Below are positions 1 to 64,000 of a DNA stretch of 64,000 nt, piece after piece. Location: contig NZ_KB894582.1 of assembly GCF_000374545.1 (NCBI RefSeq), forward strand, positions 124,001-188,000, in the 5' to 3' direction. The translations under genes were made by a program, and so were the position numbers. The notes beneath the pieces were generated by a model. That model was not told where the DNA came from and ran no database searches. It saw only the letters and a program-made list of their open reading frames with translations. Within the stretch, counting starts at the first letter, position 1. Every line of letters starts with the position of its first letter. This DNA is from Anaeromusa acidaminophila DSM 3853 (lineage in GTDB: Bacteria; Bacillota; Negativicutes; Anaeromusales; Anaeromusaceae).

Positions 1-10
1 GTCAGCCTTT

Positions 11-99
11 GTCAGAAAGCCTCGGCATAGCCCCCACTATGCCTGTGTTTTCTTTCGCGCCTGACGGAAAAATCTTTTGTTTTGGCGGAGCGTTCGCTA
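11..99. repeat. hairpin-forming intergenic repeat, copy A
   Basis: An imperfect palindrome spans about 11-64: GTCAGAAAG and GGCATAG on the left face CTATGCC and CTTTC...CTGAC on the right. Similarity to a second copy at 2607-2691 continues through an AAAAATCTTT-type tail and a GGCG/GAGCG segment. No coding sequence is visible here. The palindrome suggests a REP- or MITE-like element. Confidence 0.6.
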
Positions 100-254
100 A
101 AGTTTCTGCTCCTTGCAGCCACTAGCTTTTGGGACGAAGTTGCTCATTAAGCTAATGGCTGCTGTCGTTTTAGACTCTAACTGTTATTCGGCTTAATCTG
201 ATTTTTTTGTTCTGTGATCATCTTGTTCCAATAAATGTTTTAAATACAACCATT

Positions 255-360
255 GCTCCGTAACCCTCTGAGAAATCCTCCGATTCTCATCGAGACTCTT
301 GTTCAATCGTCTTACCCTCACTCTACTCCCTTTACTCCTGTTGCATTTTCGTACCCTGCG
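255..360. repeat. composite CT-rich intergenic repeat, full copy
   Basis: This copy contains GTAACCCTCTGAG, ATTCTCATCGAGACTCTTG, TTCAATC, and TACTCCCTTTACTCCTG at 324-340. The same modules recur in inverse orientation at 16565-16660 (both halves) and 4041-4057 (exact 17-mer), and partially at 8891-8920 and 17200-17254. No gene lies between 1 and 575; apart from the repeats and the promoter at 380-408, only a structured leader is seen. Confidence 0.6.
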
Positions 361-379
361 CCTCTTAATGGAAGCATTA

Positions 380-408
380 TTGCTTTTAATAAAGATTCGC
401 GATATAAT
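380..408 (+). promoter_or_regulatory. sigma-A type promoter for rnj
   Basis: A -35 box TTGCTT (380-385) and a perfect -10 box TATAAT (403-408) are separated by 17 bp. Transcription would start near 415, giving an rnj leader of about 160 nt. Two small hairpins lie in the leader: AACCA/TGGTT near 469-483 and CTCGC/GCGAG near 493-508, the latter followed by a T-rich run. Confidence 0.55.
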
Positions 409-575
409 TAATGGAATGCATTGAGCGGATAGAAGTCAGCCCCTACTTGGTATACGGAACGGACGGCAACCATATAGTGGTTATATAGGAACTCGCATGC
501 AAGCGAGCTTTCTTTTGTATGTAAAAATGCAGTCGAAAATAAGAAAATTATAATAAAAACATGGAGGATTTTTTA

Positions 576-2246
576 GTGAGATCATCAAAACCAAAAGGAA
601 AATTGCTGGTTATTCCCTTGGGCGGCCTAGGGGAAATTGGCAAGAACATGACGGTGTTTCAGTACGGCGACGACATCGTGATTCTGGATGCAGGTCTGGC
701 ATTCCCGGAAGATGATATGCTGGGCATTGATTTAGTGATTCCGGATATGTCGTATCTGTTTGAAAACCGAGACAAAGTGCGCGGTGTTGTTTTGACCCAT
801 GGTCATGAGGACCATATTGGCGCGTTGTCTTATTTGCTGCGGGAGATTAATGTTCCCGTATACGGCAGTCGCTTGGCCTTGGGTCTTGTGGAAGGCCGCT
901 TGAAAGAAAACCGCGTTGGCAAGTATAATCTGGTGCCGACAAATCCAGGGGATGAGCTGACCTTAGGGGTCTTCAAGATCGGCTTTATTCAGGGCAGTCA
1001 TTCCATTCCTGACGCTTGCGGCATTTACTTCAAAACGCCGGTGGGGACAGTAGTGCATACTGGTGACTTTAAGATTGATCAGACGCCTGTAGACAATAAG
1101 CTCATTGATATTCATAAGTTTGCCGAATTGGGTAATCAAGGCGTGCTGCTTCTGATGTCGGACAGCACCAACGCGGAACGCCCCGGCTATACCGCTTCGG
1201 AGCGGACCGTAACGGCAGCGCTGGACGTGCAGTTCCGGGCCGCGAAAAACCGCATTATTATGGCTAGCTTTGCTTCTAATGTATTGCGTGTGGGCCAAGC
1301 TATCCAGACAGCGGCTAAATACGGCCGTAAAGTAGTAGTAATGGGCCGCAGCATGGTAAACGTGGTGGCGATTTCTACGGAACTGGGCTATTTGGATATT
1401 CCCGAAGGCGTCTTGATTGAGCCTGAAGAAATGAAAAACTACCGCGACGATCAATTGCTGATTTTGACTACCGGCAGCCAGGGCGAGCCGATGGCGGGCT
1501 TGAGCCGCATGGCCTCGGGAACTCATCGTAATGTGGCTGTTGTGCCTGGCGATACGGTAATTATTTCCGCTACGCCGATTCCGGGGAATGAGAAGTCTGT
1601 TTCCCGTACCATCGACAGTCTGCTTCGATTGGGCGCTCATGTAGTATATGAGCGGTCCTCGGGCATTCATGTATCCGGCCATGCCAGCCGGGAAGAGTTG
1701 AAATTGATGCTGAATTTAGTGCGTCCGAAATACTTTATCCCCGTTCATGGCGAGTACCGTATGCTGCGGCAGCACGGCGCATTGGCGGAAGAGATGGGCG
1801 TGCCTTCGGAAAATGTTTTTTACGGTGAAAACGGGCATGTTTTCGAGTTTACGCGCAAAGCGGCGCGCATGGCCGGCAAGGTAAAAGCGGGACGCGTCTT
1901 TATCGATGGCTTGGGCGTGGGCGATGTAGGTAATATTGTAATTCGAGATCGGCAGCAGTTGGCGAACGAAGGGGTTATCATCGTCGTCGTCACGCTGGAT
2001 AAACAGCGGAATGTACTGTTGTCCGGACCGGATTTGGTATCGCGCGGCTTTGTCTATGTGCGCGATGCAGGCGGCTTGATGAACGAGGCGCAGCAAAAAG
2101 TGCGCCAGGCGCTGGATCGTTGCTCGGAGCGCAATTTGAGCGATTGGTCTTCCATCAAAGTGCAAGTCAAGGAAACCCTAGGAAAGTTCCTGATGGAAAA
2201 AACAGGTCGTCGGCCGATGATTCTGCCGATTATCATGGAAGTGTAA
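576..2246 (+). CDS. rnj: ribonuclease J
   Basis: RNase J is a zinc-dependent 5'-3' exo- and endoribonuclease that matures and degrades mRNA and rRNA in the cytoplasm. The protein has 556 residues, the usual length. It shows the metallo-beta-lactamase motif HGHEDH (about residues 75-80), TGDFK (about 170) and the beta-CASP region with PVHGEYRML. I prefer the GTG at 576 over the in-frame ATG at 561 because GGAGG at 563-567 sits about 8 nt upstream of the GTG, and the protein then begins RSSKPKGKL as RNase J proteins do. It stands alone, upstream of the tyrosine T-box, with its own promoter and a long structured leader. I cannot tell the J1 and J2 paralogues apart. Confidence 0.93.
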   Translation: MRSSKPKGKLLVIPLGGLGEIGKNMTVFQYGDDIVILDAGLAFPEDDMLGIDLVIPDMSYLFENRDKVRGVVLTHGHEDHIGALSYLLREINVPVYGSRLALGLVEGRLKENRVGKYNLVPTNPGDELTLGVFKIGFIQGSHSIPDACGIYFKTPVGTVVHTGDFKIDQTPVDNKLIDIHKFAELGNQGVLLLMSDSTNAERPGYTASERTVTAALDVQFRAAKNRIIMASFASNVLRVGQAIQTAAKYGRKVVVMGRSMVNVVAISTELGYLDIPEGVLIEPEEMKNYRDDQLLILTTGSQGEPMAGLSRMASGTHRNVAVVPGDTVIISATPIPGNEKSVSRTIDSLLRLGAHVVYERSSGIHVSGHASREELKLMLNLVRPKYFIPVHGEYRMLRQHGALAEEMGVPSENVFYGENGHVFEFTRKAARMAGKVKAGRVFIDGLGVGDVGNIVIRDRQQLANEGVIIVVVTLDKQRNVLLSGPDLVSRGFVYVRDAGGLMNEAQQKVRQALDRCSERNLSDWSSIKVQVKETLGKFLMEKTGRRPMILPIIMEV

Positions 2247-2254
2247 GACTGGAT

Positions 2255-2283
2255 TTGACAAGAAGAAGGTCTTCGGCTATATT
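2255..2283 (+). promoter_or_regulatory. promoter of the tyrS T-box transcript
   Basis: A consensus -35 box TTGACA (2255-2260), a 17-bp spacer and a -10 box TATATT (2278-2283) lie just after rnj and before the T-box leader. Confidence 0.7.
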
Positions 2284-2299
2284 GATGCATATACGAACA

Positions 2300-2546
2300 A
2301 TGTGACGAATGGGAGAAGTAATGGCAAGGCGTCTTTTAGAGAGCCGGGGGGTGGTGCAACCCGGTAGGCGCGTGCGATGAAATACACCCAGGAGCAGCAG
2401 GTTGAAAATCCTTGCAGGGGTTAGTAGGCTGGGCCGGCGGATCGCCGTTACCGATCATAGTGGAGCGGTCAGTCTTCGGACTGGCAACCAGGGTGGTACC
2501 ACGGGCATAACGGCTCGTCCCTCATTTGAGGGGCGGGCTTTTTTAA
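2300..2546 (+). promoter_or_regulatory. T-box leader, tyrosine type
   Basis: The leader carries the T-box core AGGGTGGTACCACGGG (about 2490-2505) followed by an intrinsic terminator, GCTCGTCCCTC / GAGGGGCGGGC plus a T run (2513-2545). In stem I, GAAATACACCCAGG places the codon TAC (2383-2385) in the specifier position. This fits the next gene, tyrS. Uncharged tRNA-Tyr would stabilise the antiterminator and permit tyrS expression. The terminator is unusually far (about 250 nt) from the tyrS start because a repeat block intervenes. Confidence 0.9.
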
Positions 2547-2606
2547 TTAGGGGCCGCTCACTTCTTCACTGCTCACGCCCCGAAGTATCTTTTTACGCCT
2601 GACAGT

Positions 2607-2691
2607 GTCAGAAAGCCTCGGCAGAGCGCCGCTATGCCTGCGTTTCTTTTCGCGTCAGACGAAAAAATCTTTCTTTTGGGCGAGAGCGCTC
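2607..2691. repeat. hairpin-forming intergenic repeat, copy B
   Basis: This is the second copy of the element at 11-99, again starting GTCAGAAAGCCTCGGCA and ending in an AAAAAATCTTT tail. It lies between the T-box terminator and tyrS. A 9-bp inverted repeat, GGGCCGCTC (2551-2559) and GAGCGGCCC (2699-2707), brackets a 157-bp block around it, as an inserted miniature element would look. Confidence 0.55.
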
Positions 2692-2799
2692 AGAGCACGA
2701 GCGGCCCTTGAAAATGAGAACTAAAGGGTTCTAAAACAAGTAGACCTTTGGAGAGGTTTCTATGAAATTTTGATAGGATAGCAAGAGGAGGAACTTAAA

Positions 2800-4017
2800 A
2801 TGAGTGTATTAGACGTCTTGAAAGAACGCGGCTATGTGCAGCAAATGACCCATGAGGATGAAATTGCCGAGCTGTTGGAAAAGGAAAAGATTACGTTTTA
2901 CATCGGTTTTGATCCGACGGCGGACAGCCTGCATGTGGGGCATTTCTTGGGCATGATGGTTATGGCGCATATGCAGCGCGCCGGACACCGTCCGATCTGC
3001 CTGATTGGCGGCGGTACGGCGATGGTGGGTGATCCGTCGGGCAAGACGGATATGCGCAAAATGATGACGCCGGAAACCATTGAACAAAATGGCGATTGCT
3101 TTAAAAAGCAGATGGCTCGCTTTATTGATTTCAGCGAGGATAAAGCGGTCATGGCCAACAATGCGGATTGGCTGATGCAGTTGAACTATGTCGGCTTTCT
3201 GCGGGAAATTGGCGCGCATTTTTCCGTCAACCGCATGCTGACGGCGGAGTGCTTCAAACAGCGTTTGGAAAAAGGTCTGTCCTTCTTGGAGTTCAACTAT
3301 ATGATCATGCAAGGCTATGACTTTTTAGAACTAAACCGCCGTTACGGCTGCGTTATGCAGATGGGCGGCGATGATCAGTGGTCCAATATTCTTGCAGGCG
3401 CTGATCTGATTCGGCGCAAGGAAAGCAAACCGGCTTTCGGCTTGACTTTTACGCTGCTCACTAAGAGCGACGGCAAGAAAATGGGTAAAACCGAGAAGGG
3501 CGCGCTGTGGTTGGACCCGGAAAAGACCTCTCCGTACGAGTTCTACCAATACTGGCGCAATGTGGATGACGCGGATGTGCAAAAGTGCTTGTCTCTTCTG
3601 ACGTTCCTGCCGATGGAAGAAGTGCGACGCTTGGGAGCGCTTAAAGATCAGGCCATCAACGAAGCTAAGAAAGTGCTGGCTTTTGAAGTAACGAAGCTGG
3701 TTCATGGCGAAGGCGAGGCGGCGAAAGCGAAAGAAGCGGCAGAGGCTCTCTTCGGTGGTTCCGGCGCCTTGGATAACGCTCCTACTGTTACAATTGCCCA
3801 AGCGCAACTCGGCGGCAAGATCATCGACATCATGGCCGAAGGCGGCATTATTGCTTCTAAGAGCGAAGGACGCCGCTTGGTGCAGCAGGGAGGCTTGCTC
3901 CTAGGCGATGCCAAGGTAACAGATTTAGACGCCGTCTTGACGGCGCAGGACTTCACTGACGGCAGCGTGCTGTTGCGTAAAGGAAAGAAAAGCTACTTTC
4001 GCTTAGTCCTGGAGTAA
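2800..4017 (+). CDS. tyrS: tyrosyl-tRNA synthetase
   Basis: This class I aminoacyl-tRNA synthetase charges tRNA-Tyr in the cytoplasm. The 405-residue length is normal for bacterial TyrRS. The HIGH-type signature appears as HVGHF (about residue 47) in [14 protein letters not shown]. The KMSKS loop appears as KMGKT, and a C-terminal S4-type RNA-binding domain includes [13 protein letters not shown]. The ATG follows AAGAGGAGGAACTT. Regulation is by the upstream tyrosine-type T-box. It is monocistronic, closed by the terminator at 4113-4157. Confidence 0.96.
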
Positions 4018-4020
4018 GGC

Positions 4021-4085
4021 TAGAGGGTTACGGTTTTTAACAGGAGTAAAGGGAGTAATCGGAGGGTACGCTGAGGATTACGGAG
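4021..4085. repeat. composite intergenic repeat, inverse partial copy
   Basis: CAGGAGTAAAGGGAGTA (4041-4057) is the exact reverse complement of 324-340. Flanking GAGGGTTACGG and GGAGGGTACG modules match the same family. A weaker fragment, CGTACCCTCCGGTCACTCTG, lies just past the terminator at about 4176-4195. Confidence 0.55.
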
Positions 4086-4112
4086 TGCGATTTTGAAAAT
4101 GCTTTAAAAACA

Positions 4113-4157
4113 AGAGGCTGTGTCGCTAGGTTAGCGGCGCAGCCTCTGTTGCTTTTT
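4113..4157. terminator. bidirectional terminator between tyrS and the response regulator
   Basis: The stem AGAGGCTG (4113-4120) / CAGCCTCT (4140-4147) has extra internal pairs and T-rich downstream sequence. An A-rich stretch precedes it, so it can serve both the plus-strand tyrS and the converging minus-strand operon. Confidence 0.7.
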
Positions 4158-4206
4158 CGAATCCCTCTTTCGTACCCTCCGGTCACTCTGGTTCTCTTGT
4201 TTGTAT

Positions 4207-4860
4207 TTATCTCTCCTGCAGCGTGCCCATGAGGCCATGCTTGAGAGCGTAGTTGACCAGCTCGCTTTTGCGCGTAGCGCCCACTTTTTCCATCACTCTC
4301 GTTTTATAGGTTTCGACGGTTTTGGCGCTGAGGGTGAGTTTTGGGGCGATTTCAGTAATCGCGTAGCCGTGGACAATATAGCGCAGTACTTCCAACTCGC
4401 GGGTGCTGAGCAGGTCTTCGGGCCGGTCAGCAGCGGCCGTTTCTTCGCCCAAGGTGCGCAGCAAGCGCTGTGAATCCTGCGGCGATAAATAACGGCTGCC
4501 GGATAGGACGGTGCGTACGGCGTCAAAGAATTCCTTATCGACGGCGTTTTTCGTTAAAAAGCCTTGGGCGCCCAGGCGAAAGCCCAGGCGGATGTATTGC
4601 TCGTCTTCGTGCATGGTCAAAAGCAGGATGCGCGTTTGCGGCGAGGCGCTGCGGATGTGTTCGATGCAGGATAGGCCGTCTAAGGCGGGCATGGAAATAT
4701 CGAGAATGATCAAGTCTGGCCGTAAGTCCCGCACTAGCTCAATGGCTTCCAGGCCGTCGGCGGCTTCGCCCACAAGCTCCAAAGAGGGATCTTTTTGCAG
4801 CATGGCTTTGAGGCCGGCGCGGATTAAGCGATGATCATCGGCTAAAATAATGGTATTCAT
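4207..4860 (-). CDS. NarL/UhpA-type response regulator
   Basis: This is a DNA-binding response regulator of 217 residues. The N-terminal receiver has the acidic pair DD (8-9), phospho-acceptor D54 and K104. The C-terminal LuxR-type helix-turn-helix (about 150-210) includes STRELEVLRYIVHGY and SAKTVETYKTRVMEKV. Its ATG overlaps the kinase stop by 4 nt (ATGA), so the two are translationally coupled. With the upstream kinase and lipoprotein it forms a three-gene sensing operon facing the antiporter gene at 7366. By analogy with UhpA or HptR it likely activates that transporter (inference). Confidence 0.9.
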   Translation of the reverse strand: MNTIILADDHRLIRAGLKAMLQKDPSLELVGEAADGLEAIELVRDLRPDLIILDISMPALDGLSCIEHIRSASPQTRILLLTMHEDEQYIRLGFRLGAQGFLTKNAVDKEFFDAVRTVLSGSRYLSPQDSQRLLRTLGEETAAADRPEDLLSTRELEVLRYIVHGYAITEIAPKLTLSAKTVETYKTRVMEKVGATRKSELVNYALKHGLMGTLQER

Positions 4861-6287
4861 GAAGGAGTCTCCTTTGTTAACGGAATTTGGACGCGCAAGA
4901 GGGTGCCTTGCTTGGAGTCGGGAGCGAGGGTGAAACGCCCGCCTAAGAGTTCTACCCGTTCGCGCATGCCTTGGATGCCCAAACGTTCTGTTTCAGCGGT
5001 TTGCTTTTCGCTTACGCCCTGGCCATCGTCGGCCAGTTCAATATATAGCCAATTGCCTTGCTGATGGAAGCGCAGGCGCAGGGAGGAGGCATGAGCATGG
5101 CGGATGATATTCGTGACCCCTTCTTGAACAATGCGGTAGAGCGCTACGGCGACATCGGAGCGCAGGTTCCACTCTTCTTGTTCGCTTTCCAGCGTCCACT
5201 GCAGGGACAGCGGCGTGCAAAGCCGCTCCAGATGCCTTCGTAAGGCGGCGATAAGGCCGATGTCGTCCAAGACCGGCGGACGCAGCTCGACGGCCAAATC
5301 GCGGATGCCTAATAGCACACCCTCGGCAACATCGCGGGAGCGCAGCAGCACTTCCCGGTAGGTGGGATCGTCGGTTTCCTCGGCCAGCATGCGCATGGTC
5401 ACCATTAGGGACGCTAAGGCTTGGCCGGTTTCGTCGTGGAGTTCCCGGGAAATGCGTCTGCGTTCGTCTTCCTGGGCGCGCAGCAAGCGTTCCATAAGAT
5501 GGGCGCGCACGGCTTCCTTTTGCTGCAGTTCCTGCAATAACCGCTCGCGTTCATCCAGGTTTCGGGTTAAGGTGCCGGTCATGGCGTTAAAGGCGGTAGT
5601 GAGGCGCTCTACTTCCGGTGCGCCGCCGCAGGACGCCTGCTTTTGCCATTGCCCGGCGGCGATTTTGTCGGCGACAATGGCAAGCCGTTCTAGCGGCGCG
5701 GTAATGGCTTTGGCGACGCGGCCGCTGGCCAGGGCGGCGACAAAGCAGACTAAAACGGTCAGGAACACTACTTCGGCTAACTTGCCTGTCAAGTATTGCC
5801 TGGCGGCGGAAGTGGACAGACCGACATGCACGCTGCCCAACGACCCTTGCTCGATAGGAGCTGTCATTTCCAGTAGGCGCCCTTCGTTACTGGTAAGCTG
5901 GCGGCTTTGGGGCGATTCGGAAGGCTGGGTTTGGCGGGCTCGTTCGATCAGCGCCGAAGGTACGCCGCCGTCAAAGGTGTGGGCCAAGATGCGCCCGGAG
6001 GTGTCGGAAATAAAGATATAGCGGATGTAGTGGCTGGTTTGCGCGCTTTGGCGCACTTCCTCGCCTAGCGTGTAGTAATCCTCAGCCATGATCATGACGG
6101 CGCTTTTGGACGCTACATGAAAAGCGGTTTCCTGGCCCAAACTTTCTAATTGTTTGTGCAGTAAATCATTGCTGACTTCCCAAATGATGCCGCTCATAAG
6201 TGAGGCCAGCAGCACCAGGAGGACCACGCTGTACATTTGGATACGGCTGCGGATGGAGAGGCGGCTTACGGCCGCGCGGATGTTCAT
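4857..6287 (-). CDS. membrane sensor histidine kinase, HisKA_3 type
   Basis: This 476-residue inner-membrane kinase partners the NarL-type regulator. It has TM1 at about 18-36, an extracytoplasmic sensor region to about 165, TM2 at about 172-187 and HAMP to about 240. A HisKA_3 block with RRISRELHDETGQ places the phospho-acceptor at H284. A HATPase_c domain follows, with RIVQEGVTNIIRHA and ELADDGQGV. I chose the ATG at 6287, which overlaps the stop of the lipoprotein gene by 4 nt (ATGA); 16 further codons upstream are open but would overlap that gene. The sensor domain probably contacts the binding lipoprotein. Confidence 0.9.
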   Translation of the reverse strand: MNIRAAVSRLSIRSRIQMYSVVLLVLLASLMSGIIWEVSNDLLHKQLESLGQETAFHVASKSAVMIMAEDYYTLGEEVRQSAQTSHYIRYIFISDTSGRILAHTFDGGVPSALIERARQTQPSESPQSRQLTSNEGRLLEMTAPIEQGSLGSVHVGLSTSAARQYLTGKLAEVVFLTVLVCFVAALASGRVAKAITAPLERLAIVADKIAAGQWQKQASCGGAPEVERLTTAFNAMTGTLTRNLDERERLLQELQQKEAVRAHLMERLLRAQEDERRRISRELHDETGQALASLMVTMRMLAEETDDPTYREVLLRSRDVAEGVLLGIRDLAVELRPPVLDDIGLIAALRRHLERLCTPLSLQWTLESEQEEWNLRSDVAVALYRIVQEGVTNIIRHAHASSLRLRFHQQGNWLYIELADDGQGVSEKQTAETERLGIQGMRERVELLGGRFTLAPDSKQGTLLRVQIPLTKETPS

Positions 6288-7204
6288 GGCAGAGCCTCGC
6301 GGCGGTCGAAGGCCTTGCGGAAGCTGCTGTACCATTCCTCGCTGGGCGGGACGAAGCGGTCAATGAGGAGGCCTTTGAGGGCTTCCTTTAATTCAGGCTG
6401 CTCATGCAAGTGGAGGAAAAGCTCCTGCAGTTGTTGGCGTTCTTCCGGCGGCATACTGCGTCGCACGACTACCGGTCCGGTACCCATAGCGGGCGAAGTC
6501 TCGATGATGCGTACCGCATCGGCCACTTCGGGGTAATTCTGTCTAGCGTGGTTATAGGCCAGGGTGGAGACGGACGCGCATTGAACGGAGCGATTGGCGA
6601 CGGCATGGAGCGATTTTTCATGACCGTACGTATAAACCGAGTGGGAGAAAAAGCTTTCCGGCGTTTGCCCCAGCTCCTGCAACCTTCTGGATAGATAGAC
6701 GTAGCCGGAATAGCTCATGGGATCGGAAAAGGCGACAGTGCTCCCTTTTAAATCGCTTAATGCTTGGTAGGGGCTGTCTCGGTGCACCAAGATGACGGCG
6801 TTATAAAGAGAGCTGCCCATGCGTTCTTGCGCGGCGATGACGTGCATATCATCCAGGGAAGGGTACACGCCAAAGGCGCCTGCAGGGAAAAAGGCAAGAT
6901 CTGTGCCGCCATTGCGCAGTAAGACCGATACTTCCAAATAGTTGCGCCTGGGGATTAGTACGGCTTGGCGTCCTGTAGCTTGGCCGAGGTAGTCCGCGAT
7001 GCGCCGGAAATGCGCCGCTGTCTCAGCCGGGGAAAGACTGGAGATGACGGCGATGCGCAGGATTTTATCGCTCGTATGCAGCTTGTCCGGCGCGCCCAAA
7101 GGCTGGGTTTGACGAAAATCCACGTCGGGGGCGGTATTGGAACCGCAGGCGGTAAGCAGCATACAGCAAAGCAGCAACCATAAAACACGTGACGGGAAAG
7201 ACAC
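6284..7204 (-). CDS. PhnD-like substrate-binding lipoprotein (sensor component)
   Basis: This predicted lipoprotein has 306 residues. Its signal peptide ends in lipobox LTAC with the lipidated Cys at about position 20. The body resembles periplasmic binding proteins of the phosphate/phosphonate (PhnD) family, with LRIAVISSLSPAETAAHFR and DLAFFPAGAFGVY. The GTG at 7204 is preferred over the TTG at 7225 because GGAGG lies between them, 7 nt before the GTG. No ABC permease or ATPase is nearby; instead it is coupled to a kinase and regulator. It therefore probably presents a ligand to the kinase, as HptA does in staphylococci (inference). The ligand is unknown; an organophosphate is likely from the divergent transporter. 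Confidence 0.82.
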   Translation of the reverse strand: MSFPSRVLWLLLCCMLLTACGSNTAPDVDFRQTQPLGAPDKLHTSDKILRIAVISSLSPAETAAHFRRIADYLGQATGRQAVLIPRRNYLEVSVLLRNGGTDLAFFPAGAFGVYPSLDDMHVIAAQERMGSSLYNAVILVHRDSPYQALSDLKGSTVAFSDPMSYSGYVYLSRRLQELGQTPESFFSHSVYTYGHEKSLHAVANRSVQCASVSTLAYNHARQNYPEVADAVRIIETSPAMGTGPVVVRRSMPPEERQQLQELFLHLHEQPELKEALKGLLIDRFVPPSEEWYSSFRKAFDRREALP

Positions 7205-7365
7205 AGCAAAGCCTCCTTGAATCAAAAAAATACAATGTCAGGAAAAAGCTTACGAAAGCGGGAAGAAATCCTGCCATAAAGTTCAGCCAAATCCCGCTGG
7301 GGTGAAAACTGAACATTTGTAATAATGATAAAGGAAGTTATTATTTTTTAAAAGAGGTGGCAGCT

Positions 7366-8739
7366 ATGTTTTCATTCTTGCAGCCAAGAGCCGCGACGCA
7401 GACGGTGGCGGCGGCCGATGTGGAACGCACGTACAAAGTCTATCGGATTCAAGCTCTTTTAGGCGTGTTTTTCGGCTATATGGCGTATTACATTGTGCGG
7501 AATAATTTTGCTCTTTCTACCCCTTATCTTAAAGCGCAGCTGCATCTGAGCGCAACCGAGGTAGGTATGCTCAGCAGCTATATGTTGATTGCGTACGGCG
7601 TCAGTAAAGGTATTATGAGCAGTCTCGCCGACAAGGCGGATCCAAAGCGCTATATGGCGTTAGGTCTTTTGATGTGTGCGGCGGTCAACTTGACCATGGG
7701 TTTTTCCACTGCTTTTTGGATGTTTGCCGGCTTGGTTGTATTGAACGGCATGTTTCAGGGCATGGGGGTAGGACCTAGCTTTATTACCATTGCTAACTGG
7801 TTTCCCCGGCGGGAACGCGGTATTGTAGGGGCGATCTGGAATATTTCTCATAATGTTGGCGGCGGCATTGTGGCTCCCATCGTTGGCGTGGCCTTTTCGC
7901 TTGTAGGCGGTCCGGAGCACTGGCAGGCGGCGAGCTACCAGGTTCCTGCGCTTGTGGCTGTTTTCTTTGCCATGGTGGTGCTCCTTTTATGTAAGGGGTC
8001 GCCGGCTAGTGAAGGGCTGCCGTCCTTGGCGGAACTGAGACCGGAACAGGCCAATCCGGCGGAGTTGCGGAAAAACAACGCCCAGGCGCCGGAAGACATG
8101 ACCGCTTTTCAGATTTTTTGCCAATATGTATTGAAGAACAAAAACGCCTGGTTCGTTTCCTTGGTGGATACCTTCGTGTATATGGTTCGTTTTGGCATGA
8201 TCAGTTGGCTGCCTATTTATTTATTAGAAGTAAAGCATTTCAGCAAAACCGAAATGGCGATTGCCTTTCTCTTCTTTGAATGGGCGGCTATTCCGTCGAC
8301 TCTTTTTGCCGGGTATCTGTCGGACAAGTTTTTTAAAGGTTACCGGATGCCGCCGGCCATTATCGCTATGTGCTTGATCTTTTTCTGCGTTATCGGCTAT
8401 TGGCAGAGTACGACTCTGTTCTGGACTACGGTCTTTGCGGCGATTGTAGGCTGCTTGATCTACATTCCGCAGTTTTTGGCATCCGTGCAGACGATGGAAA
8501 TCGTTCCTTCCTTTGCCGTTGGTTCAGCGGTAGGATTGCGCGGTTTTATGAGCTATATTTGCGGCGCGTCCTTAGGGACCAGCTTGTTTGGGGTCATGGT
8601 GGACCGGGTAGGTTGGGACGGCGGCTTCTACGTGCTCTTGGGCGGCGTGGTTTGCTGCGTGTTCTTCTGCGTCTTGACGCACCGAGGTGCGCAAAAGCTG
8701 GCTAAAGAACGCGAAGAGCTGCAGCGCGCAGCAAGCTAA
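7366..8739 (+). CDS. MFS organophosphate:phosphate antiporter (GlpT/UhpT/PgtP family)
   Basis: This inner-membrane transporter has 457 residues and about 12 hydrophobic segments. The N-terminal YKVYRIQALLGVFFGYMAYY and YIVRNNFALS segments, together with RRERGIVGAIWNISHNVGG, are typical of the organophosphate antiporters that take up glycerol-3-phosphate, hexose-6-phosphate or phosphoglycerate in exchange for phosphate. The ATG at 7366 follows GAGGTGG (7354-7360); the in-frame GTG at 7357 lies inside that SD. It is divergent from the sensor operon across about 160 bp, which should hold both promoters and the regulator site. The exact substrate cannot be read from sequence. Confidence 0.88.
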   Translation: MFSFLQPRAATQTVAAADVERTYKVYRIQALLGVFFGYMAYYIVRNNFALSTPYLKAQLHLSATEVGMLSSYMLIAYGVSKGIMSSLADKADPKRYMALGLLMCAAVNLTMGFSTAFWMFAGLVVLNGMFQGMGVGPSFITIANWFPRRERGIVGAIWNISHNVGGGIVAPIVGVAFSLVGGPEHWQAASYQVPALVAVFFAMVVLLLCKGSPASEGLPSLAELRPEQANPAELRKNNAQAPEDMTAFQIFCQYVLKNKNAWFVSLVDTFVYMVRFGMISWLPIYLLEVKHFSKTEMAIAFLFFEWAAIPSTLFAGYLSDKFFKGYRMPPAIIAMCLIFFCVIGYWQSTTLFWTTVFAAIVGCLIYIPQFLASVQTMEIVPSFAVGSAVGLRGFMSYICGASLGTSLFGVMVDRVGWDGGFYVLLGGVVCCVFFCVLTHRGAQKLAKEREELQRAAS

Positions 8740-8764
8740 TTGGTCTAAAAATAGTAGAACGTTG

Positions 8765-8816
8765 AATTCGGCTTGGTTGGTGCAGGCATCTGCAACAGCT
8801 AGGCCGAATTTGTTTT
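8765..8816 (+). terminator. terminator after the antiporter gene
   Basis: Stem AATTCGGCTT (8765-8774) / AGGCCGAATT (8801-8810) encloses a second small hairpin (TGCAG/CTGCA) and is followed by TGTTTT. Confidence 0.65.
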
Positions 8817-8821
8817 AATAT

Positions 8822-8878
8822 ACCAGTATTTATAAAATGAACCGCGAAATACAAGAAAGACGCGAAAGGGGGTTGTTA
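8822..8878. repeat. GCGAAAGACGCGAAAGG-type repeat, copy 1
   Basis: ATAAAATGAACCGCGAA followed by GAAAGACGCGAAAGGGG matches a second copy at 42590-42646 over about 57 bp with scattered substitutions. A composite-repeat fragment (CTAACCCTCG, TACTCCCTTTACTCTTG) follows at 8891-8920. The rest of 8740-9151 holds the ptb upstream region, including an extended -10 like TGCTATGAT near 9106-9114. Confidence 0.5.
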
Positions 8879-8890
8879 AAATACTCTTTC

Positions 8891-8922
8891 CTAACCCTCG
8901 CTTTACTCCCTTTACTCTTGTT
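8891..8922. repeat. composite intergenic repeat, short fragment
   Basis: CTAACCCTCGCT plus TACTCCCTTTACTCTTG (8904-8920) differs from the 324-340 module by one base. Confidence 0.5.
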
Positions 8923-9151
8923 TAAAAAACGTGTCCTCCGTCTTATTCTTCCTTGTTGTGTCTCGTGACAATGGAATTCCTCCATTACAAGTCGACTTTA
9001 AAAAACCAGTAAAATCAAGAGGTGTACAGTTTGTAAAGTTTCGTGGTGAAGGACAAAGTATACTTTTTTAAAAGTTAAGAATTTGTTTTCTCCGGCCTTG
9101 GAGTGTGCTATGATGAGATAGCAGTCGATAACACGACGAGGAGGATGGAAC

Positions 9152-10054
9152 GTGAGAAAGTTTGAAGAAGTTCTGGAAAAAGCAAAGGGAATTCCTACGT
9201 GTAAAGTAGCCGTAGCGGCAGCGGAAGACGAGCATGTCTTAGAGGCGGTGCTGGCGGCGAAAAAACAGGGAATTGCCGAGGCGGTTCTTGTCGGCGATAA
9301 AGAAAAAATCTTGGCCCTGGCGGCGCAGTGCGGCGTAGCGGCGGAAGATTTGACGATAGTACATGAGGCCAATCCTTCTAAAGCGGCGCTGGAAGCGGTG
9401 CGTTTAGTCAGTTCCGGAGAAGCCCAAGTAGTTATGAAAGGCTTGATTCCTACCGCTGATTTTTTGCGCGCGGTGTTGAATAAGGAAGTGGGCTTGCGTC
9501 AGGGAAAACAAGTGTTGTCTCATGTGGCGGTAATGGAGATACCCGGACGGGAGAAGCTGCTTTTTATGAGCGACGGCGCTATGAATATGCGACCGGACTT
9601 GCCCCAGAAAGTACAAATATTGAAGAATGTCGTTCATGTGGCCCATGCGTTAGGCTTTGAAAAACCTCGTGTGGCGGCGTTGGCGGCGGTAGAGGTCGTC
9701 AATCCGGACATGCCGGAAACGGTGGATGCGGCAGCGTTGACTAAAATGTGCGAACGCGGCCAAATCAAAGGCTGTATAGTGGACGGTCCCTTGGCGCTGG
9801 ATAATGCTTTGAGCGAGGAAGCGGCGCATCACAAAGGGATTGTCAGCGAAGTAGCCGGACGTGCCGATGTCCTCATGGTACCGGAAATTATATCCGGCAA
9901 TATATTATATAAGGCGGTTACCTTTTTGGCGCAGGGCGCTGTGGCAGGCGTGGTGATCGGCGCTAAAGCTCCGATTGTTATGACTTCTCGCGCCGATTCG
10001 TCCGCCGCAAAGCTGCAATCCATCGCGTTAGCAGTGCTGGCGGCGCAGTCTTAA
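9152..10054 (+). CDS. ptb: phosphate butyryltransferase-like phosphotransacylase
   Basis: This 300-residue cytoplasmic enzyme belongs to the phosphate acetyl/butyryltransferase family, which interconverts acyl-CoA and acyl phosphate. The family pattern includes VVMKGLIPTADFLRAVLN, LSHVAVMEIPG, FMSDGAMNMRPDL and a C-terminal VPEIISGNILYKA. The GTG at 9152 follows GAGGAGGATGGAAC. Ptb usually lies beside butyrate kinase (buk), but none is seen within this window; the gene ends before a tRNA array. It could use other short acyl groups. Confidence 0.88.
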   Translation: MRKFEEVLEKAKGIPTCKVAVAAAEDEHVLEAVLAAKKQGIAEAVLVGDKEKILALAAQCGVAAEDLTIVHEANPSKAALEAVRLVSSGEAQVVMKGLIPTADFLRAVLNKEVGLRQGKQVLSHVAVMEIPGREKLLFMSDGAMNMRPDLPQKVQILKNVVHVAHALGFEKPRVAALAAVEVVNPDMPETVDAAALTKMCERGQIKGCIVDGPLALDNALSEEAAHHKGIVSEVAGRADVLMVPEIISGNILYKAVTFLAQGAVAGVVIGAKAPIVMTSRADSSAAKLQSIALAVLAAQS

Positions 10055-10097
10055 AAGCGGCTGAAACTACGCCTAGAATTTATTTTGAAAAAAGGCG

Positions 10098-10126
10098 TTG
10101 ACAAGGTGAGGTTATTCCGTTAATAT
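10098..10126 (+). promoter_or_regulatory. tRNA operon promoter
   Basis: A consensus TTGACA (10098-10103), exactly 17 bp, then TAATAT (10121-10126) lie 40 nt before the first tRNA. Confidence 0.75.
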
Positions 10127-10166
10127 ATACATTGTCCCGGAGCTGCAGTAGCGGCAACGGCAAAGA

Positions 10167-10241
10167 GGCCCGTTGGTCAAGCGGTTAAGACACCGCCCTT
10201 TCACGGCGGTAACAAGGGTTCGAATCCCTTACGGGTCACCA
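10167..10241 (+). tRNA. tRNA-Glu (TTC)
   Basis: Acceptor GGCCCGT pairs with ACGGGTC, the anticodon stem CCGCC/GGCGG encloses CTTTCAC, and the T loop is GGGTTCGAATCCC. CCA is encoded. First of four tRNAs in one array. Confidence 0.97.
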
Positions 10242-10277
10242 AACTCGCGTTTAGCGCTTTGGCGCTGGACATAGAGT

Positions 10278-10353
<76 letters not shown>

Positions 10354-10362
10354 AAAAAATGC

Positions 10363-10438
10363 GGCCCCGTGGTGTAGCGGTTAACATGCCGCCCTGTCAC
10401 GGCGGAGATCGTCGGTTCGAATCCGATCGGGGTCGCCA
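10363..10438 (+). tRNA. tRNA-Asp (GTC)
   Basis: Acceptor GGCCCCG pairs with CGGGGTC, the anticodon stem CCGCC/GGCGG encloses CTGTCAC, and CCA is encoded. Confidence 0.97.
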
Positions 10439-10448
10439 CTTTTTTTTT

Positions 10449-10524
<76 letters not shown>

Positions 10525-10535
10525 TTGTAATAGCA

Positions 10536-10568
10536 ACGCCTTTCCTGTTTGGAAAGGCGTTTTTTTGT
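10536..10568 (+). terminator. terminator of the tRNA array
   Basis: Perfect stem ACGCCTTTCC (10536-10545) / GGAAAGGCGT (10551-10560) followed by a T run. Confidence 0.9.
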
Positions 10569-10644
10569 TTGGAAAAGGGTGGGGCTTTGGACTAGAACGA
10601 GAAAATGAAAATTCACGTAATTGAAAATGTTTACTTTGAGAGTA

Positions 10645-10673
10645 TTTTCAAACGATATAAATAAAAGTATAAT
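10645..10673 (+). promoter_or_regulatory. promoter of the chemotaxis receptor gene
   Basis: TTTTCA (10645-10650), a 17-bp spacer and TATAAT (10668-10673) lie about 50 nt before the start codon. Confidence 0.5.
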
Positions 10674-10725
10674 AAATATACAATAAGCTAAGATTGGCAA
10701 ATAGTAGAAATGAGGAGGACGTCAT

Positions 10726-12432
10726 ATGAATCAGAATAAGAGTCGTACGCCTATAGTTGCACAAATTGTATTTATGTTTGTCTTAGCAGTGTCTTTGATG
10801 GCAGGGGTCGTAGGATACACTTACTACCATTTGCGCGCAGTCGGAGCGGAAGCGCAAAACGTCATTGAAGCTGACGCTTTGGATATGGTGGCGGCAAAGG
10901 ATGCGCATACGCAATTTACGCGCGCGCTTCTGGATATGCGCGGGTTTCTCTTTTATCCGGATGGCATGGATACCTATGAAAAAGGATATCGCACGAATAT
11001 TCAGCTGAGTTATTCGATTATGAATGACCATGTTGCTAAGGTGGAGAAACCGGAACTGAAAGCCAAAGGCGAAGAAGTGAAAAAGCTTATTGGCGATTAT
11101 ATCAAGCTAGGAGATCGGGTCATTGCCGCAAAGCGGGCTAACGATCCAAACTTGAGCAAAATTACCGGCGAAGGGCGCGCCTTGGTGGCTGCCATCGACA
11201 AGGGCTGTGTGGATTTGACGGAAGCACAGCGGCAGAGTTTATTAGCGGAAACTAAAACCATGGTGACCCATGTGCAGGAGCGCTCTAATAATGCCTTGCT
11301 GGTAAGTGCGGTTATTATTTTGTTTGCGCTAGGCATGGGTATTTGGTATAGCCGCAATATGGCGGCGCGCTTGGCGAGCGTGAAGATAGAGCTTGAGAGT
11401 ATTGGCAATTTGGACTTAACTCGATCTGATATTGTTCCCAAGCGTAATGACGAAATCGGCGATATGGGCTTGATGCTCAATTCTATGCGCGTGCAGCTTA
11501 AACAAGTGGTGCAGCAGGTCCATAGCGGCAGCCAGACCTTAGCCGCCGCTAGCGAAGAGCTGAGCGCTACCATTGAAGAAACGATGCGCGCTCTGGAACA
11601 TGTAGTGACCAGCGTTGAGGAAATCGCGCACGGAGCTACGCAAAATGCTGATAACATTACTACTGTCTCGGCGACCATTGAAGAAATCTCCGCCGGGACG
11701 GAAGAAATGACCGCTAATGCCAATGAAGTAAATAACGGTACTCAAACTGCGGTGGAAGAAGCCAACCGCGGCATGGTTATGCTGGGCGAAGTAGTCGCGC
11801 AAAATGAAAATATTGGTCGTTCGATGAGTGAGATTACAGCGGTTACGAATAAGCTGGCAGCGGCATCGGAAAACATTAAAGGCATTGTCGATGTAATTAA
11901 TGGTATTGCCGGGCAGACTAATTTGTTAGCGCTCAATGCGGCCATTGAAGCGGCTCGGGCGGGAGAAGCAGGCAGAGGCTTCGCGGTAGTGGCGGAAGAA
12001 GTGCGCAAGCTAGCGGAACAAAGCGCCAAGGCTACCGAGGAAATTGCCGGTATTATTGGCAGCATGGGCGAAGAAATCGCCTTTTCCGTTGCCCGCGTAG
12101 AAACAGCGAATAAGGATGTTCTTTCGGGCAAAGAAACGGCTCACCGTACGGCGGAGGGCTTTAAAGCCATCATTGATCGCTTAGGAAAAGTAAAGATCGG
12201 TATCGAGCAGATTACTGCCTCCGTGGACGAAACGGCGCACGGAACCCAGGCTATGGTGGATAATGTGCAAAGCATCAGCGCTGTAGCGGAAGAGACTTCG
12301 GCGACATCGCAGTCGGTGGTGCACGCAACAGAGCAGCAGCGGGCTAGTATGCGCGAGGTTAACAGCAGCGCCGAGTCGCTGGCTACCTTGGCGACGGAAA
12401 TGAATCAGATTGTAGGTCGCTTTAAAATTTAA
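10726..12432 (+). CDS. methyl-accepting chemotaxis protein
   Basis: This inner-membrane chemoreceptor of 568 residues signals to CheA/CheW. TM1 is at about 10-32, then an extracytoplasmic four-helix-type sensor region runs to about 185, TM2 is at about 189-208, and a HAMP-like segment reaches about 260. The long helical signalling hairpin has the conserved tip [19 protein letters not shown] and [16 protein letters not shown]. Glu/Gln/Ala-rich heptads on both sides are candidate methylation sites. The ATG follows GAGGAGGACGTCAT. It is a single gene with its own promoter. The ligand is unknown. Confidence 0.95.
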
Positions 12433-12511
12433 TGTCTCTTCCTCTTGGCGTCGGCGCTGTTAGCCGTTACAATAAGGACAGGATATTTTTTACAGGAGAG
12501 GGGCAGTAAGG

Positions 12512-12748
12512 TTGGCGACACTGCATGAAGCGCTGCAGCAGCTTTGCGACGAAGGATTTTTGGATGTAACTGGAGACGGAGGCTCGATGCGCGATATCGA
12601 GGACGTCTTAGAAGAGGCGCTGGCGATTGCGCCTTTTGATGCGGACCAGTATCGCGTGGTGCGAGGCGTTCCCGGCGAGGCCTGGGTGGTTCGTCTGGAA
12701 GCGGATGGCCGCATGTCCCAGCGGGGACGGATGTTCGTAAAAAAATAG
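12512..12748 (+). CDS. small conserved-looking protein of unknown function
   Basis: I do not recognise this 78-residue protein. It is acidic, with no signal peptide or membrane segment. A helical N-terminus (HEALQQLCDEGFLDVTGDGG) is followed by a likely beta hairpin (YRVVRGVPGEAWVVRLEADG). The start is TTG at 12512, about 10 nt after GGAGAGG. It is closed by a strong terminator at 12758-12797. The SD, codon use like its neighbours and the terminator argue that it is real. Confidence 0.6.
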   Translation: MATLHEALQQLCDEGFLDVTGDGGSMRDIEDVLEEALAIAPFDADQYRVVRGVPGEAWVVRLEADGRMSQRGRMFVKK

Positions 12749-12757
12749 CGGTTTAGT

Positions 12758-12798
12758 ATGGAGGAGAGGCTTGGATGCAAGCTTCTCCTCCATTTTTT
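12758..12798 (+). terminator. terminator after the 78-residue gene
   Basis: Stem ATGGAGGAGAGGCTT / AAGCTTCTCCTCCAT (about 12758-12793) with a run of six Ts. Confidence 0.85.
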
Positions 12799-12926
12799 AT
12801 AAGCATGAGTATCACAATGATGGTACATGCCATAATTGGATCTAGGCTTACCGTTTGCGAAAGAATCCTTTTCTGTTAAAATTAAATATATAATGGATTG
12901 CATGAAGCAGAGGGAGTCTGAATAAA

Positions 12927-15482
12927 ATGGGAGAACAAGTGGAACGCGGTTACCGGGAGTTGTTTGAGCATTCGGCTGTCGGTATGGCGGAGGTTACGTT
13001 GCAGGGCGTATTTCGGCGGGTTAACAAGATGTTTTGCCAGATGATGGCTTGCGCGGAAAAAGACCTGTTAGGTCTTCGGTTTCAAGATATTACGCATCCG
13101 GATGATCTGGAAGAAGATATAAGGCTAGTGGAAGATTTAGTAACGGGAGTAAGAGACCGTTATGAACTAGAAAAGCGATATATACGCTTTGACAAGACTT
13201 TTTTTTGGATTCATCTTTCCGTTGCGGTCGTGCGAGATGAAATGGGGAAGCCCTTGTACTTTGTTGCTACGATTATTGATATTTCGCAGCGCCGTGCGGA
13301 CGAGTTGCGTTTGAGGGTTTTGTCGGAAGCGGTGGAGCAGAGTCCTGTCAGCATTGTGATTACCGATCCTCAAGGCGGAATTGAGTATGTCAACCCGATG
13401 TTCTGCCAGGTTACGGGTTATGGAAAAGAAGAATTGCTGGGCAAAAATCCTCGCATTCTCAGTTCAGGGAAGATGAACAAGGCTTTTTATCGTAAGCTTT
13501 GGCAAACAGTGACTTCACGGAAAATTTGGCAAGGAGAGTTTGTTAATCGGCGCAGGGATGGCGTCGAATATTGGGAAAAAGCCAGTATTTCTCCCATTGT
13601 CGATGAACAGGGGCGAATTTTGCATTATGTCGGCGTCAAAGAAGATGTTACCGAGCGTAAGCGCAATAATGATGAACGGGAGCATTTGCTGGCGGCGCTG
13701 GAACGGCGCGTCCGCGCGCTGCAGTGTTTGACGATGATTTCGAATGCTATTCAGCAGAAGGAGAAGTTGGAAGACCTTTTCTGGGAAGTGCTGCGAATCT
13801 TGCCTGAAGGCTGGCGGTATCCGGCGCTGGTGCATTTGGTATATGACGGCGTGGATTATGCCTACCCTGGTTTTTTACAGACTGCGGATCGGCTGCGGGC
13901 GGCATTGAAAGTGGGCGAAACTACGCGAGGCTGGGTGGAGGTCGTTTATCCTCAAAAGCACCCAAGCGCCTATGAGGGGCCGTTTTTGAGAGAAGAGAGA
14001 GAATTGTTGGAAACGGTAGCGCGGATGCTGGGCCAGAGCCTGCGGCGGCGTGAAAGCGAGGTAAAACTGGAACAAGCCAGGGAAGCTGCTATGGAAGCTA
14101 ATCGGGCCAAGAGTTTATTTCTTTCGAATATGTCCCATGAGATTCGGACTCCGTTGAACGCCATTCTCGGTTTTTCGGAAATTTTGTATCGCGACGCCGC
14201 TATGGAGCGAGAACAGCGGGAAAAACTGCAGATTGTCAATCGCAGCGGGACGTATTTGTTGGCACTGATTAACGATGTGCTGGAATTGGTTAAAGTGGAA
14301 TCCGGGCGTGTCGTTTTGCAGGAATCTCTTTTTGATTTGCGCCGTTTGGTGAGGGATATGGGCAGCCTGTTCCAGGTGCGCTTGGATCAGAAAGGCTTGC
14401 AGCTTTTCCTGGAAACCGTGGAACCATTACCGGAGCAGGTAAAAGGAGATGAAGGAAAAATCAGGCGCATTCTGGTCAATTTGATTGGCAATGCGTTGAA
14501 GTTCACGGATCGCGGCGTTATTAACGTGCGTTTAGCTGGAGAGTCCCTGGGAGACGGAAAATGGAGGCTGCAAGTAACGGTAAAAGACAGCGGCATTGGT
14601 ATTGCGGCAGAGGATCAGGAGGCTATCTTTGGGTATTTCGAGCAGGCCTACCATCAACGGCATGATCGAGGCGGTACGGGGCTGGGACTGGCTATCAGCC
14701 GGGATTTTGCCCGAGCGATGGACGGCGACATTTCCGTGTCTAGCCGGCCAGGCGAAGGGGCGGAGTTTTTGGTGACCTTGCGTTTGGAAGAAGGAACTCA
14801 GCAGGAGGCGACGACGCCTCGCTCAGAGTTGGCGGTCGGGCTGCTGCCGGGACAACAAGCATATCGGATCCTTGTTGCGATGTCAGTGGAAACGGATGCG
14901 CTTTTGCTGCAAGCAATGCTGGAGCAAGCCGGATTTTTGGCGGTAGCCGTAGGGGGCGAAGAGGAATTGCTGCAAGAAAGCGCTCGCGGCGCGGATCTGA
15001 TTTTTGCGGATTTGGCCTTGCTGCAGACCGAGGAGTATCGGCTGGTTCGAGAACTTCAGGAACGTTCGAGTCGGTGCGATTTGCCGATTATTGCCGTGTC
15101 CGCTGGCTTGGGAGCCGACGAGGTGCAGCAGGTCTTGCTGCAGCAGGTGCGAGCTGTGTTGGGCAAGCCCTTTACAACCGAGCAGGTTTTGAATATGGTG
15201 GCGGCCCATACGGGGGCGCAATATGCCTACCAAGAACTGGAGATAAACTCGCCCGCTACTTGGCAGGGGCAGTGTTGTTTGGAGAATGCGCTGAGGGAAC
15301 AGTTGTTGGCGGCAACTCTTGACGGGGATATTGAACGTCTGGAAGAGCTGCTGGTGCAGGTTGCGGCGCAGGAGCCAGAACTAGCTGCGTACGCACGGGA
15401 ATTGGCTGGCGCGTTTCGGCTGGATGCCTTGGCGGCGTTGTGGGAGCAGGGAGAGGAGCCTAAAGATGGAACGAAAAGCTGA
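12927..15482 (+). CDS. soluble hybrid PAS sensor histidine kinase
   Basis: This 851-residue kinase has no clear membrane segment. PAS 1 (about 8-125) contains YRELFEHSAVGMAEV. PAS 2 plus PAC (about 130-250) contains EQSPVSIVITDPQGG and ends VGVKEDVTERK. A GAF-like region (about 262-385) follows. The HisKA domain has NMSHEIRTPLNAI with the acceptor at H404. HATPase_c (about 490-620) has NLIGNALKF, DSGIGI and GTGLGLAIS. The receiver-like domain (about 650-760) lacks the usual acidic pair after its first strand (ILVAMSVETD) although an Asp remains in LIFADL, so it is probably degenerate. A C-terminal helical tail is unassigned. It overlaps the HD-GYP regulator by 17 nt. Confidence 0.9.
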   Translation: MGEQVERGYRELFEHSAVGMAEVTLQGVFRRVNKMFCQMMACAEKDLLGLRFQDITHPDDLEEDIRLVEDLVTGVRDRYELEKRYIRFDKTFFWIHLSVAVVRDEMGKPLYFVATIIDISQRRADELRLRVLSEAVEQSPVSIVITDPQGGIEYVNPMFCQVTGYGKEELLGKNPRILSSGKMNKAFYRKLWQTVTSRKIWQGEFVNRRRDGVEYWEKASISPIVDEQGRILHYVGVKEDVTERKRNNDEREHLLAALERRVRALQCLTMISNAIQQKEKLEDLFWEVLRILPEGWRYPALVHLVYDGVDYAYPGFLQTADRLRAALKVGETTRGWVEVVYPQKHPSAYEGPFLREERELLETVARMLGQSLRRRESEVKLEQAREAAMEANRAKSLFLSNMSHEIRTPLNAILGFSEILYRDAAMEREQREKLQIVNRSGTYLLALINDVLELVKVESGRVVLQESLFDLRRLVRDMGSLFQVRLDQKGLQLFLETVEPLPEQVKGDEGKIRRILVNLIGNALKFTDRGVINVRLAGESLGDGKWRLQVTVKDSGIGIAAEDQEAIFGYFEQAYHQRHDRGGTGLGLAISRDFARAMDGDISVSSRPGEGAEFLVTLRLEEGTQQEATTPRSELAVGLLPGQQAYRILVAMSVETDALLLQAMLEQAGFLAVAVGGEEELLQESARGADLIFADLALLQTEEYRLVRELQERSSRCDLPIIAVSAGLGADEVQQVLLQQVRAVLGKPFTTEQVLNMVAAHTGAQYAYQELEINSPATWQGQCCLENALREQLLAATLDGDIERLEELLVQVAAQEPELAAYARELAGAFRLDALAALWEQGEEPKDGTKS

Positions 15483-16548
15483 TATCATGATTGTAGATGA
15501 TACGCCGGAAAACCTGAAGCTGCTTTCGCTGCTGCTGCGCGAGCAAGGGCACCGCGTGCGGGCGCTGCCCAGCGGCAAGATGGCTTTGGCTGCCATGCGC
15601 AAACAACGCCCGGAAATTCTCTTGCTGGATATTACTATGCCGGAGATGGACGGTTATGCCGTGTGTGAAGCTATGCGCGAAGAAGGTCTTTTGGCGGATG
15701 TGGCGGTGATTTTCGTCAGCGCCTTAGCGGAGACGTTTGACAAGGTAAAGGCTTTTCGATGCGGCGGCGTGGATTATGTGACAAAACCGTACCAAGCGGA
15801 AGAATTACAAGCGAGGTTGGAGACGCACCTGTCGTTGAAGCGCTTGCGCGAAGAGGTGCAAAGACATAATCAGGACTTGCAGCAGCAGGTGAAGGCCCAA
15901 TTGGATGAATTGCATCATGCGCAGATGGCTACGATCTTAGCCATGGTTAAGCTGGCAGAAGCGCGGGACGACGACACAGGGAAGCATGTGGAACGCATTC
16001 GGACGTTTTCAGCGATGCTGGCCGCCGAAGTGCAGCGCCGAGGCGGGGGGCGTGAAATAGATGACGCCTTTGTGGAAAATATCTATAACGCCAGCCCGCT
16101 TCACGATGTAGGCAAGATCGCCATTCGCGACGCCATCTTGCTTAAACCGGGGCGGCTGACGCCGGAAGAATTTGAGGAAATGAAGCTCCATACGGTGTAT
16201 GGAGCGCAGACGCTGCGTCAGGTTCGCCAGGAGTACCCGCACAACGCTTTTTTGAATATGGGCATCGACATTGCCCAAGCGCATCATGAACGCTGGGACG
16301 GCAGCGGTTATCCCAATGGCTTGCGGGGCGATGCAATTCCTTTGGCGGCGCGTATGGTGGCGGTAGCTGATGTGTATGACGCCCTTTGCTCTAAACGGGT
16401 GTACAAGGAAGCGTATCCGCATGAAACAAGCCTGGATATGCTGCGCCAAGGAGCGGGCAGCCATTTTGAACCGCAGCTGATCGAAGCCTTCTTGGCGATT
16501 GAGGCGGAGGTGCTGGCGCGCAGCCGCGAGCTGCGCGAAGGCGAGTAA
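15466..16548 (+). CDS. response regulator with HD-GYP phosphodiesterase output
   Basis: The protein has 360 residues: a receiver (about 1-125, IMIVDD and LLLDITMPEMDG), a short coiled linker, then an HD-GYP domain (about 155-350). The HD-GYP domain keeps HDVGKIAIRDAIL, the HHERWDGSGYPNGL signature and ADVYDAL. Such proteins hydrolyse cyclic di-GMP. The ATG at 15466 follows GAGGAGCC and overlaps the upstream kinase gene, which is its likely partner. It could set the c-di-GMP level sensed by the PelD-like protein in this window (inference). Confidence 0.93.
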   Translation: MERKADIMIVDDTPENLKLLSLLLREQGHRVRALPSGKMALAAMRKQRPEILLLDITMPEMDGYAVCEAMREEGLLADVAVIFVSALAETFDKVKAFRCGGVDYVTKPYQAEELQARLETHLSLKRLREEVQRHNQDLQQQVKAQLDELHHAQMATILAMVKLAEARDDDTGKHVERIRTFSAMLAAEVQRRGGGREIDDAFVENIYNASPLHDVGKIAIRDAILLKPGRLTPEEFEEMKLHTVYGAQTLRQVRQEYPHNAFLNMGIDIAQAHHERWDGSGYPNGLRGDAIPLAARMVAVADVYDALCSKRVYKEAYPHETSLDMLRQGAGSHFEPQLIEAFLAIEAEVLARSRELREGE

Positions 16549-16564
16549 AGATTAAGAAATGGGG

Positions 16565-16660
16565 AACTTGAACAGGAGTCGCGATGAGAACAGGAGGGCT
16601 CGACGGAGGGTTACGGAGAACGTATTTTTTAACAGGAGTATAGGGAGTAGAGTGAGGGAT
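16565..16660. repeat. composite intergenic repeat, inverse full copy
   Basis: GAACAGGAGTCGCGATGAGAA, GGAGGGTTACGGAG and CAGGAGTATAGGGAGTAG...AGTGAGGG appear in the order expected for the reverse complement of 255-360. Confidence 0.6.
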
Positions 16661-16675
16661 ACGATAGAAATTTTG

Positions 16676-16724
16676 AAGGACGGAACTTGGCAGCGGTGAG
16701 CCGTCAAGTTCCGTCCTTCTTTTA
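16676..16724. terminator. bidirectional terminator between HD-GYP and YbaK-like genes
   Basis: Perfect 14-bp stem AAGGACGGAACTTG (16676-16689) / CAAGTTCCGTCCTT (16705-16718), followed by T-rich sequence on the plus strand. On the minus side the run past the stem (AAAATTTC) is less clear. Confidence 0.75.
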
Positions 16725-16729
16725 GATTG

Positions 16730-17197
16730 TTACTCTGTGCAGGTAAGGCGCGCCGCTATTTGGTGCAGCGCCAGAAGCGCTTGGGGATCGACGGCCAGCG
16801 TCAGGTTTTCTTGGCCGCTGCCGCCGTAGACCAGCGGGTAGCGCAGAAGCCTCTCGTCGAACAGGCAAGGGAAGTTAATGCCGAAAAGAGGCATGTTTCC
16901 AGGTTCAAAGCCGGTGAGGTTGTAGACCTTCTTGTATTTGACAGGCGTGAGTTTTGGTGCGTTTAGGAGTGCAGCCGCTTTACCGAGATCCAAGCGGCCT
17001 CGGTCGCCGGCAAGGAGACAGAGAAAACGCTGCGAGGCATCTGCTTCCGCCAGCAGCACCGGGGCGGTTTGCCCGACGGCAATGCCGAAATAAGCCGCGC
17101 CGTCTTCGGCGGAACGCAGAGGTCTTGTCTGCGGCAAAAGCTGATAGGCATAACCGTTTTCTTGTAACGTTTTCTCCCAAGGGAATTGATAATACAT
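16730..17197 (-). CDS. YbaK/ProX-like aminoacyl-tRNA deacylase family protein
   Basis: This 155-residue protein resembles the YbaK/EbsC fold, whose members hydrolyse mischarged tRNAs such as Cys-tRNA-Pro. Supporting segments are VLLAEADASQRFLCLLAGDR, LLNAPKLTPVKYKKVYNLTG, FEPGNMPLFGI (a GxxxP-like loop) and VYGGSGQENLTLAVDP. The ATG at 17197 is chosen because GAGGGTACGATA precedes it and family similarity begins there; the longer frame to 17344 runs into ecfT. Part of its SD region is a composite repeat fragment (17200-17254). Confidence 0.75.
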   Translation of the reverse strand: MYYQFPWEKTLQENGYAYQLLPQTRPLRSAEDGAAYFGIAVGQTAPVLLAEADASQRFLCLLAGDRGRLDLGKAAALLNAPKLTPVKYKKVYNLTGFEPGNMPLFGINFPCLFDERLLRYPLVYGGSGQENLTLAVDPQALLALHQIAARLTCTE

Positions 17198-17199
17198 TA

Positions 17200-17254
17200 T
17201 CGTACCCTCTTTCATACCCTCTGATTCTCGCCGCGACTCTCGTTCAATCCTTAT
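17200..17254. repeat. composite intergenic repeat, fragment
   Basis: CGTACCCTC, then TACCCTCTGATTCTCGCCG and CGACTCTCGTTCAATCC, match the left half of 255-310. It supplies the SD-like GAGGGTACG of the minus-strand gene ending at 16730. Confidence 0.5.
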
Positions 17255-17255
17255 C

Positions 17256-17924
17256 TTACGAAAAAGCGATAATTCCGACGCTGACGGCCGCCATGGCCGC
17301 CAAAGCCAGGTAGTCCATGATTCGCAAGGACACTTTGCCGGCAAAGGTGCGGCCGGGAGCGCCGAAGCCGCGCAACTCCAGGCTGACGGCCATGGTCTCC
17401 GAGCGGGTGATGGCCCGCAGCACCAGCGGCTGTACGACGGCCAAGTAGGAGGCGAAGCGTTTCAGGGGATTGCCGCCGGGATGATAGCCGCGGCAGGCTT
17501 GGGCTTCGCGGACCGCCTTGCTTTCCGCCAGGAAGTCAGGCACAAAGCGCAGTGCCGTCGTTAGCATGAAAGCGTATTCGTAGGGGACTTTGCACTGCGT
17601 TGTCAGGGCTGTAGTCAGATCTTGCAGGCGCGTCGTCGCCAAAAGCAGCACGAAAATAAGGGTCATTACCAGCATTTTTAGGGCGATGGCGATAGAGAAA
17701 TCAAGGCTGGCGCCGAAGGCGTATTGCATGAGTCCGAGCAGTACCGCGAAGAAAAACAGGCCTGTAGAAGCGGCTAGGGTGCTACGCAGTTTTCCAGCTA
17801 AGGCCAGAGCTAGGAGCTCTGCAACGATGAGCAGGGACAGCGCCAAGGGCGTCTGTAGCACCATGGCCCAGAGCGTGACCGCCAACGTGAGTAGCAGCTT
17901 GGTTAAAGGAGCCAATTTATTCAT
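17256..17924 (-). CDS. ecfT: ECF transporter transmembrane component EcfT
   Basis: This 222-residue inner-membrane subunit couples the two ECF ATPases to the substrate-binding S component. It has about five hydrophobic segments and the two short Arg-containing coupling motifs, here as AQACRGY (about residue 150) and LELRGFG (about 190). It is the last gene of the ECF operon and overlaps the ATPase gene upstream by 8 nt. Confidence 0.92.
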   Translation of the reverse strand: MNKLAPLTKLLLTLAVTLWAMVLQTPLALSLLIVAELLALALAGKLRSTLAASTGLFFFAVLLGLMQYAFGASLDFSIAIALKMLVMTLIFVLLLATTRLQDLTTALTTQCKVPYEYAFMLTTALRFVPDFLAESKAVREAQACRGYHPGGNPLKRFASYLAVVQPLVLRAITRSETMAVSLELRGFGAPGRTFAGKVSLRIMDYLALAAMAAVSVGIIAFS

Positions 17925-18735
17925 GGCGCAGGCCTCCTTTCAGCAAAGGCAAAAGCTGCTGGCAAAATGTTTCGACTTCGCTGACACCCGGCTGCTTCAG
18001 CAGGCGGGACAGCTGCAACAGAGCGGGCTCCGCCAGGCCCCATTGCTGCAAATCATGAGCGCCGGAGAATAAATCCGTCACTGTGCCGTCGAAAACCTTG
18101 CGGCCGCCGCCAAGGACGGCGACACGTTCGAAATGAGCGGCTAACAGTTCCATGTCATGGGTGATCATCAAAATGGCCATGCCTTGGCGGTGCAGGTCCT
18201 GTAAAAGTTCCATCAATTGCCTGCGCTCCCAGGCGTCTTGGCCGCTTGTGGGCTCATCTAAAATGAGCAGACGCGGCTTCATAGCCAGAGCGGAAGCAAT
18301 AGCTACGCGCTGCTTGAGGCCTTTGGGCAACAGGCGCGGGTCTGCCTGCGCCTGGTCGGTCAAGGAGACGGCCTGCAGGGCCTTGGCAACGGCCTCGCTT
18401 GTTTCTGCGGCGCTGAAGCCAAGCTGTTGCGGGCCGTAGGCCACTTCCAGCGCAACCGTGTCGCGGAAAATCTGGCGGTCCGGATTTTGAAAGACATAAC
18501 CGATGTGCCGGGCCCGCTGCGCAGTGCTGCGGCTGGACAGGTCTTCTCCGTCTAAGAGAATGCGTCCGCCGGTGGGCTTAACGAGCCCCATGACTAGGCG
18601 AGTCAAGGTGGTTTTGCCGCTGCCGTTGTGTCCGGCGAGGGCCATGAAATCGTCAGCCTTTAGCTCCAGGGAGACTTCGTGCAGGGCGGGGGCTTGCTGG
18701 CTGTATTGAAAAGAAATGCATTCAAGTGTTAGCAC
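17917..18735 (-). CDS. ecfA2: ECF transporter ATPase (second copy)
   Basis: This 272-residue ABC ATPase has Walker A GHNGSGKTT, a Q-loop in YVFQNPDRQIF, a signature region LLPKGLKQRVAIASAL in which the usual LSGG is replaced by LPKG, Walker B RLLILDEPTSGQD and the switch His in ITHD. Replacement of the Ser-Gly pair may make one of the two ATP sites less active. It overlaps the first ATPase gene by 7 nt. Assignment as EcfA1 or EcfA2 is uncertain. Confidence 0.9.
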   Translation of the reverse strand: MLTLECISFQYSQQAPALHEVSLELKADDFMALAGHNGSGKTTLTRLVMGLVKPTGGRILLDGEDLSSRSTAQRARHIGYVFQNPDRQIFRDTVALEVAYGPQQLGFSAAETSEAVAKALQAVSLTDQAQADPRLLPKGLKQRVAIASALAMKPRLLILDEPTSGQDAWERRQLMELLQDLHRQGMAILMITHDMELLAAHFERVAVLGGGRKVFDGTVTDLFSGAHDLQQWGLAEPALLQLSRLLKQPGVSEVETFCQQLLPLLKGGLRHE

Positions 18736-19592
18736 GATGAACGGTCTCCTTTAGCATAGGCTTGCAATTCGGCGGCTGCTTCCGCTGTGCTTTTCCAGGG
18801 GGCCAGAGAATGACCCAATTTTTCTTCCAGGAGGAAGCGGGCTTGCCAGAGCGGCGGCAGGGCCGGACGAAAGGATTCTTCCAGCCACAAATGCCGTAAG
18901 ACGGTGTCGGCATCGCCTTGGCTGGAGATGCATCCTTCCTGCAGAAAGACAAAGTGGTTGGCGTAGGGCAGGACGCAGGCTAAGTCGTGCTCGACGGTCA
19001 AGACCGTCAGGCCTTCTTCCTGGTGCAGCCGGTGCAATAGAGCGTATAACTCGCTGCGGCCTTTGGGGTCAAGAGCCGAAGCCGGTTCGTCCAAGATGAG
19101 AATCGAAGGCTTGGTCGATAAAAGAGAAGCCAAAACCAGGCGCTGCTTTTGCCCTCCCGACAAGGCGGCGGTTTCCCGACGCTCCAGACCAGACAGGCCC
19201 ACCTGTTTCAGGGCGGAAGTTACGCGAGACTTGATCTCGGCAGGCGCCAGCCCCATGTTTTCCAGGGCGAACGCTACCTCTTCTTCAACGGTCATGGCAA
19301 CCAACTGCGTTTCGTAGTCTTCCAGCAGGATACCGGTCATGGTAGCCAAGACGGCAATGCCCGTTGTGCGGGTGTCCTGGCCTTGCACATAAACATGGCC
19401 GCTCAAAGAGCCTCCGTAGTAATGGGGAATGATGCCTGCGGCAGCTCGGCATAAAGCGGTTTTACCGGCCCCGTTGGGGCCGGTAAGTACGGTAAAGGAG
19501 CCTGCCGGAATGGCTAGGTTGATGTCTTGCAGGACGGGAGTCCGGCGAGGATAGCTATAGGTAAAATTCTCAAATGTTAGGGCGTCAGTCAT
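18729..19592 (-). CDS. ecfA1: ECF transporter ATPase (first copy)
   Basis: This 287-residue ABC ATPase has Walker A GPNGAGKTA, a canonical signature LSGGQKQRLVLASLL, Walker B ILILDEPASALDP and the switch in VEHD. It pairs with the neighbouring ATPase to power the ECF transporter. The C-terminal tail of about 50 residues is longer than a minimal ATPase domain. It is separated from the S component gene by 7 nt. Confidence 0.92.
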   Translation of the reverse strand: MTDALTFENFTYSYPRRTPVLQDINLAIPAGSFTVLTGPNGAGKTALCRAAAGIIPHYYGGSLSGHVYVQGQDTRTTGIAVLATMTGILLEDYETQLVAMTVEEEVAFALENMGLAPAEIKSRVTSALKQVGLSGLERRETAALSGGQKQRLVLASLLSTKPSILILDEPASALDPKGRSELYALLHRLHQEEGLTVLTVEHDLACVLPYANHFVFLQEGCISSQGDADTVLRHLWLEESFRPALPPLWQARFLLEEKLGHSLAPWKSTAEAAAELQAYAKGDRSSC

Positions 19593-19599
19593 GATGAGT

Positions 19600-20166
19600 T
19601 CAGTCCTCCTGGCGGTTTAGCAGCTTGCGCGCCGGCAGGTACAACAGCTGGGTGATAACGCCATTAGCGGCGCCAACGGCCAATACAACCGGCAGCATGC
19701 CGTACAGATATACTTCGTTAGGAATGGAAAGAATGAATTTCAGAAGTGTTACAAAGGTGAAGCCGCTGGCGACGGTGCTGAAAAAACCGGTAAGTCCGGG
19801 AGCTAAAGGCAGACCGCCGATGTTGAGGCGAGAGAGAAGAGGCAGGAACAGTGCGCAGGTGAGCGCGCCGATAGGCTCGCTGATCAAGTTGGCATAAGGT
19901 ATGGCCGATTTGGAGGTGGGTACGTTCAGCGCCCCCGCCACCAGGCCGATACCGATGACTTGGCCTAAAGTCGGGCGGACCAGGTTGATGGCTAAGCAGT
20001 ACATGGCAATCATCCAGTTAAGGGTCAGGCCGGCAATGTTCGGCGTAACCAAATGTAAAATAGCGCCAATGGCTAAAAGCAGAGCCGTAACAGCCACCCA
20101 GCGGAAGCGGCCGCCTTGGTTGGCTTCAAAAGTAACGGTCTCCTGTGCTTGTACTTGTTGTTTCAT
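19600..20166 (-). CDS. trpP: ECF S component, predicted tryptophan transporter (TrpP-like)
   Basis: This 188-residue membrane protein has about five or six hydrophobic segments. The start region ALLLAIGAILHLVTPNIAG resembles the TrpP family of ECF S components. The ATG at 20166 follows AGGAGGAG. It heads an S-A-A-T operon. The leader is a T-box with TGG in the specifier position, which indicates control by uncharged tRNA-Trp and hence tryptophan as substrate. The family match is from memory and moderate; the T-box reading is the stronger evidence. Confidence 0.78.
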   Translation of the reverse strand: MKQQVQAQETVTFEANQGGRFRWVAVTALLLAIGAILHLVTPNIAGLTLNWMIAMYCLAINLVRPTLGQVIGIGLVAGALNVPTSKSAIPYANLISEPIGALTCALFLPLLSRLNIGGLPLAPGLTGFFSTVASGFTFVTLLKFILSIPNEVYLYGMLPVVLAVGAANGVITQLLYLPARKLLNRQED

Positions 20167-20198
20167 GTGAAACTCCTCCTTTTTCCTTCTGAGCATAC

Positions 20199-20490
20199 AA
20201 AAAACCCCTCGTCTATCGTTAAACGATAGGGACGAGGGGTTAACCCGCGGTGCCACCCTAATTGGCTGCAAAGCAGCCCGGCTTGACAAGGTACGGCTAT
20301 GTAAGCGATACCTGCTTTCTGATAACGGCGAAAGATTCCGGCAGCGACTACCCCGCAAGCGGCTCGGGCTGCATCTTCCAGGTCCATTCCACATCTCGAG
20401 CAGTACCGGACTTCCACCAACGCCGGCTCTCTGAAACCCTCTTGAGCAAGTGTACTCTTCCTGGTCATGGATGATCATAATATGGATTTG
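20199..20490 (-). promoter_or_regulatory. T-box leader, tryptophan type
   Basis: Read on the minus strand, it has the T-box core AGGGTGGCACCGCGGG (20259-20244) and a terminator AACCCCTCGTC...GACGAGGGGTT plus a T run (about 20240-20199). In stem I, GTGGAATGGACCTGGAAG aligns with GATGAAATACACCCAGGAG of the tyrS T-box, placing TGG (20386-20384) as specifier codon. It controls the ECF operon below it. Confidence 0.87.
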
Positions 20491-20496
20491 TTTACT

Positions 20497-20525
20497 ACTA
20501 TACCGTCGTCAAAGACCTTTGTCAA
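20497..20525 (-). promoter_or_regulatory. promoter of the Trp T-box/ECF operon
   Basis: On the minus strand TTGACA (20525-20520), a 17-bp spacer and TATAGT (20502-20497) give a near-consensus promoter just upstream of the T-box. Confidence 0.75.
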
Positions 20526-20552
20526 TGCTTTGTAAGCATCTATGGAGAAAAA

Positions 20553-20975
20553 TTATTCTTCCGCAGGCAGCCATTCTACGTCGCCAAGAACAAAAAACGT
20601 ACCTTTGCCTTTCATGACGAGCTTGCCCCGTTCATCATACAGTTCGCCGTCGACTACCATAGTACTGCGACCGGCATGGATTACAGAGGCCTTGGCGATA
20701 ACTTCTTCGCCGCTGGGTACGTTGCGGATGAAAGAAAGGCTAAGATCGGTAGTGACAACTTTGCGCCGCATGCTAAAGCAGGCGGAACCCATGGCGGTGT
20801 CGATCAAAGCAGCAAAGGCGCCGCCGTGAACGGTCTTGTGGATATTGGTATGAATGTCTTCTTTGATCGGCATGGAAAGTACGGCTTTGCCCGGTTCGAT
20901 AGAGATGAATTTCATGCCCAACAGTTTGACGAACGAATTCGTTTCATAAATATGTGTAAAAAAGGCTTCTAACAT
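20553..20975 (-). CDS. PaaI-type hotdog thioesterase
   Basis: This 140-residue single-domain hotdog protein probably hydrolyses acyl- or aryl-CoA thioesters. The family motif appears as KTVHGGAFAALIDTAMG, where the HGG and the Asp of LID are the usual active-site elements. The length is typical. It sits alone between the T-box operon and a secreted-protein gene on the same strand. The substrate is unknown. Confidence 0.85.
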   Translation of the reverse strand: MLEAFFTHIYETNSFVKLLGMKFISIEPGKAVLSMPIKEDIHTNIHKTVHGGAFAALIDTAMGSACFSMRRKVVTTDLSLSFIRNVPSGEEVIAKASVIHAGRSTMVVDGELYDERGKLVMKGKGTFFVLGDVEWLPAEE

Positions 20976-21001
20976 AACTAGCTCCTTGAGGCTTAGGCCA
21001 A

Positions 21002-21523
21002 TTAGCTCTTGCCTTTGCCGTTTGTGTTTTTATCGTTGCTGTTATCTTTTTGTTGCATATGGAGCTGGTGCTTGTCGGCGCCAGGCGTGTTGCGTCCTTT
21101 GACTGGGGGATTGTGTTTTTCATCTTCCAAGAGGCGTTCTAAATCGTCTTTTTCCTTGTCCATTTTGGCGTCTTTAAATACTTTGTCGCATTTTTTGCGA
21201 ACATCTCCTACCGATAACCCAAGTTCTTGCGCTACCTTGCCCCAGCCTAACGGCTTTTCGCGGAGTGTAAATACTTCGCTAACCGGTTTGCGGCTGCGAT
21301 CAGCCAAGCTGTAAGCTAAGGCGATTTCACCGCGTCCATAGTTGCGGTTTTCCCGCAAATCGCTGATGCGGGAAGTGTCGACGGAAACCCCGAAGACTTT
21401 AGATAGTGAGCTGGCTAGAACAGCATCGAGAGATTCTTCATCCGGCGCCGGTGCGGCTGCCGTCGTAGCGGTGAAACCGAAGCAAAGACAGCACAAGAGT
21501 AATGCGATACGTACAAAGGACAT
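21002..21523 (-). CDS. secreted protein of unknown function
   Basis: This 173-residue protein has an N-terminal signal peptide of about 25 residues ending near TTAAAPAPD. The mature part is charged: a region with LADRSRKPVSEVFTLREK and LGWGKVAQELGLSVGDVRKK resembles small helical domains seen in exported Firmicute proteins, and a Lys/Asp/Asn-rich low-complexity tail follows. The ATG at 21523 follows GGAGAGGAGTG. No recognised family or catalytic motif. Confidence 0.65.
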   Translation of the reverse strand: MSFVRIALLLCCLCFGFTATTAAAPAPDEESLDAVLASSLSKVFGVSVDTSRISDLRENRNYGRGEIALAYSLADRSRKPVSEVFTLREKPLGWGKVAQELGLSVGDVRKKCDKVFKDAKMDKEKDDLERLLEDEKHNPPVKGRNTPGADKHQLHMQQKDNSNDKNTNGKGKS

Positions 21524-21810
21524 GAACCAACACTCCTCTCCTTTAATGCCCAATATTATGAAGGCATTTATCTGCTTTTTATGATAACACAAAAAATAAG
21601 CGTTGCGAACTGTATTCCGAATGACCATGAATTAGAAGAGACAATAAAAAGAAAGAAAAGTCTGCCAATTAAAGAAAGAATGCCAGCAAAGGGCAGGAAA
21701 ATAGAACTAAAAGCGAGAATTAAGAAAAGGCGCATTACTATATAAGCATATTAAACATAATTACGAAAAAGTACACGGGGGATACCAAGGAAAGTCAGGG
21801 GGGTGAGGGC

Positions 21811-24108
21811 ATGTTCAAGAAGGCGGTGACATCCAGTTTGGTGGTGCTGGCCATGCTGCCTGTCATGGCTACTGGCGAAGCGGCGACGCCAGGTTCGGCC
21901 ACTGATGCAGCTTCAGCGAAAACTATGGTGCAGCATCAAGCCATCCAAGAAGGAGTAGAGGAAACCCATCAACGAGCGATTGAACTCTCACGAGCTGGGA
22001 AAATGAATGAGGCGTTGGTGTTATTGCAGGAGCTTAGTCAGCGCCAAGGAGTGGGCGATGCTGTTTGGTATGATTATCTGACGGTGCTGCAGTGGTCGGG
22101 AAACAACAAAGCAACCATTGATATCTTTCAGCAGCGGTATAGCGGCAAAGAAGATTCGGTTCCAGGTTTTGTCCTGCGGTCTGTGGGCGGCGCATACTAC
22201 CAACTGGAAGACTTTGAAAAATCCCAGCGTTACTATACCTTGGCGGTGGCTAAAGGCGAGCTGCCTTCGCGGCTGCAGTTGGCGGAAGCCGCTATGCGCG
22301 CAGGAGATACGGCTACAGGACAGGCTATGTATGGAACGCTATTAAAAGAGTCGCCTGATAATGGTGCGCTGTACTTAAGTCGCTCTAACATGGCCTTATA
22401 TCGCAAGGATTTTTTGCAATCGCAGGCGGATTATCGCAAAGCGTTGGAGCTTTTAGCAGGAGAAGGGAATTTTGAAAAGAAGCGAGACTTTGATTCCGAA
22501 CGGGCGGCTATTTTAATACGGACTGATGAATTGCAGCAAGCTATTTTGCTCTTGCAGCCGTATATGAGCGGGGCAAAAAGCAATAAGCGGATGGAATGTG
22601 ATTACATTCTAGCGTTGCGCCTAAAAGGAGACTATAAACAGGCCATTAGTGAAGGAACGCGGCTGTGGCCGGACTTGGGGGATGTTCCTACGTATGGACT
22701 GCAGGCATTGGGGGATGCCTACCTTCGTTTGGGACAGTTCGAAAAAGCGGATGCGGTATATGCCACGCTATTGAAAAGGGAACCCACGAGGGTTGCGGCG
22801 TATTTAGGCCGGGCTTACGGAATGACTGCTAGGGGGCGTGTCAGCGACGGAGCGGCGTTGTATCGGCAGACCTATGCGCTAGATGCGGCTGCGTCGTCGA
22901 GGATCATCGCTGCGGATGCCAACAGCTTCTTTACGGAAGGTCGCTATGCGGCAGGCAAAGCTTTGTATGAGCTGCTTTTGGAGTTGGAACCGGATAAGGC
23001 CAGCCATTATCGCGAGTATGGCAATAATTTAGCGAGGACGGAGATGCCTCGCGAAGCGTACGGCGTTTTTCGGCGCTTAGCGTCTTTGCCGGAAGGCGAA
23101 CTGTACGGCTTGTCTGGAGAAGTAAAGGCGGCCGTGGCTGCCGGTGACTATCAGTCTGCGCAAAAAGCGTTGATGCAGTTGCAGGAACGGTATGCGCGTC
23201 ATTCTTTGACAGCGGAGGCGATAAACGTATATGAGACCCGGAAAATTGGCGAAGCTACTACCGGATTTACCGCTTTTTCGGATTACAAGGGGAATGACAG
23301 GCGGATCTGGGACCATTCGGGTTCTCATGCATTAGGGGGGAGCAATTGGGATGTTCTTTGGGCTGCCGGCTTTGAACGTGTTGCCGACGATGTTGATGTC
23401 AGCCGGATTAACACACAGAGCGTTGGCTTAGGATATCGCGATCGTTGGTGGTCTACTCGCTTATGGGGTTCCAGCTTTACTGGCGAGGGCAATAGCATGA
23501 ACGGGTTGCGCTGGGAGAGTACGCTTTATTTTCGGGATTATACCTACATGACTTTTGCGGTAGGAAGGCGACCCTTGATGGATGCGCAAGCATGGCGTAA
23601 CGGAGCGATGGGCGACTCTTTCCGTTCGGTTTCGTTTACCCATCGCGTAGGCGCTAGGGATACTTATACCGCAGGCTATGAATGGAGTAATTATACGGAT
23701 AGTAACCGTTACAGCGCTCTTACTCTAGACTTTACACATAATGTATATGCTACAGACAAGAAGACGCTCAGCTGGTTTTTATTCTTCAATCGTTCCCGCT
23801 ACAACTTTGAATCGGATTTGTACGAATCGCCAGCAGCTCGCGTAGGTTATGGCGGCGGCGTCTTCCAACGGTGGGAAATTCCCAAGGGATATTGGGCGCT
23901 GACGTCAGCACTGGGATGGGGCTATGATAAGCCGGATCCGATCGATTTTGCACCCTATTTTCGCTTGGAATACGGTCATGATTTTTCTGCTCAACATTCT
24001 TTGGTTATTGGTTTTGAGTATGGCTTCCGTTCCAACCGAGCTCGTAATGTTCGGGACTCTATTTTCAGCTATCGGCAGTTTGATATTCGTTACAATGTGC
24101 TGTGGTGA
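21811..24108 (+). CDS. pgaA: PgaA-like outer-membrane exporter of poly-N-acetylglucosamine
   Basis: This 765-residue protein has a signal peptide (about 1-25, ending GEAA), a TPR-rich region (about 50-470; repeats include ALVLLQELSQRQG and LYLSRSNMALYRKDFLQSQ), then about 260 residues rich in alternating aromatic and polar positions that end RYNVLW. That end, with a terminal aromatic residue, is typical of outer-membrane barrels. The layout and length match PgaA (about 800 residues), which binds deacetylated PNAG in the periplasm and exports it. It is first in pgaABCD, 12 nt before pgaB. Its presence implies an outer membrane. Confidence 0.88.
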   Translation: MFKKAVTSSLVVLAMLPVMATGEAATPGSATDAASAKTMVQHQAIQEGVEETHQRAIELSRAGKMNEALVLLQELSQRQGVGDAVWYDYLTVLQWSGNNKATIDIFQQRYSGKEDSVPGFVLRSVGGAYYQLEDFEKSQRYYTLAVAKGELPSRLQLAEAAMRAGDTATGQAMYGTLLKESPDNGALYLSRSNMALYRKDFLQSQADYRKALELLAGEGNFEKKRDFDSERAAILIRTDELQQAILLLQPYMSGAKSNKRMECDYILALRLKGDYKQAISEGTRLWPDLGDVPTYGLQALGDAYLRLGQFEKADAVYATLLKREPTRVAAYLGRAYGMTARGRVSDGAALYRQTYALDAAASSRIIAADANSFFTEGRYAAGKALYELLLELEPDKASHYREYGNNLARTEMPREAYGVFRRLASLPEGELYGLSGEVKAAVAAGDYQSAQKALMQLQERYARHSLTAEAINVYETRKIGEATTGFTAFSDYKGNDRRIWDHSGSHALGGSNWDVLWAAGFERVADDVDVSRINTQSVGLGYRDRWWSTRLWGSSFTGEGNSMNGLRWESTLYFRDYTYMTFAVGRRPLMDAQAWRNGAMGDSFRSVSFTHRVGARDTYTAGYEWSNYTDSNRYSALTLDFTHNVYATDKKTLSWFLFFNRSRYNFESDLYESPAARVGYGGGVFQRWEIPKGYWALTSALGWGYDKPDPIDFAPYFRLEYGHDFSAQHSLVIGFEYGFRSNRARNVRDSIFSYRQFDIRYNVLW

Positions 24109-24120
24109 GGAGGGTTTGGC

Positions 24121-26049
24121 ATGAGGTGCAAGGAACATAGCTTGATTTGGTTGTGCTCGTTGCTGTTGACAGCAGTTCTATGGGGCGGTTGGCTTCCGGA
24201 ATGTGCGGCGGCCGAAGGGACTGTATCGATCCTTTGTTACCACGATGTGGGAAATCCTAATCAGCCTGGAGTGGGTGCGAACCCATGGACGGTGACTGAG
24301 AATACGCTGGAAAGTCATTTTAAATATCTAAAAGACAACGGATACACAGTGATCAAAGCGGAAGACTATATTGCCTTTGCCAAGGGGGAGCGGCCGGTCC
24401 CGCCCAAAGCAGTATTGTTGACTTTTGATGACGGATATAGCTCTTTTTACGAAAAAGTCTATCCACTGTTGAAACGCTATAACTATTCTGCAGTGCTTTC
24501 CGTGGTGATAAGCTGGCTCGACGCTAAAGCGCCAGATGAAGTAGGTAAGCTGGTTTCCTGGCAGCAGCTTAAGGAGATGCAGGACAGCGGCGTTGTGGAA
24601 GTGGCTTCCCATTCCTATGACTTGCATCGCTGGGGCATTGCCAATCCCCAGGGAGACGGAGCGATTGTCGCGGAAAACCGACTTTTTGACGGTAAGAATT
24701 ATGAGAGTGAAGGCGCCTATCGGAGTCGTCTTCAGTATGATTTTGATCAAGCGCAGAAGGTGCTGACTCGTGAGTTGGGGCATCCGGCTCGGATCATGGT
24801 CTGGCCATATGGCGGTTATAGTGCGCAGGCGTTAGAGGTTGCCAAGGACGCAGGCTTCACGGTGACCTTGGGACTGGGCGGAGGAAAGAATCAGATGGGG
24901 GAAAATGCTTTGTTTCAAGGGAAGAGAGGCATTATCTATGGAAACCCCTCTGTATCGGAGTTCGCAAAATTTTTACAGAACAGCCTTCTGGATTGGCGGC
25001 AACGTCCTTTGCGTATGGCGCAGGTAGATCTCGACCAGATTTATGACAAAGATGTTCGGCAGATGGAAGAGAATCTGCGGCAGCTAATCGAACGGCTGAC
25101 CGCATCGGATGCCAATTGCGTAGCGCTTCAGGCTTTTGCCGATCCTAAGGGAGATGGCGTTTTAGAGAAGGTGTACTTTGCCACCAAGCATGCTCCGGTA
25201 GAAGCGGATGTGTTTAATCATGTGGCAGGACGTCTTTCGGGGGCTGGTTTTCGCGTTTTCGCCTGGTTTCCGACTTTGGGCGGTCAATGGCTTTTGACAG
25301 GACATTCGGAAGAGGCAGTGAAGGCTAGCGAGGCGGAAAAAGCTGGCTGGTATCAGCGAGCTACCCCCTTTAGCTCTCGCGTGCGCGAGCATATCCGGGC
25401 GTTAGCGAATGATCTTGCGGCGCAGAATCGAATTGACGGCATTTTGTTGCAAGATGATCTGTATTTAAATGATTTTGAGGACTTTTCGCCAGCGGCGCAG
25501 GCTGCCTATCAACGTGAATTCGGTCGGGCGCTGACGCCGGATGTGCGCAAGGATGCAGCGCGTATGGCGGAATGGAGTTCTTGGAAGACACGGGAGCTGG
25601 AGGCGGTGGCGCACGAAGTTATTGCCGAAGTACGTAAGCATCGTCCAGAAGCTTTGTCGCTGCGCAATATTTATGCAGAGCCCGTGCTGAATCCCGCATC
25701 GGAAGAATGGTTCGGCCAAAATTATGCGCACTATTTGCAGCAGTATGACGTTACGGTGCTTATGGCCTATCCGTTTATGGAAAAACAGGGCAAGGATCCG
25801 GAAGGTTGGCTGCGTAAACTGACTGCAGCAGCCTTGCAGCAACCAAAGAGCGAGAGTAAAGTTCTCTTCAAATTGCAAACGTATGATTGGGCTGGTAAAC
25901 GTTGGTTGAGTCGCCAAGAACAGCTGAAACAAGTAGCGGCGCTGCGCGCGGGCGGAGCGCGGCATATGGGGTATTACCCGGAAGGAGTATTTGATTCTCG
26001 GGCTACGCTCTTTAAAGGTGAAGGACGGGAGGTGTATGATCAGCCATGA
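24121..26049 (+). CDS. pgaB: PgaB-like poly-GlcNAc deacetylase/glycoside hydrolase
   Basis: This 642-residue exported protein has a signal peptide (about 1-30). The N-terminal NodB-type deacetylase (about 35-290) has SILCYHDVG, LLTFDDGYSSFY and the metal site SHSYDLH. The C-terminal glycosidase-like domain (about 300-642) has DGILLQDDLYLNDFEDFS, matching PgaB's second domain. In PNAG systems this protein partly deacetylates the polymer in the periplasm, which export requires, and cleaves it. Its length fits E. coli PgaB (about 670). It overlaps pgaC by 4 nt. Confidence 0.9.
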   Translation: MRCKEHSLIWLCSLLLTAVLWGGWLPECAAAEGTVSILCYHDVGNPNQPGVGANPWTVTENTLESHFKYLKDNGYTVIKAEDYIAFAKGERPVPPKAVLLTFDDGYSSFYEKVYPLLKRYNYSAVLSVVISWLDAKAPDEVGKLVSWQQLKEMQDSGVVEVASHSYDLHRWGIANPQGDGAIVAENRLFDGKNYESEGAYRSRLQYDFDQAQKVLTRELGHPARIMVWPYGGYSAQALEVAKDAGFTVTLGLGGGKNQMGENALFQGKRGIIYGNPSVSEFAKFLQNSLLDWRQRPLRMAQVDLDQIYDKDVRQMEENLRQLIERLTASDANCVALQAFADPKGDGVLEKVYFATKHAPVEADVFNHVAGRLSGAGFRVFAWFPTLGGQWLLTGHSEEAVKASEAEKAGWYQRATPFSSRVREHIRALANDLAAQNRIDGILLQDDLYLNDFEDFSPAAQAAYQREFGRALTPDVRKDAARMAEWSSWKTRELEAVAHEVIAEVRKHRPEALSLRNIYAEPVLNPASEEWFGQNYAHYLQQYDVTVLMAYPFMEKQGKDPEGWLRKLTAAALQQPKSESKVLFKLQTYDWAGKRWLSRQEQLKQVAALRAGGARHMGYYPEGVFDSRATLFKGEGREVYDQP

Positions 26050-27311
26050 CTTTATTAGAAATGTTTGGCGCATATATCTTCTATTACCCGATTATTATGA
26101 GTCTCATCTGGATGATCGGGGGCATTTACTATCATTTTCGCTATGAACGCAACCAATCGGACTATCCGGCGCTGACTGCGCACCCGTTAATGTCTGTGCT
26201 GATTCCAGCGAGGAATGAGGCAGGGAATATCCGGGAAACGGTGGAGGCGGTTCTAAATAGCGCATACCCGAACTATGAAGTGATTGTCATTAATGATGCC
26301 AGCACGGATGAGACAGAAGCGATCGTACGGCAGTTGGTAGCGGAACACCAACAGGTACGGATGCTTAATCTGACTGTCAATCAGGGGAAAGCGACAGCTC
26401 TCAATTATGGTTTTTTGATGAGCAAAGGCGAGATTATTGTGACCGTAGACGCTGATTGCATGTTGGATACGCGGGCGCTTCACTGGATGGCCTGGCATTT
26501 TATCAACTTTCCCCGCGTTGGCGCTCTTACCGGCAATCCAAGGGTGCGCAACCGCACGACGCTGTTGGCGCAGATTCAGACGGCGGAATACGCCAGCGTA
26601 ATCGGTCTGATCAAACGGACGCAGAGGGTGTTGGGCAAGGTGCTCACCGTGTCCGGAGTTATCGCCGCCTGGCGGCGTCAGGCTCTTTTGGATGTGGGGC
26701 TTTGGAGCAATGATATGATTACCGATGATATTGATATGACCTGGAAAATGGAAAAACGCTTTTGGGATGTGCGCTATGAAACCAAGGCGATTGGCTGGAT
26801 GCTGGTGCCTGAGACCCTGTGGGGTCTTTGGCGGCAGCGCTGCCGCTGGGCCCAGGGAGGCGTAGAAGTTATTCGCCGACATCGCAACGTTTGGAGTGAC
26901 TGGCGGCAGCGGCGTATTTGGCCGCTGTATATTGACTATGTTCTCAGTATTATTTGGGCCCATATTTTCCTGCTTTGTATGATCTTTTGGAGCTATGGGT
27001 GGCTTAGCGGCGATTGGTTTCTCATTGCTCAGCTAGGAAACCCCGTTGCTCTGTGGAATGGTTCGGTGATTGCGTTGGTATGTATGCTGCAATTTGCCGT
27101 GAGCTTGCTGGTGGATAACAAATATGATAAGCATCTTTGGCTTACGTATTTTTGGGTTATTTGGTATCCTGTCATCTATTGGGTTTTCAATGCCATGACG
27201 GTGTTGGTGGCCACGCCTCGGGGTCTCACCAAAAAATTTGGGAAAGCGGCGACCTGGGCTAGTCCGGATCGCGGTCTAAGGGCGGTGACGCATGATGCGC
27301 AGCAAAAATGA
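26046..27311 (+). CDS. pgaC: PgaC-like poly-beta-1,6-GlcNAc synthase (GT2)
   Basis: This 421-residue inner-membrane glycosyltransferase has an N-terminal TM (about 8-28), a GT2 domain with LIPARNEAGN, VDADC (DxD), TDDIDMTW and QRCRW (the QxxRW motif), and C-terminal TM segments (about 300-390). It polymerises UDP-GlcNAc and passes the chain through the membrane together with PgaD. It is coupled to pgaB by an ATGA overlap and overlaps pgaD by 20 nt. Confidence 0.94.
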   Translation: MTLLEMFGAYIFYYPIIMSLIWMIGGIYYHFRYERNQSDYPALTAHPLMSVLIPARNEAGNIRETVEAVLNSAYPNYEVIVINDASTDETEAIVRQLVAEHQQVRMLNLTVNQGKATALNYGFLMSKGEIIVTVDADCMLDTRALHWMAWHFINFPRVGALTGNPRVRNRTTLLAQIQTAEYASVIGLIKRTQRVLGKVLTVSGVIAAWRRQALLDVGLWSNDMITDDIDMTWKMEKRFWDVRYETKAIGWMLVPETLWGLWRQRCRWAQGGVEVIRRHRNVWSDWRQRRIWPLYIDYVLSIIWAHIFLLCMIFWSYGWLSGDWFLIAQLGNPVALWNGSVIALVCMLQFAVSLLVDNKYDKHLWLTYFWVIWYPVIYWVFNAMTVLVATPRGLTKKFGKAATWASPDRGLRAVTHDAQQK

Positions 27312-27801
27312 GCTTCCCATCATCTTTGTGCCTCAATTGGAACCGAAGGGGCAGCGGACGCTAGAAGGAATGCTGAAATTTATCCTGACCGTTATTTTCA
27401 TCTTGATTTTAGCGGTTCTTACGCTTGCGCTGTGGATTGCTTCCGGATTTCATGTGCAGGAGCAGGTTTTGGCGGACGCCTATATCAAGAGGTCCTGGGG
27501 GATGTTGTTTACAGTGGGGTGGGTTGCCTTAGCGGCGTTTCTGATTATGCTGGTTTGGCAGCAATACAATCTGCGTGTTTTTGGCAAACGAACGAGGCGG
27601 CAGTTTCCACCGCCTGTAGGTCCTGCGGAAGTGGCAAGGATGCTGCAAATTTCGGAGGAAACCGTGATTCATGCGCAAGAGCTGCGTATTGGAGTGTTTC
27701 ATGTAGAAGACGGCAAGCGAATATTGTGCGATGATGAATTTGTGTGCACGTCCTTAGAGAGTGTGACTACTATGGAAGAACCGAAAAAAAGCGGCGAATA
27801 G
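27292..27801 (+). CDS. pgaD: PgaD-like PNAG synthase accessory protein
   Basis: This 169-residue protein has two TM helices (about 30-52 and 68-90), then QQYNLRVFGKRTRRQ and a cytoplasmic region with EVARMLQISEETVIHAQELR. This matches the layout of PgaD, the partner that stabilises and regulates PgaC, in some species through shared c-di-GMP binding. It closes the pga operon; its stop codon lies within the terminator hairpin. Confidence 0.82.
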   Translation: MMRSKNELPIIFVPQLEPKGQRTLEGMLKFILTVIFILILAVLTLALWIASGFHVQEQVLADAYIKRSWGMLFTVGWVALAAFLIMLVWQQYNLRVFGKRTRRQFPPPVGPAEVARMLQISEETVIHAQELRIGVFHVEDGKRILCDDEFVCTSLESVTTMEEPKKSGE

Positions 27802-27812
27802 CCGCTTTTTTT
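27784..27812 (+). terminator. pga operon terminator overlapping the pgaD stop
   Basis: Stem AAAAAAAGCGGC / GCCGCTTTTTTT with loop GAATA that contains the TAG stop of pgaD, so terminator and coding end are fused. Confidence 0.85.
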
Positions 27813-27963
27813 ATTTCTCCTAAAAGTAGTAAGATGAATTATTCTATTGATGAAAATGATAAAATAATGGTGTAAAAAACATAAAAGCGTAACAATGAAG
27901 CGTTGGTCCTGGGACTTAAAGCTTAAAAAAGCGTGTAAAATAATGGATTTGTTTGGCGCTATT

Positions 27964-27972
27964 TGGTATAAT
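27964..27972 (+). promoter_or_regulatory. extended -10 promoter for the pel-like operon
   Basis: TGGTATAAT is an extended -10 (TGnTATAAT). The -35 at 17-bp spacing (TGGATT) is weak, as is usual for this promoter class. It lies about 100 nt upstream of the first pel gene. The rest of 27813-28069 holds only the leader hairpin. Confidence 0.5.
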
Positions 27973-27991
27973 CGGTCTTGTCGTTGTGCCG

Positions 27992-28033
27992 TGTCCGCTG
28001 GATGTAGATTTACGTTAGGGACATTTTTTTTTT
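27992..28033 (+). promoter_or_regulatory. terminator-like hairpin in the pel leader
   Basis: TGTCC (27992-27996) pairs with GGACA (28019-28023), with further pairs inside, and is followed by ten Ts (28024-28033). It lies between the promoter and the first start codon, so it could attenuate the operon. I see no known riboswitch fold before it, and no c-di-GMP aptamer motif. Confidence 0.45.
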
Positions 28034-28069
28034 GCTGAAATGGTGCTTGTAACGAGAGGATGGGATCGT

Positions 28070-29056
28070 TTGAAGAAAAAGACAGGATTGGCGTTATGCT
28101 TGGCAATGATTTTTTTGTTAAGTTTTGCGACGTATGGAGAAGTGAAAGATCACTCACAGAGTTTGTCGCCTCGGCAGGAAATGATTAAGCTTGTTCAGGA
28201 ACTGCGGCAGTATGCGCGGGCGCAGAAAAGCGATTTTGTGTGTATTGGCAATAATGGCTTAGAATTGATGATGGAAAAGGACGAATTGGTTTCTGAAAAT
28301 GAGCTTTCGGGCATGCTGGCAGGTTTTGACGGTATGTTGCTGGAGTCCTTTTTTTATGGTTCGGATATGGAAAGCAACAAGAGAACGCCGCTGGAGCATC
28401 GTATGTACTTGATGGATGCGCTTAAACGTTTCCAAGGAGCGGGCAAGCCGGTTTTCAACATTGAATATGCGAATGACCCTGAGATTATGGGAAGCGCTTA
28501 TCGCCAAAGTCAGCGTGCCGGGCTGATTCCTCTTGCTGCGGATCGGAGAGAATTGAACAATATTCCTCAATATCCCGCTACCGTTTGGGAAGAAAACGCA
28601 TCGCCGATTACCAAGCTGGGGGAGGCGCGCAATTTCCTGGCATTATTTAATCCAGATCGATTTGAAACAAAAGAAGAATATTTACAGGCTTTAGAACGTT
28701 CGCGCTATGATGTATTGATTATAGATGCTGAATATCAGGGGGAATGGCTGGAGCCGGCAGATGTAGCCCGCCTTCAGCGCAAGCCAAACGGCGTTAGACG
28801 CTTAGTGCTTTCCTATTTTAGTATCGGAGAAGCGGAATCATACCGTGCCTATTGGAAGGAAGAATGGAATAAAAAGCCGCCAGCTTGGATTGTGGAGCTT
28901 AACCAAGATTGGGAGCACAATTATCGTGTAAAGTACTGGGCTCCAGAATGGAAGCAGATTTTATACGGAAGTCCGTCAGCGCAGTTGGATCGTATTTTGC
29001 AGGCAGGCTTTGACGGCGTCTTTTTGGATGTAGTAGATGTATATCAATATTTGTAA
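28070..29056 (+). CDS. exported TM1410/GH114-type glycosidase of the pel-like operon
   Basis: This 328-residue protein has an N-terminal signal peptide. The start is TTG at 28070, 8 nt after GAGAGGA. It resembles the TM1410/endo-polygalactosaminidase-like TIM barrels: FVCIGNNGLELM, FDGMLLESFFYG, DVLIIDAEYQGEWLEP, RRLVLSYFSIGEAESYR and the end GFDGVFLDVVDVY. In P. aeruginosa PelA a glycosidase domain of this kind is fused to the deacetylase; here it is a separate first gene, and the deacetylase lies at 32026. It probably trims Pel-like polymer outside the cytoplasm (inference). Confidence 0.8.
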   Translation: MKKKTGLALCLAMIFLLSFATYGEVKDHSQSLSPRQEMIKLVQELRQYARAQKSDFVCIGNNGLELMMEKDELVSENELSGMLAGFDGMLLESFFYGSDMESNKRTPLEHRMYLMDALKRFQGAGKPVFNIEYANDPEIMGSAYRQSQRAGLIPLAADRRELNNIPQYPATVWEENASPITKLGEARNFLALFNPDRFETKEEYLQALERSRYDVLIIDAEYQGEWLEPADVARLQRKPNGVRRLVLSYFSIGEAESYRAYWKEEWNKKPPAWIVELNQDWEHNYRVKYWAPEWKQILYGSPSAQLDRILQAGFDGVFLDVVDVYQYL

Positions 29057-29080
29057 TAGAAAACACGAGGAGGTGAGCAT

Positions 29081-31147
29081 GTGAAGGTTTTAGTAGTAGG
29101 GAAGCAAGACGTAGTAATTGATTCGTTACTGGTTCGCTTGCGAAAAGAAGGCAACGAGGTATCTTGGAGTCCATTAGAAAGCAACCTAAGCTACGGGGGG
29201 GCTTGCAACCTGGAAGCGCTGCTGGCGCTGCATAAGCCGGAGTGTTTAATATATCGGCCCTTTGGGGACGGGAATTTACAGGGGCTGGAGGGGGAAAATG
29301 CGGTAAGTTTGCTGGGGCAATTGCTTTTGTACGCTGAGAGACAAGGCGTATCGCGTTTTTTCTTGCTTTCTTCTTCACGGATCTTTGGGGTTGCAGGAAA
29401 ACGTCTTTGGGAGTCATCGCAAGTCGTATGCCCCGAAGGAGACCAAGCGGCTGTTCTTTCAGCGATGGAGCGCTTGCTTCTATGTTGGCCAAAGGAAAAA
29501 GGGCTAAACACCTGCGTTGTTAGAATCCCGCTGGTATATGGAGAGGCGCAGAGTATAGAGGAGAAAGCATTATTCTTGCGGCGGCTTCAAGCGGCAAGAA
29601 AGACAACGACTGTAGTGGGCGGCGATTATTTGCACGCAGGCGACGCGGCAGACGGGATAGAACGTCTTTTGCGAAGCGCCCAAGATCTGCATATTGTACA
29701 TTTGGCTGCAGTAGAGCCTGTGTCGATAGAGCTGGTGATGAAATGTCTTAATGCAACCCCGTGGCCGGAAATAGAGAAGGAAGAGATAGTAGGCTGGCCT
29801 TCTTTGGCAGTGTCGGAAGAGGTCGAAGCATTGCAAACGTGGCGACCGCGTTATTCCCTGAAAAGTGATTTAAGCGAGTGGAGCATACCAGGAGCCGAGG
29901 CGTCGCGCAATAGGGGCGCGGGATCTTGGCGGAGCTGGCTGGCACAAAAAAAGCCGTACTTAGAAAACGCTACTTTGTTCGCTTTGCTGGCGGCATTCAG
30001 CTTTGCTAATTCGTTTGGCGGTTTGATTGATTTGCGCTTGGGTGTAGATTATAACTTTCTTTATATTGCCCTTATGGGGCTTTTGTACGGGAAAAAGCAA
30101 GCTTTGCCGGCGGGAGCCTTGGCTGCGGCCTTATTCATATTTCATTTGCAGTTGCGCGGGATGGACGTATTAACGGGTTTATACCAAATGGAGTATTTAG
30201 TGCATCTGACATTGTATTTGCTGGTAGCGATTGTGACAGGTTATGTTACTGATAACGCCAAGCGTCTTACGGAAGACCAAACTTTGACGATGCAAAATCT
30301 GCAACATCGCTATGAAGATTTACGCAATCTTTATGGAGAAAGCCTGCGCCTTAAGGATAGTTTAGCAGCGCGTATCGTTAATGCCAATGACAGCCTAAAT
30401 CAGATTTATGACGTGGTTCGCAGTTTGGACAGTGTACGTCATGAAGAAGTGTACACAGAAGCAGTAGAGGTAGTGGGACGTATTTTACAGATACCGGCTG
30501 TTGCTCTATATACAGTAAATGCCGAAAGCACCTATTTGCGGTTGCGTGTGAGAAGCCATGCTTGCGCGCAGTCTATAAAAAACTCTCTTCGTATTACGGA
30601 CATGCCTCATTGCAAGACCTTAATGGAGGAACGGCAAGTTTGCGTTAACCGGCAGCCTGCTGAAGGGGAACCGGTTTTTGCGGCGCCTATTTCGTACCAT
30701 GGACGCGTGGTGGCGGTATTGCATTTATACGGGGCGACGTTTGAAAAAATGTCATATTATCATGCGGATTTACTGCGTGTAGTGGCGTTGATGGTTTCGG
30801 ATGTTCTTGGACGCGCCTATGAATATGACCAACTGCAGCAAGATCAGCGCTATATTGAGGGAACCAGCATGCTTCAAGCGGAAGAGTTTGAAAAGGTGAA
30901 AGAGGAAATGCAGAATCGCCAGGAACGGTTTCTGCAGGACTATGCGCTGTTGGTGTTGTCTGGGGAGACGGAGCTGGAAAAACTTTGTAAGAAAGTATCG
31001 GCGTTGATACGTGCAGAGGACTATCTAGGGGTTGGACGAGACGGATCGGTGCAGTTGCTGCTGCCCAATACCTCCGCGGGCATGGCGGCGCAAGTTATGG
31101 ACAGACTTCGAGATGCGGGCTTTGTGGTTGAAGAAAGGGTGGCGTAA
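29081..31147 (+). CDS. pelD: PelD-like c-di-GMP receptor with extra degenerate SDR domain
   Basis: This 688-residue protein starts at GTG after AGGAGGTG. The N-terminal part (about 1-270) looks like an NAD-dependent epimerase/SDR fold (FFLLSSSRIFG, VVRIPLVYGE, YLHAGDAADGI), but the glycine-rich loop is altered and the YxxxK site is missing. About four TM helices (about 290-395), a GAF domain (about 430-570) and a degenerate GGDEF domain follow. In the last, RAEDYLGVGRDGSVQLLLP has RDGSV in place of GGDEF and RAED exactly five residues before it, the position of an RxxD I-site. PelD binds c-di-GMP and activates Pel synthesis in the inner membrane. The SDR extension is not part of standard PelD as I know it. 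Confidence 0.85.
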   Translation: MKVLVVGKQDVVIDSLLVRLRKEGNEVSWSPLESNLSYGGACNLEALLALHKPECLIYRPFGDGNLQGLEGENAVSLLGQLLLYAERQGVSRFFLLSSSRIFGVAGKRLWESSQVVCPEGDQAAVLSAMERLLLCWPKEKGLNTCVVRIPLVYGEAQSIEEKALFLRRLQAARKTTTVVGGDYLHAGDAADGIERLLRSAQDLHIVHLAAVEPVSIELVMKCLNATPWPEIEKEEIVGWPSLAVSEEVEALQTWRPRYSLKSDLSEWSIPGAEASRNRGAGSWRSWLAQKKPYLENATLFALLAAFSFANSFGGLIDLRLGVDYNFLYIALMGLLYGKKQALPAGALAAALFIFHLQLRGMDVLTGLYQMEYLVHLTLYLLVAIVTGYVTDNAKRLTEDQTLTMQNLQHRYEDLRNLYGESLRLKDSLAARIVNANDSLNQIYDVVRSLDSVRHEEVYTEAVEVVGRILQIPAVALYTVNAESTYLRLRVRSHACAQSIKNSLRITDMPHCKTLMEERQVCVNRQPAEGEPVFAAPISYHGRVVAVLHLYGATFEKMSYYHADLLRVVALMVSDVLGRAYEYDQLQQDQRYIEGTSMLQAEEFEKVKEEMQNRQERFLQDYALLVLSGETELEKLCKKVSALIRAEDYLGVGRDGSVQLLLPNTSAGMAAQVMDRLRDAGFVVEERVA

Positions 31148-31148
31148 T

Positions 31149-32036
31149 ATGACACTGGCAGCATGGTTGAGCGGACAAGCCTTATTGGCAGGAGGGTATT
31201 CGGTAGGAGCTAAGCTCATGCGCGGGGAACGAAGAGCTTGGGTACAGGGCTTGCTGATTTTGCTCTTGCCGGTATGGGGCTTGGTTTTAGTGGCGCTTTT
31301 GCATGGAAAAAAAAGCGGTAGCGACGAGCTGCCTGATTTATATGCAGGCTTTCGGAAACAGGTGCGCACTTTGCGGCGGCCAAGTCAAGAAGAATATCAG
31401 TTAATGCCTGTGGTCGATGTGCTGAAAGTGCAAAATTCCCGTGCGAAGCGGGGGTTAGTGGGGCATGCGGTACAAAAAGGATTGCTGCATAGCGCGCCGG
31501 TCTTGTCGGCGGCTGTTCGCGACTCCGATCAGGAGGTGGCCCATTACGCAGTGTCGGTATTGACTCATCGGCAAGCTCAAGTGGAACGCCAGCTTCGGCG
31601 AGCTAAAGACGGCATGAATATTGATGCGGATGCAGGTGCGGAGTGGGCGTTGCGGTATGTTGACTTAGCGGCTGAATACCGTCGAATTGCAGTGCTGGAT
31701 GAAAATGCGCAACATATTTTCTTTCGCGAGTACCTGGGTGTGTTGGAACAGGTGTTGGCTCAAAAGAAAGAAGTTTGGTATTTCGAAGAAGCAATGGATG
31801 TTTTGGAAGCGATGGGAGATGTGCCAGGGGCCTTGGCAATAGGGACAGAGTTTCAAGAAACCTTTCCTAGCCGCGAAGAGCCGTATTTTCGTCTGTTGTC
31901 CTTGCAGCATCAACAAGGACGGTACCAGGAGTTGCAAGAGACTCTAGAACGGATGAAAAAGCAGATTCCGCTCTTTTCGAAAGAAGCAGTTCGAGTGATC
32001 CGGTTTTGGCAGGGAGATGCTTCCTATGCATCATAA
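31149..32036 (+). CDS. pelE: PelE-like membrane/TPR protein
   Basis: This 295-residue protein begins with two hydrophobic segments (about 5-20 and 30-50). A long helical soluble part follows, with TPR-like pairs such as YFEEAMDVLEAMGDVPGALA and FRLLSLQHQQGRYQELQETL. PelE has this layout and forms the inner-membrane synthase complex with PelD, PelF and PelG. The ATG at 31149 begins one base after the pelD stop. It overlaps the next gene by 11 nt. Confidence 0.8.
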   Translation: MTLAAWLSGQALLAGGYSVGAKLMRGERRAWVQGLLILLLPVWGLVLVALLHGKKSGSDELPDLYAGFRKQVRTLRRPSQEEYQLMPVVDVLKVQNSRAKRGLVGHAVQKGLLHSAPVLSAAVRDSDQEVAHYAVSVLTHRQAQVERQLRRAKDGMNIDADAGAEWALRYVDLAAEYRRIAVLDENAQHIFFREYLGVLEQVLAQKKEVWYFEEAMDVLEAMGDVPGALAIGTEFQETFPSREEPYFRLLSLQHQQGRYQELQETLERMKKQIPLFSKEAVRVIRFWQGDASYAS

Positions 32037-33858
32037 GAGTATTTATTTTGTATTAGGATTAGTGTTGTTTTTAGGATTGCTTTTTCAATATAATCGGCAA
32101 GATGGTTTTTTGCACTTGTTGAAAAATACTAACGATCTAGTTTTAAGGCCGGTGCAGGATGCCCCGGCAGATGTTAAAAATCTGGCGGAAGAAACCTTGC
32201 TGCTTGTGTACGACCCGTTGGATGGCGATAGCTTGCGTATTCGGGCGAACGTGGAACGGACACTTCGTTACATGCATAAAGCCGTACGGCCGGTGTCGGT
32301 GCAGGGAGCAAGTTCTTTCGAAGGCTATAGCGGTGTAATTGTAACGGCTTCACGGTTAGATCGGATTGTCGGCAGCGCTGCTTTGCGGCAATATGTACAG
32401 CAAGGAGGCTCGTTATACGTCCTTGCAAGTCCGGCGCTGGAAGCGGTTTCGCCGGAATGGGCTGAACTGCTTGGTTGGCAGAGTGTTGATGAACAAGAAT
32501 CTTCTTATGGTCTGAAGATGGAAAGCGATCTGCTTTTGGGAGCGAAGGGGTTGGAGCTGTCGGAGGATGATATGGTCAACTCCTCGCTGCACGGTGAACT
32601 TCGCTCTGGAGTCAAAGTTCACGCCAAGTCCCAAGATGAAGTACCGCTATTATGGGAACATCCTTACGGGCAGGGACGCGTAGCGGTATGTAACGGCAAT
32701 CTTTTAAGCAGCAAGGAAAATCGCGGCGTTATTGCCGGCCTTCTCTCACTGGGCAAGGAGCCTTTCTTGTATCCAGTGGCGGGAATTCGTATGGTACATA
32801 TTGATGATTTTCCTGCGCCAGTACCGAATGAAAAGCATGAAAAAATTTATCAGGAATACCGCTTGGAAATGCCTGACTTTTATCGTCAAATTTGGTGGCC
32901 GGATATGCTAAAAGCGGCAGAACGCTATGATATCAAATATACTGGACTAATTATCGAATCCTATAATAAGCAAATCTCTGGGCCATTTTCGCCGGAAAAA
33001 GGCGATGGGGCTACGCGGAATAACCTGGTTATCTACGGGCGCGAATTGTTGCGTCATGGCGGTGAATTGGGGATTCATGGCTACAACCACCAGCCGCTGG
33101 TGTTAAGCCACCAGCAAAAACATATGCGCGGTTTTTATGAGACCTGGCCTGGGCAAGAGCCTATGGCTGAAAGCCTGCGCGAGTTGAAACGCTATGTGGC
33201 GGAAGCGTATCCAGATTATCAGTTGCGCGTCTATGTGCCGCCGTCCAATATTTTGGGGCCTGAAGGAAGAGCGGCGGTGAAAGAAGTCTTTCCTGATTTG
33301 CATATTGTTGCAGCTATTTTTTCAGCCTCGGATGACCCTGAGGCTGCGGATAGCTATTTGCAAGAATTTGAACGAGGACCGGACGGTATTTTGAACATGC
33401 CTCGCATCAGTGCGGATTATGTAGTTCCGGATTATAACCGCTGGAGTCTCATTAACGCCATCAATTATTTGGGGATTTTTTCGCACTTTATTCATCCAGA
33501 CAATATTTATTATGAAGAAAACGGCCAAAGAAGCTGGCGGGAGATGTATGAGGGCCTGGACGGCTTGTTGCGCATGGTGCATGATCAATATGGCTGGTTG
33601 CGCAGTTGTACGATGTCCCAGGGGGGAGAGCTGGTCGATGATTACCTGAATCTCAACTATCGCGTACAGCGCGAACCGGAGAGAATTCGACTGCATGCCT
33701 GGGGCTTTCGTCAAGATGCATTCTTTGTGCTGCGCAGTCGGCAAAACGTGAAATACGCAGAGGGAGCCCAGGTGCAAAAAATCGGTGACCAAGCATATCT
33801 GGTTAAGCTGCAGCGTCCTGAAGCGCTTATTTATCTTGCGGCGGAGGCAACACAATGA
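32026..33858 (+). CDS. pelA: PelA-like polysaccharide deacetylase (DUF2194 type)
   Basis: This 610-residue protein has an N-terminal signal anchor (about 4-22). It has a flavodoxin-like region (about 45-240, GGSLYVLASPALEAV) and a deacetylase domain (about 250-540) with VHIDDFPAPVP, ELGIHGYNH and HFIHPDN supplying the Asp-His-His metal site, then a beta-rich end. In Pel systems the deacetylase part of PelA partly deacetylates the GalNAc-rich polymer. Here the glycosidase part is a separate gene (28070). The ATG at 32026 is preferred over 32017, as GGGAG lies at the right distance. It overlaps pelF by 4 nt. Confidence 0.85.
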   Translation: MHHKSIYFVLGLVLFLGLLFQYNRQDGFLHLLKNTNDLVLRPVQDAPADVKNLAEETLLLVYDPLDGDSLRIRANVERTLRYMHKAVRPVSVQGASSFEGYSGVIVTASRLDRIVGSAALRQYVQQGGSLYVLASPALEAVSPEWAELLGWQSVDEQESSYGLKMESDLLLGAKGLELSEDDMVNSSLHGELRSGVKVHAKSQDEVPLLWEHPYGQGRVAVCNGNLLSSKENRGVIAGLLSLGKEPFLYPVAGIRMVHIDDFPAPVPNEKHEKIYQEYRLEMPDFYRQIWWPDMLKAAERYDIKYTGLIIESYNKQISGPFSPEKGDGATRNNLVIYGRELLRHGGELGIHGYNHQPLVLSHQQKHMRGFYETWPGQEPMAESLRELKRYVAEAYPDYQLRVYVPPSNILGPEGRAAVKEVFPDLHIVAAIFSASDDPEAADSYLQEFERGPDGILNMPRISADYVVPDYNRWSLINAINYLGIFSHFIHPDNIYYEENGQRSWREMYEGLDGLLRMVHDQYGWLRSCTMSQGGELVDDYLNLNYRVQREPERIRLHAWGFRQDAFFVLRSRQNVKYAEGAQVQKIGDQAYLVKLQRPEALIYLAAEATQ

Positions 33859-35291
33859 AGATTTGTATGGTTGTGGAAGGCAGCTATCCCTATGTAACTG
33901 GTGGTGTATCCTCCTGGTTGCAAATGTTGATTAGCTTGATGCCGGAACATGAGTTTATCGTTTATTCCGTTGCTGCGGAAGAAAAACAGCGTGGCTGTTT
34001 CAAATATGAAATTCCTGAAAATGTGATTGAGGTAAAAGAAGTCTTTTTGGACAGCATTTTGCATCAGTCTGTACAAGGCTTGGGAAAATGTGAATTGAGC
34101 CCGCAGGAAGCGGCAGCCTTTGAAGCATTGATTTGCGGTGAGAGAAATGTGCGGCTTCAAGAACTTCTTCCTCTTTTTCAGAGTGGGCGAGCTGGGAAAA
34201 AACGCAGCGGCATGGCGATGAATATTTTCATGAGTTTTTCTTTTTTTGACGTCGTGCAGCGCGCGTATCAACGCCAGTTTGGTCATCTCCCGTTTACGGA
34301 TTTCTTTTGGACCGTTCGTTCCATGCTGCTGCCCTTGCTCTATCTGCTAGAGCAGGATCTGCCGGAAGCGGATGTGTATCATAGTGTGGCGGCCGGTTAT
34401 GCAGGCGTGATTGCTATGGCGGGAGCGGCGCAGCACAAGAAACCTTTTTTGCTGACAGAGCATGGCATCTATGCAAGGGAACGCGAAGAGGAGATCATTC
34501 AAAGCTCTTGGGCGGGGGATGATTTTAAAGGACTTTGGATTAATTACTTTTACAGCTTGGCTAAACTATCATATCAAGAAGCCTCCAAGGTATTGACTCT
34601 ATTCCGGCAAAATGCGGAAATGGAAGCCTATTTAGGCTGTGATCCGGCTAAGATTGAAGTTGTTCCTAATGGCGTAAATGCGTCTCGCTTTGCGGGGACT
34701 CCTGGCAAAAGAGGTGATGGGCGGACGGTAGGAGCGATTGTCAGGGTAGTGCCGATTAAAGATATTATGACCATGCTGCGAGCCTTTGCTCTTGTGCGGA
34801 CAGAGTGCCCGGAAAGTCGCTTTTTTATCATCGGACCTATTGATGAGAACGAAGAGTATTTTGAAGAATGTCAAAATCTAGCGGACTCTCTCGGCTTGAG
34901 TGATGTGGTATTTACAGGAACTGTCGATGTGCGTGAATACTTGCCGAAGTTGGACTTGTTGATGCTTACCAGTATTAGTGAAGGCCAGCCGCTGGCCTTA
35001 TTGGAAGGCATGGCGGCCGGCAAGCCCTTTGTTTGTACCGATGTCGGCGCGTGCCGCGAACTTCTTTTGGGCGAAGACGGCTTTGGTCCGGCAGGGTATG
35101 TTGTGCCAATGTTGGATGCGCCCGCGTTGGCGCAGGGCGTAGTGAAGCTTTTGAGAGACCCGAAGCTGCGTGAAGAAATGGGAGAAAATGGGCGGCGGCG
35201 TGTTGGGGAACAATATACGCGCCAGCGTTTTATTGATCGATACCGTCAGGTGTATGAGGAGGTGGCAAGCGATGGCAGGAATCGGCTTTGA
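33855..35291 (+). CDS. pelF: PelF-like GT4 glycosyltransferase
   Basis: This 478-residue cytoplasmic glycosyltransferase starts KICMVVEGSYPYVTGGVSSW, the PelF hallmark. GT4 features are TEHGIYARERE, VVPNGVNASRF, DVVFTGTVDVREYLPKLDLL and the nucleotide-sugar site TSISEGQPLALLEGMAAGKP (E-x7-E). PelF polymerises Pel from UDP-sugar, mainly UDP-GalNAc. It is coupled to the gene before (ATGA) and overlaps pelG by 20 nt. Confidence 0.95.
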   Translation: MKICMVVEGSYPYVTGGVSSWLQMLISLMPEHEFIVYSVAAEEKQRGCFKYEIPENVIEVKEVFLDSILHQSVQGLGKCELSPQEAAAFEALICGERNVRLQELLPLFQSGRAGKKRSGMAMNIFMSFSFFDVVQRAYQRQFGHLPFTDFFWTVRSMLLPLLYLLEQDLPEADVYHSVAAGYAGVIAMAGAAQHKKPFLLTEHGIYAREREEEIIQSSWAGDDFKGLWINYFYSLAKLSYQEASKVLTLFRQNAEMEAYLGCDPAKIEVVPNGVNASRFAGTPGKRGDGRTVGAIVRVVPIKDIMTMLRAFALVRTECPESRFFIIGPIDENEEYFEECQNLADSLGLSDVVFTGTVDVREYLPKLDLLMLTSISEGQPLALLEGMAAGKPFVCTDVGACRELLLGEDGFGPAGYVVPMLDAPALAQGVVKLLRDPKLREEMGENGRRRVGEQYTRQRFIDRYRQVYEEVASDGRNRL

Positions 35292-38200
35292 GCTGAAAAA
35301 GCTGTTTAAAGACAAGAGCGCCTTCGGGTATGCGAAAGCCTATGCATATACGGCGGTAGTGACGGTAGGTCCGTTTTTGCTGGCTGTGCTGCTGCTGTTG
35401 GTGTTGCAGCTGCTGCTGAAGGAAGGCGAAGTTCCCTACGCGTTTCGCATGGTATACCAGTGCTCTATTGTGTATGCGTTGGTTTTTTCACAAATTCTTT
35501 CCAGTGGCTTTTCTATGATAATTACCCGTTTTGTAGCGGATCAGCTGTATGCGGGACAGGAGGAATATATTCTGCCCTCCCTGCACTGTATGGTGGTAGT
35601 GGCATTGGCTTGCGGAGCGCCAGTGGCTATTTTGTTCCTATGGTCGTCGCCGCTGGATTTTCTTTTGAAAGCGTTGACTTATGTGCTGTATTTGACAATG
35701 ATCGTGATTTGGATTCAAGCGGTGTATTTATCAGCGCTCAAGGATTATCGCAAGATTCTGCTGGCCTACGCCATAGGAGTAGGAATAGCAATTTTGGCGG
35801 GAGTAGTTGTTGTTTGGCAGGGAGCATATTTAGTGGAAGGGATGCTAGGGGCCGCTTGTATGGGGGTTGGTGTCATCGCTATGATCCTGCAATGGCAGCT
35901 ACAACGCTTTTTCCCTTGGCGGGCCCAGCAAGTCAGTTATCGTCAAATTATGGCGGCTTGGCTCGATTATAAGGAATTGTTTGGTGTGAACTTTTTTTAT
36001 ACACTAGGATTATTTTTGCCTAATTTCTTGTTTTGGTTTGGCCGGGATTCCCAACTGATTGCCTGGACGTATCGCGTGGCGCCGGAATACGATATGGCGA
36101 CCTTTTTTGCTTTGCTGACAGTGCTGCCGGCAATGATTATGTTTGTAGTTGCTACAGAACTTTCTTTTTATGATAAATATATTGTGTATTTTCAACGTAT
36201 CGTGGGCAAAGGCAATTTTCAGGAGATTAGTGAAGCCCGCAAAGACATGTTACAGGTTCTTTGGTCGGAATTGCGTCACCTGATGGAATTTCAACTTTGC
36301 TTTTCGCTCTTATTTTTAGCGTTGGGAAGTTATTGGCTTCCCAAGGTGGGCGGAAGCTATCGTGTGATTGAAATTTACACGATTTTAGTATTGGCGGCGT
36401 ATTGCATTTCCATGATGCAAAGCGTTTTGATTTTACTTTTGTATTTTGAAGACCGCCGCGGCGCCCTATTGGTGACTTCGCTGTTTGCGGCAGGGTCCTT
36501 TATTTTCAATCTTTTATCGGTACTGGGTGACGCCAGCGGCAATACGGATGGCTTTGGCGTATTTGCCGCAGCATTTGCAGCTCTTGTATATGCTTTGCGG
36601 CGATTGCGTTACTATACAGACCGTATTGATTATTTTGTGTTTTGCACGCAACCGGTTTTACAAGGGCATGAACGAGGAGGCTGGCTTCGAAATTGGCTTT
36701 TGCGGCGCAGCGTAGCGGCGGCCCTTGCGGTTTTTGTCGCAGGTTACGCGTCTCCTCTTTGGGCGGGGGCGGCGCAGATCGAAGAAGAAAGTCAGCAACA
36801 GCATCAGACCTTAAAAAATGACGCCTTGCGCTTGGCGGAGATAAAACAGCTTCGTAAAGAGCTTGTGGAAGTGAAAGAAGAACTGAAAAGCGCCGAAGCA
36901 ATGATGCGTGAAGCGCAGGACCAAATTGCGCAGGCGGAAAAACAAAAAGGCGATGTGTTGCAGCGGCAGGAAGCGCTGCGTCTACAAATGAAGGAAGCTG
37001 AACGGCAGTGGCCGGAGCTTAAAGAGCAGCTGAAACATGCTCAAGAACGTTTGCATCAACTGCGTCAGGAAGAAGCGGCCCTTCAAGAACAGGCTGAGAA
37101 TGCAAGGCAGCGAGGCGAGCAAGCGCAAGCTTCCGTGGAAGCCATAGAGGCGCGGGCGCTTCAACAAGGAAGCCTTGATCAGTTAAAAGAAGAGGAGTTG
37201 GAACGGCTGGCGGCGGCAGCGGATGCTTTGAATGAACGGTTGGAAGGCGCTTATGCAGCGGCGGAGACATTACAGGCGGAAGCGGATGCCTTGGATCAGT
37301 CGTTAGAAGCCTTCCAGGCTCGAATCGAGGCGGCGGAGGCCAGAGAAAATCATTGGCAAGAACAAGTTCAGAAGATGCAGGATCATTGGCAAGAGGCGCG
37401 CGATGGTTTGCAAGATGCTCTAAAGGAAGAGCAAGAAACCAAAAACGATCTCGCAGAGGCGCACTCTTTCTTGAAAGAAGCGACAACTTCTAAAACAGAG
37501 CTTCAACAATATGAAAAAGAAGTTGTCAAGCAGCTGCAAGGACCTCCGCCGGTTCGGGAAGGTTCTTTGGAGCAGCGGTATTATAGCTGGTCTGGTAACG
37601 GGAGTAGCGGCTATCAATGGTTGAAGAGCGGTACGGTAGCGTACAACGATAAAGAGGTAGAAGCCAGCTTGCGCCTGCAGCATGTGAATGCACAAGCTAC
37701 GGTTAACGGCGCTAAGGGCTATTTGGCCGGCTGGATGGATACGCAGTTGGCGGTGACGCGGACAAAAGAGGATAAGACGCATATATGGCGCTATGGGGTG
37801 GACGTGAATTTGCCTACTGGCATGACGCGGCTTTCCTCTGCCGCAAGGCAGGCTCAAGTAGACGATGACTTAGTGGAAACCGATGTGTTTGGCGAAGGCT
37901 GGAATTGGACGCCAAGAGTGGAATGGAGTTATAAAAAAGGAGAGCAGGATCTCTGGACTCTGGGGACAAGTTACGGCTTCCGAGGCAGTTATGTCCGGTA
38001 TAGCTCTGGGACGGCAGACGATATGGCTAGCTATTCTCCGGGCAATGAATGGAGCCGCTATCTTCGGTGGAGACACCTGGGAGAAAAACATCGCATTGAA
38101 TGGGAAGCGTCGAACTCGGTTTATAGTGATGCAACGTTAAATGGAGCAGCATGGTATCGTTCGGGAAATGCTTGGGACGTACGAGGTTCCTATGCGAAAA

Positions 38201-38577
38201 CATTGACGCCAGACTCTGAATTACAGGTATATATACGTCAGCATTGGGATGCGGCGGAGCGTTCCTACCAGGGAGAAGACCTTGGGGGCGGGCAAAAGCG
38301 TCGTTATGCAGGGGTTGCCTTGGAAAGAGAAATTAAGCCAGGGCGTTTATTGCGTTTTTCGTTAGATGGCATGTGGGCAGATGGAAACTTGTTGGATCCA
38401 AAGACTGATTTGCTTAAAAGCAAGCGTCAGCGCTATTCGGTAGGCATCGGCTACGAGATTACGCTGGCGAAAGAGAGACGGCTCTATTGGGATCTACGCT
38501 GGTTCCGGTTGCATCAAGATGAGGCGGCAAGTTATCATGGCTATCAGCTTTCGTGCGGCTTTTTCCAATCTATGTAG
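35272..38577 (+). CDS. pelG: PelG fused to a coiled coil and predicted outer-membrane beta-barrel
   Basis: The ATG at 35272 starts AGIGFELKKLFKDKSAFGYA, the PelG hallmark, inside the end of pelF. Residues 1-462 form a polytopic membrane protein of normal PelG length (MOP/flippase-like, the Pel synthase membrane subunit). The frame continues without a stop. Residues about 477-500 are RRSVAAALAVFVAGYASPLWAGA in character: two Arg, a hydrophobic core, then an AxA-like cleavage site, so a signal peptide or extra TM. About 501-762 is a long Glu/Gln/Ala-rich coiled coil. About 764-1101 has alternating aromatic/polar strands (YGVDVNLPTGM, WTLGTSYGFRGSYVRY, WDLRWFRLH) and ends GYQLSCGFFQSM, like an outer-membrane barrel. 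GAGGAGG (36674-36680) with TTG 19 nt later hints at possible internal initiation. The barrel may replace PelB/PelC. The fusion itself is seen directly; its role is inferred. Confidence 0.88.
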   Translation: MAGIGFELKKLFKDKSAFGYAKAYAYTAVVTVGPFLLAVLLLLVLQLLLKEGEVPYAFRMVYQCSIVYALVFSQILSSGFSMIITRFVADQLYAGQEEYILPSLHCMVVVALACGAPVAILFLWSSPLDFLLKALTYVLYLTMIVIWIQAVYLSALKDYRKILLAYAIGVGIAILAGVVVVWQGAYLVEGMLGAACMGVGVIAMILQWQLQRFFPWRAQQVSYRQIMAAWLDYKELFGVNFFYTLGLFLPNFLFWFGRDSQLIAWTYRVAPEYDMATFFALLTVLPAMIMFVVATELSFYDKYIVYFQRIVGKGNFQEISEARKDMLQVLWSELRHLMEFQLCFSLLFLALGSYWLPKVGGSYRVIEIYTILVLAAYCISMMQSVLILLLYFEDRRGALLVTSLFAAGSFIFNLLSVLGDASGNTDGFGVFAAAFAALVYALRRLRYYTDRIDYFVFCTQPVLQGHERGGWLRNWLLRRSVAAALAVFVAGYASPLWAGAAQIEEESQQQHQTLKNDALRLAEIKQLRKELVEVKEELKSAEAMMREAQDQIAQAEKQKGDVLQRQEALRLQMKEAERQWPELKEQLKHAQERLHQLRQEEAALQEQAENARQRGEQAQASVEAIEARALQQGSLDQLKEEELERLAAAADALNERLEGAYAAAETLQAEADALDQSLEAFQARIEAAEARENHWQEQVQKMQDHWQEARDGLQDALKEEQETKNDLAEAHSFLKEATTSKTELQQYEKEVVKQLQGPPPVREGSLEQRYYSWSGNGSSGYQWLKSGTVAYNDKEVEASLRLQHVNAQATVNGAKGYLAGWMDTQLAVTRTKEDKTHIWRYGVDVNLPTGMTRLSSAARQAQVDDDLVETDVFGEGWNWTPRVEWSYKKGEQDLWTLGTSYGFRGSYVRYSSGTADDMASYSPGNEWSRYLRWRHLGEKHRIEWEASNSVYSDATLNGAAWYRSGNAWDVRGSYAKTLTPDSELQVYIRQHWDAAERSYQGEDLGGGQKRRYAGVALEREIKPGRLLRFSLDGMWADGNLLDPKTDLLKSKRQRYSVGIGYEITLAKERRLYWDLRWFRLHQDEAASYHGYQLSCGFFQSM

Positions 38578-38682
38578 CATCAGCGGATTTCAATAGAACA
38601 TAAAACTATCGCCGGAGGGAAGGGATTTTCAAAAACAAAGCCGAAGTTCATAGGGTAAACCAGAGCGGAAGAGGAGGCAGAC

Positions 38683-38925
38683 ATGGAAGAGAAAAAAGGC
38701 GCTCGGAAAGTGTTCTTGCAAATCTTTATGGCGTTAGGGAGCCCGTTGTTCTTACTGGCCATTGTAGCATTGTTCTTTTTTGCTTTCGGCGCGGGGTACT
38801 TGGTGTCCTGGATTTTGAGACCCTTGGGTTTTTGGCCCTTTGCAGGGTATCTCGATTTTTTAGTCAAAGAAGTGGTGGGTTGTTTTGTTCTCAGCTTTTT
38901 GGCGATTGCCCTGGCTAAACGTTAA
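38683..38925 (+). CDS. small inner-membrane protein, unknown
   Basis: This 80-residue protein has two hydrophobic helices (about 14-42 and 60-77) and a charged N-terminus. The ATG follows GAGGAGGCAGAC. It lies about 100 nt after pelG on the same strand, before a terminator, so it could be the last cistron of the pel transcript or an independent gene. No family is recognised. Confidence 0.65.
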   Translation: MEEKKGARKVFLQIFMALGSPLFLLAIVALFFFAFGAGYLVSWILRPLGFWPFAGYLDFLVKEVVGCFVLSFLAIALAKR

Positions 38926-38935
38926 AGAAGCGACG

Positions 38936-38970
38936 AAAAATACCGGAACCGTAGGTTCTGGTATTTTTTT
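38936..38970 (+). terminator. terminator after the small membrane protein
   Basis: AAAAATACCGGAACC pairs with GGTTCTGGTATTTTT with loop GTA, followed by more Ts. Confidence 0.9.
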
Positions 38971-39120
38971 GTCGATTTTTGTATTGAATATGTTTTTGAG
39001 TATACATGAAGGCGTAGATTTCGAGCGGCAGGATTTTGACAGTGTAACGGGAATAAATACAAAGCTTTATACATAGCGAATATATAATTAGAGAGAAATA
39101 GGGCGGGGGAGGAAGTCATC

Positions 39121-40677
39121 GTGCAGGAAAAAGTGTTGCCTAGTGACGAATTGGGGGAGAAAATTCGTGAAGCCGAGGCCTGTTTTGACCGGCGTAGGAA
39201 AAACTTAGGTCTTGTTTTGGGGCCGGCGCTGGGAATTTTGGTTTGCTTCTTACCGTTAGGAGGCCTGCCGGCGGAAGCGCATCGACTACTGGCAATTATT
39301 GCTTTTATTGCGACTTGGTGGATTACTGAGCCGGTTCCCATACCTGTAAGCGCTCTTTTGGGGCCGGTATTGGCTATTTTGTTTGGCGTTATCTCTCCGG
39401 CTAAGGCCTTTGCGCCCTTTGCAAATCCTTTGATTTTCTTATTTATGGGGAGTTTTATGCTGGCCACAGCGATGATGAGCCACGGCCTGGATAAGCGTTT
39501 TGCCTATGCCATTTTGTCTATGAAATGGGTTGGCTCCAGCCCGACGCGCATTTTGCTCGCGCTGGGACTTGTAACTACGTTATGCTCCGGCTGGGTGAGC
39601 AACACGGCCACCGCAGCGATGATGATGCCCATTGCGATGGGGCTATTGCTTGCGATTAAAGACATGCATGCAGCGACAGGCAATGGCGATCTGGATTTGC
39701 ACCAGTACAAATTCGCTACTGGTTTGATGCTGATGGCTGGCTACGCTTCCTCGGTAGGGGGAGTGTTGACGCCGGTAGGAACGCCGCCGAATTTAATTAT
39801 GATCGGGCTTTTGGAGCAGTTGGGCGCGGTAAAGGTGTCTTTTTTCGAATGGATGATCTGGGGCAGCGTGGCGATGGTTGCTTATTTTGTGATTATGTTC
39901 ATCGTGATTAAGAAGATGTTTCCTGCCGATGTTGACCGTATTGAGGGCGCCGAAGAGATGATACGTGAGCAGCGTTCCAAACTGGGGCCTTGGAGAGCGG
40001 GAGAAATCAATTCGGTTATTGCCTTTGCCGTAGCGGTGACATTGTGGGTGCTGCCGGGATTTATGGCGATGGCATTGGGAGCGGAGCATCCGCTGCTAAA
40101 AGCCTATAATTCCTATTTGTCCGAAGCCGTCGTAGCCATGCTGGCGGGGCTCTTGCTGTTTTTGCTGCCTACGGACTGGGGCAAACGAGAGTTTACCCTG
40201 ACCTGGCCTGAGGCCGTCAAGGGTATCGACTGGGGAACGCTAGTGCTTTTTGGCGGAGGCTTATCGCTCGGAAGCATGATGTATACCACTGGGCTATCTA
40301 AATGGATTGGCGCGCTCATTGTCGAAGCTACAGGCGCTCATTCGCAGCTGGCGCTGGTGACGACCTTCGCGGTTTTTTCCTTGCTTATGTCGGAATTGAC
40401 ATCTCATACGGCGGCTACCAATATGGTAGGCCCTTTGGGGATTACCGTAGCCATGTCAGCAGGCCTTAGCCCGGTGCCGGTGGCGGTGGCCATTGCGCTG
40501 GCATCCTCTCTGGGCTTTATGCTGCCTGTTTCTACGCCTCCTAATGCCATTGTCTATGCTAGCGGTTTTATTCCCATCACAAAGATGATTAAAGCTGGTT
40601 TTATCTTGGATGTCATTGGTATTTTCTTCATTACCATTCCGATTGTGCTGTATTTAGTAGCGTGGGTGGGATACTAA
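39121..40677 (+). CDS. DASS-family (SLC13-type) anion symporter
   Basis: This 518-residue inner-membrane transporter has a hydrophilic N-terminal extension (about 1-28) and about 12 TM segments. DASS hallmarks are WWITEPVPIPVSALLGPVL, the first SNT-like site in GWVSNTATAAMMMPIAMG, VGGVLTPVGTPPNLIMIG and the second site TSHTAATNMVGPLGI. It probably imports di- or tricarboxylates with sodium. It is monocistronic. The start is GTG at 39121 after GGGGGAGGAAGTCATC. Confidence 0.9.
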   Translation: MQEKVLPSDELGEKIREAEACFDRRRKNLGLVLGPALGILVCFLPLGGLPAEAHRLLAIIAFIATWWITEPVPIPVSALLGPVLAILFGVISPAKAFAPFANPLIFLFMGSFMLATAMMSHGLDKRFAYAILSMKWVGSSPTRILLALGLVTTLCSGWVSNTATAAMMMPIAMGLLLAIKDMHAATGNGDLDLHQYKFATGLMLMAGYASSVGGVLTPVGTPPNLIMIGLLEQLGAVKVSFFEWMIWGSVAMVAYFVIMFIVIKKMFPADVDRIEGAEEMIREQRSKLGPWRAGEINSVIAFAVAVTLWVLPGFMAMALGAEHPLLKAYNSYLSEAVVAMLAGLLLFLLPTDWGKREFTLTWPEAVKGIDWGTLVLFGGGLSLGSMMYTTGLSKWIGALIVEATGAHSQLALVTTFAVFSLLMSELTSHTAATNMVGPLGITVAMSAGLSPVPVAVAIALASSLGFMLPVSTPPNAIVYASGFIPITKMIKAGFILDVIGIFFITIPIVLYLVAWVGY

Positions 40678-40681
40678 GCGA

Positions 40682-40719
40682 CAAAGCCTCTCTGACTTGA
40701 CAGGGACGCTTTGCTTTTG
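40682..40719 (+). terminator. terminator after the DASS gene
   Basis: CAAAGCCTCTCTG pairs with CAGGGACGCTTTG, followed by CTTTTG. Confidence 0.65.
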
Positions 40720-40738
40720 TTTGGCGAAAAAATGAAAC

Positions 40739-40766
40739 AAAAAAACGGCTATCATTTCGATAGCCG
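40739..40766 (-). terminator. terminator of the tRNA-Ser pair
   Basis: On the minus strand CGGCTATC / GATAGCCG is followed by seven Ts, just after the tRNA-Ser (GCT) 3' end. Confidence 0.8.
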
Positions 40767-40778
40767 CGATTGCTTGCG

Positions 40779-40869
40779 TGGCGGAGTGGGTGGGATTTGA
40801 ACCCACGCACGGGTTACCCCGTCTAACGATTTAGCAAACCGTCCTCTTCAGCCACTTGAGTACCACTCC
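40779..40869 (-). tRNA. tRNA-Ser (GCT)
   Basis: A class II tRNA with a long variable arm. Acceptor GGAGTGG pairs with CCACTCC, the anticodon loop is TTGCTAA within ACGGT/ATCGT, and CCA is encoded. Confidence 0.95.
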
Positions 40870-40897
40870 GTGTGTTTTGGTTTACCGTAAGGTTGTC

Positions 40898-40986
40898 TGG
40901 CGGAGGGGGTGGGATTCGAACCCACGGTTCCTTGCGGAATCACCGGTTTTCAAGACCGGCTCCTTAAACCACTCGGACACCCCTCC
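40898..40986 (-). tRNA. tRNA-Ser (TGA)
   Basis: A class II tRNA. The 5' side GGAGGGG pairs with CCCCTCC, the anticodon stem CCGGT/ACCGG encloses CTTGAAA, a long variable arm is present, and CCA is encoded. Confidence 0.95.
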
Positions 40987-41551
40987 GTGTCCGATACGAA
41001 CCAAATTATATCAGCATTGACGGTGCATTGTCAATGAAAAAATGCAGAAACCTCTGTAGGACCATTAGAAAAACTTCGGAGATATGGCTTGAGATTATTA
41101 AGGAAGGATTAAATTTTGAAAAAACAGGAGAGAGCCTTGACGCAGGGCAAGAGGGAGAGTAATATCTATTCGATAGGTTTCTGCAAGGAAGCAATAAATT
41201 AAGATACATATATGAAAGCGGGTGAAAAGAATGGATGCCGACCGACCTAGTATGCTGAAAGAAAATGCAGTGCAAGATGAAATACCTCCTGGAGCAAGGC
41301 CCATTCTTTTCTCCTGCTTTAGAGAATTGTTGACTGTACGGATGCTCTGATAAATCGGAAGAACCTCCCTGTGTGTAGAGGCCGTGTTTGTGAGAGTTTG
41401 TGATGGCTGTAACCATCTCTTTTTTCGTGCGAAAAATAGAGTGCAGCAGTTCTTTAGCTCAGTCAGAATATCGCCGCTTGCTGTAAAAAGCGAGGTTGTC
41501 TGCGATTTCAAGAATGGTTCCTTCCTCTTGGAGTCCAAGGGGGAGCGAATT
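40987..41551. other. 565-nt region without a recognised gene before corA
   Basis: No open frame here has convincing family similarity. An ATG at about 41231 preceded by a weak SD opens a 38-codon frame (MDADRPSMLKENAVQ...) that I cannot support. An M-box Mg2+ riboswitch was sought and not recognised. The upstream part carries the minus-strand tRNA promoter region. Confidence 0.4.
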
Positions 41552-42520
41552 GTGTTAAAAGTATATAAAAGCGTATGCGAAACCTGCGCACAACTGCAGG
41601 AATTGACCGTAGATACGGCGGAAAAAGGAACGTGGTTTAACTTAATCAATCCTACACCGTCGGAGCTGGAGGTTGTCGCGGAAGCTACGCATGTACCGAT
41701 GGATTTTCTTAAAGCAGCGTTGGACGAAGAAGAACGTTCCCGTACGGAAATCGAAGATAACTGCATTTTGGTTATTACGAATATTCCAGTGGTACGGGGC
41801 AAAGATATGTATGATACGCTGCCGCTGGGCATGATTGTGACTAAGGACTATGTTATCACCGTTTGCCTGGAGAACAATGACGTATTGTCAGAGTTTAACC
41901 CTCGCAATGCCAAGCTTTTTAGCACCTTTAAAAAGACGCGCTTTATTTTTCAACTGTTGTATCGGTCGGCAACTTTGTATTTGCGCTACTTGCAGCAGAT
42001 TAGCCGTCGTACCAATGATATTGAGCGGCAGCTGCGCAAGTCTATGAAAAACAAAGAACTCTTTCAGCTTTTGGAGTTGCAAAAGGGTCTTACGTACTTT
42101 GCGGCTTCTCTGAAGTCCAATGGCGTGGTATTGGAAAAACTGCTGCGGTTGCGTTCTAGTACGCACCTGCAGACCTTTATCAAACTCTATGAAGAAGACG
42201 AAGATTTGCTGGAAGATGTTATTATTGAAAATAAGCAGGCCATTGAGATGGTAGAGATGTATAATAACATCTTGAACGGAATGATGGATACCTTTGCTTC
42301 TATTATCTCTAATAATCTCAATATCGTAATGAAGTTTTTGGCTTCTATGACGATTATCCTAGCCATACCTACTATGATTTCCAGCTTCTTCGGCATGAAT
42401 GTCGCGGGGTTGCCCTTGGCGGAGCATGAACAAGGATTTTTGATCATTTCCGTTATTGCCGGCGTGATGACCGTTTTGGCGGCGGCTTTGCTTTGGAAAC
42501 GAGGTATGTTTACCTTATAA
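41552..42520 (+). CDS. corA: CorA-type divalent metal transporter
   Basis: This 322-residue protein has a large cytoplasmic N-terminal domain, a long helix (about 120-260) and two C-terminal TM helices. The CorA signature FFGMNVAGLPL sits between the TMs (GMN loop). It transports Mg2+, Co2+ or Ni2+. The frame is open from 41384, but the GTG at 41552 is preferred because AAGGGGGAG lies 6 nt upstream and the length then matches CorA (about 315). Confidence 0.92.
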   Translation: MLKVYKSVCETCAQLQELTVDTAEKGTWFNLINPTPSELEVVAEATHVPMDFLKAALDEEERSRTEIEDNCILVITNIPVVRGKDMYDTLPLGMIVTKDYVITVCLENNDVLSEFNPRNAKLFSTFKKTRFIFQLLYRSATLYLRYLQQISRRTNDIERQLRKSMKNKELFQLLELQKGLTYFAASLKSNGVVLEKLLRLRSSTHLQTFIKLYEEDEDLLEDVIIENKQAIEMVEMYNNILNGMMDTFASIISNNLNIVMKFLASMTIILAIPTMISSFFGMNVAGLPLAEHEQGFLIISVIAGVMTVLAAALLWKRGMFTL

Positions 42521-42544
42521 GATGAAAATGTATGGATATACGTA

Positions 42545-42584
42545 AGCCCCGGCGCGGACTTTTCCGTACCGGGGCTGTTTTTTC
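42545..42584 (+). terminator. corA terminator
   Basis: AGCCCCGG pairs with CCGGGGCT around a loop of about 18 nt and is followed by GTTTTTT. Confidence 0.85.
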
Positions 42585-42589
42585 GTTGT

Positions 42590-42646
42590 ACCGGAATTTG
42601 TAAAACGAACCGCGAACCATGCGAAAGACGCAAAAGGGGTTTGTTG
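42590..42646. repeat. GCGAAAGACGCGAAAGG-type repeat, copy 2
   Basis: ACCGGAATTTGTAAAACGAA, CCGCGAA and GCGAAAGACGCAAAAGGGG match 8822-8878. Confidence 0.5.
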
Positions 42647-42669
42647 CGTTTCGTGCTTGTTTGTTCTTT

Positions 42670-43446
42670 CTAAACCCCGGCTTTAGGAATATGCCGCTTA
42701 TCCAGCACTTCGCGGATGTCCGGATCGAACCCGAAGACCGGAATGCGGGTTAGGTGAAAGCTGGCGGAAATCTGCGAGCAGAGTCCTTGCTTTACCGTGA
42801 AGCCTTCGCTGTATCCGTAGGACTGAGCAATTTGAATGGTATTATCATCATAGCTTCCTTTGGGATACGAAATAGAATTGACCGATTTCCCTAGAATATC
42901 CTCCAAAGCAATTTTGGAGTAGCTCAGTTCCATGCGTCGCTCTTCTTCCGTCAATTCTACTAAGGCTTTGTGGGTGACTGTATGGGAGCCGAAGGACATG
43001 CCATGGGCGGACATTTCGCGGATTTGAGCCGGTTTAATGCGGTCGGCGTTGGGCAACATGCCAGTAATAATGAAGAACGAAGCTAGCATGTCGTTTTTTT
43101 GCAAAATCGGGAATGCATTTTCGTAGTTATCCAAATAGCCATCGTCAAAGGTGAGAAGTAGGGGCTTTTCCGGCAGCTCGATCTTTTGGTTAAATAAAAA
43201 CTGCTCGAATTGCTCCAGAGAAATAGAAGTATATTGTAGTTCTTTCAGAGTACGTAAATCGCGGGCGAGCCGGTTTGGCGTGATGGTCAAATCATCATTC
43301 GTGTAGCCGACGCGATGGTAAAGCATAATAGGGATGATGCGATCCGCAACGCCAATGCTGCTGTGCGACTGAAAGAGCAGACTGCACCCTGCGGTGGCGG
43401 CTAACGTAGTAGCGCAAAGACGAAGAAATCGACGACGCGAAAGCAT
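42670..43446 (-). CDS. exported polysaccharide deacetylase
   Basis: This 258-residue protein starts MLSRRRFLRL, a twin-arginine-like signal, with a possible lipobox ATAGC about 20 residues in. The NodB domain has PIMLYHRVG, LLLTFDDGYLDNY (catalytic and metal Asp) and SFGSHTVTH (metal His). It could deacetylate peptidoglycan or a capsule/biofilm glycan. The ATG at 43446 follows AGGAGGGCCATCTGCC. It is monocistronic and unlinked to the pga/pel loci. Confidence 0.9.
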   Translation of the reverse strand: MLSRRRFLRLCATTLAATAGCSLLFQSHSSIGVADRIIPIMLYHRVGYTNDDLTITPNRLARDLRTLKELQYTSISLEQFEQFLFNQKIELPEKPLLLTFDDGYLDNYENAFPILQKNDMLASFFIITGMLPNADRIKPAQIREMSAHGMSFGSHTVTHKALVELTEEERRMELSYSKIALEDILGKSVNSISYPKGSYDDNTIQIAQSYGYSEGFTVKQGLCSQISASFHLTRIPVFGFDPDIREVLDKRHIPKAGV

Positions 43447-43637
43447 GGCAGATGGCCCTCCTGCATGGCAAACTAAGCAATAAAAACATCCCTTATATTG
43501 TAGCAGAATGGCGGAGCCTTTGTGCAATAAAATAGTAAAAAAGGCGTTAAAAAGACATTTCTTTACGAAGCGACGCAGAAAATACGAGCTGGAACCTTGA
43601 CTTTTGATGGCTGAGAAGCTAAAATTATCTCCGTAGC

Positions 43638-43713
43638 GCCGATATAGCTCAGCTGGTAGAGCGGCTCATTCGTAATGAGTAGGTCGTAGGTTCGAATCCT
43701 ATTATCGGCTCCA
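43638..43713 (+). tRNA. tRNA-Thr (CGT)
   Basis: Acceptor GCCGATA pairs with TATCGGC, the anticodon loop TTCGTAA is closed by GCTCA/TGAGT, and CCA is encoded. Confidence 0.96.
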
Positions 43714-43721
43714 GTAATTTC

Positions 43722-43756
43722 GCGGGTTCCCAGGTTTGTGGGAGCCCGCTTTTTTG
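43722..43756 (+). terminator. tRNA-Thr terminator
   Basis: GCGGGTTCCCA pairs with TGGGAGCCCGC and is followed by TTTTTT. Confidence 0.9.
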
Positions 43757-43830
43757 TTTAAAAATGGATTTTGCACCTTAAGAAGATTTTAATCATGCTT
43801 TAAAGGGGGATCGCATAGTCGAGTATAGAA

Positions 43831-43886
43831 AAAGAAGCTAACGTCGTGGTAGTCCGTTTTTTTACCATGACGATGGCTTCTTTTTT
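43831..43886 (+). terminator. isolated terminator upstream of the GntP remnant
   Basis: AAAGAAGC...CGTCGTGGTA pairs with TACCATGACG...GCTTCTTT and is followed by a T run. It has no intact gene before it, so it may be the relic of a lost gene or end a small RNA. Confidence 0.55.
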
Positions 43887-43937
43887 GCAATTTAAGATGG
43901 TTGTTTTTGAACGAGATTTGATTTCTGCGCATCATGA

Positions 43938-44132
43938 TTGAAGGCGATTATATGCGTAGCCATCGGAGCGGGCGGCGTCGGACTTTCCCATGTAAACGAT
44001 TCGGGCTTCTGGATTGTAAAGGAATACTACGGAATGTCCGTACAGGATACTTTTAAAACCTGGACGCTTTGTACGACCATTGCTTCGGTGGCAGCGCTGG
44101 TTTTTGCGATGCTCTTTAATGTATTCCTCTAA
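43938..44132 (+). pseudogene. C-terminal remnant of a GntP-family permease
   Basis: Only about 64 codons remain. The sequence IGAGGVGLSHVNDSGFWIV and EYYGMSVQDTFKTWT is the conserved C-terminal end of gluconate permeases (GntP family, normally about 450 residues), ending in one TM helix. The frame is closed upstream by TGA at 43935-43937 and nothing upstream encodes the rest. Good conservation suggests recent loss, or that the fragment is a separate small protein, which is less likely as no good SD precedes it. Confidence 0.75.
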
Positions 44133-44254
44133 AAAGCATTTACCATCGCCGCTTGCCTTGCTTCGTACAGCTGTTTTAAACGCCAGCTGTTTGGAAGCCT
44201 CCGCTACCCAACCGGACGCAAGATATTGGCGTGCTTGGACTATACTTTTTCTCT

Positions 44255-44295
44255 AACAAGAAAAGCCGGACTCTGTCCGGCTTTTCTTGTTTTTA
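44255..44295 (+). terminator. terminator after the GntP remnant
   Basis: AACAAGAAAAGCCGGAC pairs with GTCCGGCTTTTCTTGTT, then TTT. This fits the 3' end of the lost permease gene. The rest of 44133-44515 shows no gene. Confidence 0.9.
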
Positions 44296-44515
44296 TATTT
44301 TACTGCGAAACGGTTGCTGCAAAAGAGTAACAGAGAGTTAGAGTGAACATGAAAGATTTTCTACTATTCTAAAAAAGGATTGCTTGAAGGTAACTAGAAT
44401 TTATTATATTAAGAATTAAGAAGATAAAAAGGTGCTGAGAGGTGGATAATAAACGTAATTCTAATACTTGGCTTTTTTAATATAGCGATATTATTTGCGT
44501 ATAGGAGGGATTCTT

Positions 44516-45445
44516 ATGATAAAAGAAATCAATGAATTAGCATTAGATATTGAGGTGCTTCGTAATTATTATGACGCAGTTAGGGTTGTTAACCCAACAA
44601 ATCATAGAGTAATCCAGCTAACAAAAGTGGGAACGGAATTTTTCGAGAGAGAATTGCCTGATGAACGTTGTTTTGATATATGGAAAATAGATAAGCCTTG
44701 TGAAAATTGTATATCAATGCAATGCGCTCAATCTTTGAAAACCTTTGTAAAATTAGAGTTTGTTGATGAGGAAGTTTTTTTCATCGTTACTATTCCAGTG
44801 AAGAGCAGTAAAGGATCTGTTTTGATCATGGAATTGTTGCGAGACGTAACTGGACAAGATGTGTTAGGGGGGCTTCTTTCTTTTGGAGATTCTCGAGGAA
44901 ATGGCATAGATATCCGGACTCGTATACTGGAGCTTAATGAAATGGCTGTGAGGGATGGGCTAACCGGATTATATAATCGACGGTATCTAAATGAAAAATT
45001 GCCGGTTGAAATACTGCGAGCCCAAAATAGTAGAAAAGAATTATCATTAATTATGTTTGATATTGATCATTTCAAAAAAGTGAATGATGTATACGGTCAT
45101 TCTGCCGGGGATATCGTTATACAATGGGTTGCGGATGAATTAGTTCAGCAAATTGCACATAACGGGTGGGTTTCTCGTTACGGCGGCGAAGAATTTACGG
45201 TCTGCTTGCCAAACTTTAACTTAGAGCAAGCTAGTGAATTGGCGGAAGCCGTACGCCTTTCAGTGGAAAAAGCCAGCATTCCTATTAGTAATGGCGAAGA
45301 GTTAAACGTCACGATCAGTGCTGGTGTCAGCTCTAGTGTGGAATCTCCGCAGGAGGCGCTACTGAAAGTGGCGGATAAACGCTTATATGCTGCGAAAAGA
45401 AATGGGAGAAACCAAGTTGTTTCAGCCTGCAATTTGTATTCATAA
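44516..45445 (+). CDS. diguanylate cyclase with N-terminal PAS-like sensor
   Basis: This 309-residue soluble protein has a PAS-like region (about 10-125) with the Cys cluster CENCISMQC, possibly a metal or redox site, and a C-terminal GGDEF domain (about 145-305) with DGLTGLYNRR, FDIDHFKKVND and the active motif RYGGEEF. The position five residues before GGEEF is AHNG, so no RxxD inhibitory site. It makes c-di-GMP. The ATG at 44516 follows AGGAGGGATTCTT. Codon use is more AT-rich than in neighbouring genes, a possible sign of transfer. Confidence 0.92.
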   Translation: MIKEINELALDIEVLRNYYDAVRVVNPTNHRVIQLTKVGTEFFERELPDERCFDIWKIDKPCENCISMQCAQSLKTFVKLEFVDEEVFFIVTIPVKSSKGSVLIMELLRDVTGQDVLGGLLSFGDSRGNGIDIRTRILELNEMAVRDGLTGLYNRRYLNEKLPVEILRAQNSRKELSLIMFDIDHFKKVNDVYGHSAGDIVIQWVADELVQQIAHNGWVSRYGGEEFTVCLPNFNLEQASELAEAVRLSVEKASIPISNGEELNVTISAGVSSSVESPQEALLKVADKRLYAAKRNGRNQVVSACNLYS

Positions 45446-45469
45446 GAATTCGTTAAAAAGGAGGAAACT

Positions 45470-45898
45470 ATGCTTGATTCTGCGATTATTTCGATATTGA
45501 AGACCCAGGTATGTTTCTTGGGTACTGTGCATAAAAACGTGCCACGCGTCAGGCCGATGCGTCCATTTGTTAGCGAAGAAGGAACGGTCTGGCTTGTGAG
45601 CTATAAAGACACTGAAAAAACAAGAGAAATAGAAGCTAATAATGTAGTTGAGTTATGTGCGGTTGATGAAAATAGCAATGTTCTTCGGCTGCAGGGGAAG
45701 TTACTGGGGGAAGAGGCAGTTTCTTCAGAAGAGAGGGAACGGGTGCGGCGGAAAATTTTTGAAGAGCTTGCGAGTGTTGTGGAGTTTTTTTCGGGAGCTG
45801 AAGATCCTCATATGGCGATTTATAAATTTGAGATTTCCAATGTGATCTTTCGCAGCCTGGAGAATGTTGCTCGCGCGGAACTTCACTTCCGCAGGTAA
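45470..45898 (+). CDS. pyridoxamine 5'-phosphate oxidase-like protein
   Basis: This 142-residue single-domain protein resembles the split-barrel FMN-binding family: VCFLGTVHKNVPRVRPMRPF, TVWLVSYKDTEKTREIEAN and VVELCAVDE. It begins 24 nt after the diguanylate cyclase gene and follows AAGGAGGAAAC, so they are probably co-transcribed. Flavin or heme binding is possible; the function is unknown. Confidence 0.82.
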   Translation: MLDSAIISILKTQVCFLGTVHKNVPRVRPMRPFVSEEGTVWLVSYKDTEKTREIEANNVVELCAVDENSNVLRLQGKLLGEEAVSSEERERVRRKIFEELASVVEFFSGAEDPHMAIYKFEISNVIFRSLENVARAELHFRR

Positions 45899-45935
45899 GC
45901 GCAGAGACGTTTGTTTTAAGGCAGGAGGGATTCTG

Positions 45936-46403
45936 GTGAAGAGCATTTCTAAATTTATAATTTCCCTGCTCAGCTGCTTTGGCGCTGGGGCGCTGGGTGG
46001 CTTGTTTACGCAAAGCTCCCTAACTACGTGGTATGCGCAGCTAGTTAAACCGGAGCTCTCGCCGCCAAATTGGGTATTTGCGCCGGTGTGGAATGTTCTA
46101 TATTTCTTAATGGCCATCGCCTTGTATCGTCTTTTAATAAGCGAGGAGCGCCAAGTCCGGCGACTGGCGCTGACGCTGTTTGTTGTGCAACTGCTGTTCA
46201 ATATAATCTGGTCGGCGGTGTTTTTTGGACTTCACTCGCCAGGGGGCGGGCTTGTGGTAATTGCTATGTTAGCCTTGGCCATAGGGGCGACTATGTTTTG
46301 GGGCCGTCGTGTTTCTAAAGTGGCGGCGTTGCTGTTAGTTCCTTATCTGGGGTGGGTTTGTTTTGCGGCGTATTTGAATTATCAATTCTGGCGGTTGAAT
46401 TGA
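45936..46403 (+). CDS. tspO: TspO/MBR family membrane protein
   Basis: This 155-residue protein has five TM helices, the TspO fold, with WYAQLVKPELSPPNWVFAPVW and LNYQFWRLN at conserved positions. It binds porphyrins or sterols; its bacterial role is unclear. The GTG at 45936 follows GGAGGGATTCTG, giving the typical length. It lies in a run of genes with PNPOx-like and ATPase genes. Confidence 0.92.
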   Translation: MKSISKFIISLLSCFGAGALGGLFTQSSLTTWYAQLVKPELSPPNWVFAPVWNVLYFLMAIALYRLLISEERQVRRLALTLFVVQLLFNIIWSAVFFGLHSPGGGLVVIAMLALAIGATMFWGRRVSKVAALLLVPYLGWVCFAAYLNYQFWRLN

Positions 46404-46424
46404 CGCTGTGAGGAGGCGCTCAAA

Positions 46425-49028
46425 ATGGATCGTTACTATCAAAAATCTGTGGAAGATACGCTAGCTAGCTTGAGCGTAAGCGATCAGGGGCTGACAGACG
46501 CGGAAGCAACCAGGCGGCGGCAGGAGCAAGGCTTTAATGAGCTACTGGAAACGGATAAAAAGAGCTTTGTAGAGGTGCTTTTGGAGCAGTTCAAAGACGT
46601 CTTGGTTCTGATTCTTATAGTGGCAGCGGGACTTTCTCTTTTGCTGGGGAAATGGGAGAGTTCGATTGTCATTATGATTGTGGTCTTGCTGAACGCGCTG
46701 CTGGGCGCGGTCCAATATGTTAAAACCGAACAATCCTTGCAGAGTTTAAAAGCCTTGTCATCTCCTAAGGCGAAAGTAATGCGGAACGGCGTGAAAGTCG
46801 AAATTGCCTCGCGCGAACTGTTGGCGGGAGATATTTTGTTTTTAGACGCAGGAGATTATGTAAGCGCGGATGGCCGAATCTTGGAATGCTTCAGTCTGCA
46901 AGTTAATGAAAGTTCTTTGACGGGAGAATCGGAGAGCGTTTTAAAAACGAACCAAGCAATTGCCGGAGAGCATGTTGCCTTGGGAGATCGAAAAAACATG
47001 GTTTTCTCCGGCAGCTTTGTTACTTATGGCAGAGCGGTGGTTGCCGTTACGGCAATCGGCATGGCTACGGAGATTGGTTTAATCGCTAATTTGCTGGGCG
47101 CAACGGAACGAAAAAAGACGCCGCTCCAAGTTAGCCTGGACGAGTTCGGCAAGAAGCTTGCCGTTGTGATTCTTCTTATTTCTGCTGTTATTTTGGGCTT
47201 GAATACCTTTGTGCGCGGCCACGATTTTATTGAATCTCTTATGTTTGCGGTATCACTTGCGGTTGCGGCCATTCCAGAAGCGCTAAGCGCGATTGTTACT
47301 ATTGTGCTGGCTATTGGTACGCAAAAAATGGCCAAGGAAAAGGCGATTATTCGTAATCTCCATGCCGTAGAAAGCTTGGGCAGCATTAGCGTGATTTGCT
47401 CGGATAAAACAGGCACGCTTACGCAAAACAAGATGTCGGTGCAAAAGGTATTTGTCGATGAAACGATTCGTTCCTTTGATAAACTAGATCTAGGACAGCC
47501 GCTAGAAAAGAAGCTGGTTCTTATGGCGATGATTTGCAACGACGCGGTAACGATGAAGGACAAGGAAATCGGAGACCCGACGGAAGTGGCGTTGGTCAGC
47601 TTGGGAGAAATCTATGGTTTGGATGAATTGGAGGCCCGCGAGGAGTTCCCACGCGTGGGCGAGGCGCCCTTTGATTCCGAGCGCAAGCTGATGAGTACGG
47701 CCCATGATTTTGCGGGCAAACCTCTTATGATTACGAAAGGCGCTCCCGACGTGCTGCTCTCGAAAATTACGAGTATTGCCGTCTCTACTGGCGAGAGGCC
47801 CGTAAGTGAGGCGGACTTAGAAAAAATACGCGATGCGATCTATGGTTTTTCCTCGAACGGTTTGCGCGTGCTGGCGCTGGGGTATAAAGAGCTTGATGAA
47901 GGACAAGTCATTACCGCGGCAGATGAAAACGGATTGACCTTTTTAGGCCTCCTTGCGATGATGGATCCTCCAAGAGAAGAGACGTTAGGCGCAGTTGAGG
48001 AATGTGTAAGGGCCGGAGTCAAACCGGTAATGATCACAGGGGACCACAAGGGTACTGCTATGGCTATAGCGAGGCAGGTCGGTATTTTGCGGGGGAACGA
48101 GGAAGCGTTAGAGGGCGTTGAGCTGGACGGCATGAGCGAAGCGGAGCTTAAAGAGCGAGTAGAGCACGCAGCGGTTTATGCGAGGGTATCGCCGGAACAT
48201 AAAATAAGAATTGTACGCGCCTGGCAAAGCCGCGGGGATGTGGTTGCCATGACGGGGGACGGCGTAAATGACGCTCCGGCTCTTAAACAGGCTGATATTG
48301 GCATTGCGATGGGGATTGCAGGCACCGAAGTAGCCAAGGATTCGGCGGCCATGGTGCTGGCGGATGATAACTTTTCTACGATTGTGAAAGCCATTGCCAA
48401 TGGCAGAGCCATTTACGCCAACATAAAGAACTCGATTCGGTTTTTATTGTCCGGCAATACCGCAGGAATTCTTTCGGTCCTATATGCCTCGGTAGCGGCG
48501 CTGCCCGTGCCTTTCGCGCCCGTACACCTCTTGTTTATCAACCTTCTTACGGATAGCTTGCCGGCGATAGCCATTGGTCTTGAAGCCCATAATGAACGAA
48601 TTATGGATGAAAAGCCAAGGCAGGCGCGTGAATCGATGATTAACAAAGCGTTTGCAGTTCATATTTTCGGGGAGGGCTTGCTGATTGCTATTTGCACCAT
48701 GGCTGCATTTTATATAGGGCTGACGGACGGAAACGCTGCGGTTGCCAGTACGATGGCCTTTGCCACCTTGTGTCTCGCTAGGCTGTTTCACGGCTTCAAC
48801 TGCAGAGGTAAAGAATCCCTTTGGGCGCTGGGCGTTTTTCGTAACCTTTATGTTTGGCTGGCTGCGGCTTGCGGTTGTTTGCTTTTGGAAATCGTATTGA
48901 ACTATGCTCCGTTGGCCAGAGCCTTTGAAATTGCAGCCCTGACTTCGTCTCAACATGCTGCGATCTATGCGTTGGCGCTGACGCCGCTCGTGGTTATCCA
49001 AAGTTATCGCTTGTTTTTGCAAAGATAG
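46425..49028 (+). CDS. P2A-type cation-transporting ATPase (Ca2+ type)
   Basis: This 867-residue inner-membrane pump has the N-terminal cation-ATPase domain, an actuator with LTGES, TM4 with AAIPEALSAIV (the PEAL-like calcium site), phosphorylation motif DKTGTLT (D327), nucleotide site KGAPD, hinge TGDGVNDAPALK and the C-terminal TM block. It most resembles bacterial SERCA-like pumps exporting Ca2+. It begins 21 nt after tspO. Confidence 0.94.
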   Translation: MDRYYQKSVEDTLASLSVSDQGLTDAEATRRRQEQGFNELLETDKKSFVEVLLEQFKDVLVLILIVAAGLSLLLGKWESSIVIMIVVLLNALLGAVQYVKTEQSLQSLKALSSPKAKVMRNGVKVEIASRELLAGDILFLDAGDYVSADGRILECFSLQVNESSLTGESESVLKTNQAIAGEHVALGDRKNMVFSGSFVTYGRAVVAVTAIGMATEIGLIANLLGATERKKTPLQVSLDEFGKKLAVVILLISAVILGLNTFVRGHDFIESLMFAVSLAVAAIPEALSAIVTIVLAIGTQKMAKEKAIIRNLHAVESLGSISVICSDKTGTLTQNKMSVQKVFVDETIRSFDKLDLGQPLEKKLVLMAMICNDAVTMKDKEIGDPTEVALVSLGEIYGLDELEAREEFPRVGEAPFDSERKLMSTAHDFAGKPLMITKGAPDVLLSKITSIAVSTGERPVSEADLEKIRDAIYGFSSNGLRVLALGYKELDEGQVITAADENGLTFLGLLAMMDPPREETLGAVEECVRAGVKPVMITGDHKGTAMAIARQVGILRGNEEALEGVELDGMSEAELKERVEHAAVYARVSPEHKIRIVRAWQSRGDVVAMTGDGVNDAPALKQADIGIAMGIAGTEVAKDSAAMVLADDNFSTIVKAIANGRAIYANIKNSIRFLLSGNTAGILSVLYASVAALPVPFAPVHLLFINLLTDSLPAIAIGLEAHNERIMDEKPRQARESMINKAFAVHIFGEGLLIAICTMAAFYIGLTDGNAAVASTMAFATLCLARLFHGFNCRGKESLWALGVFRNLYVWLAAACGCLLLEIVLNYAPLARAFEIAALTSSQHAAIYALALTPLVVIQSYRLFLQR

Positions 49029-49089
49029 GGAGTACGAGTAAGTGAGTGTACAATATCATATGGGAGCGCTATTGAATGGCTCAAATGTT

Positions 49090-49115
49090 GACCGCCTTGT
49101 TAGGCGGTCTTTTTT
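49090..49115 (+). terminator. P-ATPase terminator
   Basis: GACCGCC / GGCGGTC with loop TTGTTA, followed by six Ts. Confidence 0.9.
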
Positions 49116-49270
49116 ATTTGCCAATAATTAACTAATATGTTGCTTTTGAGCATTGTCGTTTATATTTTTTGATTTTAAAGAATGGTCTTGAAATTAGGAG
49201 TATGCATAAGGAATTGCATGGTATTTATCTGAAAAACTGATTATTTGAAACTTTGCATTGACAGATAATT

Positions 49271-49279
49271 TGTTACAAT
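49271..49279 (+). promoter_or_regulatory. extended -10 promoter of the catabolic cluster
   Basis: TGTTACAAT (TGnTACAAT), with TTTGCA 16 bp upstream, lies 69 nt before the MFS start. It is immediately followed by the candidate RpiR site. Confidence 0.5.
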
Positions 49280-49298
49280 TAAAGAAATAATTTTTACA
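49277..49298 (+). promoter_or_regulatory. candidate RpiR operator at the cluster promoter
   Basis: GAAATAATTTTTACA (49284-49298) matches GAAATAAATTTTACA (61685-61699) at the rpiR promoter at 14 of 15 positions. It covers the predicted transcription start. TAATTTTTAC (49288-49297) also forms a perfect 10-bp inverted repeat with GTAAAAATTA (49312-49321). Confidence 0.5.
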
Positions 49299-49347
49299 AA
49301 AAAGAAAAGAAGTAAAAATTACTACAGCGAAAAAGGGGCGAAGTGCA

Positions 49348-50595
49348 GTGGCTAATTCAAAAGGGCAACAGATGAAATTGGTCGGGGTTCTCTTTCTTTG
49401 TATGTTTGTAATGGGGATTGATCGAAGTGGTCTAGGAATAGCAGCTCCGGTCATCATGAAAGACTTGAACATTGATCCTGGGACGATGGGGCTTGCATTA
49501 TCTGCGTTTTTTTGGACATATACCTTATTCAACCTTCCAGCGGGGAATCTGGCAGACAAATATGGGGCTAAACCGGTTCTAGGTTGGGCGGCGGCTATTT
49601 GGTCCCTTGCTTCGGCAGCAACCGGAGTTGTAACAGGCTTGTTTGGCATTATCGCGGCCCGTTTGGGGGTTGGTGTTGGCGAGGCGGCGGTATTTCCGGT
49701 GATGGCGAAAGTGGCGGCCGATAAAATTCCCTCGAAAGAGCGTGGCGCAGCCATTGGCATGTATTTGTCCGGCGCTCGCCTTGGGTATGCGGCGACGCCA
49801 ATAATCATGGGTTTCTTGATTTCACAGTACAGTTGGCGCTGGGCTTTTATTATTACCGGTTTAGGAAGTTTGCTTTGGTGTGCGCTCTGGTATTTCTGGT
49901 ATAAAGAAGAACGCGTACAAGTCGCTGGAGAGCAAACCGCCAGTGTTAAAACGAAGCAAAAGACACCATGGCGGCAGCTTTTAACGAATCGCTGTACTTT
50001 AGGGATTTTTATGACGAAGTTCTGCGGTGACTATCTCTACTATATGTTTTTGACCTGGGTGCCTTCGTATCTGGTTATGGAGCGCGGCTTTTCCATTCTT
50101 AAAATGGGTATTTACGCATCGCTTCCTTTCTTTACGGCTTTTCTGGTCCAGCCGCTTGCAGGCTATGCGTCGGACTGGCTGCTGCGGCGCGGCGCCAGCT
50201 TAACGGTAGCGCGAAAAGGAGTACTTGTTTTTGCGCAGCTTTGCGCCTCTACGATTATGATTGTCGGCTTTGTAGATGATCCGATGATTGCCGTTGCTAT
50301 TCTTACGTTAAATGTAGCAGCTGGCTCGACGATTGGCGGTATGATGTTCACGTTAGCGACGGAGGTTTCGCCTCCAGGCATGACCGGTACGGTTGTGGGC
50401 AGTATGAATACCGTAGGCGCTGTTGCCGGCATTTTGGCCCCGTCGATAACTGGATTCATTGTTCAAGCTACAGGTAGCTTTCAGTTGGCATTGGGAGTCA
50501 GCGGCATTTTGCTTCTTTTTGCGGCGTTTGCCGTCCTTGTAATTGTCCCGGCTATTAAGCCTATGGATCTAAATCAAAGCGAAAGCAAGGTGTAA
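49348..50595 (+). CDS. MFS transporter, anion:cation symporter type
   Basis: This 415-residue protein has 12 TM segments. The N-terminal GIDRSGLGIAAPVIMKDLNI and NLPAGNLADKYGAKPVLG, and RLGVGVGEAAVFPVMAKVAA, are like the ACS family (hexuronate, glucarate, phthalate). It is the first gene of the catabolic cluster; the next gene starts at its stop codon. It probably imports the organic acid handled by the cluster. Start GTG at 49348. Confidence 0.88.
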   Translation: MANSKGQQMKLVGVLFLCMFVMGIDRSGLGIAAPVIMKDLNIDPGTMGLALSAFFWTYTLFNLPAGNLADKYGAKPVLGWAAAIWSLASAATGVVTGLFGIIAARLGVGVGEAAVFPVMAKVAADKIPSKERGAAIGMYLSGARLGYAATPIIMGFLISQYSWRWAFIITGLGSLLWCALWYFWYKEERVQVAGEQTASVKTKQKTPWRQLLTNRCTLGIFMTKFCGDYLYYMFLTWVPSYLVMERGFSILKMGIYASLPFFTAFLVQPLAGYASDWLLRRGASLTVARKGVLVFAQLCASTIMIVGFVDDPMIAVAILTLNVAAGSTIGGMMFTLATEVSPPGMTGTVVGSMNTVGAVAGILAPSITGFIVQATGSFQLALGVSGILLLFAAFAVLVIVPAIKPMDLNQSESKV

Positions 50596-51737
50596 TGATG
50601 CAGATTGATTTGCTGATTAAAGGCGGGAAGATCGTAGAACCGACGCGAGATGAGCTGGTAGACGGCGATGTGCTTATCAAAAACAACATTATCGTCGAGC
50701 CGATTCCGGGGGAAGAGATTATTCCTAAGAGCGTACTGGACGCCAAGGGTTGTCTTGTTATGCCTGGCTTAATTGATTACCATACGCATGTTTTTCCCGG
50801 GGGCACTCATATTGGCATTCATGCTGATTCGACGATGCTGTGCCAAGGGGTAACGGCGGTTGTCGACCAAGGCAGTGCCGGCCCTAATAATTTTGAAAGC
50901 TTCATGCAAGTGATAGCGGCGAATCAAGTGAGGACCTTTGCGTATCTTCATGTATCGCCAGCAGGCCTAGCAACCTTGCCGAAGGCCCTAGAGCCCATTG
51001 CACCGCAACTATATGACAAAGAAGCGCTGGGGCGGCTCTTGCAAAAATACAGTTCGCATCTGTTAGGTCTTAAGCTGCGGCAAAGTAAAGAAGTTGTTGG
51101 AGAGTGGGGCGTTAAGCCGTTAGCGGCAACGGTGGAAATAGCGGAAGAGTTTCGGTGTCCTGTTGTTGTGCATACGACAAACCCTCCTTGTGAAGTAGCG
51201 GAACTTCTTGCGTTGTTGCGCAAAGGCGATACGTATACTCATGTTTTCCAGGGCAAAGGACCAACTATTCTAAATGCGCAAAAGCGAGTAGAACCTAGTG
51301 TGCAGGCTGCGCGAACGCGCGGCGTTGTCTTTGACACGGCCGATGGCAGAGGGCACTACGCTTTTGCCGTAATCAAAGCGGCTTTGCAGGATGGCTTTTT
51401 TCCGGACGTGGTCAGCACGGATGTGGTGCGCAGCAGCGTTTTTGAACACTCTGTCTATGGACTTCCTTATATTATGACCAAATATTTAAATTTAGGAATG
51501 TCGTTGGCGCAAGTAGTGAGAGCCTGTACGCAGACCCCGGCACAGTTAATGGGCATGGCGGGAAAACTAGGAACTTTAAAACCTGGAGCCTTTGGGGATG
51601 TAGCTATATTCAAACTTAAAGAGACCAACTTGCAAATGGAAGATGTGTTTGGTGAAATTTTACCCTGTACTCAGATTTTGGTTCCGCAAGCCACCATTTT
51701 AAACGGGAACATTGCCTACAGAAGTCTGGATTTCTAA
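50595..51737 (+). CDS. amidohydrolase, EF_0837/AHA_3915-like
   Basis: This 380-residue cytoplasmic metal-dependent hydrolase shows the metal motif PGLIDYHTHVFPGG, the carbamate Lys region LGLKLRQSKE, CPVVVHTTNP, YTHVFQGKG and the C-terminal Asp in DVVSTDVVRS. Relatives of the dihydroorotase-like group hydrolyse acetyl esters or amides of hydroxy acids, or remain unassigned. Its start overlaps the MFS stop by one base, so it is coupled. The substrate is unknown. Confidence 0.85.
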   Translation: MMQIDLLIKGGKIVEPTRDELVDGDVLIKNNIIVEPIPGEEIIPKSVLDAKGCLVMPGLIDYHTHVFPGGTHIGIHADSTMLCQGVTAVVDQGSAGPNNFESFMQVIAANQVRTFAYLHVSPAGLATLPKALEPIAPQLYDKEALGRLLQKYSSHLLGLKLRQSKEVVGEWGVKPLAATVEIAEEFRCPVVVHTTNPPCEVAELLALLRKGDTYTHVFQGKGPTILNAQKRVEPSVQAARTRGVVFDTADGRGHYAFAVIKAALQDGFFPDVVSTDVVRSSVFEHSVYGLPYIMTKYLNLGMSLAQVVRACTQTPAQLMGMAGKLGTLKPGAFGDVAIFKLKETNLQMEDVFGEILPCTQILVPQATILNGNIAYRSLDF

Positions 51738-51767
51738 ATGGTCCTAATTTAGCAAGGAGGAGAAAAA

Positions 51768-52325
51768 ATGAGAGAGAAGTTGCTGGAAGTATTCCCGGAA
51801 ATCAACTGGATCAAAGACGAAACAATTAAACAAGGTGTTATTGCTTGCCATGAGTATGTCATGAAGAAAAGCGGTTGGACCGTTGAGGATTACGACAAAA
51901 TGCCTTTTATTAAATCCTTCACTGGTTGTCCTGTATCCTGTTTGCAGCACAATCGCATTGTAACGCGCATGTGCAAAATGCTGCTGGAAGAATACAACGC
52001 AGCCTATAAAGGAAATGGCGATTATGTACTAGATCATGACGTCGTCATTGCCAGCGCTATTTTGCATGATATTGGAAAGTTTTTAGAATGGGAGAAAGTC
52101 GAAGGCGGCCCGTCGATAAAATCGAAACAAGGAGCGCTTTTGAGGCACCCTGTTTCCGGCGCTATTGTCGCGGCTATACACGGACTGCCTGATGAAATTG
52201 TGCATTGCATCTTTGTGCATTCCACCGAAGGCAATACAGCTAAACGCAGTCCTGAAGCGGTACTGGTATGAAAAGCGGACGAGTTGAATTTTGACTGCAT
52301 TCGTTCGGCCATGGGGAAACTCTAG
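51768..52325 (+). pseudogene. HD-domain protein interrupted by an in-frame TGA
   Basis: The frame reads 167 codons to TGA (52269-52271), with the HD motif ILHDIGKFLEW, upstream FTGCPVSCLQHNRIVTRM and HSTEGNTAKRSPEAVLV. The same frame continues past TGA for 17 codons (KADELNFDCIRSAMGKL) to TAG at 52323-52325, and the next gene starts one base later. The tail resembles the usual end of small HD proteins (ADxxNF), and the TGA sits where an aromatic residue is expected, so TGG to TGA is the simplest explanation. The active site is intact, so a truncated protein may still work. Alternatives are readthrough or selenocysteine. Confidence 0.7.
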
Positions 52326-52326
52326 G

Positions 52327-53757
52327 ATGGCAGCGCAGACGATAACCGGCAAACTTGATTCTTCGTTGGGGCGGTTTCTCATTTGCATAGGCGTCGCCGT
52401 TATTCTGTTGCTGTGTCCGACGCCGCAGGGATTATCACATGAAGCCTGGACCATGTTTGCGGTATATTTGGCGACGATTATCGGCTTGGTCTTAAAGCCC
52501 TATCCGGAACCAGTCATTTTATTGATTGCCTTAGGTTCCATCGGCATTTTACTGCAGAAACAAGCTATTTTTATGACTGGTTTTTCCATTTCGGCTTCTT
52601 GGTTGATTTTGACGGCCTTTATGATTGGTTCCACCTTTCATAAGACTGGCTTAGGGGCAAGAATTGCTTATTTTTTGATTCGCAAAATGGGGCGGACGGT
52701 TTTAGGGCTAGGGTATGTGGCGGCCTTTACCGACCTGATACTGTCTCCGGCCATCCCTTCTAATATTGCGCGGACTGGCGCGATCATCACGCCGATCTAT
52801 GAAAACATCGCGACGTCGCTGGGGTCGTTGCCTGGTGAAACCCGCAGACGCTGCGGCGCTTACTTTATGGTATTGCTATTTGCAATTACCAACACAACCG
52901 GGTGCATCTTTCTGACGGGAACTTCGATGAATCCGCTCCTTGTCAGCTTTGCCAATCAAATTTTAAAAGTAGATATTACCTGGCTTAGCTGGTTTCAGGC
53001 GGCCGTTGTGCCGGGAATGCTGGTCTTGCTGATTATTCCTTGGCTTTTCAATAAGCTGTATCCTTCGGAAATCAAAACAATCGACAATGTGACGTTGGCG
53101 GATGAAGCGTTGGCGAAGCTGGGGCCTATGAGCAAACAGGAAAAAATTCTTGCAGCTTTGTTTGTCATGGCTGTTTTGGGCTGGCTTACAGGCAGCATTA
53201 CTAAAATTGAGGCGTCTACAGTGGCCTTGGCTTTTTTAGGGGGCAGCATACTTACAGGACTTCTTACATGGGATGATTGTTTAAATGCAAAAAGCGGCTG
53301 GAGTACCTTCTTTTGGTATAGCGGCATTATGGGGATTAGTGCGGCGCTGGCTAAAGCGAAATTTTTTGATTGGCTTGCAGCACTTGTTATGCAAAATGTC
53401 AGCTTTGAGGGCGTAAGCCCGCTGGTTCTTATGGGGGGCATGCTGCTCTTTAGTATTGTGATTCGTTATGTCTTTGCCTCAGGAGGCTCGTTTGTAGCCT
53501 CAATGATTCCGGTTTTGTTTACGATTGCGGCGGCGGCCAATTTGCCAGCGCTGCCTATTGCTTTCTTGCTGTTCTTTTCGGCGTCCTTTGCCTCGAATCT
53601 TACTCATTACACAGGCGCGGTGGGCGTGGTTCTCTTCGGGTTTGGGTATAACGAGAAAAAAGAATTTTGGGGTCTGGGAGCGGTCTTTGCGAGCCTATGT
53701 TTTGCTCTTCATATGACCGTAAGCCTGGGATATTGGAAACTAATCGGATTATGGTAA
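52327..53757 (+). CDS. DASS-family anion transporter, first of two in the cluster
   Basis: This 476-residue protein has about 12 TM segments: CPTPQGLSHEAWTMFAVYL, SPAIPSNIARTGAIITPI (first SNT-like site), LTGTSMNPLLVSFA and a C-terminal site FASNLTHYTGAVGVVLFG. It is similar to the 2-oxoglutarate/malate and tartrate-like bacterial DASS carriers. The ATG at 52327 comes one base after the readthrough stop of the HD gene. It probably imports or exchanges a dicarboxylate of the pathway. Confidence 0.88.
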   Translation: MAAQTITGKLDSSLGRFLICIGVAVILLLCPTPQGLSHEAWTMFAVYLATIIGLVLKPYPEPVILLIALGSIGILLQKQAIFMTGFSISASWLILTAFMIGSTFHKTGLGARIAYFLIRKMGRTVLGLGYVAAFTDLILSPAIPSNIARTGAIITPIYENIATSLGSLPGETRRRCGAYFMVLLFAITNTTGCIFLTGTSMNPLLVSFANQILKVDITWLSWFQAAVVPGMLVLLIIPWLFNKLYPSEIKTIDNVTLADEALAKLGPMSKQEKILAALFVMAVLGWLTGSITKIEASTVALAFLGGSILTGLLTWDDCLNAKSGWSTFFWYSGIMGISAALAKAKFFDWLAALVMQNVSFEGVSPLVLMGGMLLFSIVIRYVFASGGSFVASMIPVLFTIAAAANLPALPIAFLLFFSASFASNLTHYTGAVGVVLFGFGYNEKKEFWGLGAVFASLCFALHMTVSLGYWKLIGLW

Positions 53758-53786
53758 GCCGTGAAAATTCAAAGGAGGATATAATA

Positions 53787-54659
53787 ATGAAACTAGGATT
53801 TATTGGTTTTGGCGAAGTTGGTTTTGAAATGGCCACTGGCTTTAAGGGAGAAGGCTTGGAAGGCATTTTGGCGTATGACGTTATGCAAGGACATCCGCAG
53901 TTTGGGGCGCTTTTGCAAGAGCGAGTGGCAAAGTCAGGGGTAACCCTTGTGGCGGCTCCGGAAGACGTTTTGAGCCAAGTGGATGTAGTCATTGTGGCAG
54001 TTCCTGGCGATAAGGCTCTTGAGACGGCGAAAGGACTGAAAAAAGATTTGAAAGCCGGCTTATTGTATGTGGATGTGTCGGCCTCGTCCCCGGATGTCAA
54101 AAAGAAGATTGATGCCGAAGTAAAGGATTTGGGCGTGGACTTTGTTGACGGGGCCATGCTGGGTTCGCTGCCGCTGTACAAGCATAAAGTGCCGACCTTG
54201 ATTAGCGGTCAAGGCAAAGATCGCTTGGCGGAAGTGATGGCGCCATACCATATGAAGCTGGAAAAAATCAGCGACGTACCTGGTGAGGCGACGGCGATCA
54301 AGTTGATTCGCAGCATCTTTATGAAAGGGCTGCCGGCTTTGTTTGTCGAGGTGTTGGAAGCGGCGTCGCAAATGAAGGTGGATCACTTGGTGCTTCAATC
54401 GCTGGCGGGAACCATGAACGCTTGTCCCTTTGAAGAAACCTTTAACCGTTTGGTTACAGGCAGCGCGGTTCATGCGGCAAGACGGGCCCATGAAATGCTC
54501 AACGTAATGGAAATGCTTAACGGTCTTCATATTAAACCGACGATGGCTCAAGCTACTCATGAAAGATTAAATTGGCTAGCTTCGAAAAATATCAAAGAAA
54601 AATTTAACGGCAAAACGCCTGCAACTTGGCAAGAGGTAGTTACAGCTTGGCAGGAGTAA
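53787..54659 (+). CDS. NAD(P)-dependent dehydrogenase, 6-phosphogluconate/3-hydroxyisobutyrate type
   Basis: This 290-residue protein has a Rossmann fold from the start (GFIGFGEVGFEMA, GxGxxG), DVVIVAVPGD, and a C-terminal helical domain of the DUF1932 kind with GEATAIKLIRSIFMKG, carrying the Lys seen in beta-hydroxyacid dehydrogenases. It probably oxidises a beta-hydroxyacid intermediate or reduces its ketone. The ATG at 53787 follows AAGGAGGATATAATA. Confidence 0.83.
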   Translation: MKLGFIGFGEVGFEMATGFKGEGLEGILAYDVMQGHPQFGALLQERVAKSGVTLVAAPEDVLSQVDVVIVAVPGDKALETAKGLKKDLKAGLLYVDVSASSPDVKKKIDAEVKDLGVDFVDGAMLGSLPLYKHKVPTLISGQGKDRLAEVMAPYHMKLEKISDVPGEATAIKLIRSIFMKGLPALFVEVLEAASQMKVDHLVLQSLAGTMNACPFEETFNRLVTGSAVHAARRAHEMLNVMEMLNGLHIKPTMAQATHERLNWLASKNIKEKFNGKTPATWQEVVTAWQE

Positions 54660-54695
54660 GATAAACGGGTTGGCGGAAGCGAGCGGGAGGTATCT

Positions 54696-56153
54696 ATGGC
54701 GGAAGTTGTTCAAAAGAAATCAGGAATTGGTTATTGGCGCAAGCAAATTGGCATGCCTTTGACAATTGTGCTGTTTACGGCGGTTCTTCTTATGCCGACG
54801 CCCGAAGGCTTGACAGAGGCGGGGCAAAATGCGCTGGCCATTTTAGTAGGGCTCATGACCTTGTATCTAACAGAACCGGTGGAATTAACAGTGGCAAGCT
54901 TAATGGTACTGCCGGCGGCTGTATTGTTGAAGCTGGGGTCCACTACGCAGGTGTTGGCCGACTTTGCAACATCACCCATTTTTCTGCTCATTGGAGCGAC
55001 GATGCTGGCGGCGGCCATGGAAAAGACCCGCTTAGCGGAACGCTTTACGTATTGGCTGCTGGACCGTATTGGCTGTTCGGCGCGCAATATTACGCTGGGC
55101 GTTACGATTGCCAATATTGCCTTGGCCTTTATGGTTCCGTCGACAACGGCTCGTACGGCGATACTGCTGCCGATTTGCTTGGCGATTATCGCTTTGTACA
55201 AAAAAGCAAATGAAGGGGATCTAAAGGAAGGTCGCTCTGTTTTTGCGGTCAATTTGTTGCTGACCTTGGCCTTTACGAATTCAAGTATTTCTCCGGGAAT
55301 TCTCACGGCGACCGTGCCCAATCCCATTACTGTCGATTTTATCGCTAAAGCCAGCGGCGTAACCATTGGTTACATGGATTGGCTGATGTACGGCTTGCCG
55401 CCTGCACTTGTTATGACGTTTTTTACCTGGTGGTTTTTGCGTAAGGTGTTCAAGCCGGAGCATGAGACCATCCCAGGCGGTGTAGAGCACATCCGCTCCA
55501 GTTTGAAAGCGATGGGGCCAATATCCAGCGCCGAATGGCGAACCTTAAGCGTATTTGTTCTGGTAGTGGCTTTGTGGGCTACAGGCGATATTACCAAGAT
55601 TGATACAACCATTGCCTGTTATCTGGGGGTTTGCCTGCTCTTTATGCCGAAGTTCGGCGTAATCACTTGGAAGGACACTAACCGAGATTCTGCTTATCAC
55701 ATTTTGATGATGAGCGGCGGAGCCTTGGCGATGGGGCACTTTCTGATGAAGACCGGCGCTGCGAAATGGCTGGCCTTTAAGGTCTTCAGCTCGTTGGGAT
55801 TGGTTGGCGCCTCCTCGTTTGTGGTGATTGCCTTTGTAATGTTTATTGTACAGTACTCGCGTTTTGGCTTCTTTGGTACCACTGGCCTAACGGTGCTGTT
55901 TATGCCCATTATTGTCGCCTTGGCGGCAGAAGCAGGCTTGCCGGCAGCGGCGTTGGCCATGCCTACCGGTATGCTGATTGGCGGCTTTCCCTTCTTGATG
56001 TTTTACAATACCTTATCGAATATTTTGGTTTTGGGAACTGGCATGGTTACGGTAGGCGACTTTCCCAAGATTGGCGGCATGCTTTGCTTTGTAGGCGTCG
56101 TTCTCTATACCGTAGTTGCGGCAACCTACTGGCGCTGGCTGGGACTTTTTTGA
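54696..56153 (+). CDS. DASS-family anion transporter, second of two in the cluster
   Basis: This 485-residue protein has about 12 TM segments with MPTPEGLTEAGQNALAILVG, FMVPSTTARTAILLPICLA (first site) and VQYSRFGFFGTTGLTVLF (second-site region). It differs clearly from the carrier at 52327, so the pair is not a simple duplication; they may handle substrate and product. It ends 16 nt before the hydroxyacid dehydrogenase gene. Confidence 0.87.
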   Translation: MAEVVQKKSGIGYWRKQIGMPLTIVLFTAVLLMPTPEGLTEAGQNALAILVGLMTLYLTEPVELTVASLMVLPAAVLLKLGSTTQVLADFATSPIFLLIGATMLAAAMEKTRLAERFTYWLLDRIGCSARNITLGVTIANIALAFMVPSTTARTAILLPICLAIIALYKKANEGDLKEGRSVFAVNLLLTLAFTNSSISPGILTATVPNPITVDFIAKASGVTIGYMDWLMYGLPPALVMTFFTWWFLRKVFKPEHETIPGGVEHIRSSLKAMGPISSAEWRTLSVFVLVVALWATGDITKIDTTIACYLGVCLLFMPKFGVITWKDTNRDSAYHILMMSGGALAMGHFLMKTGAAKWLAFKVFSSLGLVGASSFVVIAFVMFIVQYSRFGFFGTTGLTVLFMPIIVALAAEAGLPAAALAMPTGMLIGGFPFLMFYNTLSNILVLGTGMVTVGDFPKIGGMLCFVGVVLYTVVAATYWRWLGLF

Positions 56154-56169
56154 GTAAGGAGGATTCAGG

Positions 56170-57141
56170 ATGGAAATCATTGCTTTAACGGGAACCTATG
56201 ACGCTGAAATACAGGATATGCTGAAGCAATTAACACCCGCAGGCTTTCAGTTGAAACTAATTTCTTCAGCCAATGAGTATGATCAATTAGCCGATGCAAA
56301 CTATGTTATTCTGCGCATCTTGAGCTTGGGAGAAACCGATATAGAGCGTATTCCTAATCTGAAGTTGATTCAAAGATGGGGCGTAGGTTTTGACAAAGTA
56401 GATGTAAAAGCGGCCGGAGCGCATAACGTCCAAGTGGCAATCACGCCGGGCATGAACGCGGCTTCCGTGTCGGAGATGGCGGTACTCTTGATGCTGGCGG
56501 TATATCGGCAGTTGGTCGGGCTGCATCAAAATGTAGTGGCAGGCAAATGGCAGGAAGGCGCCTGGGGCAGCAGCTCCTATACCTTGGAAAACAAGCGCGT
56601 AGGCTTGGTAGGATTAGGGGCCATCGGCAAATTAGTGGCTAAAAAAGTACAAGGTTTTGGAGCGCAAGTGTACTATTATGATGTGTTCCGTTTGCCGGCA
56701 GAGGAAGAGAAAAAACTGGATTTGGTGTATCTGGAAAAGGAGGAGCTTCTTAAAACCTCGGATGTTATCAGCTTGCACGTGCCTTTAAATGAAGGAACGC
56801 GGCATATGATTGATAAAGCCGCCTTGGCGTTGATGAAACCGACGGCCATTTTGATTAATACAGCTCGCGGCGCCCTTATCAATGAAGCGGACTTGGTAGA
56901 AGCCCTGCAAAGCGGGGAGATTTTGGGCGCTGGCTTGGATTGTTTGGAAAAAGAACCGGCCGGGACTGATAATCCGTTGTTTTGGCAAGAGCGTGTGATT
57001 GTTACGCCTCATATGGGGGGCAGCACGAGAGATATCAATTTGGCCATGGCTAAACGCTGCATGGAAAACATCGTTAAAGTCAGCCGGGGAATTACCTTAG
57101 AGAAACCGGATTTGGTGAATGCAGAGTATTTGGCGAGATAG
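56170..57141 (+). CDS. D-2-hydroxyacid dehydrogenase, phosphoglycerate dehydrogenase type
   Basis: This 323-residue NAD-dependent enzyme has GLVGLGAIGKLVAKK (GxGxxG), LINTARGALINEADL with the substrate Arg, the Glu in CLEKEPAG and the catalytic His in VTPHMGG. It interconverts a D-2-hydroxyacid and a 2-oxoacid. It has no C-terminal ACT domain, unlike many SerA proteins, so a catabolic role is more likely. Confidence 0.9.
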   Translation: MEIIALTGTYDAEIQDMLKQLTPAGFQLKLISSANEYDQLADANYVILRILSLGETDIERIPNLKLIQRWGVGFDKVDVKAAGAHNVQVAITPGMNAASVSEMAVLLMLAVYRQLVGLHQNVVAGKWQEGAWGSSSYTLENKRVGLVGLGAIGKLVAKKVQGFGAQVYYYDVFRLPAEEEKKLDLVYLEKEELLKTSDVISLHVPLNEGTRHMIDKAALALMKPTAILINTARGALINEADLVEALQSGEILGAGLDCLEKEPAGTDNPLFWQERVIVTPHMGGSTRDINLAMAKRCMENIVKVSRGITLEKPDLVNAEYLAR

Positions 57142-57195
57142 CTTACCGTCAATACGATAAAAACTTTTAATTTATCAAAGAAAAGAGGAATTACT

Positions 57196-57888
57196 ATGTC
57201 AAACGTTGGTTGCAGAGTGTATTTGAAAGTAAATCGTCCGGATGCAAAGTTGGTTCGTGAATTTCAGGGCTTGCCGGTGGCGAATATTGCAGATGAAATG
57301 AACCGCTTTTTCTGCATGGACCAAAGAATCAAGCCCTTTAATACGAAACCTCTTTTAGGTACTGCCTTTACGGTAAAAGCGCGAATTGGTGATAATCTGA
57401 TGCTGCATAAAGCCTTAGAATTAGCCCAACCCGGGGATGTCATTATTGTCGACGCCCAAGGTGATATTGCCAACGCCATTACCGGGGAAATCATGATGAC
57501 CCAAGCGGCTGTGAATGGTTTAGCCGGCGTAGTCATTGACGGCGCTATTCGCGACTCGGAAGCCATGCAGGATCTGGACATGCCAGTCTATGCGGCAGGA
57601 GTTCAGCCCAAAGGCCCATATAAAGACGGCCCGGGAGAAATCAATGTTCCTGTCAGCTGCGGCGGCGTAGTCGTAAATCCGGGAGATATTATTGTCGGAG
57701 ACCAAGACGGTATTGTTGTGATTAGCCCGGCTGATGCGCCGGTAGTATTGGAAAAAGCCAAAGCGAAACTGGCCAAAGAACAGGCGATCATTCAAGGCAT
57801 TAAAGACCGCGTCCCGCGCGACAAGTCTTGGGTAGGCAAATCGCTGGAAAAAATCAGCTGTGAAATTATTGACGATTATTGCAACTAA
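57196..57888 (+). CDS. RraA-family aldolase, HMG/CHA aldolase-like
   Basis: This 230-residue protein has ANIADEMNRFF, a GDNLMLHKALELAQPGDVIIV segment and the RraA signature AGVVIDGAIRDSEAM. Class II members of the family cleave 4-hydroxy-4-methyl-2-oxoglutarate or 4-carboxy-4-hydroxy-2-oxoadipate to pyruvate plus pyruvate or oxaloacetate; others only bind RNase E. Metabolic neighbours favour the aldolase role. The ATG is preceded by AAAGAGGAATTACT. Confidence 0.87.
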   Translation: MSNVGCRVYLKVNRPDAKLVREFQGLPVANIADEMNRFFCMDQRIKPFNTKPLLGTAFTVKARIGDNLMLHKALELAQPGDVIIVDAQGDIANAITGEIMMTQAAVNGLAGVVIDGAIRDSEAMQDLDMPVYAAGVQPKGPYKDGPGEINVPVSCGGVVVNPGDIIVGDQDGIVVISPADAPVVLEKAKAKLAKEQAIIQGIKDRVPRDKSWVGKSLEKISCEIIDDYCN

Positions 57889-57926
57889 GCGATCCTGCTG
57901 ATGGAAAATAGCTGGGAGGGTGAGAA

Positions 57927-58898
57927 ATGACTGGCAAAACGATTTCGCGAAGGTCTTTTCTGGGCGGTATGGTGGGCTGCGCCGTAGGCACGGTTTTGGG
58001 AGCGCAGGTTCCGGTGCAAGCGGCACAGCTTTTGGCTGCGGGACAAAAGGTGCCCCATTCCGCCGGTACGGCGGGGCCGAATTTTAAAATGCCCCTGCAT
58101 GCCACCGATTGTCATCATCATATCTATGACGCGCGCTATCCGTTGGCGCCGGGAGCCGTACTCACGCCTCCCGATGCGACGGTAGCCGAGTATCGATTGC
58201 TGCAGCAGCGGTTGGGGATCATGCGCCACGTGATTGTGCAGCCTTCTACCTATGGCGTTGATAATAGCTTGCTGGTGGATTCTTTGAAAGAGTTTGGCCT
58301 AGAAACCGCGCGGGGCATTGCGGTGGTTGACACCAAGGTAAAGGATCAAGAACTGCATAAACTCAATGCAGCTGGAGTTAGAGGGATTCGTTTCAATTTC
58401 TCCATTGCCAAAGGGGTCACCGATGTTGGCATGGTGCTTCCTTTAGCGCGCAGAATCCATGAGTTGGGCTGGCATGTGCAAGTGGTTGCCAAAGCCGATC
58501 AAATTGTCAAAGAGCAGGCGATTTGGGAAAAGATACCTTGTCCTATTGTCTTTGATCATTTAGGACATGTCCCGCGCGTGACGCATGCTGCCTTCAATGT
58601 TATTTTGGCGATGCTGCAGCAGAAAAAATGCTGGGTCAAATTGTCAGGCGCGTATATTTTGTCGAAAACAGGGGCTCCTTCCTATATGGATCGCTACGCC
58701 GTAGCCAAGGCGTATGTAGATACGGCTCCAGATCAGGTGGTTTGGGGCAGCGATTGGCCGCACCCTACGGCAGCGGCGGACAAGAAGCCGGATGATGCTG
58801 TTTTGCTGAATTTGCTGGCGGATTGGGCTCCTGAGAAAAGCGTGAGAAAACGCATTTTAGTGGACAATCCAGCTCGGTTATATGGCTTTTCGAAATAG
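57927..58898 (+). CDS. Tat-exported amidohydrolase, pyrone-dicarboxylate lactonase-like
   Basis: This 323-residue protein begins with a twin-arginine signal, ISRRSFLGGMVGCAVG, cleaved near VQAAQ. The rest is an amidohydrolase-2 TIM barrel: ATDCHHHIYDARYPL (HxH), IVQPSTYGVDN, GIRFNFS, VFDHLGHVPR and the C-terminal WGSDWPHP with the metal or catalytic Asp. This is closest to LigI-type lactonases and related hydrolases, which are normally cytoplasmic. Export implies that the lactone or ester is opened outside the inner membrane before uptake (inference). Confidence 0.85.
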   Translation: MTGKTISRRSFLGGMVGCAVGTVLGAQVPVQAAQLLAAGQKVPHSAGTAGPNFKMPLHATDCHHHIYDARYPLAPGAVLTPPDATVAEYRLLQQRLGIMRHVIVQPSTYGVDNSLLVDSLKEFGLETARGIAVVDTKVKDQELHKLNAAGVRGIRFNFSIAKGVTDVGMVLPLARRIHELGWHVQVVAKADQIVKEQAIWEKIPCPIVFDHLGHVPRVTHAAFNVILAMLQQKKCWVKLSGAYILSKTGAPSYMDRYAVAKAYVDTAPDQVVWGSDWPHPTAAADKKPDDAVLLNLLADWAPEKSVRKRILVDNPARLYGFSK

Positions 58899-58940
58899 AT
58901 GCTTTTGTAAATTGGACGTGTAGTATGTGAGGAGGATATG

Positions 58941-59141
58941 ATGGCTGCAAATATAACCATTTTGAATGAGCGCTGCAAGGGATGTAATATTTGTGCTTCC
59001 TTTTGCCCAAAACATATCTTAGAACTTGATAGTCTGGGGAAAATATCAGTGAAAAACGAAGCTGACTGCATTCTGTGCGGTCAATGCGAACTTCGGTGCC
59101 CCGACTATGCAATTTACGTGGAAAAGAAGGTGGAAGCATGA
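58941..59141 (+). CDS. korD: 2-oxoacid:ferredoxin oxidoreductase delta subunit (ferredoxin)
   Basis: This 66-residue two-cluster ferredoxin has CKGCNICASFCP and CILCGQCELRCP, the two CxxCxxCxxxCP motifs. It delivers electrons from the KorAB core. The second of two adjacent ATGs (58941) is better spaced from GGAGG. It overlaps korA by 4 nt. Confidence 0.93.
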   Translation: MAANITILNERCKGCNICASFCPKHILELDSLGKISVKNEADCILCGQCELRCPDYAIYVEKKVEA

Positions 59142-60286
59142 GTAAGGCTCAGCTTATTCAAGGAAATGAAGCGTGCGCCTTAGGCGCTTTGGCGGCAGGC
59201 GTACGTTTCTTTGGCGGCTATCCCATTACTCCGTCAACGGAAATTGCGGAAAAAATGGCCAAAGACTTGCCTGCAGTAGGCGGGACTTTTATTCAGATGG
59301 AAGATGAAATTGCCGGGATGGCAGTGGTCCTCGGGGCCGCCTTGGCCGGGAAGAAAGTGCTTACGGCCACCTCGGGCCCCGGTTTTTCTTTGAAACAGGA
59401 ATTGATTGGCTATGGCGTGCTGGCGGAAGTGCCGGCAGTTATTGTGAATGTGCAGCGCGTGGGCCCGTCGACAGGACAGCCGACGGCTCCCTCGCAGGGG
59501 GATGTAATGCAGGCGCGCTGGGGAACCCATGGGGATCATCCAATGATTGCCCTGTCTCCTTGGACGGTTCATGAAGCCTTTACGGTTACTGTGAAAGCGG
59601 TAAATTATGCGGAACGCTTTCGCACGCCTGTCATCGTGCTGCTTGATGAAGTGGTGGGACATATGCGGGAACGCGTGGAATTGCCGACAGAAGATGAAAT
59701 TGAAATCTATCCGCGCCGCAAGCCGTCTTGCACGCGAGAGCAAGGATATCAGCCCTATCGTCCCATGGAGGATCTGGTGCCGAATCCGGCTGACTTTGGC
59801 ACGGGAAATCGCATTCATGTAACCGGCTTGGTGCATGATGAGACAGGCTTTCCTTCGGGCAATGCCAAGCTGACCGAAGAAGTAACGAACCGTTTGCATC
59901 AAAAAATTATGCAGGTCCAAGACGAGATTACGCATTATGACTCGTTCTTTATGGATGATGCGGAGATCGCGGTTGTCGCCTACGGCGGCACGGCCAGAAC
60001 GGCGTATGCGGCGGTAGAAGCGGCCCGTCAAAAAGGCGTAAAAGTGGGTATGGTTCGCTTGATGACAATCTGGCCTTTTGCCGATAAAATTATTCGCGAA
60101 GTCGGCGCAAACGTAAAAGCTATTCTGGTACCGGAAATGAATTACGGACAGCTTGTGCATGAAGTAGAGCGTGCTGTAGCGGGGCAAGCGCAAGTCGTAT
60201 CCTTGCCAAAATATAATACGGAAATTTTCACCCCTGGCGAAATTGGCCAGGCCATTGAAAAATTGCATCAGGAGGTGGCGAAATGA
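59138..60286 (+). CDS. korA: 2-oxoglutarate-type ferredoxin oxidoreductase alpha subunit
   Basis: This 382-residue protein has FGGYPITPSTEIAEKM, GAALAGKKVLTATSGPGFSL and the C-terminal domain GGTARTAYAAVEAARQKG. With KorB it oxidatively decarboxylates a 2-oxoacid to acyl-CoA, reducing ferredoxin. Sequence alone cannot fix whether 2-oxoglutarate or a related acid is the natural substrate. The ATG at 59138 overlaps the korD stop. Confidence 0.92.
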   Translation: MSKAQLIQGNEACALGALAAGVRFFGGYPITPSTEIAEKMAKDLPAVGGTFIQMEDEIAGMAVVLGAALAGKKVLTATSGPGFSLKQELIGYGVLAEVPAVIVNVQRVGPSTGQPTAPSQGDVMQARWGTHGDHPMIALSPWTVHEAFTVTVKAVNYAERFRTPVIVLLDEVVGHMRERVELPTEDEIEIYPRRKPSCTREQGYQPYRPMEDLVPNPADFGTGNRIHVTGLVHDETGFPSGNAKLTEEVTNRLHQKIMQVQDEITHYDSFFMDDAEIAVVAYGGTARTAYAAVEAARQKGVKVGMVRLMTIWPFADKIIREVGANVKAILVPEMNYGQLVHEVERAVAGQAQVVSLPKYNTEIFTPGEIGQAIEKLHQEVAK

Positions 60287-61098
60287 GAAGCTACGAAAAA
60301 TATTTTCGTGTAAACAGGCTGCCGCATATCTGGTGCCCTGGCTGTGGCAACGGCATTGCGATGAAAGCCATTGCGCGCGCCATTGAAGAAAAAGGGCTGG
60401 AACAAGACAAAACAGTCATTGTCTCGGGGATCGGCTGCTCGTCACGGGCTTCCGGCTATATGAATTTTGATACGCTGCATACGGCTCATGGCCGGGCGAT
60501 TCCTTTTGCCACAGGCATTAAGCTGGCCAATCCGGAACTGAATGTCATTGTGATTACCGGCGACGGCGATTGCACGGCTATCGGAGGAAACCATTTTATT
60601 CATGGTATGCGGCGCAACATTGATTTGACGGTAGTTCTTTTCAACAATAACATCTACGGCATGACCGGAGGGCAGGCCTCGCCCTTGACTCCTTTAGACA
60701 AGAAAGCGACGACCGCGCCCTATGGCACGATCGACAAACCCTTTGATCCGTGCCTGTTGGCCCAAGCGGCTGGCGCCAGTTATGTAGCGCGGAGTACCGC
60801 GTATCATGTAAAACATTTAACAGATATGATCGGTAAAGGCATTGAAAATAAAGGTTTTTCTTTAGTTGAGGCCATAGTGCAGTGTCCTATCGGTTACGGA
60901 CGACGCAATAAGCTGGGAGATGCCTCGGCGATGCTGCGCTGGATGAATGAAAAAGCACTCATGATTGGGGCTTACGAAAAAATGAAACCCGAAGAACGCG
61001 AAGATCGCTTTCCGATCGGCGTACTTCATGAAGCGCCCCGCGCAGAGTATGCAGAAGAGTATGGAAAAGTAATTTCCCGTGCAGGAGGTGTACGGTAA
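60283..61098 (+). CDS. korB: 2-oxoglutarate-type ferredoxin oxidoreductase beta subunit
   Basis: This 271-residue thiamine-diphosphate subunit has WCPGCGNGIAMKAIARAIE, GIGCSSRASGYMNFDTLH and the ThDP/Mg site GDGDCTAIGGNH...NNNIYGMTGGQ. The length is typical. It overlaps korA by 4 nt and korC by 1 nt. Confidence 0.94.
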   Translation: MRSYEKYFRVNRLPHIWCPGCGNGIAMKAIARAIEEKGLEQDKTVIVSGIGCSSRASGYMNFDTLHTAHGRAIPFATGIKLANPELNVIVITGDGDCTAIGGNHFIHGMRRNIDLTVVLFNNNIYGMTGGQASPLTPLDKKATTAPYGTIDKPFDPCLLAQAAGASYVARSTAYHVKHLTDMIGKGIENKGFSLVEAIVQCPIGYGRRNKLGDASAMLRWMNEKALMIGAYEKMKPEEREDRFPIGVLHEAPRAEYAEEYGKVISRAGGVR

Positions 61099-61616
61099 TG
61101 CAGCAGATTCGATTATCAGGCTCCGGCGGACAAGGCGTTATCACGGCCGCCATCATATTGGCGGAAGCCGCTGTTATGGAAGGAAAAGAAGCCGTACAAT
61201 CCCAGTCCTATGGTCCGGAAGCCCGCGGCGGCGCTTCGAAAGCAGAAGTGATTTTAGCGGAATCCTTTATCTATCACCCGAAAGTAACCACGCCGGACAT
61301 TGTGCTGGCCATGACACAGCAAGCGGCGGATAAATATGCCGCCGATATTGAAAAGGATGGCTTGTTGATTATTGATGAGGATTTAGTACCTCAAGCGCCG
61401 AACCATCCTCGTCTCGTAAAAGTGCCGATAACCAGGCTGGCTGTCGACGAGTTGGGGAAGGACTTGTTTGCTAATATTATTGCTCTCGGCTTGCTTGTTA
61501 AAGCCTCGGGGCTGGTTTCGATGGAAACGGTGAAAGAAGCGGTTGCTAAACGCGTACCGCCGGCAACCATTGAGAAAAACATGAAAGCCTTACAAATCGG
61601 CTTTGACGGTATTTGA
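61098..61616 (+). CDS. korC: 2-oxoglutarate-type ferredoxin oxidoreductase gamma subunit
   Basis: This 172-residue protein has the usual opening IRLSGSGGQGVITAAIILAE and SQSYGPEARGGASKAEVI. It completes the korDABC enzyme and is the last gene of the long cluster. A perfect palindrome, TGCACAG / CTGTGCA (61656-61675), follows without a T run. Confidence 0.93.
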   Translation: MQQIRLSGSGGQGVITAAIILAEAAVMEGKEAVQSQSYGPEARGGASKAEVILAESFIYHPKVTTPDIVLAMTQQAADKYAADIEKDGLLIIDEDLVPQAPNHPRLVKVPITRLAVDELGKDLFANIIALGLLVKASGLVSMETVKEAVAKRVPPATIEKNMKALQIGFDGI

Positions 61617-61677
61617 AAATAGGCATAGATTCTTTCTGCCGTAAGGAAATGGCAATGCACAGGCCTTGCTGTGCAGC

Positions 61678-61699
61678 TGTAAATGAAATAAATTTTACA
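61678..61699. promoter_or_regulatory. candidate RpiR operator overlapping the rpiR -35
   Basis: TGTAAA (61678-61683) and TTTACA (61694-61699) form an inverted repeat; the right arm is itself the -35 box. GAAATAAATTTTACA is shared with the site at 49284-49298. Autorepression is a reasonable inference. Confidence 0.55.
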
Positions 61700-61722
61700 T
61701 TGCTAGCCATGATGCGTATAAT
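61694..61722 (+). promoter_or_regulatory. rpiR promoter
   Basis: TTTACA (61694-61699), a 17-bp spacer and TATAAT (61717-61722) lie 36 nt before the rpiR start. Confidence 0.65.
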
Positions 61723-61757
61723 TAAGCCAAATAGATACGTGAAATGGTGGGGTTACT

Positions 61758-62612
61758 ATGCAGAAAAATGTGTTGAATTTACTGGAAGATCAAATAGATT
61801 CGTTTACTGCTGCACAGCGCAAGGTTGGCGATTATATTTTAAAAAATCCAACCGAAGTGGCTTTTTTAACGGTTGAGCAATTAGCTGGGGCAACCAAAGT
61901 GAGCGTGGCGACAATCATGCGTTTGGCTTATGCCTTGCAATATACAGGATACTCTCAATTTCAGAAAGATTTGCAAGAGCTGGTTCGTGATAAAGTTGCT
62001 CCTTCAAGGAGATTTGAGAAGAATTTGGAACGTGTAGGAGATAACCAGTTACTTCTTGAGTGTGCCGCGATGCAAGTGAAAAACATTAATAAAACCGCCG
62101 AGTTCTTATCGGATGAAGCTTTGGAAAAGACGGTTTCTTTCTTGCTTGCAGCAAAAAACATCTATGTCATCGGTGTGCGTGGCAGCTTTCCCATGGCGCA
62201 TTATCTAAGTGACGGCTTAACTCGCTTAGGTACGGAATGCGAACTGATTTACCCTGAGTCGGTGCGGACGCAGTCCATTATGTCTAAATTGAACTCTGAG
62301 GATGTTGTGGTTGCCATTAGTCTGCCGCGCTATGCTAAACGGACCAATGAAATTAGTCGTATCGCCAGAGAAAAAGGCGCTAAAATCATCGCCATTACAG
62401 ATGGCTATTCTTCGCCGCTGGTGAGTCTGGCGGATGTCTTTTTGCCTTGCTCTTTCGAAAGTTTATCGTTTCAAAACTCACATATGGGTATTATGTTTGT
62501 CGTAGAATATTTAATTACGCGCTTGGGTATTCAACGCGGGGCCGCTGCTAAACGCGGCTTGGAAGAGATTGAAAAAATTATGCCTGAACTAGATTCGAAT
62601 GTATATAAATAA
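61758..62612 (+). CDS. RpiR-family transcriptional regulator
   Basis: This 284-residue protein has an N-terminal HTH_6 domain (about 1-80; FTAAQRKVGDYILKNP, LAGATKVSVATIMRLAYALQ) and a SIS sugar-phosphate-type domain (about 125-260; IYVIGVRGSFPMAHYLSDGL, DVVVAISLPRYAKRTNEISR). It binds a phosphorylated or acidic metabolite and controls catabolic genes. The shared motif at its promoter and that of the MFS gene points to local control of the cluster. Confidence 0.92.
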   Translation: MQKNVLNLLEDQIDSFTAAQRKVGDYILKNPTEVAFLTVEQLAGATKVSVATIMRLAYALQYTGYSQFQKDLQELVRDKVAPSRRFEKNLERVGDNQLLLECAAMQVKNINKTAEFLSDEALEKTVSFLLAAKNIYVIGVRGSFPMAHYLSDGLTRLGTECELIYPESVRTQSIMSKLNSEDVVVAISLPRYAKRTNEISRIAREKGAKIIAITDGYSSPLVSLADVFLPCSFESLSFQNSHMGIMFVVEYLITRLGIQRGAAAKRGLEEIEKIMPELDSNVYK

Positions 62613-62757
62613 GCCGTTGTTGCCCAAGCCTAATCGATATTTGTGAATGATTCCCCTCAACACGAGCATGCCTGGGCTTGGCTAGGGTATTCTATGTGTT
62701 TATGATAGTGCAGTGTTTGCTGGTATCTTTTGGAAGGGAACTGGCATTTGGATTGAT

Positions 62758-62788
62758 ACACCCATGGCAACATGGGTGTCCTTTTTTT
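62758..62788 (+). terminator. terminator after rpiR
   Basis: ACACCCATG / CATGGGTGT with a GCAA tetraloop, followed by CC and seven Ts. It lies about 50 nt before the next start, so it ends rpiR or attenuates the next gene. Confidence 0.88.
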
Positions 62789-62836
62789 ATATATGTTTTA
62801 AGAATAAATGGTGCGGTAGGTGAAGGGGATGATTTT

Positions 62837-63571
62837 ATGCATAGATACTTAGACATGATCGAGGAAGTTGCCACTAGTGGCGAATTTGAAAAAAAATCAG
62901 ATATTGAAATGCTGACGCAAGTTGTGGAGCACGCTAAAAAAATAGGCTTTGCGGGAATTGTTTTGCGAGATGAAACCGCTTCAACCGCATTCATGTTGGA
63001 GTTTTTACATCATAAAAATGCTCTTCTTCATGATGTAAAAGGAATCACGATAAATCAAAACCTAAGTGTAGAGTTTGTTAGAAAAGCTATTCTCAAGGGA
63101 GCTCAATGTGTTTGGATGGCGCCCTGCAGTGATGAGTTTCAGATTACCAATGAGATGGGAACGGTACTCCCTGAAATATATCAGCTTTTAGAGTTTATGG
63201 CCAATGCTGGCTGCATGTTGGGAATTGATTATCTTGACCCTGTAGAGGCGGAACAAATGGTGAGCTTCAGCAAAGCTAGAGGGGTGAAGCAAATCATTGT
63301 TAATGCGCATCCGCAATGTGCAGTCAAGATGCCTCTTGCTATGCAAAATCGGCTGGCTGAAGAAGGTGTGTATTTTGAACGAGATTGTTATTTTTGTGGC
63401 GATGCTGCGGAGAATGAGATCGTGGAAGAGATAATGGCTACAGGATTAGCCAACAATTTACTGCGCATAGAAGTCCGTCGAAGCCTTGACAAGGAGTTTA
63501 ACAATAGCGCAGTTCTAAGTGCAATAGAAGCAATGAATAAAAGAATATCAGGCGAAAGCTGGAGGAGATGA
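62837..63571 (+). CDS. predicted TIM-barrel hydrolase-like protein (DUF6282-like)
   Basis: This 244-residue protein has AKKIGFAGIVLRDETAST, LLHDVKGITINQNLSVEFV, GAQCVWMAPCSDEF and GIDYLDPVEAEQMV. This series resembles the DUF6282/PHP-like hydrolases that occur near RraA and amidohydrolase genes. The usual N-terminal HxH metal motif is not evident, so catalysis is doubtful. The ATG at 62837 follows GAAGGGGATGATTTT; the upstream open frame to 62678 crosses a terminator and is not used. It pairs with the HTH gene one base downstream. Confidence 0.6.
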   Translation: MHRYLDMIEEVATSGEFEKKSDIEMLTQVVEHAKKIGFAGIVLRDETASTAFMLEFLHHKNALLHDVKGITINQNLSVEFVRKAILKGAQCVWMAPCSDEFQITNEMGTVLPEIYQLLEFMANAGCMLGIDYLDPVEAEQMVSFSKARGVKQIIVNAHPQCAVKMPLAMQNRLAEEGVYFERDCYFCGDAAENEIVEEIMATGLANNLLRIEVRRSLDKEFNNSAVLSAIEAMNKRISGESWRR

Positions 63572-63572
63572 A

Positions 63573-63920
63573 ATGAAAAAAGCACAAGAAAAAATAGCGA
63601 TGATTGATAATCTTATAGGATGCTATCAGCAGTTTCAGTTTCCTAAAGGCATTAATAAAGACACGGTTGTTGTCATTTTGCGCACTCTTGCACAATACCC
63701 TGAGAACGAGAGCGGGTCAGCAAAAGATATTAGTGATGCTTTGGGAATATCACAATCAACATTACGTAAATACTTTTCTTTTTTGGTATATGAAAAGTTT
63801 CTTGATTATGAATTGCACTATGTGAAAGTGGGACCGCCAATCAAAAAATATAGCTTGAATCTTACTTGCAATCTTTTTCTGGAGAGGCAGTCTAAGACAG
63901 TAGATAGAGCCTATTACTAA
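63573..63920 (+). CDS. small winged-helix DNA-binding protein
   Basis: This 115-residue protein starts 1 nt after the preceding stop, with GGAGGAGATGAA as SD inside that gene's end. A helix-turn-helix is visible in SAKDISDALGISQSTLRKYF (about residues 48-67), followed by a wing-like FLDYELHYVKVGPPIKKYSL. It is probably a transcription factor for its partner gene. No family is recognised, and the ligand is unknown. Confidence 0.75.
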   Translation: MKKAQEKIAMIDNLIGCYQQFQFPKGINKDTVVVILRTLAQYPENESGSAKDISDALGISQSTLRKYFSFLVYEKFLDYELHYVKVGPPIKKYSLNLTCNLFLERQSKTVDRAYY

Positions 63921-64000
63921 TGGCCCGAAGTGCTTAGCGGAGATAGGGCGCTGTTTGTTCTCTTGTAAATCAGGGGGTATTTTAGTGTTCGACACTCCAA

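What the first reader, a model, noticed from the sequence alone, without database searches (positions are those of the whole stretch)
21811..38577. Complete pga and pel-type exopolysaccharide operons back to back
pgaABCD is followed after a terminator and about 260 nt by a glycosidase-pelD-pelE-deacetylase-pelF-pelG operon, all on one strand. Each system is usually found alone. Together they form a 17-kb biofilm island with separate promoters and probable c-di-GMP input at PelD and possibly PgaC/PgaD. Both have outer-membrane components, which fits a diderm Firmicute.
Basis: partly seen in the sequence, partly recalled or inferred. Interest (0 to 1): 0.75.

Follow-up and report, generated by a model that had tools for sequence, protein, structure and literature searches.

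The report
Pel operon with fused outer-membrane exporter
Beside an ordinary PNAG operon lies a Pel-type biofilm-sugar operon whose inner-membrane transporter is fused, through a built-in signal peptide, to an outer-membrane barrel of a little-described family that looks like the sugar-export pore of two-membraned Firmicutes.

Summary
A complete pgaABCD operon (21811-27801) is followed, after a terminator-like hairpin and 238 nt, by a pel operon (28040-38577). A sister species has the same pga and both flanks but no pel: about 180 bp lie where the window has 10.9 kb. pga and pel co-occur in 7 of 250 Negativicutes genomes and lie within about 8 kb in 3. So the pairing is real, uncommon and only modestly informative.

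(1) The last ORF is not just pelG. PelG (12 hydrophobic segments) runs in frame into a signal peptide, a coiled coil of about 256 residues and a 16-stranded beta-barrel, 1101 aa in all. In 54 other Negativicutes pel loci none is fused; the barrel is the separate next gene in 48. It is absent from 41 non-Negativicutes pel loci. Other copies of this barrel sit in cellulose-like and other synthase operons. I read it as the Negativicutes exporter that replaces PelB/PelC. (2) Paenibacillus independently fuses PelG to a CotH lipoprotein through an internal lipobox. (3) The PelA-type hydrolase is a circular permutant of GH191, with the catalytic pair kept.

Most likely the fusion is a polyprotein cut by signal peptidase. 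New variant of a known kind.

The parts
21811..24108 (+). pgaA: TPR + barrel export porin for PNAG
   Evidence: TIGR03939 89.7 bits, below its cut-off; TPR families; the only match of this protein in its own genome
24121..26049 (+). pgaB: deacetylase + GHL13 domains
   Evidence: TIGR03938 580 bits, PF14883, PF01522
26046..27311 (+). pgaC: PNAG synthase
   Evidence: TIGR03937 509 bits, cut-off 422
27292..27801 (+). pgaD
   Evidence: PF13994, TIGR03940, both above cut-off
27784..27812 (+). terminator-like hairpin with T run, overlapping the end of pgaD
   Evidence: 12 pairs; the scan total is not above chance
28040..29056 (+). pelH: secreted PelA-type hydrolase, circular permutant of GH191/GH114-type TIM barrel; catalytic E102 precedes D330 in the chain
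   Evidence: (residues 255-337 = TM1410 59-137; 43-167 = TM1410 148-267); catalytic pair mapped
29081..31147 (+). pelD: degenerate SDR - membrane - GAF - degenerate GGDEF; c-di-GMP I-site RAED at 31010-31021
31113..32036 (+). pelE (start codon inferred)
   Evidence: position and homologues in the same place in other pel loci; no family hit
32017..33858 (+). pelDA: DUF2194 deacetylase with N-terminal membrane helix
   Evidence: PF09960 420 bits
33855..35291 (+). pelF: GT4 polymerase
   Evidence: NF038011 366 bits, PF11997
35272..36696 (+). PelG part of the 1101-aa fusion: 12 hydrophobic segments and a basic tail
   Evidence: PF16933 414.6 bits
36697..36771 (+). internal signal peptide (13th hydrophobic segment; possible cleavage AGA/AQ after residue 500)
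36772..37539 (+). coiled-coil stalk, about 256 residues
   Evidence: SMC-type coiled-coil matches 504-755; composition; last 54 residues helical in the model
37540..38577 (+). 16-stranded outer-membrane beta-barrel, end of the fused ORF
38683..38925 (+). small flanking ORF, conserved at the pel-free site of the sister species (right border)
   Evidence: window from 38617 on aligns with G028, 84%

Best explanation
This is a resident PNAG operon (pgaABCD) next to a Pel-type operon adapted to a two-membrane Firmicute. PelD (switched on by c-di-GMP), PelE, PelF and PelG make the galactosamine polymer and move it across the inner membrane; PelDA deacetylates it; the permuted hydrolase PelH trims it; and a coiled-coil/16-strand barrel protein takes it through the outer membrane in place of PelB/PelC. 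In this species pelG and the exporter gene have become one ORF. PelG ends in the cytoplasm after 12 segments, its basic tail serves as the n-region of an internal signal peptide, and signal peptidase I most likely cuts after residue 500, releasing a coiled-coil barrel of about 600 residues. Shown: gene content, fused frame, predicted barrel fold, conservation of the barrel next to pelG, absence from non-Negativicutes pel loci, recurrence of the barrel in other polysaccharide-synthase operons, permutation with the catalytic pair retained, and the pel-free site in a sister species. Inferred: export function, cleavage, polymer identity and c-di-GMP control.
For: Fused ORF: (no stop in frame; 12 segments, then a 13th at 476-494). 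It is the only single-ORF match over 1-1101 among 380 class genomes; 0 of 54 other Negativicutes pel loci is fused. Barrel next to pelG: 46 of 54 by script, plus L081 and L082, whose genes are consecutive but overlap more than the script allowed. Barrel in 34 of 80 named pel loci, all with Negativicutes titles; 0 of the 41 non-Negativicutes loci has it. In a phylum sample all 4 genomes with the barrel are of this class. Barrel copies away from pel: of 11, 7 sit with a GT2 synthase (G000:C19 and G152:C14 with BcsA+PilZ, MBOAT, AlgX-like; G048 and G063 with BcsB, GT2, DUF2334, the first also with GGDEF; G052, G152:C12 and G212 with GT2 and, in the first two where it was scanned, a deacetylase). 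Model: pLDDT 89, 16 strands. PelB of PelBC is Foldseek rank 3 and VIA Z 19.3; PgaA and BcsC are among the hits. PelG and barrel distances correlate (49 taxa, r = 0.73, 0 of 999 permutations). Independent parallel: in 6 Paenibacillus loci PelG runs through a lipobox into a CotH lipoprotein; a lipobox is useless unless cut. PelG is described as a 12-helix bundle in B. cereus (passages of PMC13254593).
Against: Ordinary porins, CymA, FhaC and BamA score as well as PelB, so the fold alone does not show export of sugar. A sequence profile of the barrel finds no solved relative. The r of 0.73 may reflect only species descent. 2 barrel copies (L084, L230) are not in polysaccharide operons, one (L229) stands next to a UDP-sugar dehydrogenase at a contig end, and one (G050) was not examined. 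In L068 and L211 the barrel is not next to pelG. The fusion rests on one assembly; a one-base error at the junction is not excluded. The cleavage site was picked by eye and a -3/-1 rule, not by a trained predictor.
Confidence: 0.72

Rival explanations
1. The fusion is a sequencing or assembly error: pelG and the barrel gene are really separate, as in the other Negativicutes.
For: 0 of 54 other loci is fused. An out-of-frame ATG (36668) with a purine-rich stretch before it opens a 15-codon frame at the junction (frame 1). Only one assembly (61 contigs) is held.
Against: The PelG tail aligns with those of G009 and G016 (FCTQPVL...G...R.WL) right up to the signal peptide, and the joined frame gives an n-region, a hydrophobic core and a cleavage site without a gap. 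The opposite event needs one extra base, and PelG would then overrun the barrel start by tens of codons. In-frame PelG fusions to a different exported gene occur in 6 Paenibacillus loci.
Confidence: 0.12
2. The fusion is not cut: one chain runs from the inner-membrane flippase through the periplasm to the outer-membrane pore.
For: The coiled coil (about 256 residues) is long enough to cross a periplasm, and the model shows a helix running straight into the barrel.
Against: The linker keeps an intact signal peptide with AGA/AQ. The Paenibacillus fusions keep a lipobox, which implies cutting. BAM-dependent folding of a tethered barrel would be unusual (established knowledge).
Confidence: 0.13
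3. The barrel is a general porin or envelope tether, like OmpM, that happens to sit in the operon.
For: General porins match the model as well as PelB does; it has a coiled-coil stalk; two copies are orphans.
Against: Present in 66 of 380 genomes, mostly those with pel, and next to pelG in 48 of 54 loci; 7 of 11 other copies are in synthase operons. No SLH or other family hit, unlike OmpM (SLH domain, passages of PMC5491611).
Confidence: 0.15
4. pga and pel were assembled together under selection as a biofilm island.
For: 3 of 7 genomes with both have them within about 8 kb, in different orders (window pga-pel; Selenomonas sp. AE3005 pel-pga with pelH beyond; G009 7.7 kb apart).
Against: 4 of 7 have them on different contigs; co-occurrence is barely above chance (p = 0.059). 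Sister species G028 and G010 keep pga without pel.
Confidence: 0.35

Closest known systems
Gram-positive pelDEADAFG operon of Bacillus cereus ATCC 10987 and relatives (PMC7112168)
   Same: Gene order D-E-DA-F-G; SDR on PelD as in Brevibacillus and clostridia; separate hydrolase; c-di-GMP I-site motif.
   Different: Adds an outer-membrane barrel, fused to PelG here; hydrolase on the same strand and permuted. The held text of that paper has no 'Negativicutes' and no 'fusion'.
Pseudomonas aeruginosa pelABCDEFG with PelBC (PMC12141448)
   Same: Two-membrane Pel machine with a 16-strand exporter.
   Different: No TPR scaffold, no PelC in the locus; coiled coil instead; PelA split in two; no sequence similarity of the barrel to PelB found.
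GH191 / GH166 / GH114 endo-galactosaminidases (PMC12054363)
   Same: Both halves of the TIM barrel and the Asp/Glu pair.
   Different: Order of the halves is swapped; 'permut' does not occur in the held text of that paper.
TPR-barrel exporters PgaA, BcsC, PelB
   Same: 16-strand barrel with a long periplasmic part, encoded beside the synthase.
   Different: Coiled coil rather than TPR; occurs with Pel, BcsA-PilZ and GT2/deacetylase operons alike.

Membership tests
pgaABCD (PNAG) | PgaC synthase, PgaD, two-domain PgaB and PgaA porin in one operon | tested here: met
   PgaA scores below the equivalog cut-off but has TPRs and the right place
pgaABCD (PNAG) | Makes poly-beta-1,6-GlcNAc | not testable with these tools
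   needs chemistry or Dispersin B
pelDEADAFG (Gram-positive Pel) | Core genes D, E, DA, F, G in order | tested here: met
pelDEADAFG (Gram-positive Pel) | PelD c-di-GMP I-site RxxD | tested here: met
   (motif only; binding not tested)
pelABCDEFG (Proteobacterial Pel) | PelB TPR-barrel exporter | tested here: not met
   the locus barrel has no TPR; PgaA is the only PgaA-like match in the genome; PelB itself was not searched for
pelABCDEFG (Proteobacterial Pel) | PelC lipoprotein | tested here: inconclusive
   no gene in the locus fits; no dedicated search was made
GH191 endo-galactosaminidase | Catalytic Asp and Glu of TmGH191 (D156/E225) | tested here: met
   D330/E102, invariant in the 27 rows of A3
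GH191 endo-galactosaminidase | Canonical order of the barrel halves | tested here: not met
GH191 endo-galactosaminidase | Activity on Pel | not testable with these tools
   needs the enzyme
Outer-membrane exopolysaccharide exporter | 16-strand barrel | tested here: met
   (prediction)
Outer-membrane exopolysaccharide exporter | Moves polysaccharide | not testable with these tools
   guilt by association only
OmpM (Negativicutes porin-tether) | SLH domain | tested here: not met
   no Pfam hit in 36700-38574

The most novel reading that the evidence does not exclude
PelG and the outer-membrane exporter stay one polypeptide: a single chain in which an inner-membrane flippase, a coiled-coil stalk across the periplasm and a 16-strand outer-membrane pore form a covalent trans-envelope conduit for a polysaccharide.
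Probability: 0.13. Interest if true: 0.9.

Novelty: new variant of a known kind. Interest (0 to 1): 0.62.

Why it matters
How two-membraned Firmicutes get synthase-made polysaccharides through their outer membrane has no named protein in the papers searched here. A barrel family confined to Negativicutes in this data, found with Pel, cellulose-like and other synthases, is a concrete and easily deleted candidate. The PelG fusions, to a barrel here and to a CotH lipoprotein in Paenibacillus, place the PelG C-terminus in the cytoplasm and predict polyprotein processing by signal peptidase I or II in bacteria. A permuted galactosaminidase with its active site kept is a natural experiment on that fold and a possible anti-biofilm enzyme.

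Tried and rejected
pel as PelABC-type: rejected, no TPR-barrel in the pel part. A mobile element carrying pel: no transposase or integrase among the ORFs between the breakpoints; not looked at further. A riboswitch or other known RNA before pel: Rfam finds only a T-box (20225-20477 -) and two tRNAs in 20000-42000. Sequence relatives of the barrel in the PDB: none (two chance hits at E 0.85 and 1.1). GC of pel (0.488 H-F, 0.459 pelG) is not clearly different from the surroundings (0.466-0.533), so no compositional sign of transfer. Charge of the barrel as a sign of a cationic cargo: mean net charge of the 49 pel barrels is -5.6 but the window's is +1, so it says nothing here. VIA lists do not exclude families that are absent from them. 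Literature: no paper with PelG and CotH fused or with a Negativicutes Pel exporter was found; these searches cover open-licence PubMed Central only. One search looked for a bacterial precedent of a signal-peptidase-cut membrane polyprotein (fbcH of Bradyrhizobium); it found no text on it, so that precedent is recalled, not read.
Full report
What is there. The window is G000:C1:124001-188000 of a 3.48-Mb genome. pgaA-D (21811-27801) is complete by family searches. After a hairpin at 27784-27812 and 238 nt come pelH, pelD, pelE, pelDA, pelF and a last ORF ending at 38577. Its start at 35272 overlaps pelF; the protein is 1101 aa.

Why here. In the same-genus genome G028 the block ecfT-cbiO-cbiO-ecfS-thioesterase-orf-pgaABCD and the genes DASS-corA-deacetylase are all in the same order without pel. 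The window matches it up to 27758 (82%) and again from 38617 (84%); about 180 bp there correspond to about 10.86 kb here. G010 also has pga and the upstream block but not pel or the same downstream genes; G038 has no PgaB above cut-off. So pel was gained beside a resident pga, or lost from sisters. Of 250 class genomes 36 have a PelG match (my count of the rows that cover PelG), 26 PgaB above cut-off and 7 both (G000, G009, G011, G061, G088, G116, G205); p = 0.059. In G061 (the same contig as the named locus L145, Selenomonas sp. AE3005) the order is pel, then pgaABCD, then pelH on the other strand; in G009 pga lies 7.7 kb before pelH. The other four have them on different contigs.

The fused exporter. 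PelG matches PF16933 over residues 1-457. A hydropathy script gives 12 segments and a 13th at 476-494, read as a signal peptide: RNWLLRR-SVAAALAVFVAGYASPLWAGA/AQ. Residues 501-756 are rich in A, E, Q and L with one proline and match SMC-type coiled coils. AlphaFold2 on residues 702-1101 with 26 relatives gives pLDDT 89, a helix and 16 strands. Foldseek puts PelB of PelBC third (E 1.1e-9), and BcsC and PgaA within the first 21; VIA gives PelB Z 19.3, rmsd 4.8, 279 aligned, level with CdiB, BamA and CymA. PelB has 16 strands and resembles BcsC and PgaA (passages of PMC12141448).

Comparative evidence. I fetched 54 Negativicutes pel loci besides the window (L050-L083, L207-L226). A single script scored them: 0 fused; barrel directly after pelG in 46, plus L081 and L082 whose overlap exceeded the script's limit. 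The six left are L061 (same locus, further on), L068 and L211 (not beside pelG), and L210, L215 and L216 (contig ends). Not fetched: four genomes with fragmentary PelG (G343, G373, G375 and G226's second piece). Among 80 named pel loci, 34 have the barrel, all with Negativicutes titles; of the 46 without, 5 are Negativicutes and 41 are not, three of these ending within 900 nt of pelG. The named and unnamed sets share genomes and must not be added. G016 and G108 have pelG and the barrel in one frame split by one stop codon, the step before a fusion. The barrel profile hits 66 of 380 class genomes and, in a phylum sample of 299, 4 genomes, all of this class. Eleven copies are away from pel (my reading of the rows): seven with GT2 synthases, one next to a UDP-sugar dehydrogenase at a contig end (G208), two orphans (G001, G378), one not examined (G050). 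The window's own genome carries one beside a BcsA-PilZ synthase, MBOAT, AlgX-like and GH5 genes.

A second, independent fusion. In 6 of 12 Paenibacillus loci PelG continues through a basic stretch and a lipobox (LTGC, LSGC, LSAC, LGAC, LGAC, TTAC) into about 540 more residues. CotH kinase was confirmed by Pfam in the two tails scanned (L168, L197) and in the separate next gene of L139, L155 and L165. Some of these have an internal Met that could start translation. The 2020 paper lists CotH as a separate accessory gene (passages).

The hydrolase. phmmer aligns residues 255-337 to TM1410 59-137 and 43-167 to 148-267: the halves are swapped. In the Negativicutes loci 43 hydrolases are permuted, none canonical, 1 is cut by the edge; over all loci 64 permuted, 4 canonical, 3 one-half, with duplicates. 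Clostridium bornimense (L185) also has the permuted form. TmGH191 D156/E225 (section 3.4 of PMC12054363) map to D330/E102, invariant in 27 rows. The model (pLDDT 92) matches GH191 structures over only about 126-147 columns at 1.6-2.2 A (Env-GH191 144 columns at 3.2 A), as expected when one half can be followed at a time.

PelD. RAED at 644-647; the site is present in all 33 relatives printed, one of which the regular expression missed. The N-terminal SDR lacks the usual glycine motif by eye; PMC7112168 says the same of clostridial PelDs (section read).

Supporting phenotype. In Selenomonas, strains with PelF and PelG homologues form biofilms and a species without them does not (passages of PMC13339959); this is a correlation between two species.

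Verdict. The pairing is real. The fused, TPR-free exporter and the permuted hydrolase are the parts worth following. Mechanism beyond sequence and predicted fold is inference.

Noticed in passing
L168, L178, L181, L192, L193, L197 (pelG ORFs): Paenibacillus PelG fused in frame to a CotH-type lipoprotein through an internal lipobox.
   Followed up: partly
L087:8830-10722 (-), own genome C19: Second copy of the coiled-coil barrel beside a BcsA-PilZ synthase with MBOAT, AlgX-like and GH5 genes: a third exopolysaccharide system, perhaps acetylated cellulose.
   Followed up: partly
L067:1076-4675 (-) (same contig as named L183, Selenomonas ruminantium ATCC 12561): Barrel ORF of 1200 aa whose profile match is split at 199/200 by about 1.3 kb: a large in-frame loop insertion. 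G363 (929 aa) looks alike.
   Followed up: no
L061, L066 (named L136, L146) and L162: Tandem duplication of the pelDA deacetylase.
   Followed up: no
L055, L078 (named L123, L199): pelDA split into two frames, possibly a pseudogene or an assembly error.
   Followed up: no
window 20225-20477 (-): T-box leader ahead of an ECF transporter block.
   Followed up: no
window 40782-40986 (-): Two tRNA genes after the DASS transporter.
   Followed up: no
L084:7331-9295 and L230:11067-13394: Coiled-coil barrel genes with no polysaccharide genes nearby.
   Followed up: no

Follow-up and report, generated by a model that had tools for sequence, protein, structure and literature searches.

An open reading frame of Anaeromusa acidaminophila joins PelG to a predicted coiled-coil and outer-membrane barrel protein of a candidate exopolysaccharide exporter family

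The analysed window, a stretch of 64,000 nucleotides from the genome of Anaeromusa acidaminophila DSM 3853 (contig NZ_KB894582.1, positions 124,001 to 188,000), carries a pel operon with the gene order GH114 hydrolase, PelD-like, PelE-like, DUF2194, PelF and PelG, the last of these being fused to a further segment. The genes preceding the fusion are:

28040..29056, + strand: GH114-type glycoside hydrolase, PelA-hydrolase-like (PF03537, E 4.1e-21)
29081..31147, + strand: PelD-like protein with an epimerase-like N-terminus and a GAF domain (family scan)
31032..32036, + strand: pelE-like gene by position, overlapping the upstream ORF, with an uncertain true start and no significant family match
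32017..33858, + strand: DUF2194 protein (PF09960, E 1.5e-125), in the slot of the PelA deacetylase in Gram-positive pel operons
33855..35291, + strand: pelF, coding for a GT4 glycosyltransferase and overlapping the pelG start (NCBIfam PelF equivalog, 366 bits, cut-off 100)

No TPR gene was recognised in this pel operon, and no pelC was recognised among the window's pel genes by a scan that contained no PelC model. Directly upstream lies a pgaABCD-type operon (21811-27801), in which a TPR-barrel PgaA-like gene (21811-24108) is found together with those for PgaB, PgaC and PgaD.

The pelG frame (35272-38577, + strand) is free of stops over 1101 codons and is present as such in the assembly. Its residues 1-457 belong to the PelG family by a full-length match to the Pfam profile PF16933 (profile positions 1-452 of 452, E 6.9e-124), so that both the ORF and the profile agree with the original prediction of an uninterrupted 1101-codon frame opening with PelG; the tail of the fusion has no Pfam match above the cut-off. 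The following features can be distinguished within it:

35272..36660, + strand: PelG part, residues 1-463, up to the conserved YFVFCTQPVL motif (Pfam; motif common to relatives)
36661..36711, + strand: junction, with the PelG C-terminal segment QGHERGGWLRNWLLRRS continuous with the signal segment (by-eye comparison with the PelG tails of relatives)
36674..36680, + strand: Shine-Dalgarno-like GAGGAGG, spaced 12 nt from the out-of-frame TTG 36693 and 19 nt from the in-frame TTG 36700
36698..36701, + strand: TTTT run that decides the in-frame fusion (in silico removal of one T)
36700..36771, + strand: internal signal-like segment, residues 477-500, in which AGA|AQ, with its break behind residue 500, may be a signal peptidase I site (hydropathy, alignment)
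36760..37164, + strand: first long helix of the coiled coil, residues 497-631 (AlphaFold2; 3.50 periodicity)
37192..37536, + strand: second long helix of the coiled coil, residues 641-755 (AlphaFold2)
37552..38574, + strand: predicted C-terminal 16-strand barrel with a PTG motif, residues 761-1101 (AlphaFold2; Foldseek; VIA-align; alignment)

The signal-like segment, RRSVAAALAVFVAGYASPLWAGA (residues 478-500), has a hydropathy peak at residues 481-499 preceded by a K/R-rich stretch, aligns with the signal peptides of unfused relatives, and ends in an AGA that directly precedes AQIEEE. It is followed by a region (residues 501-757) with a sharp periodicity peak at 3.50, in which E, A, Q and L are the commonest residues and a single proline occurs. 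The AlphaFold2 model of the tail, computed from input alignments of three sequences and with a mean pLDDT of 71 over the complete tail and of 75 for the barrel by itself, comprises two helices and then 16 main strands that run up to the C-terminus. The second Arg-Arg/hydrophobic/AxA segment, the Glu/Gln/Ala coiled coil and the barrel-like C-terminus that had been proposed from the sequence were all recovered in this way, the last as a 16-strand outer-membrane barrel by structure prediction only. The layout of the two modelled helices suggests a hairpin with its N-terminus at the barrel end; the stretch between them differs in length across the family alignment, and a hairpin-tip motif is found in only 9 of 36 homologues.

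In Foldseek searches against the PDB, PelB (9h80_M, PelBC complex) ranked second for the whole tail (1.8e-11) and third for the barrel, and one or both of these searches also listed BcsC, AlgE and the polysaccharide outer-membrane secretin 4y25, which we take to be PgaA. As the top matches in VIA-align (Z up to 21.9) are porins and two-partner secretion barrels, the fold indicates an outer-membrane barrel and not a function. At the sequence level, no similarity between the barrel and PelB was detectable, a barrel-only profile found no match among the PDB sequences, and the full-tail profile recovered generic coiled coils only. The Pfam Phenol_MetA_deg model matched one of 20 family members (2.9e-5), the tail in the window itself being without a match. 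The fused barrel terminates in Met (CGFFQSM, 38574), as does the homologue at locus L087, with most other homologues ending in Phe, Leu, Tyr, Ile or Trp.

Among characterised systems, PelB of Pseudomonas aeruginosa shares with the tail a place in a pel operon, a periplasmic helical region and a C-terminal 16-strand barrel, the latter being present in the tail by prediction only; unlike PelB, the tail is devoid of TPRs, of detectable sequence similarity and of a recognised pelC in its operon, and its gene lies directly after pelG or is fused to it. Since profile scans found no TPR scaffold in the tail or its relatives, we do not file it as PelB, though it may work like PelB. PelB, BcsC and PgaA have been described as 16-stranded barrels (PMC12141448), and the tail resembles BcsC and PgaA in its slot after the synthase genes and in its predicted barrel but has a coiled coil instead of TPRs; given the pga-type TPR-barrel gene upstream of the pel operon, both exporter designs appear side by side in this cell. 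A coiled coil ahead of the barrel and a PTG motif (noted in FapF/COG4313 proteins, PMC5557850) are shared with FapF and the COG4313/Phenol_MetA_deg proteins, which are also represented among the Foldseek matches (5o65 and 4rl8). In contrast to these, the tail has 16 predicted strands rather than 12 and a much longer coiled coil, and it is encoded in a polysaccharide operon as against the amyloid operon of FapF; its barrel may be distantly related to the FapF/COG4313 barrels.

In a class-wide search of 380 Negativicutes genomes, in which PelG was counted when above the cut-off or in part, PelG was found in 59 genomes, the tail in 63, and both in 55 as against 9.8 expected (hypergeometric 1.6e-52, uncorrected for shared ancestry). 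In 52 genomes pelG is followed within 3 kb by a tail gene of the same orientation, many of the junctions being 4-nt overlaps or short gaps. Only in this genome does a PelG match occupy an open frame of more than 564 residues, and hence the fusion is a single case and a separate gene after pelG the rule. The original prediction held that a single product may serve both membranes in this diderm Firmicute; as a mode of these bacteria in general this found no support, as every other genome having both encodes PelG and the barrel in two genes, an arrangement that had been named beforehand as refuting, and no second instance of the fusion turned up among the 380. The fusion in this genome stands all the same. 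Tail homologues with named hosts do come from Negativicutes, in keeping with the proposed diderm setting. A scan of genome contigs with the whole fusion as query gave no match and one with the barrel alignment only three loci, including those of Massilibacillus and Selenomonas artemidis, with no named second fusion; scans of viral contigs gave no match. Phylum-wide matches outside the class were weak and touched the profile only over its coiled coil; they were rejected as low-complexity.

Homologues located away from pelG mostly adjoin other exopolysaccharide synthases. A paralogue of the tail in this same genome (28% identity) precedes genes for PilZ-containing GT2, MBOAT, ALGX-like and GH5 proteins; at L085 the tail gene follows genes for a GT2 and BcsB, i.e., it occupies the BcsC position; at L087 a GT2 and a weak deacetylase match, and at L088 a GT2, are found near the homologue. 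No recognised synthase adjoins the homologue of a Massilibacillus MAG (L084/L104). A predicted barrel encoded beside a polysaccharide synthase is thus the usual pattern, and a shared role in the export of synthase-made polysaccharides is the best reading of the neighbourhoods. Taking sequence, context and predicted fold together, we find the tail most fittingly described as a putative TPR-free exopolysaccharide exporter in the PelB/BcsC slot, with the coiled coil replacing the TPRs; we infer this role by guilt by association, the fold matches including ordinary porins. The outer-membrane step for Pel, which the earlier proposal assigned to the fused protein, remains plausible for the tail.

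We accordingly interpret the ORF as two pel-operon genes that are normally separate and adjacent, namely pelG and a gene for a secreted coiled-coil/barrel protein, and regard this explanation as a whole as moderately probable. Under it, a one-base frame change within the few codons where pelG met the barrel gene would have joined the two in frame. PelG would sit in the inner membrane such that its C-terminus faces the cytoplasm, a placement suggested by the K/R-rich stretch ahead of the signal segment, and the former signal peptide would act as an internal signal sending the tail to the periplasm, where signal peptidase I would probably cut after AGA (residue 500) and free the barrel for outer-membrane assembly. 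Several homologues, probably from Selenomonadaceae (L096, L072, L091, L092, L094 and L103), carry long Arg-rich N-terminal extensions before the signal segment, often with repeated RMSRKR-like units, and a cytoplasmic chain ahead of the signal thus seems tolerated. In the outer membrane, the downstream barrel protein would most likely carry Pel across in Negativicutes, with the coiled coil possibly guiding the polymer in place of the PelB TPR scaffold.

Whether the fusion is genuine turns on the junction. In relatives, PelG extends 17-44 residues beyond YFVFCTQPVL before its stop, and Shine-Dalgarno-like sites occur at or near the pelG stop. Removal in silico of one T from the TTTT run causes PelG to stop at TAG 36713 after 480 residues, with a 17-residue tail following the motif (the low end of the range in relatives), and brings into the barrel frame a second TTG (36693), in a different frame from the fusion and absent from the original prediction, which reads MALRRSVAAALAVFVAGYASPLWAGAAQ and has GAGGAGG 12 nt upstream. 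The fused and the ordinary arrangement are thus a single base apart, whether that base changed in nature or through a sequencing error; the fusion is a species-level event resting on one base, a dependence that the original prediction does not mention. A sequencing or assembly error, with a true genome one T shorter and the two genes separate and overlapping as in relatives, would explain these features along with the absence of the fusion from every other genome; it is nonetheless unlikely, for four T make only a short run, and gene junctions are where indels surviving selection concentrate. Moreover, all of 192 orthologues (74,870 residues) shared with the congener G002 were covered in one frame with 0 frameshifts, two apparent cases having been rejected as over-extended ORFs in G002, and by our own estimate indel errors can thus be no more frequent than roughly 1e-5 per base, on which ground we clearly prefer a real fusion to an error. 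The junction was also proposed to allow internal initiation at the in-frame TTG 36700, giving a free barrel precursor alongside the fusion. The GAGGAGG was indeed found 19 nt upstream, and the product would open with MRRS..., as is normal for a signal peptide; yet this spacing is poor, TTG, the sole in-frame start, is a weak start codon, and a purine-rich site closer to it is absent, making such initiation very improbable.

For a genuine fusion, we consider it more probable that the product is cut at the internal signal than that it spans the envelope uncut, with PelG staying attached to the coiled coil and barrel and bridging both membranes. There is a parallel for such a bridge in the proposal that PelB spans both membranes via an uncleaved N-terminal helix (PMC12141448), and with 1.5 A per residue the two helices would extend over about 17-20 nm. 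However, the AGA site is present, and the hairpin suggested by the two-helix layout would, if formed, put the N-terminus at the outer-membrane end, unreachable for PelG; the bridge is the weaker option for this reason, and we judge it very improbable. For the cleaved form, AcsAB offers a precedent in that a fused exopolysaccharide synthase is made and then proteolysed (PMC4877109); both cases involve fused synthase subunits, but AcsA and AcsB are both synthase components, neither being in the outer membrane, and cleavage is established there and predicted here. FbcH, considered as another precedent, was set aside, no paper on it having been found. A different challenge concerns the tail itself, which could serve Negativicutes generally as a porin or as an envelope tether and sit in polysaccharide operons by chance. 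Like OmpM of diderm Firmicutes (PMC10628300), it comes from the same bacterial class and combines a coiled-coil stalk with a barrel; the porins and two-partner secretion barrels heading the VIA-align matches and the synthase-free L104 neighbourhood are in line with such a role. Against it, no SLH domain was matched in the tail or its relatives, in contrast to OmpM, and the tail is operon-bound, with linkage to several exopolysaccharide synthase systems; we therefore hold this alternative to be distinctly unlikely.

The exporter family is of greater interest than the fusion. It is conserved and apparently undescribed, likely consisting of sugar exporters, and Negativicutes are not mentioned in the searched text of two papers describing Gram-positive pel operons. 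For the passage of Pel through the outer membrane of diderm Firmicutes, where PelB and PelC are lacking, the conserved gene that follows pelG offers a direct candidate; it occurs with several synthase systems and has a predicted 16-strand barrel as in PelB, BcsC and PgaA, minus the TPR scaffold. In the fusion, nature itself gives a hint of joint action between PelG and the exporter. More tentatively, and with somewhat less than even confidence, we propose that one TPR-free family of coiled coil plus 16-strand barrel exports Pel, cellulose-like and other synthase-made polysaccharides in Negativicutes, here as a PelG polyprotein in a fixed 1:1 ratio; if true, this polyprotein would tie inner-membrane translocation to outer-membrane export at that ratio.

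Two further loci may be mentioned. The operon of this genome's paralogue (L064:1794-10701), with its PilZ-GT2, MBOAT, ALGX-like and GH5 genes, is suggestive of an acetylated cellulose-like polymer, and a region of a Xanthobacteraceae MAG (L106:8001-8687) matches a portion of the barrel at 26% in tblastn.
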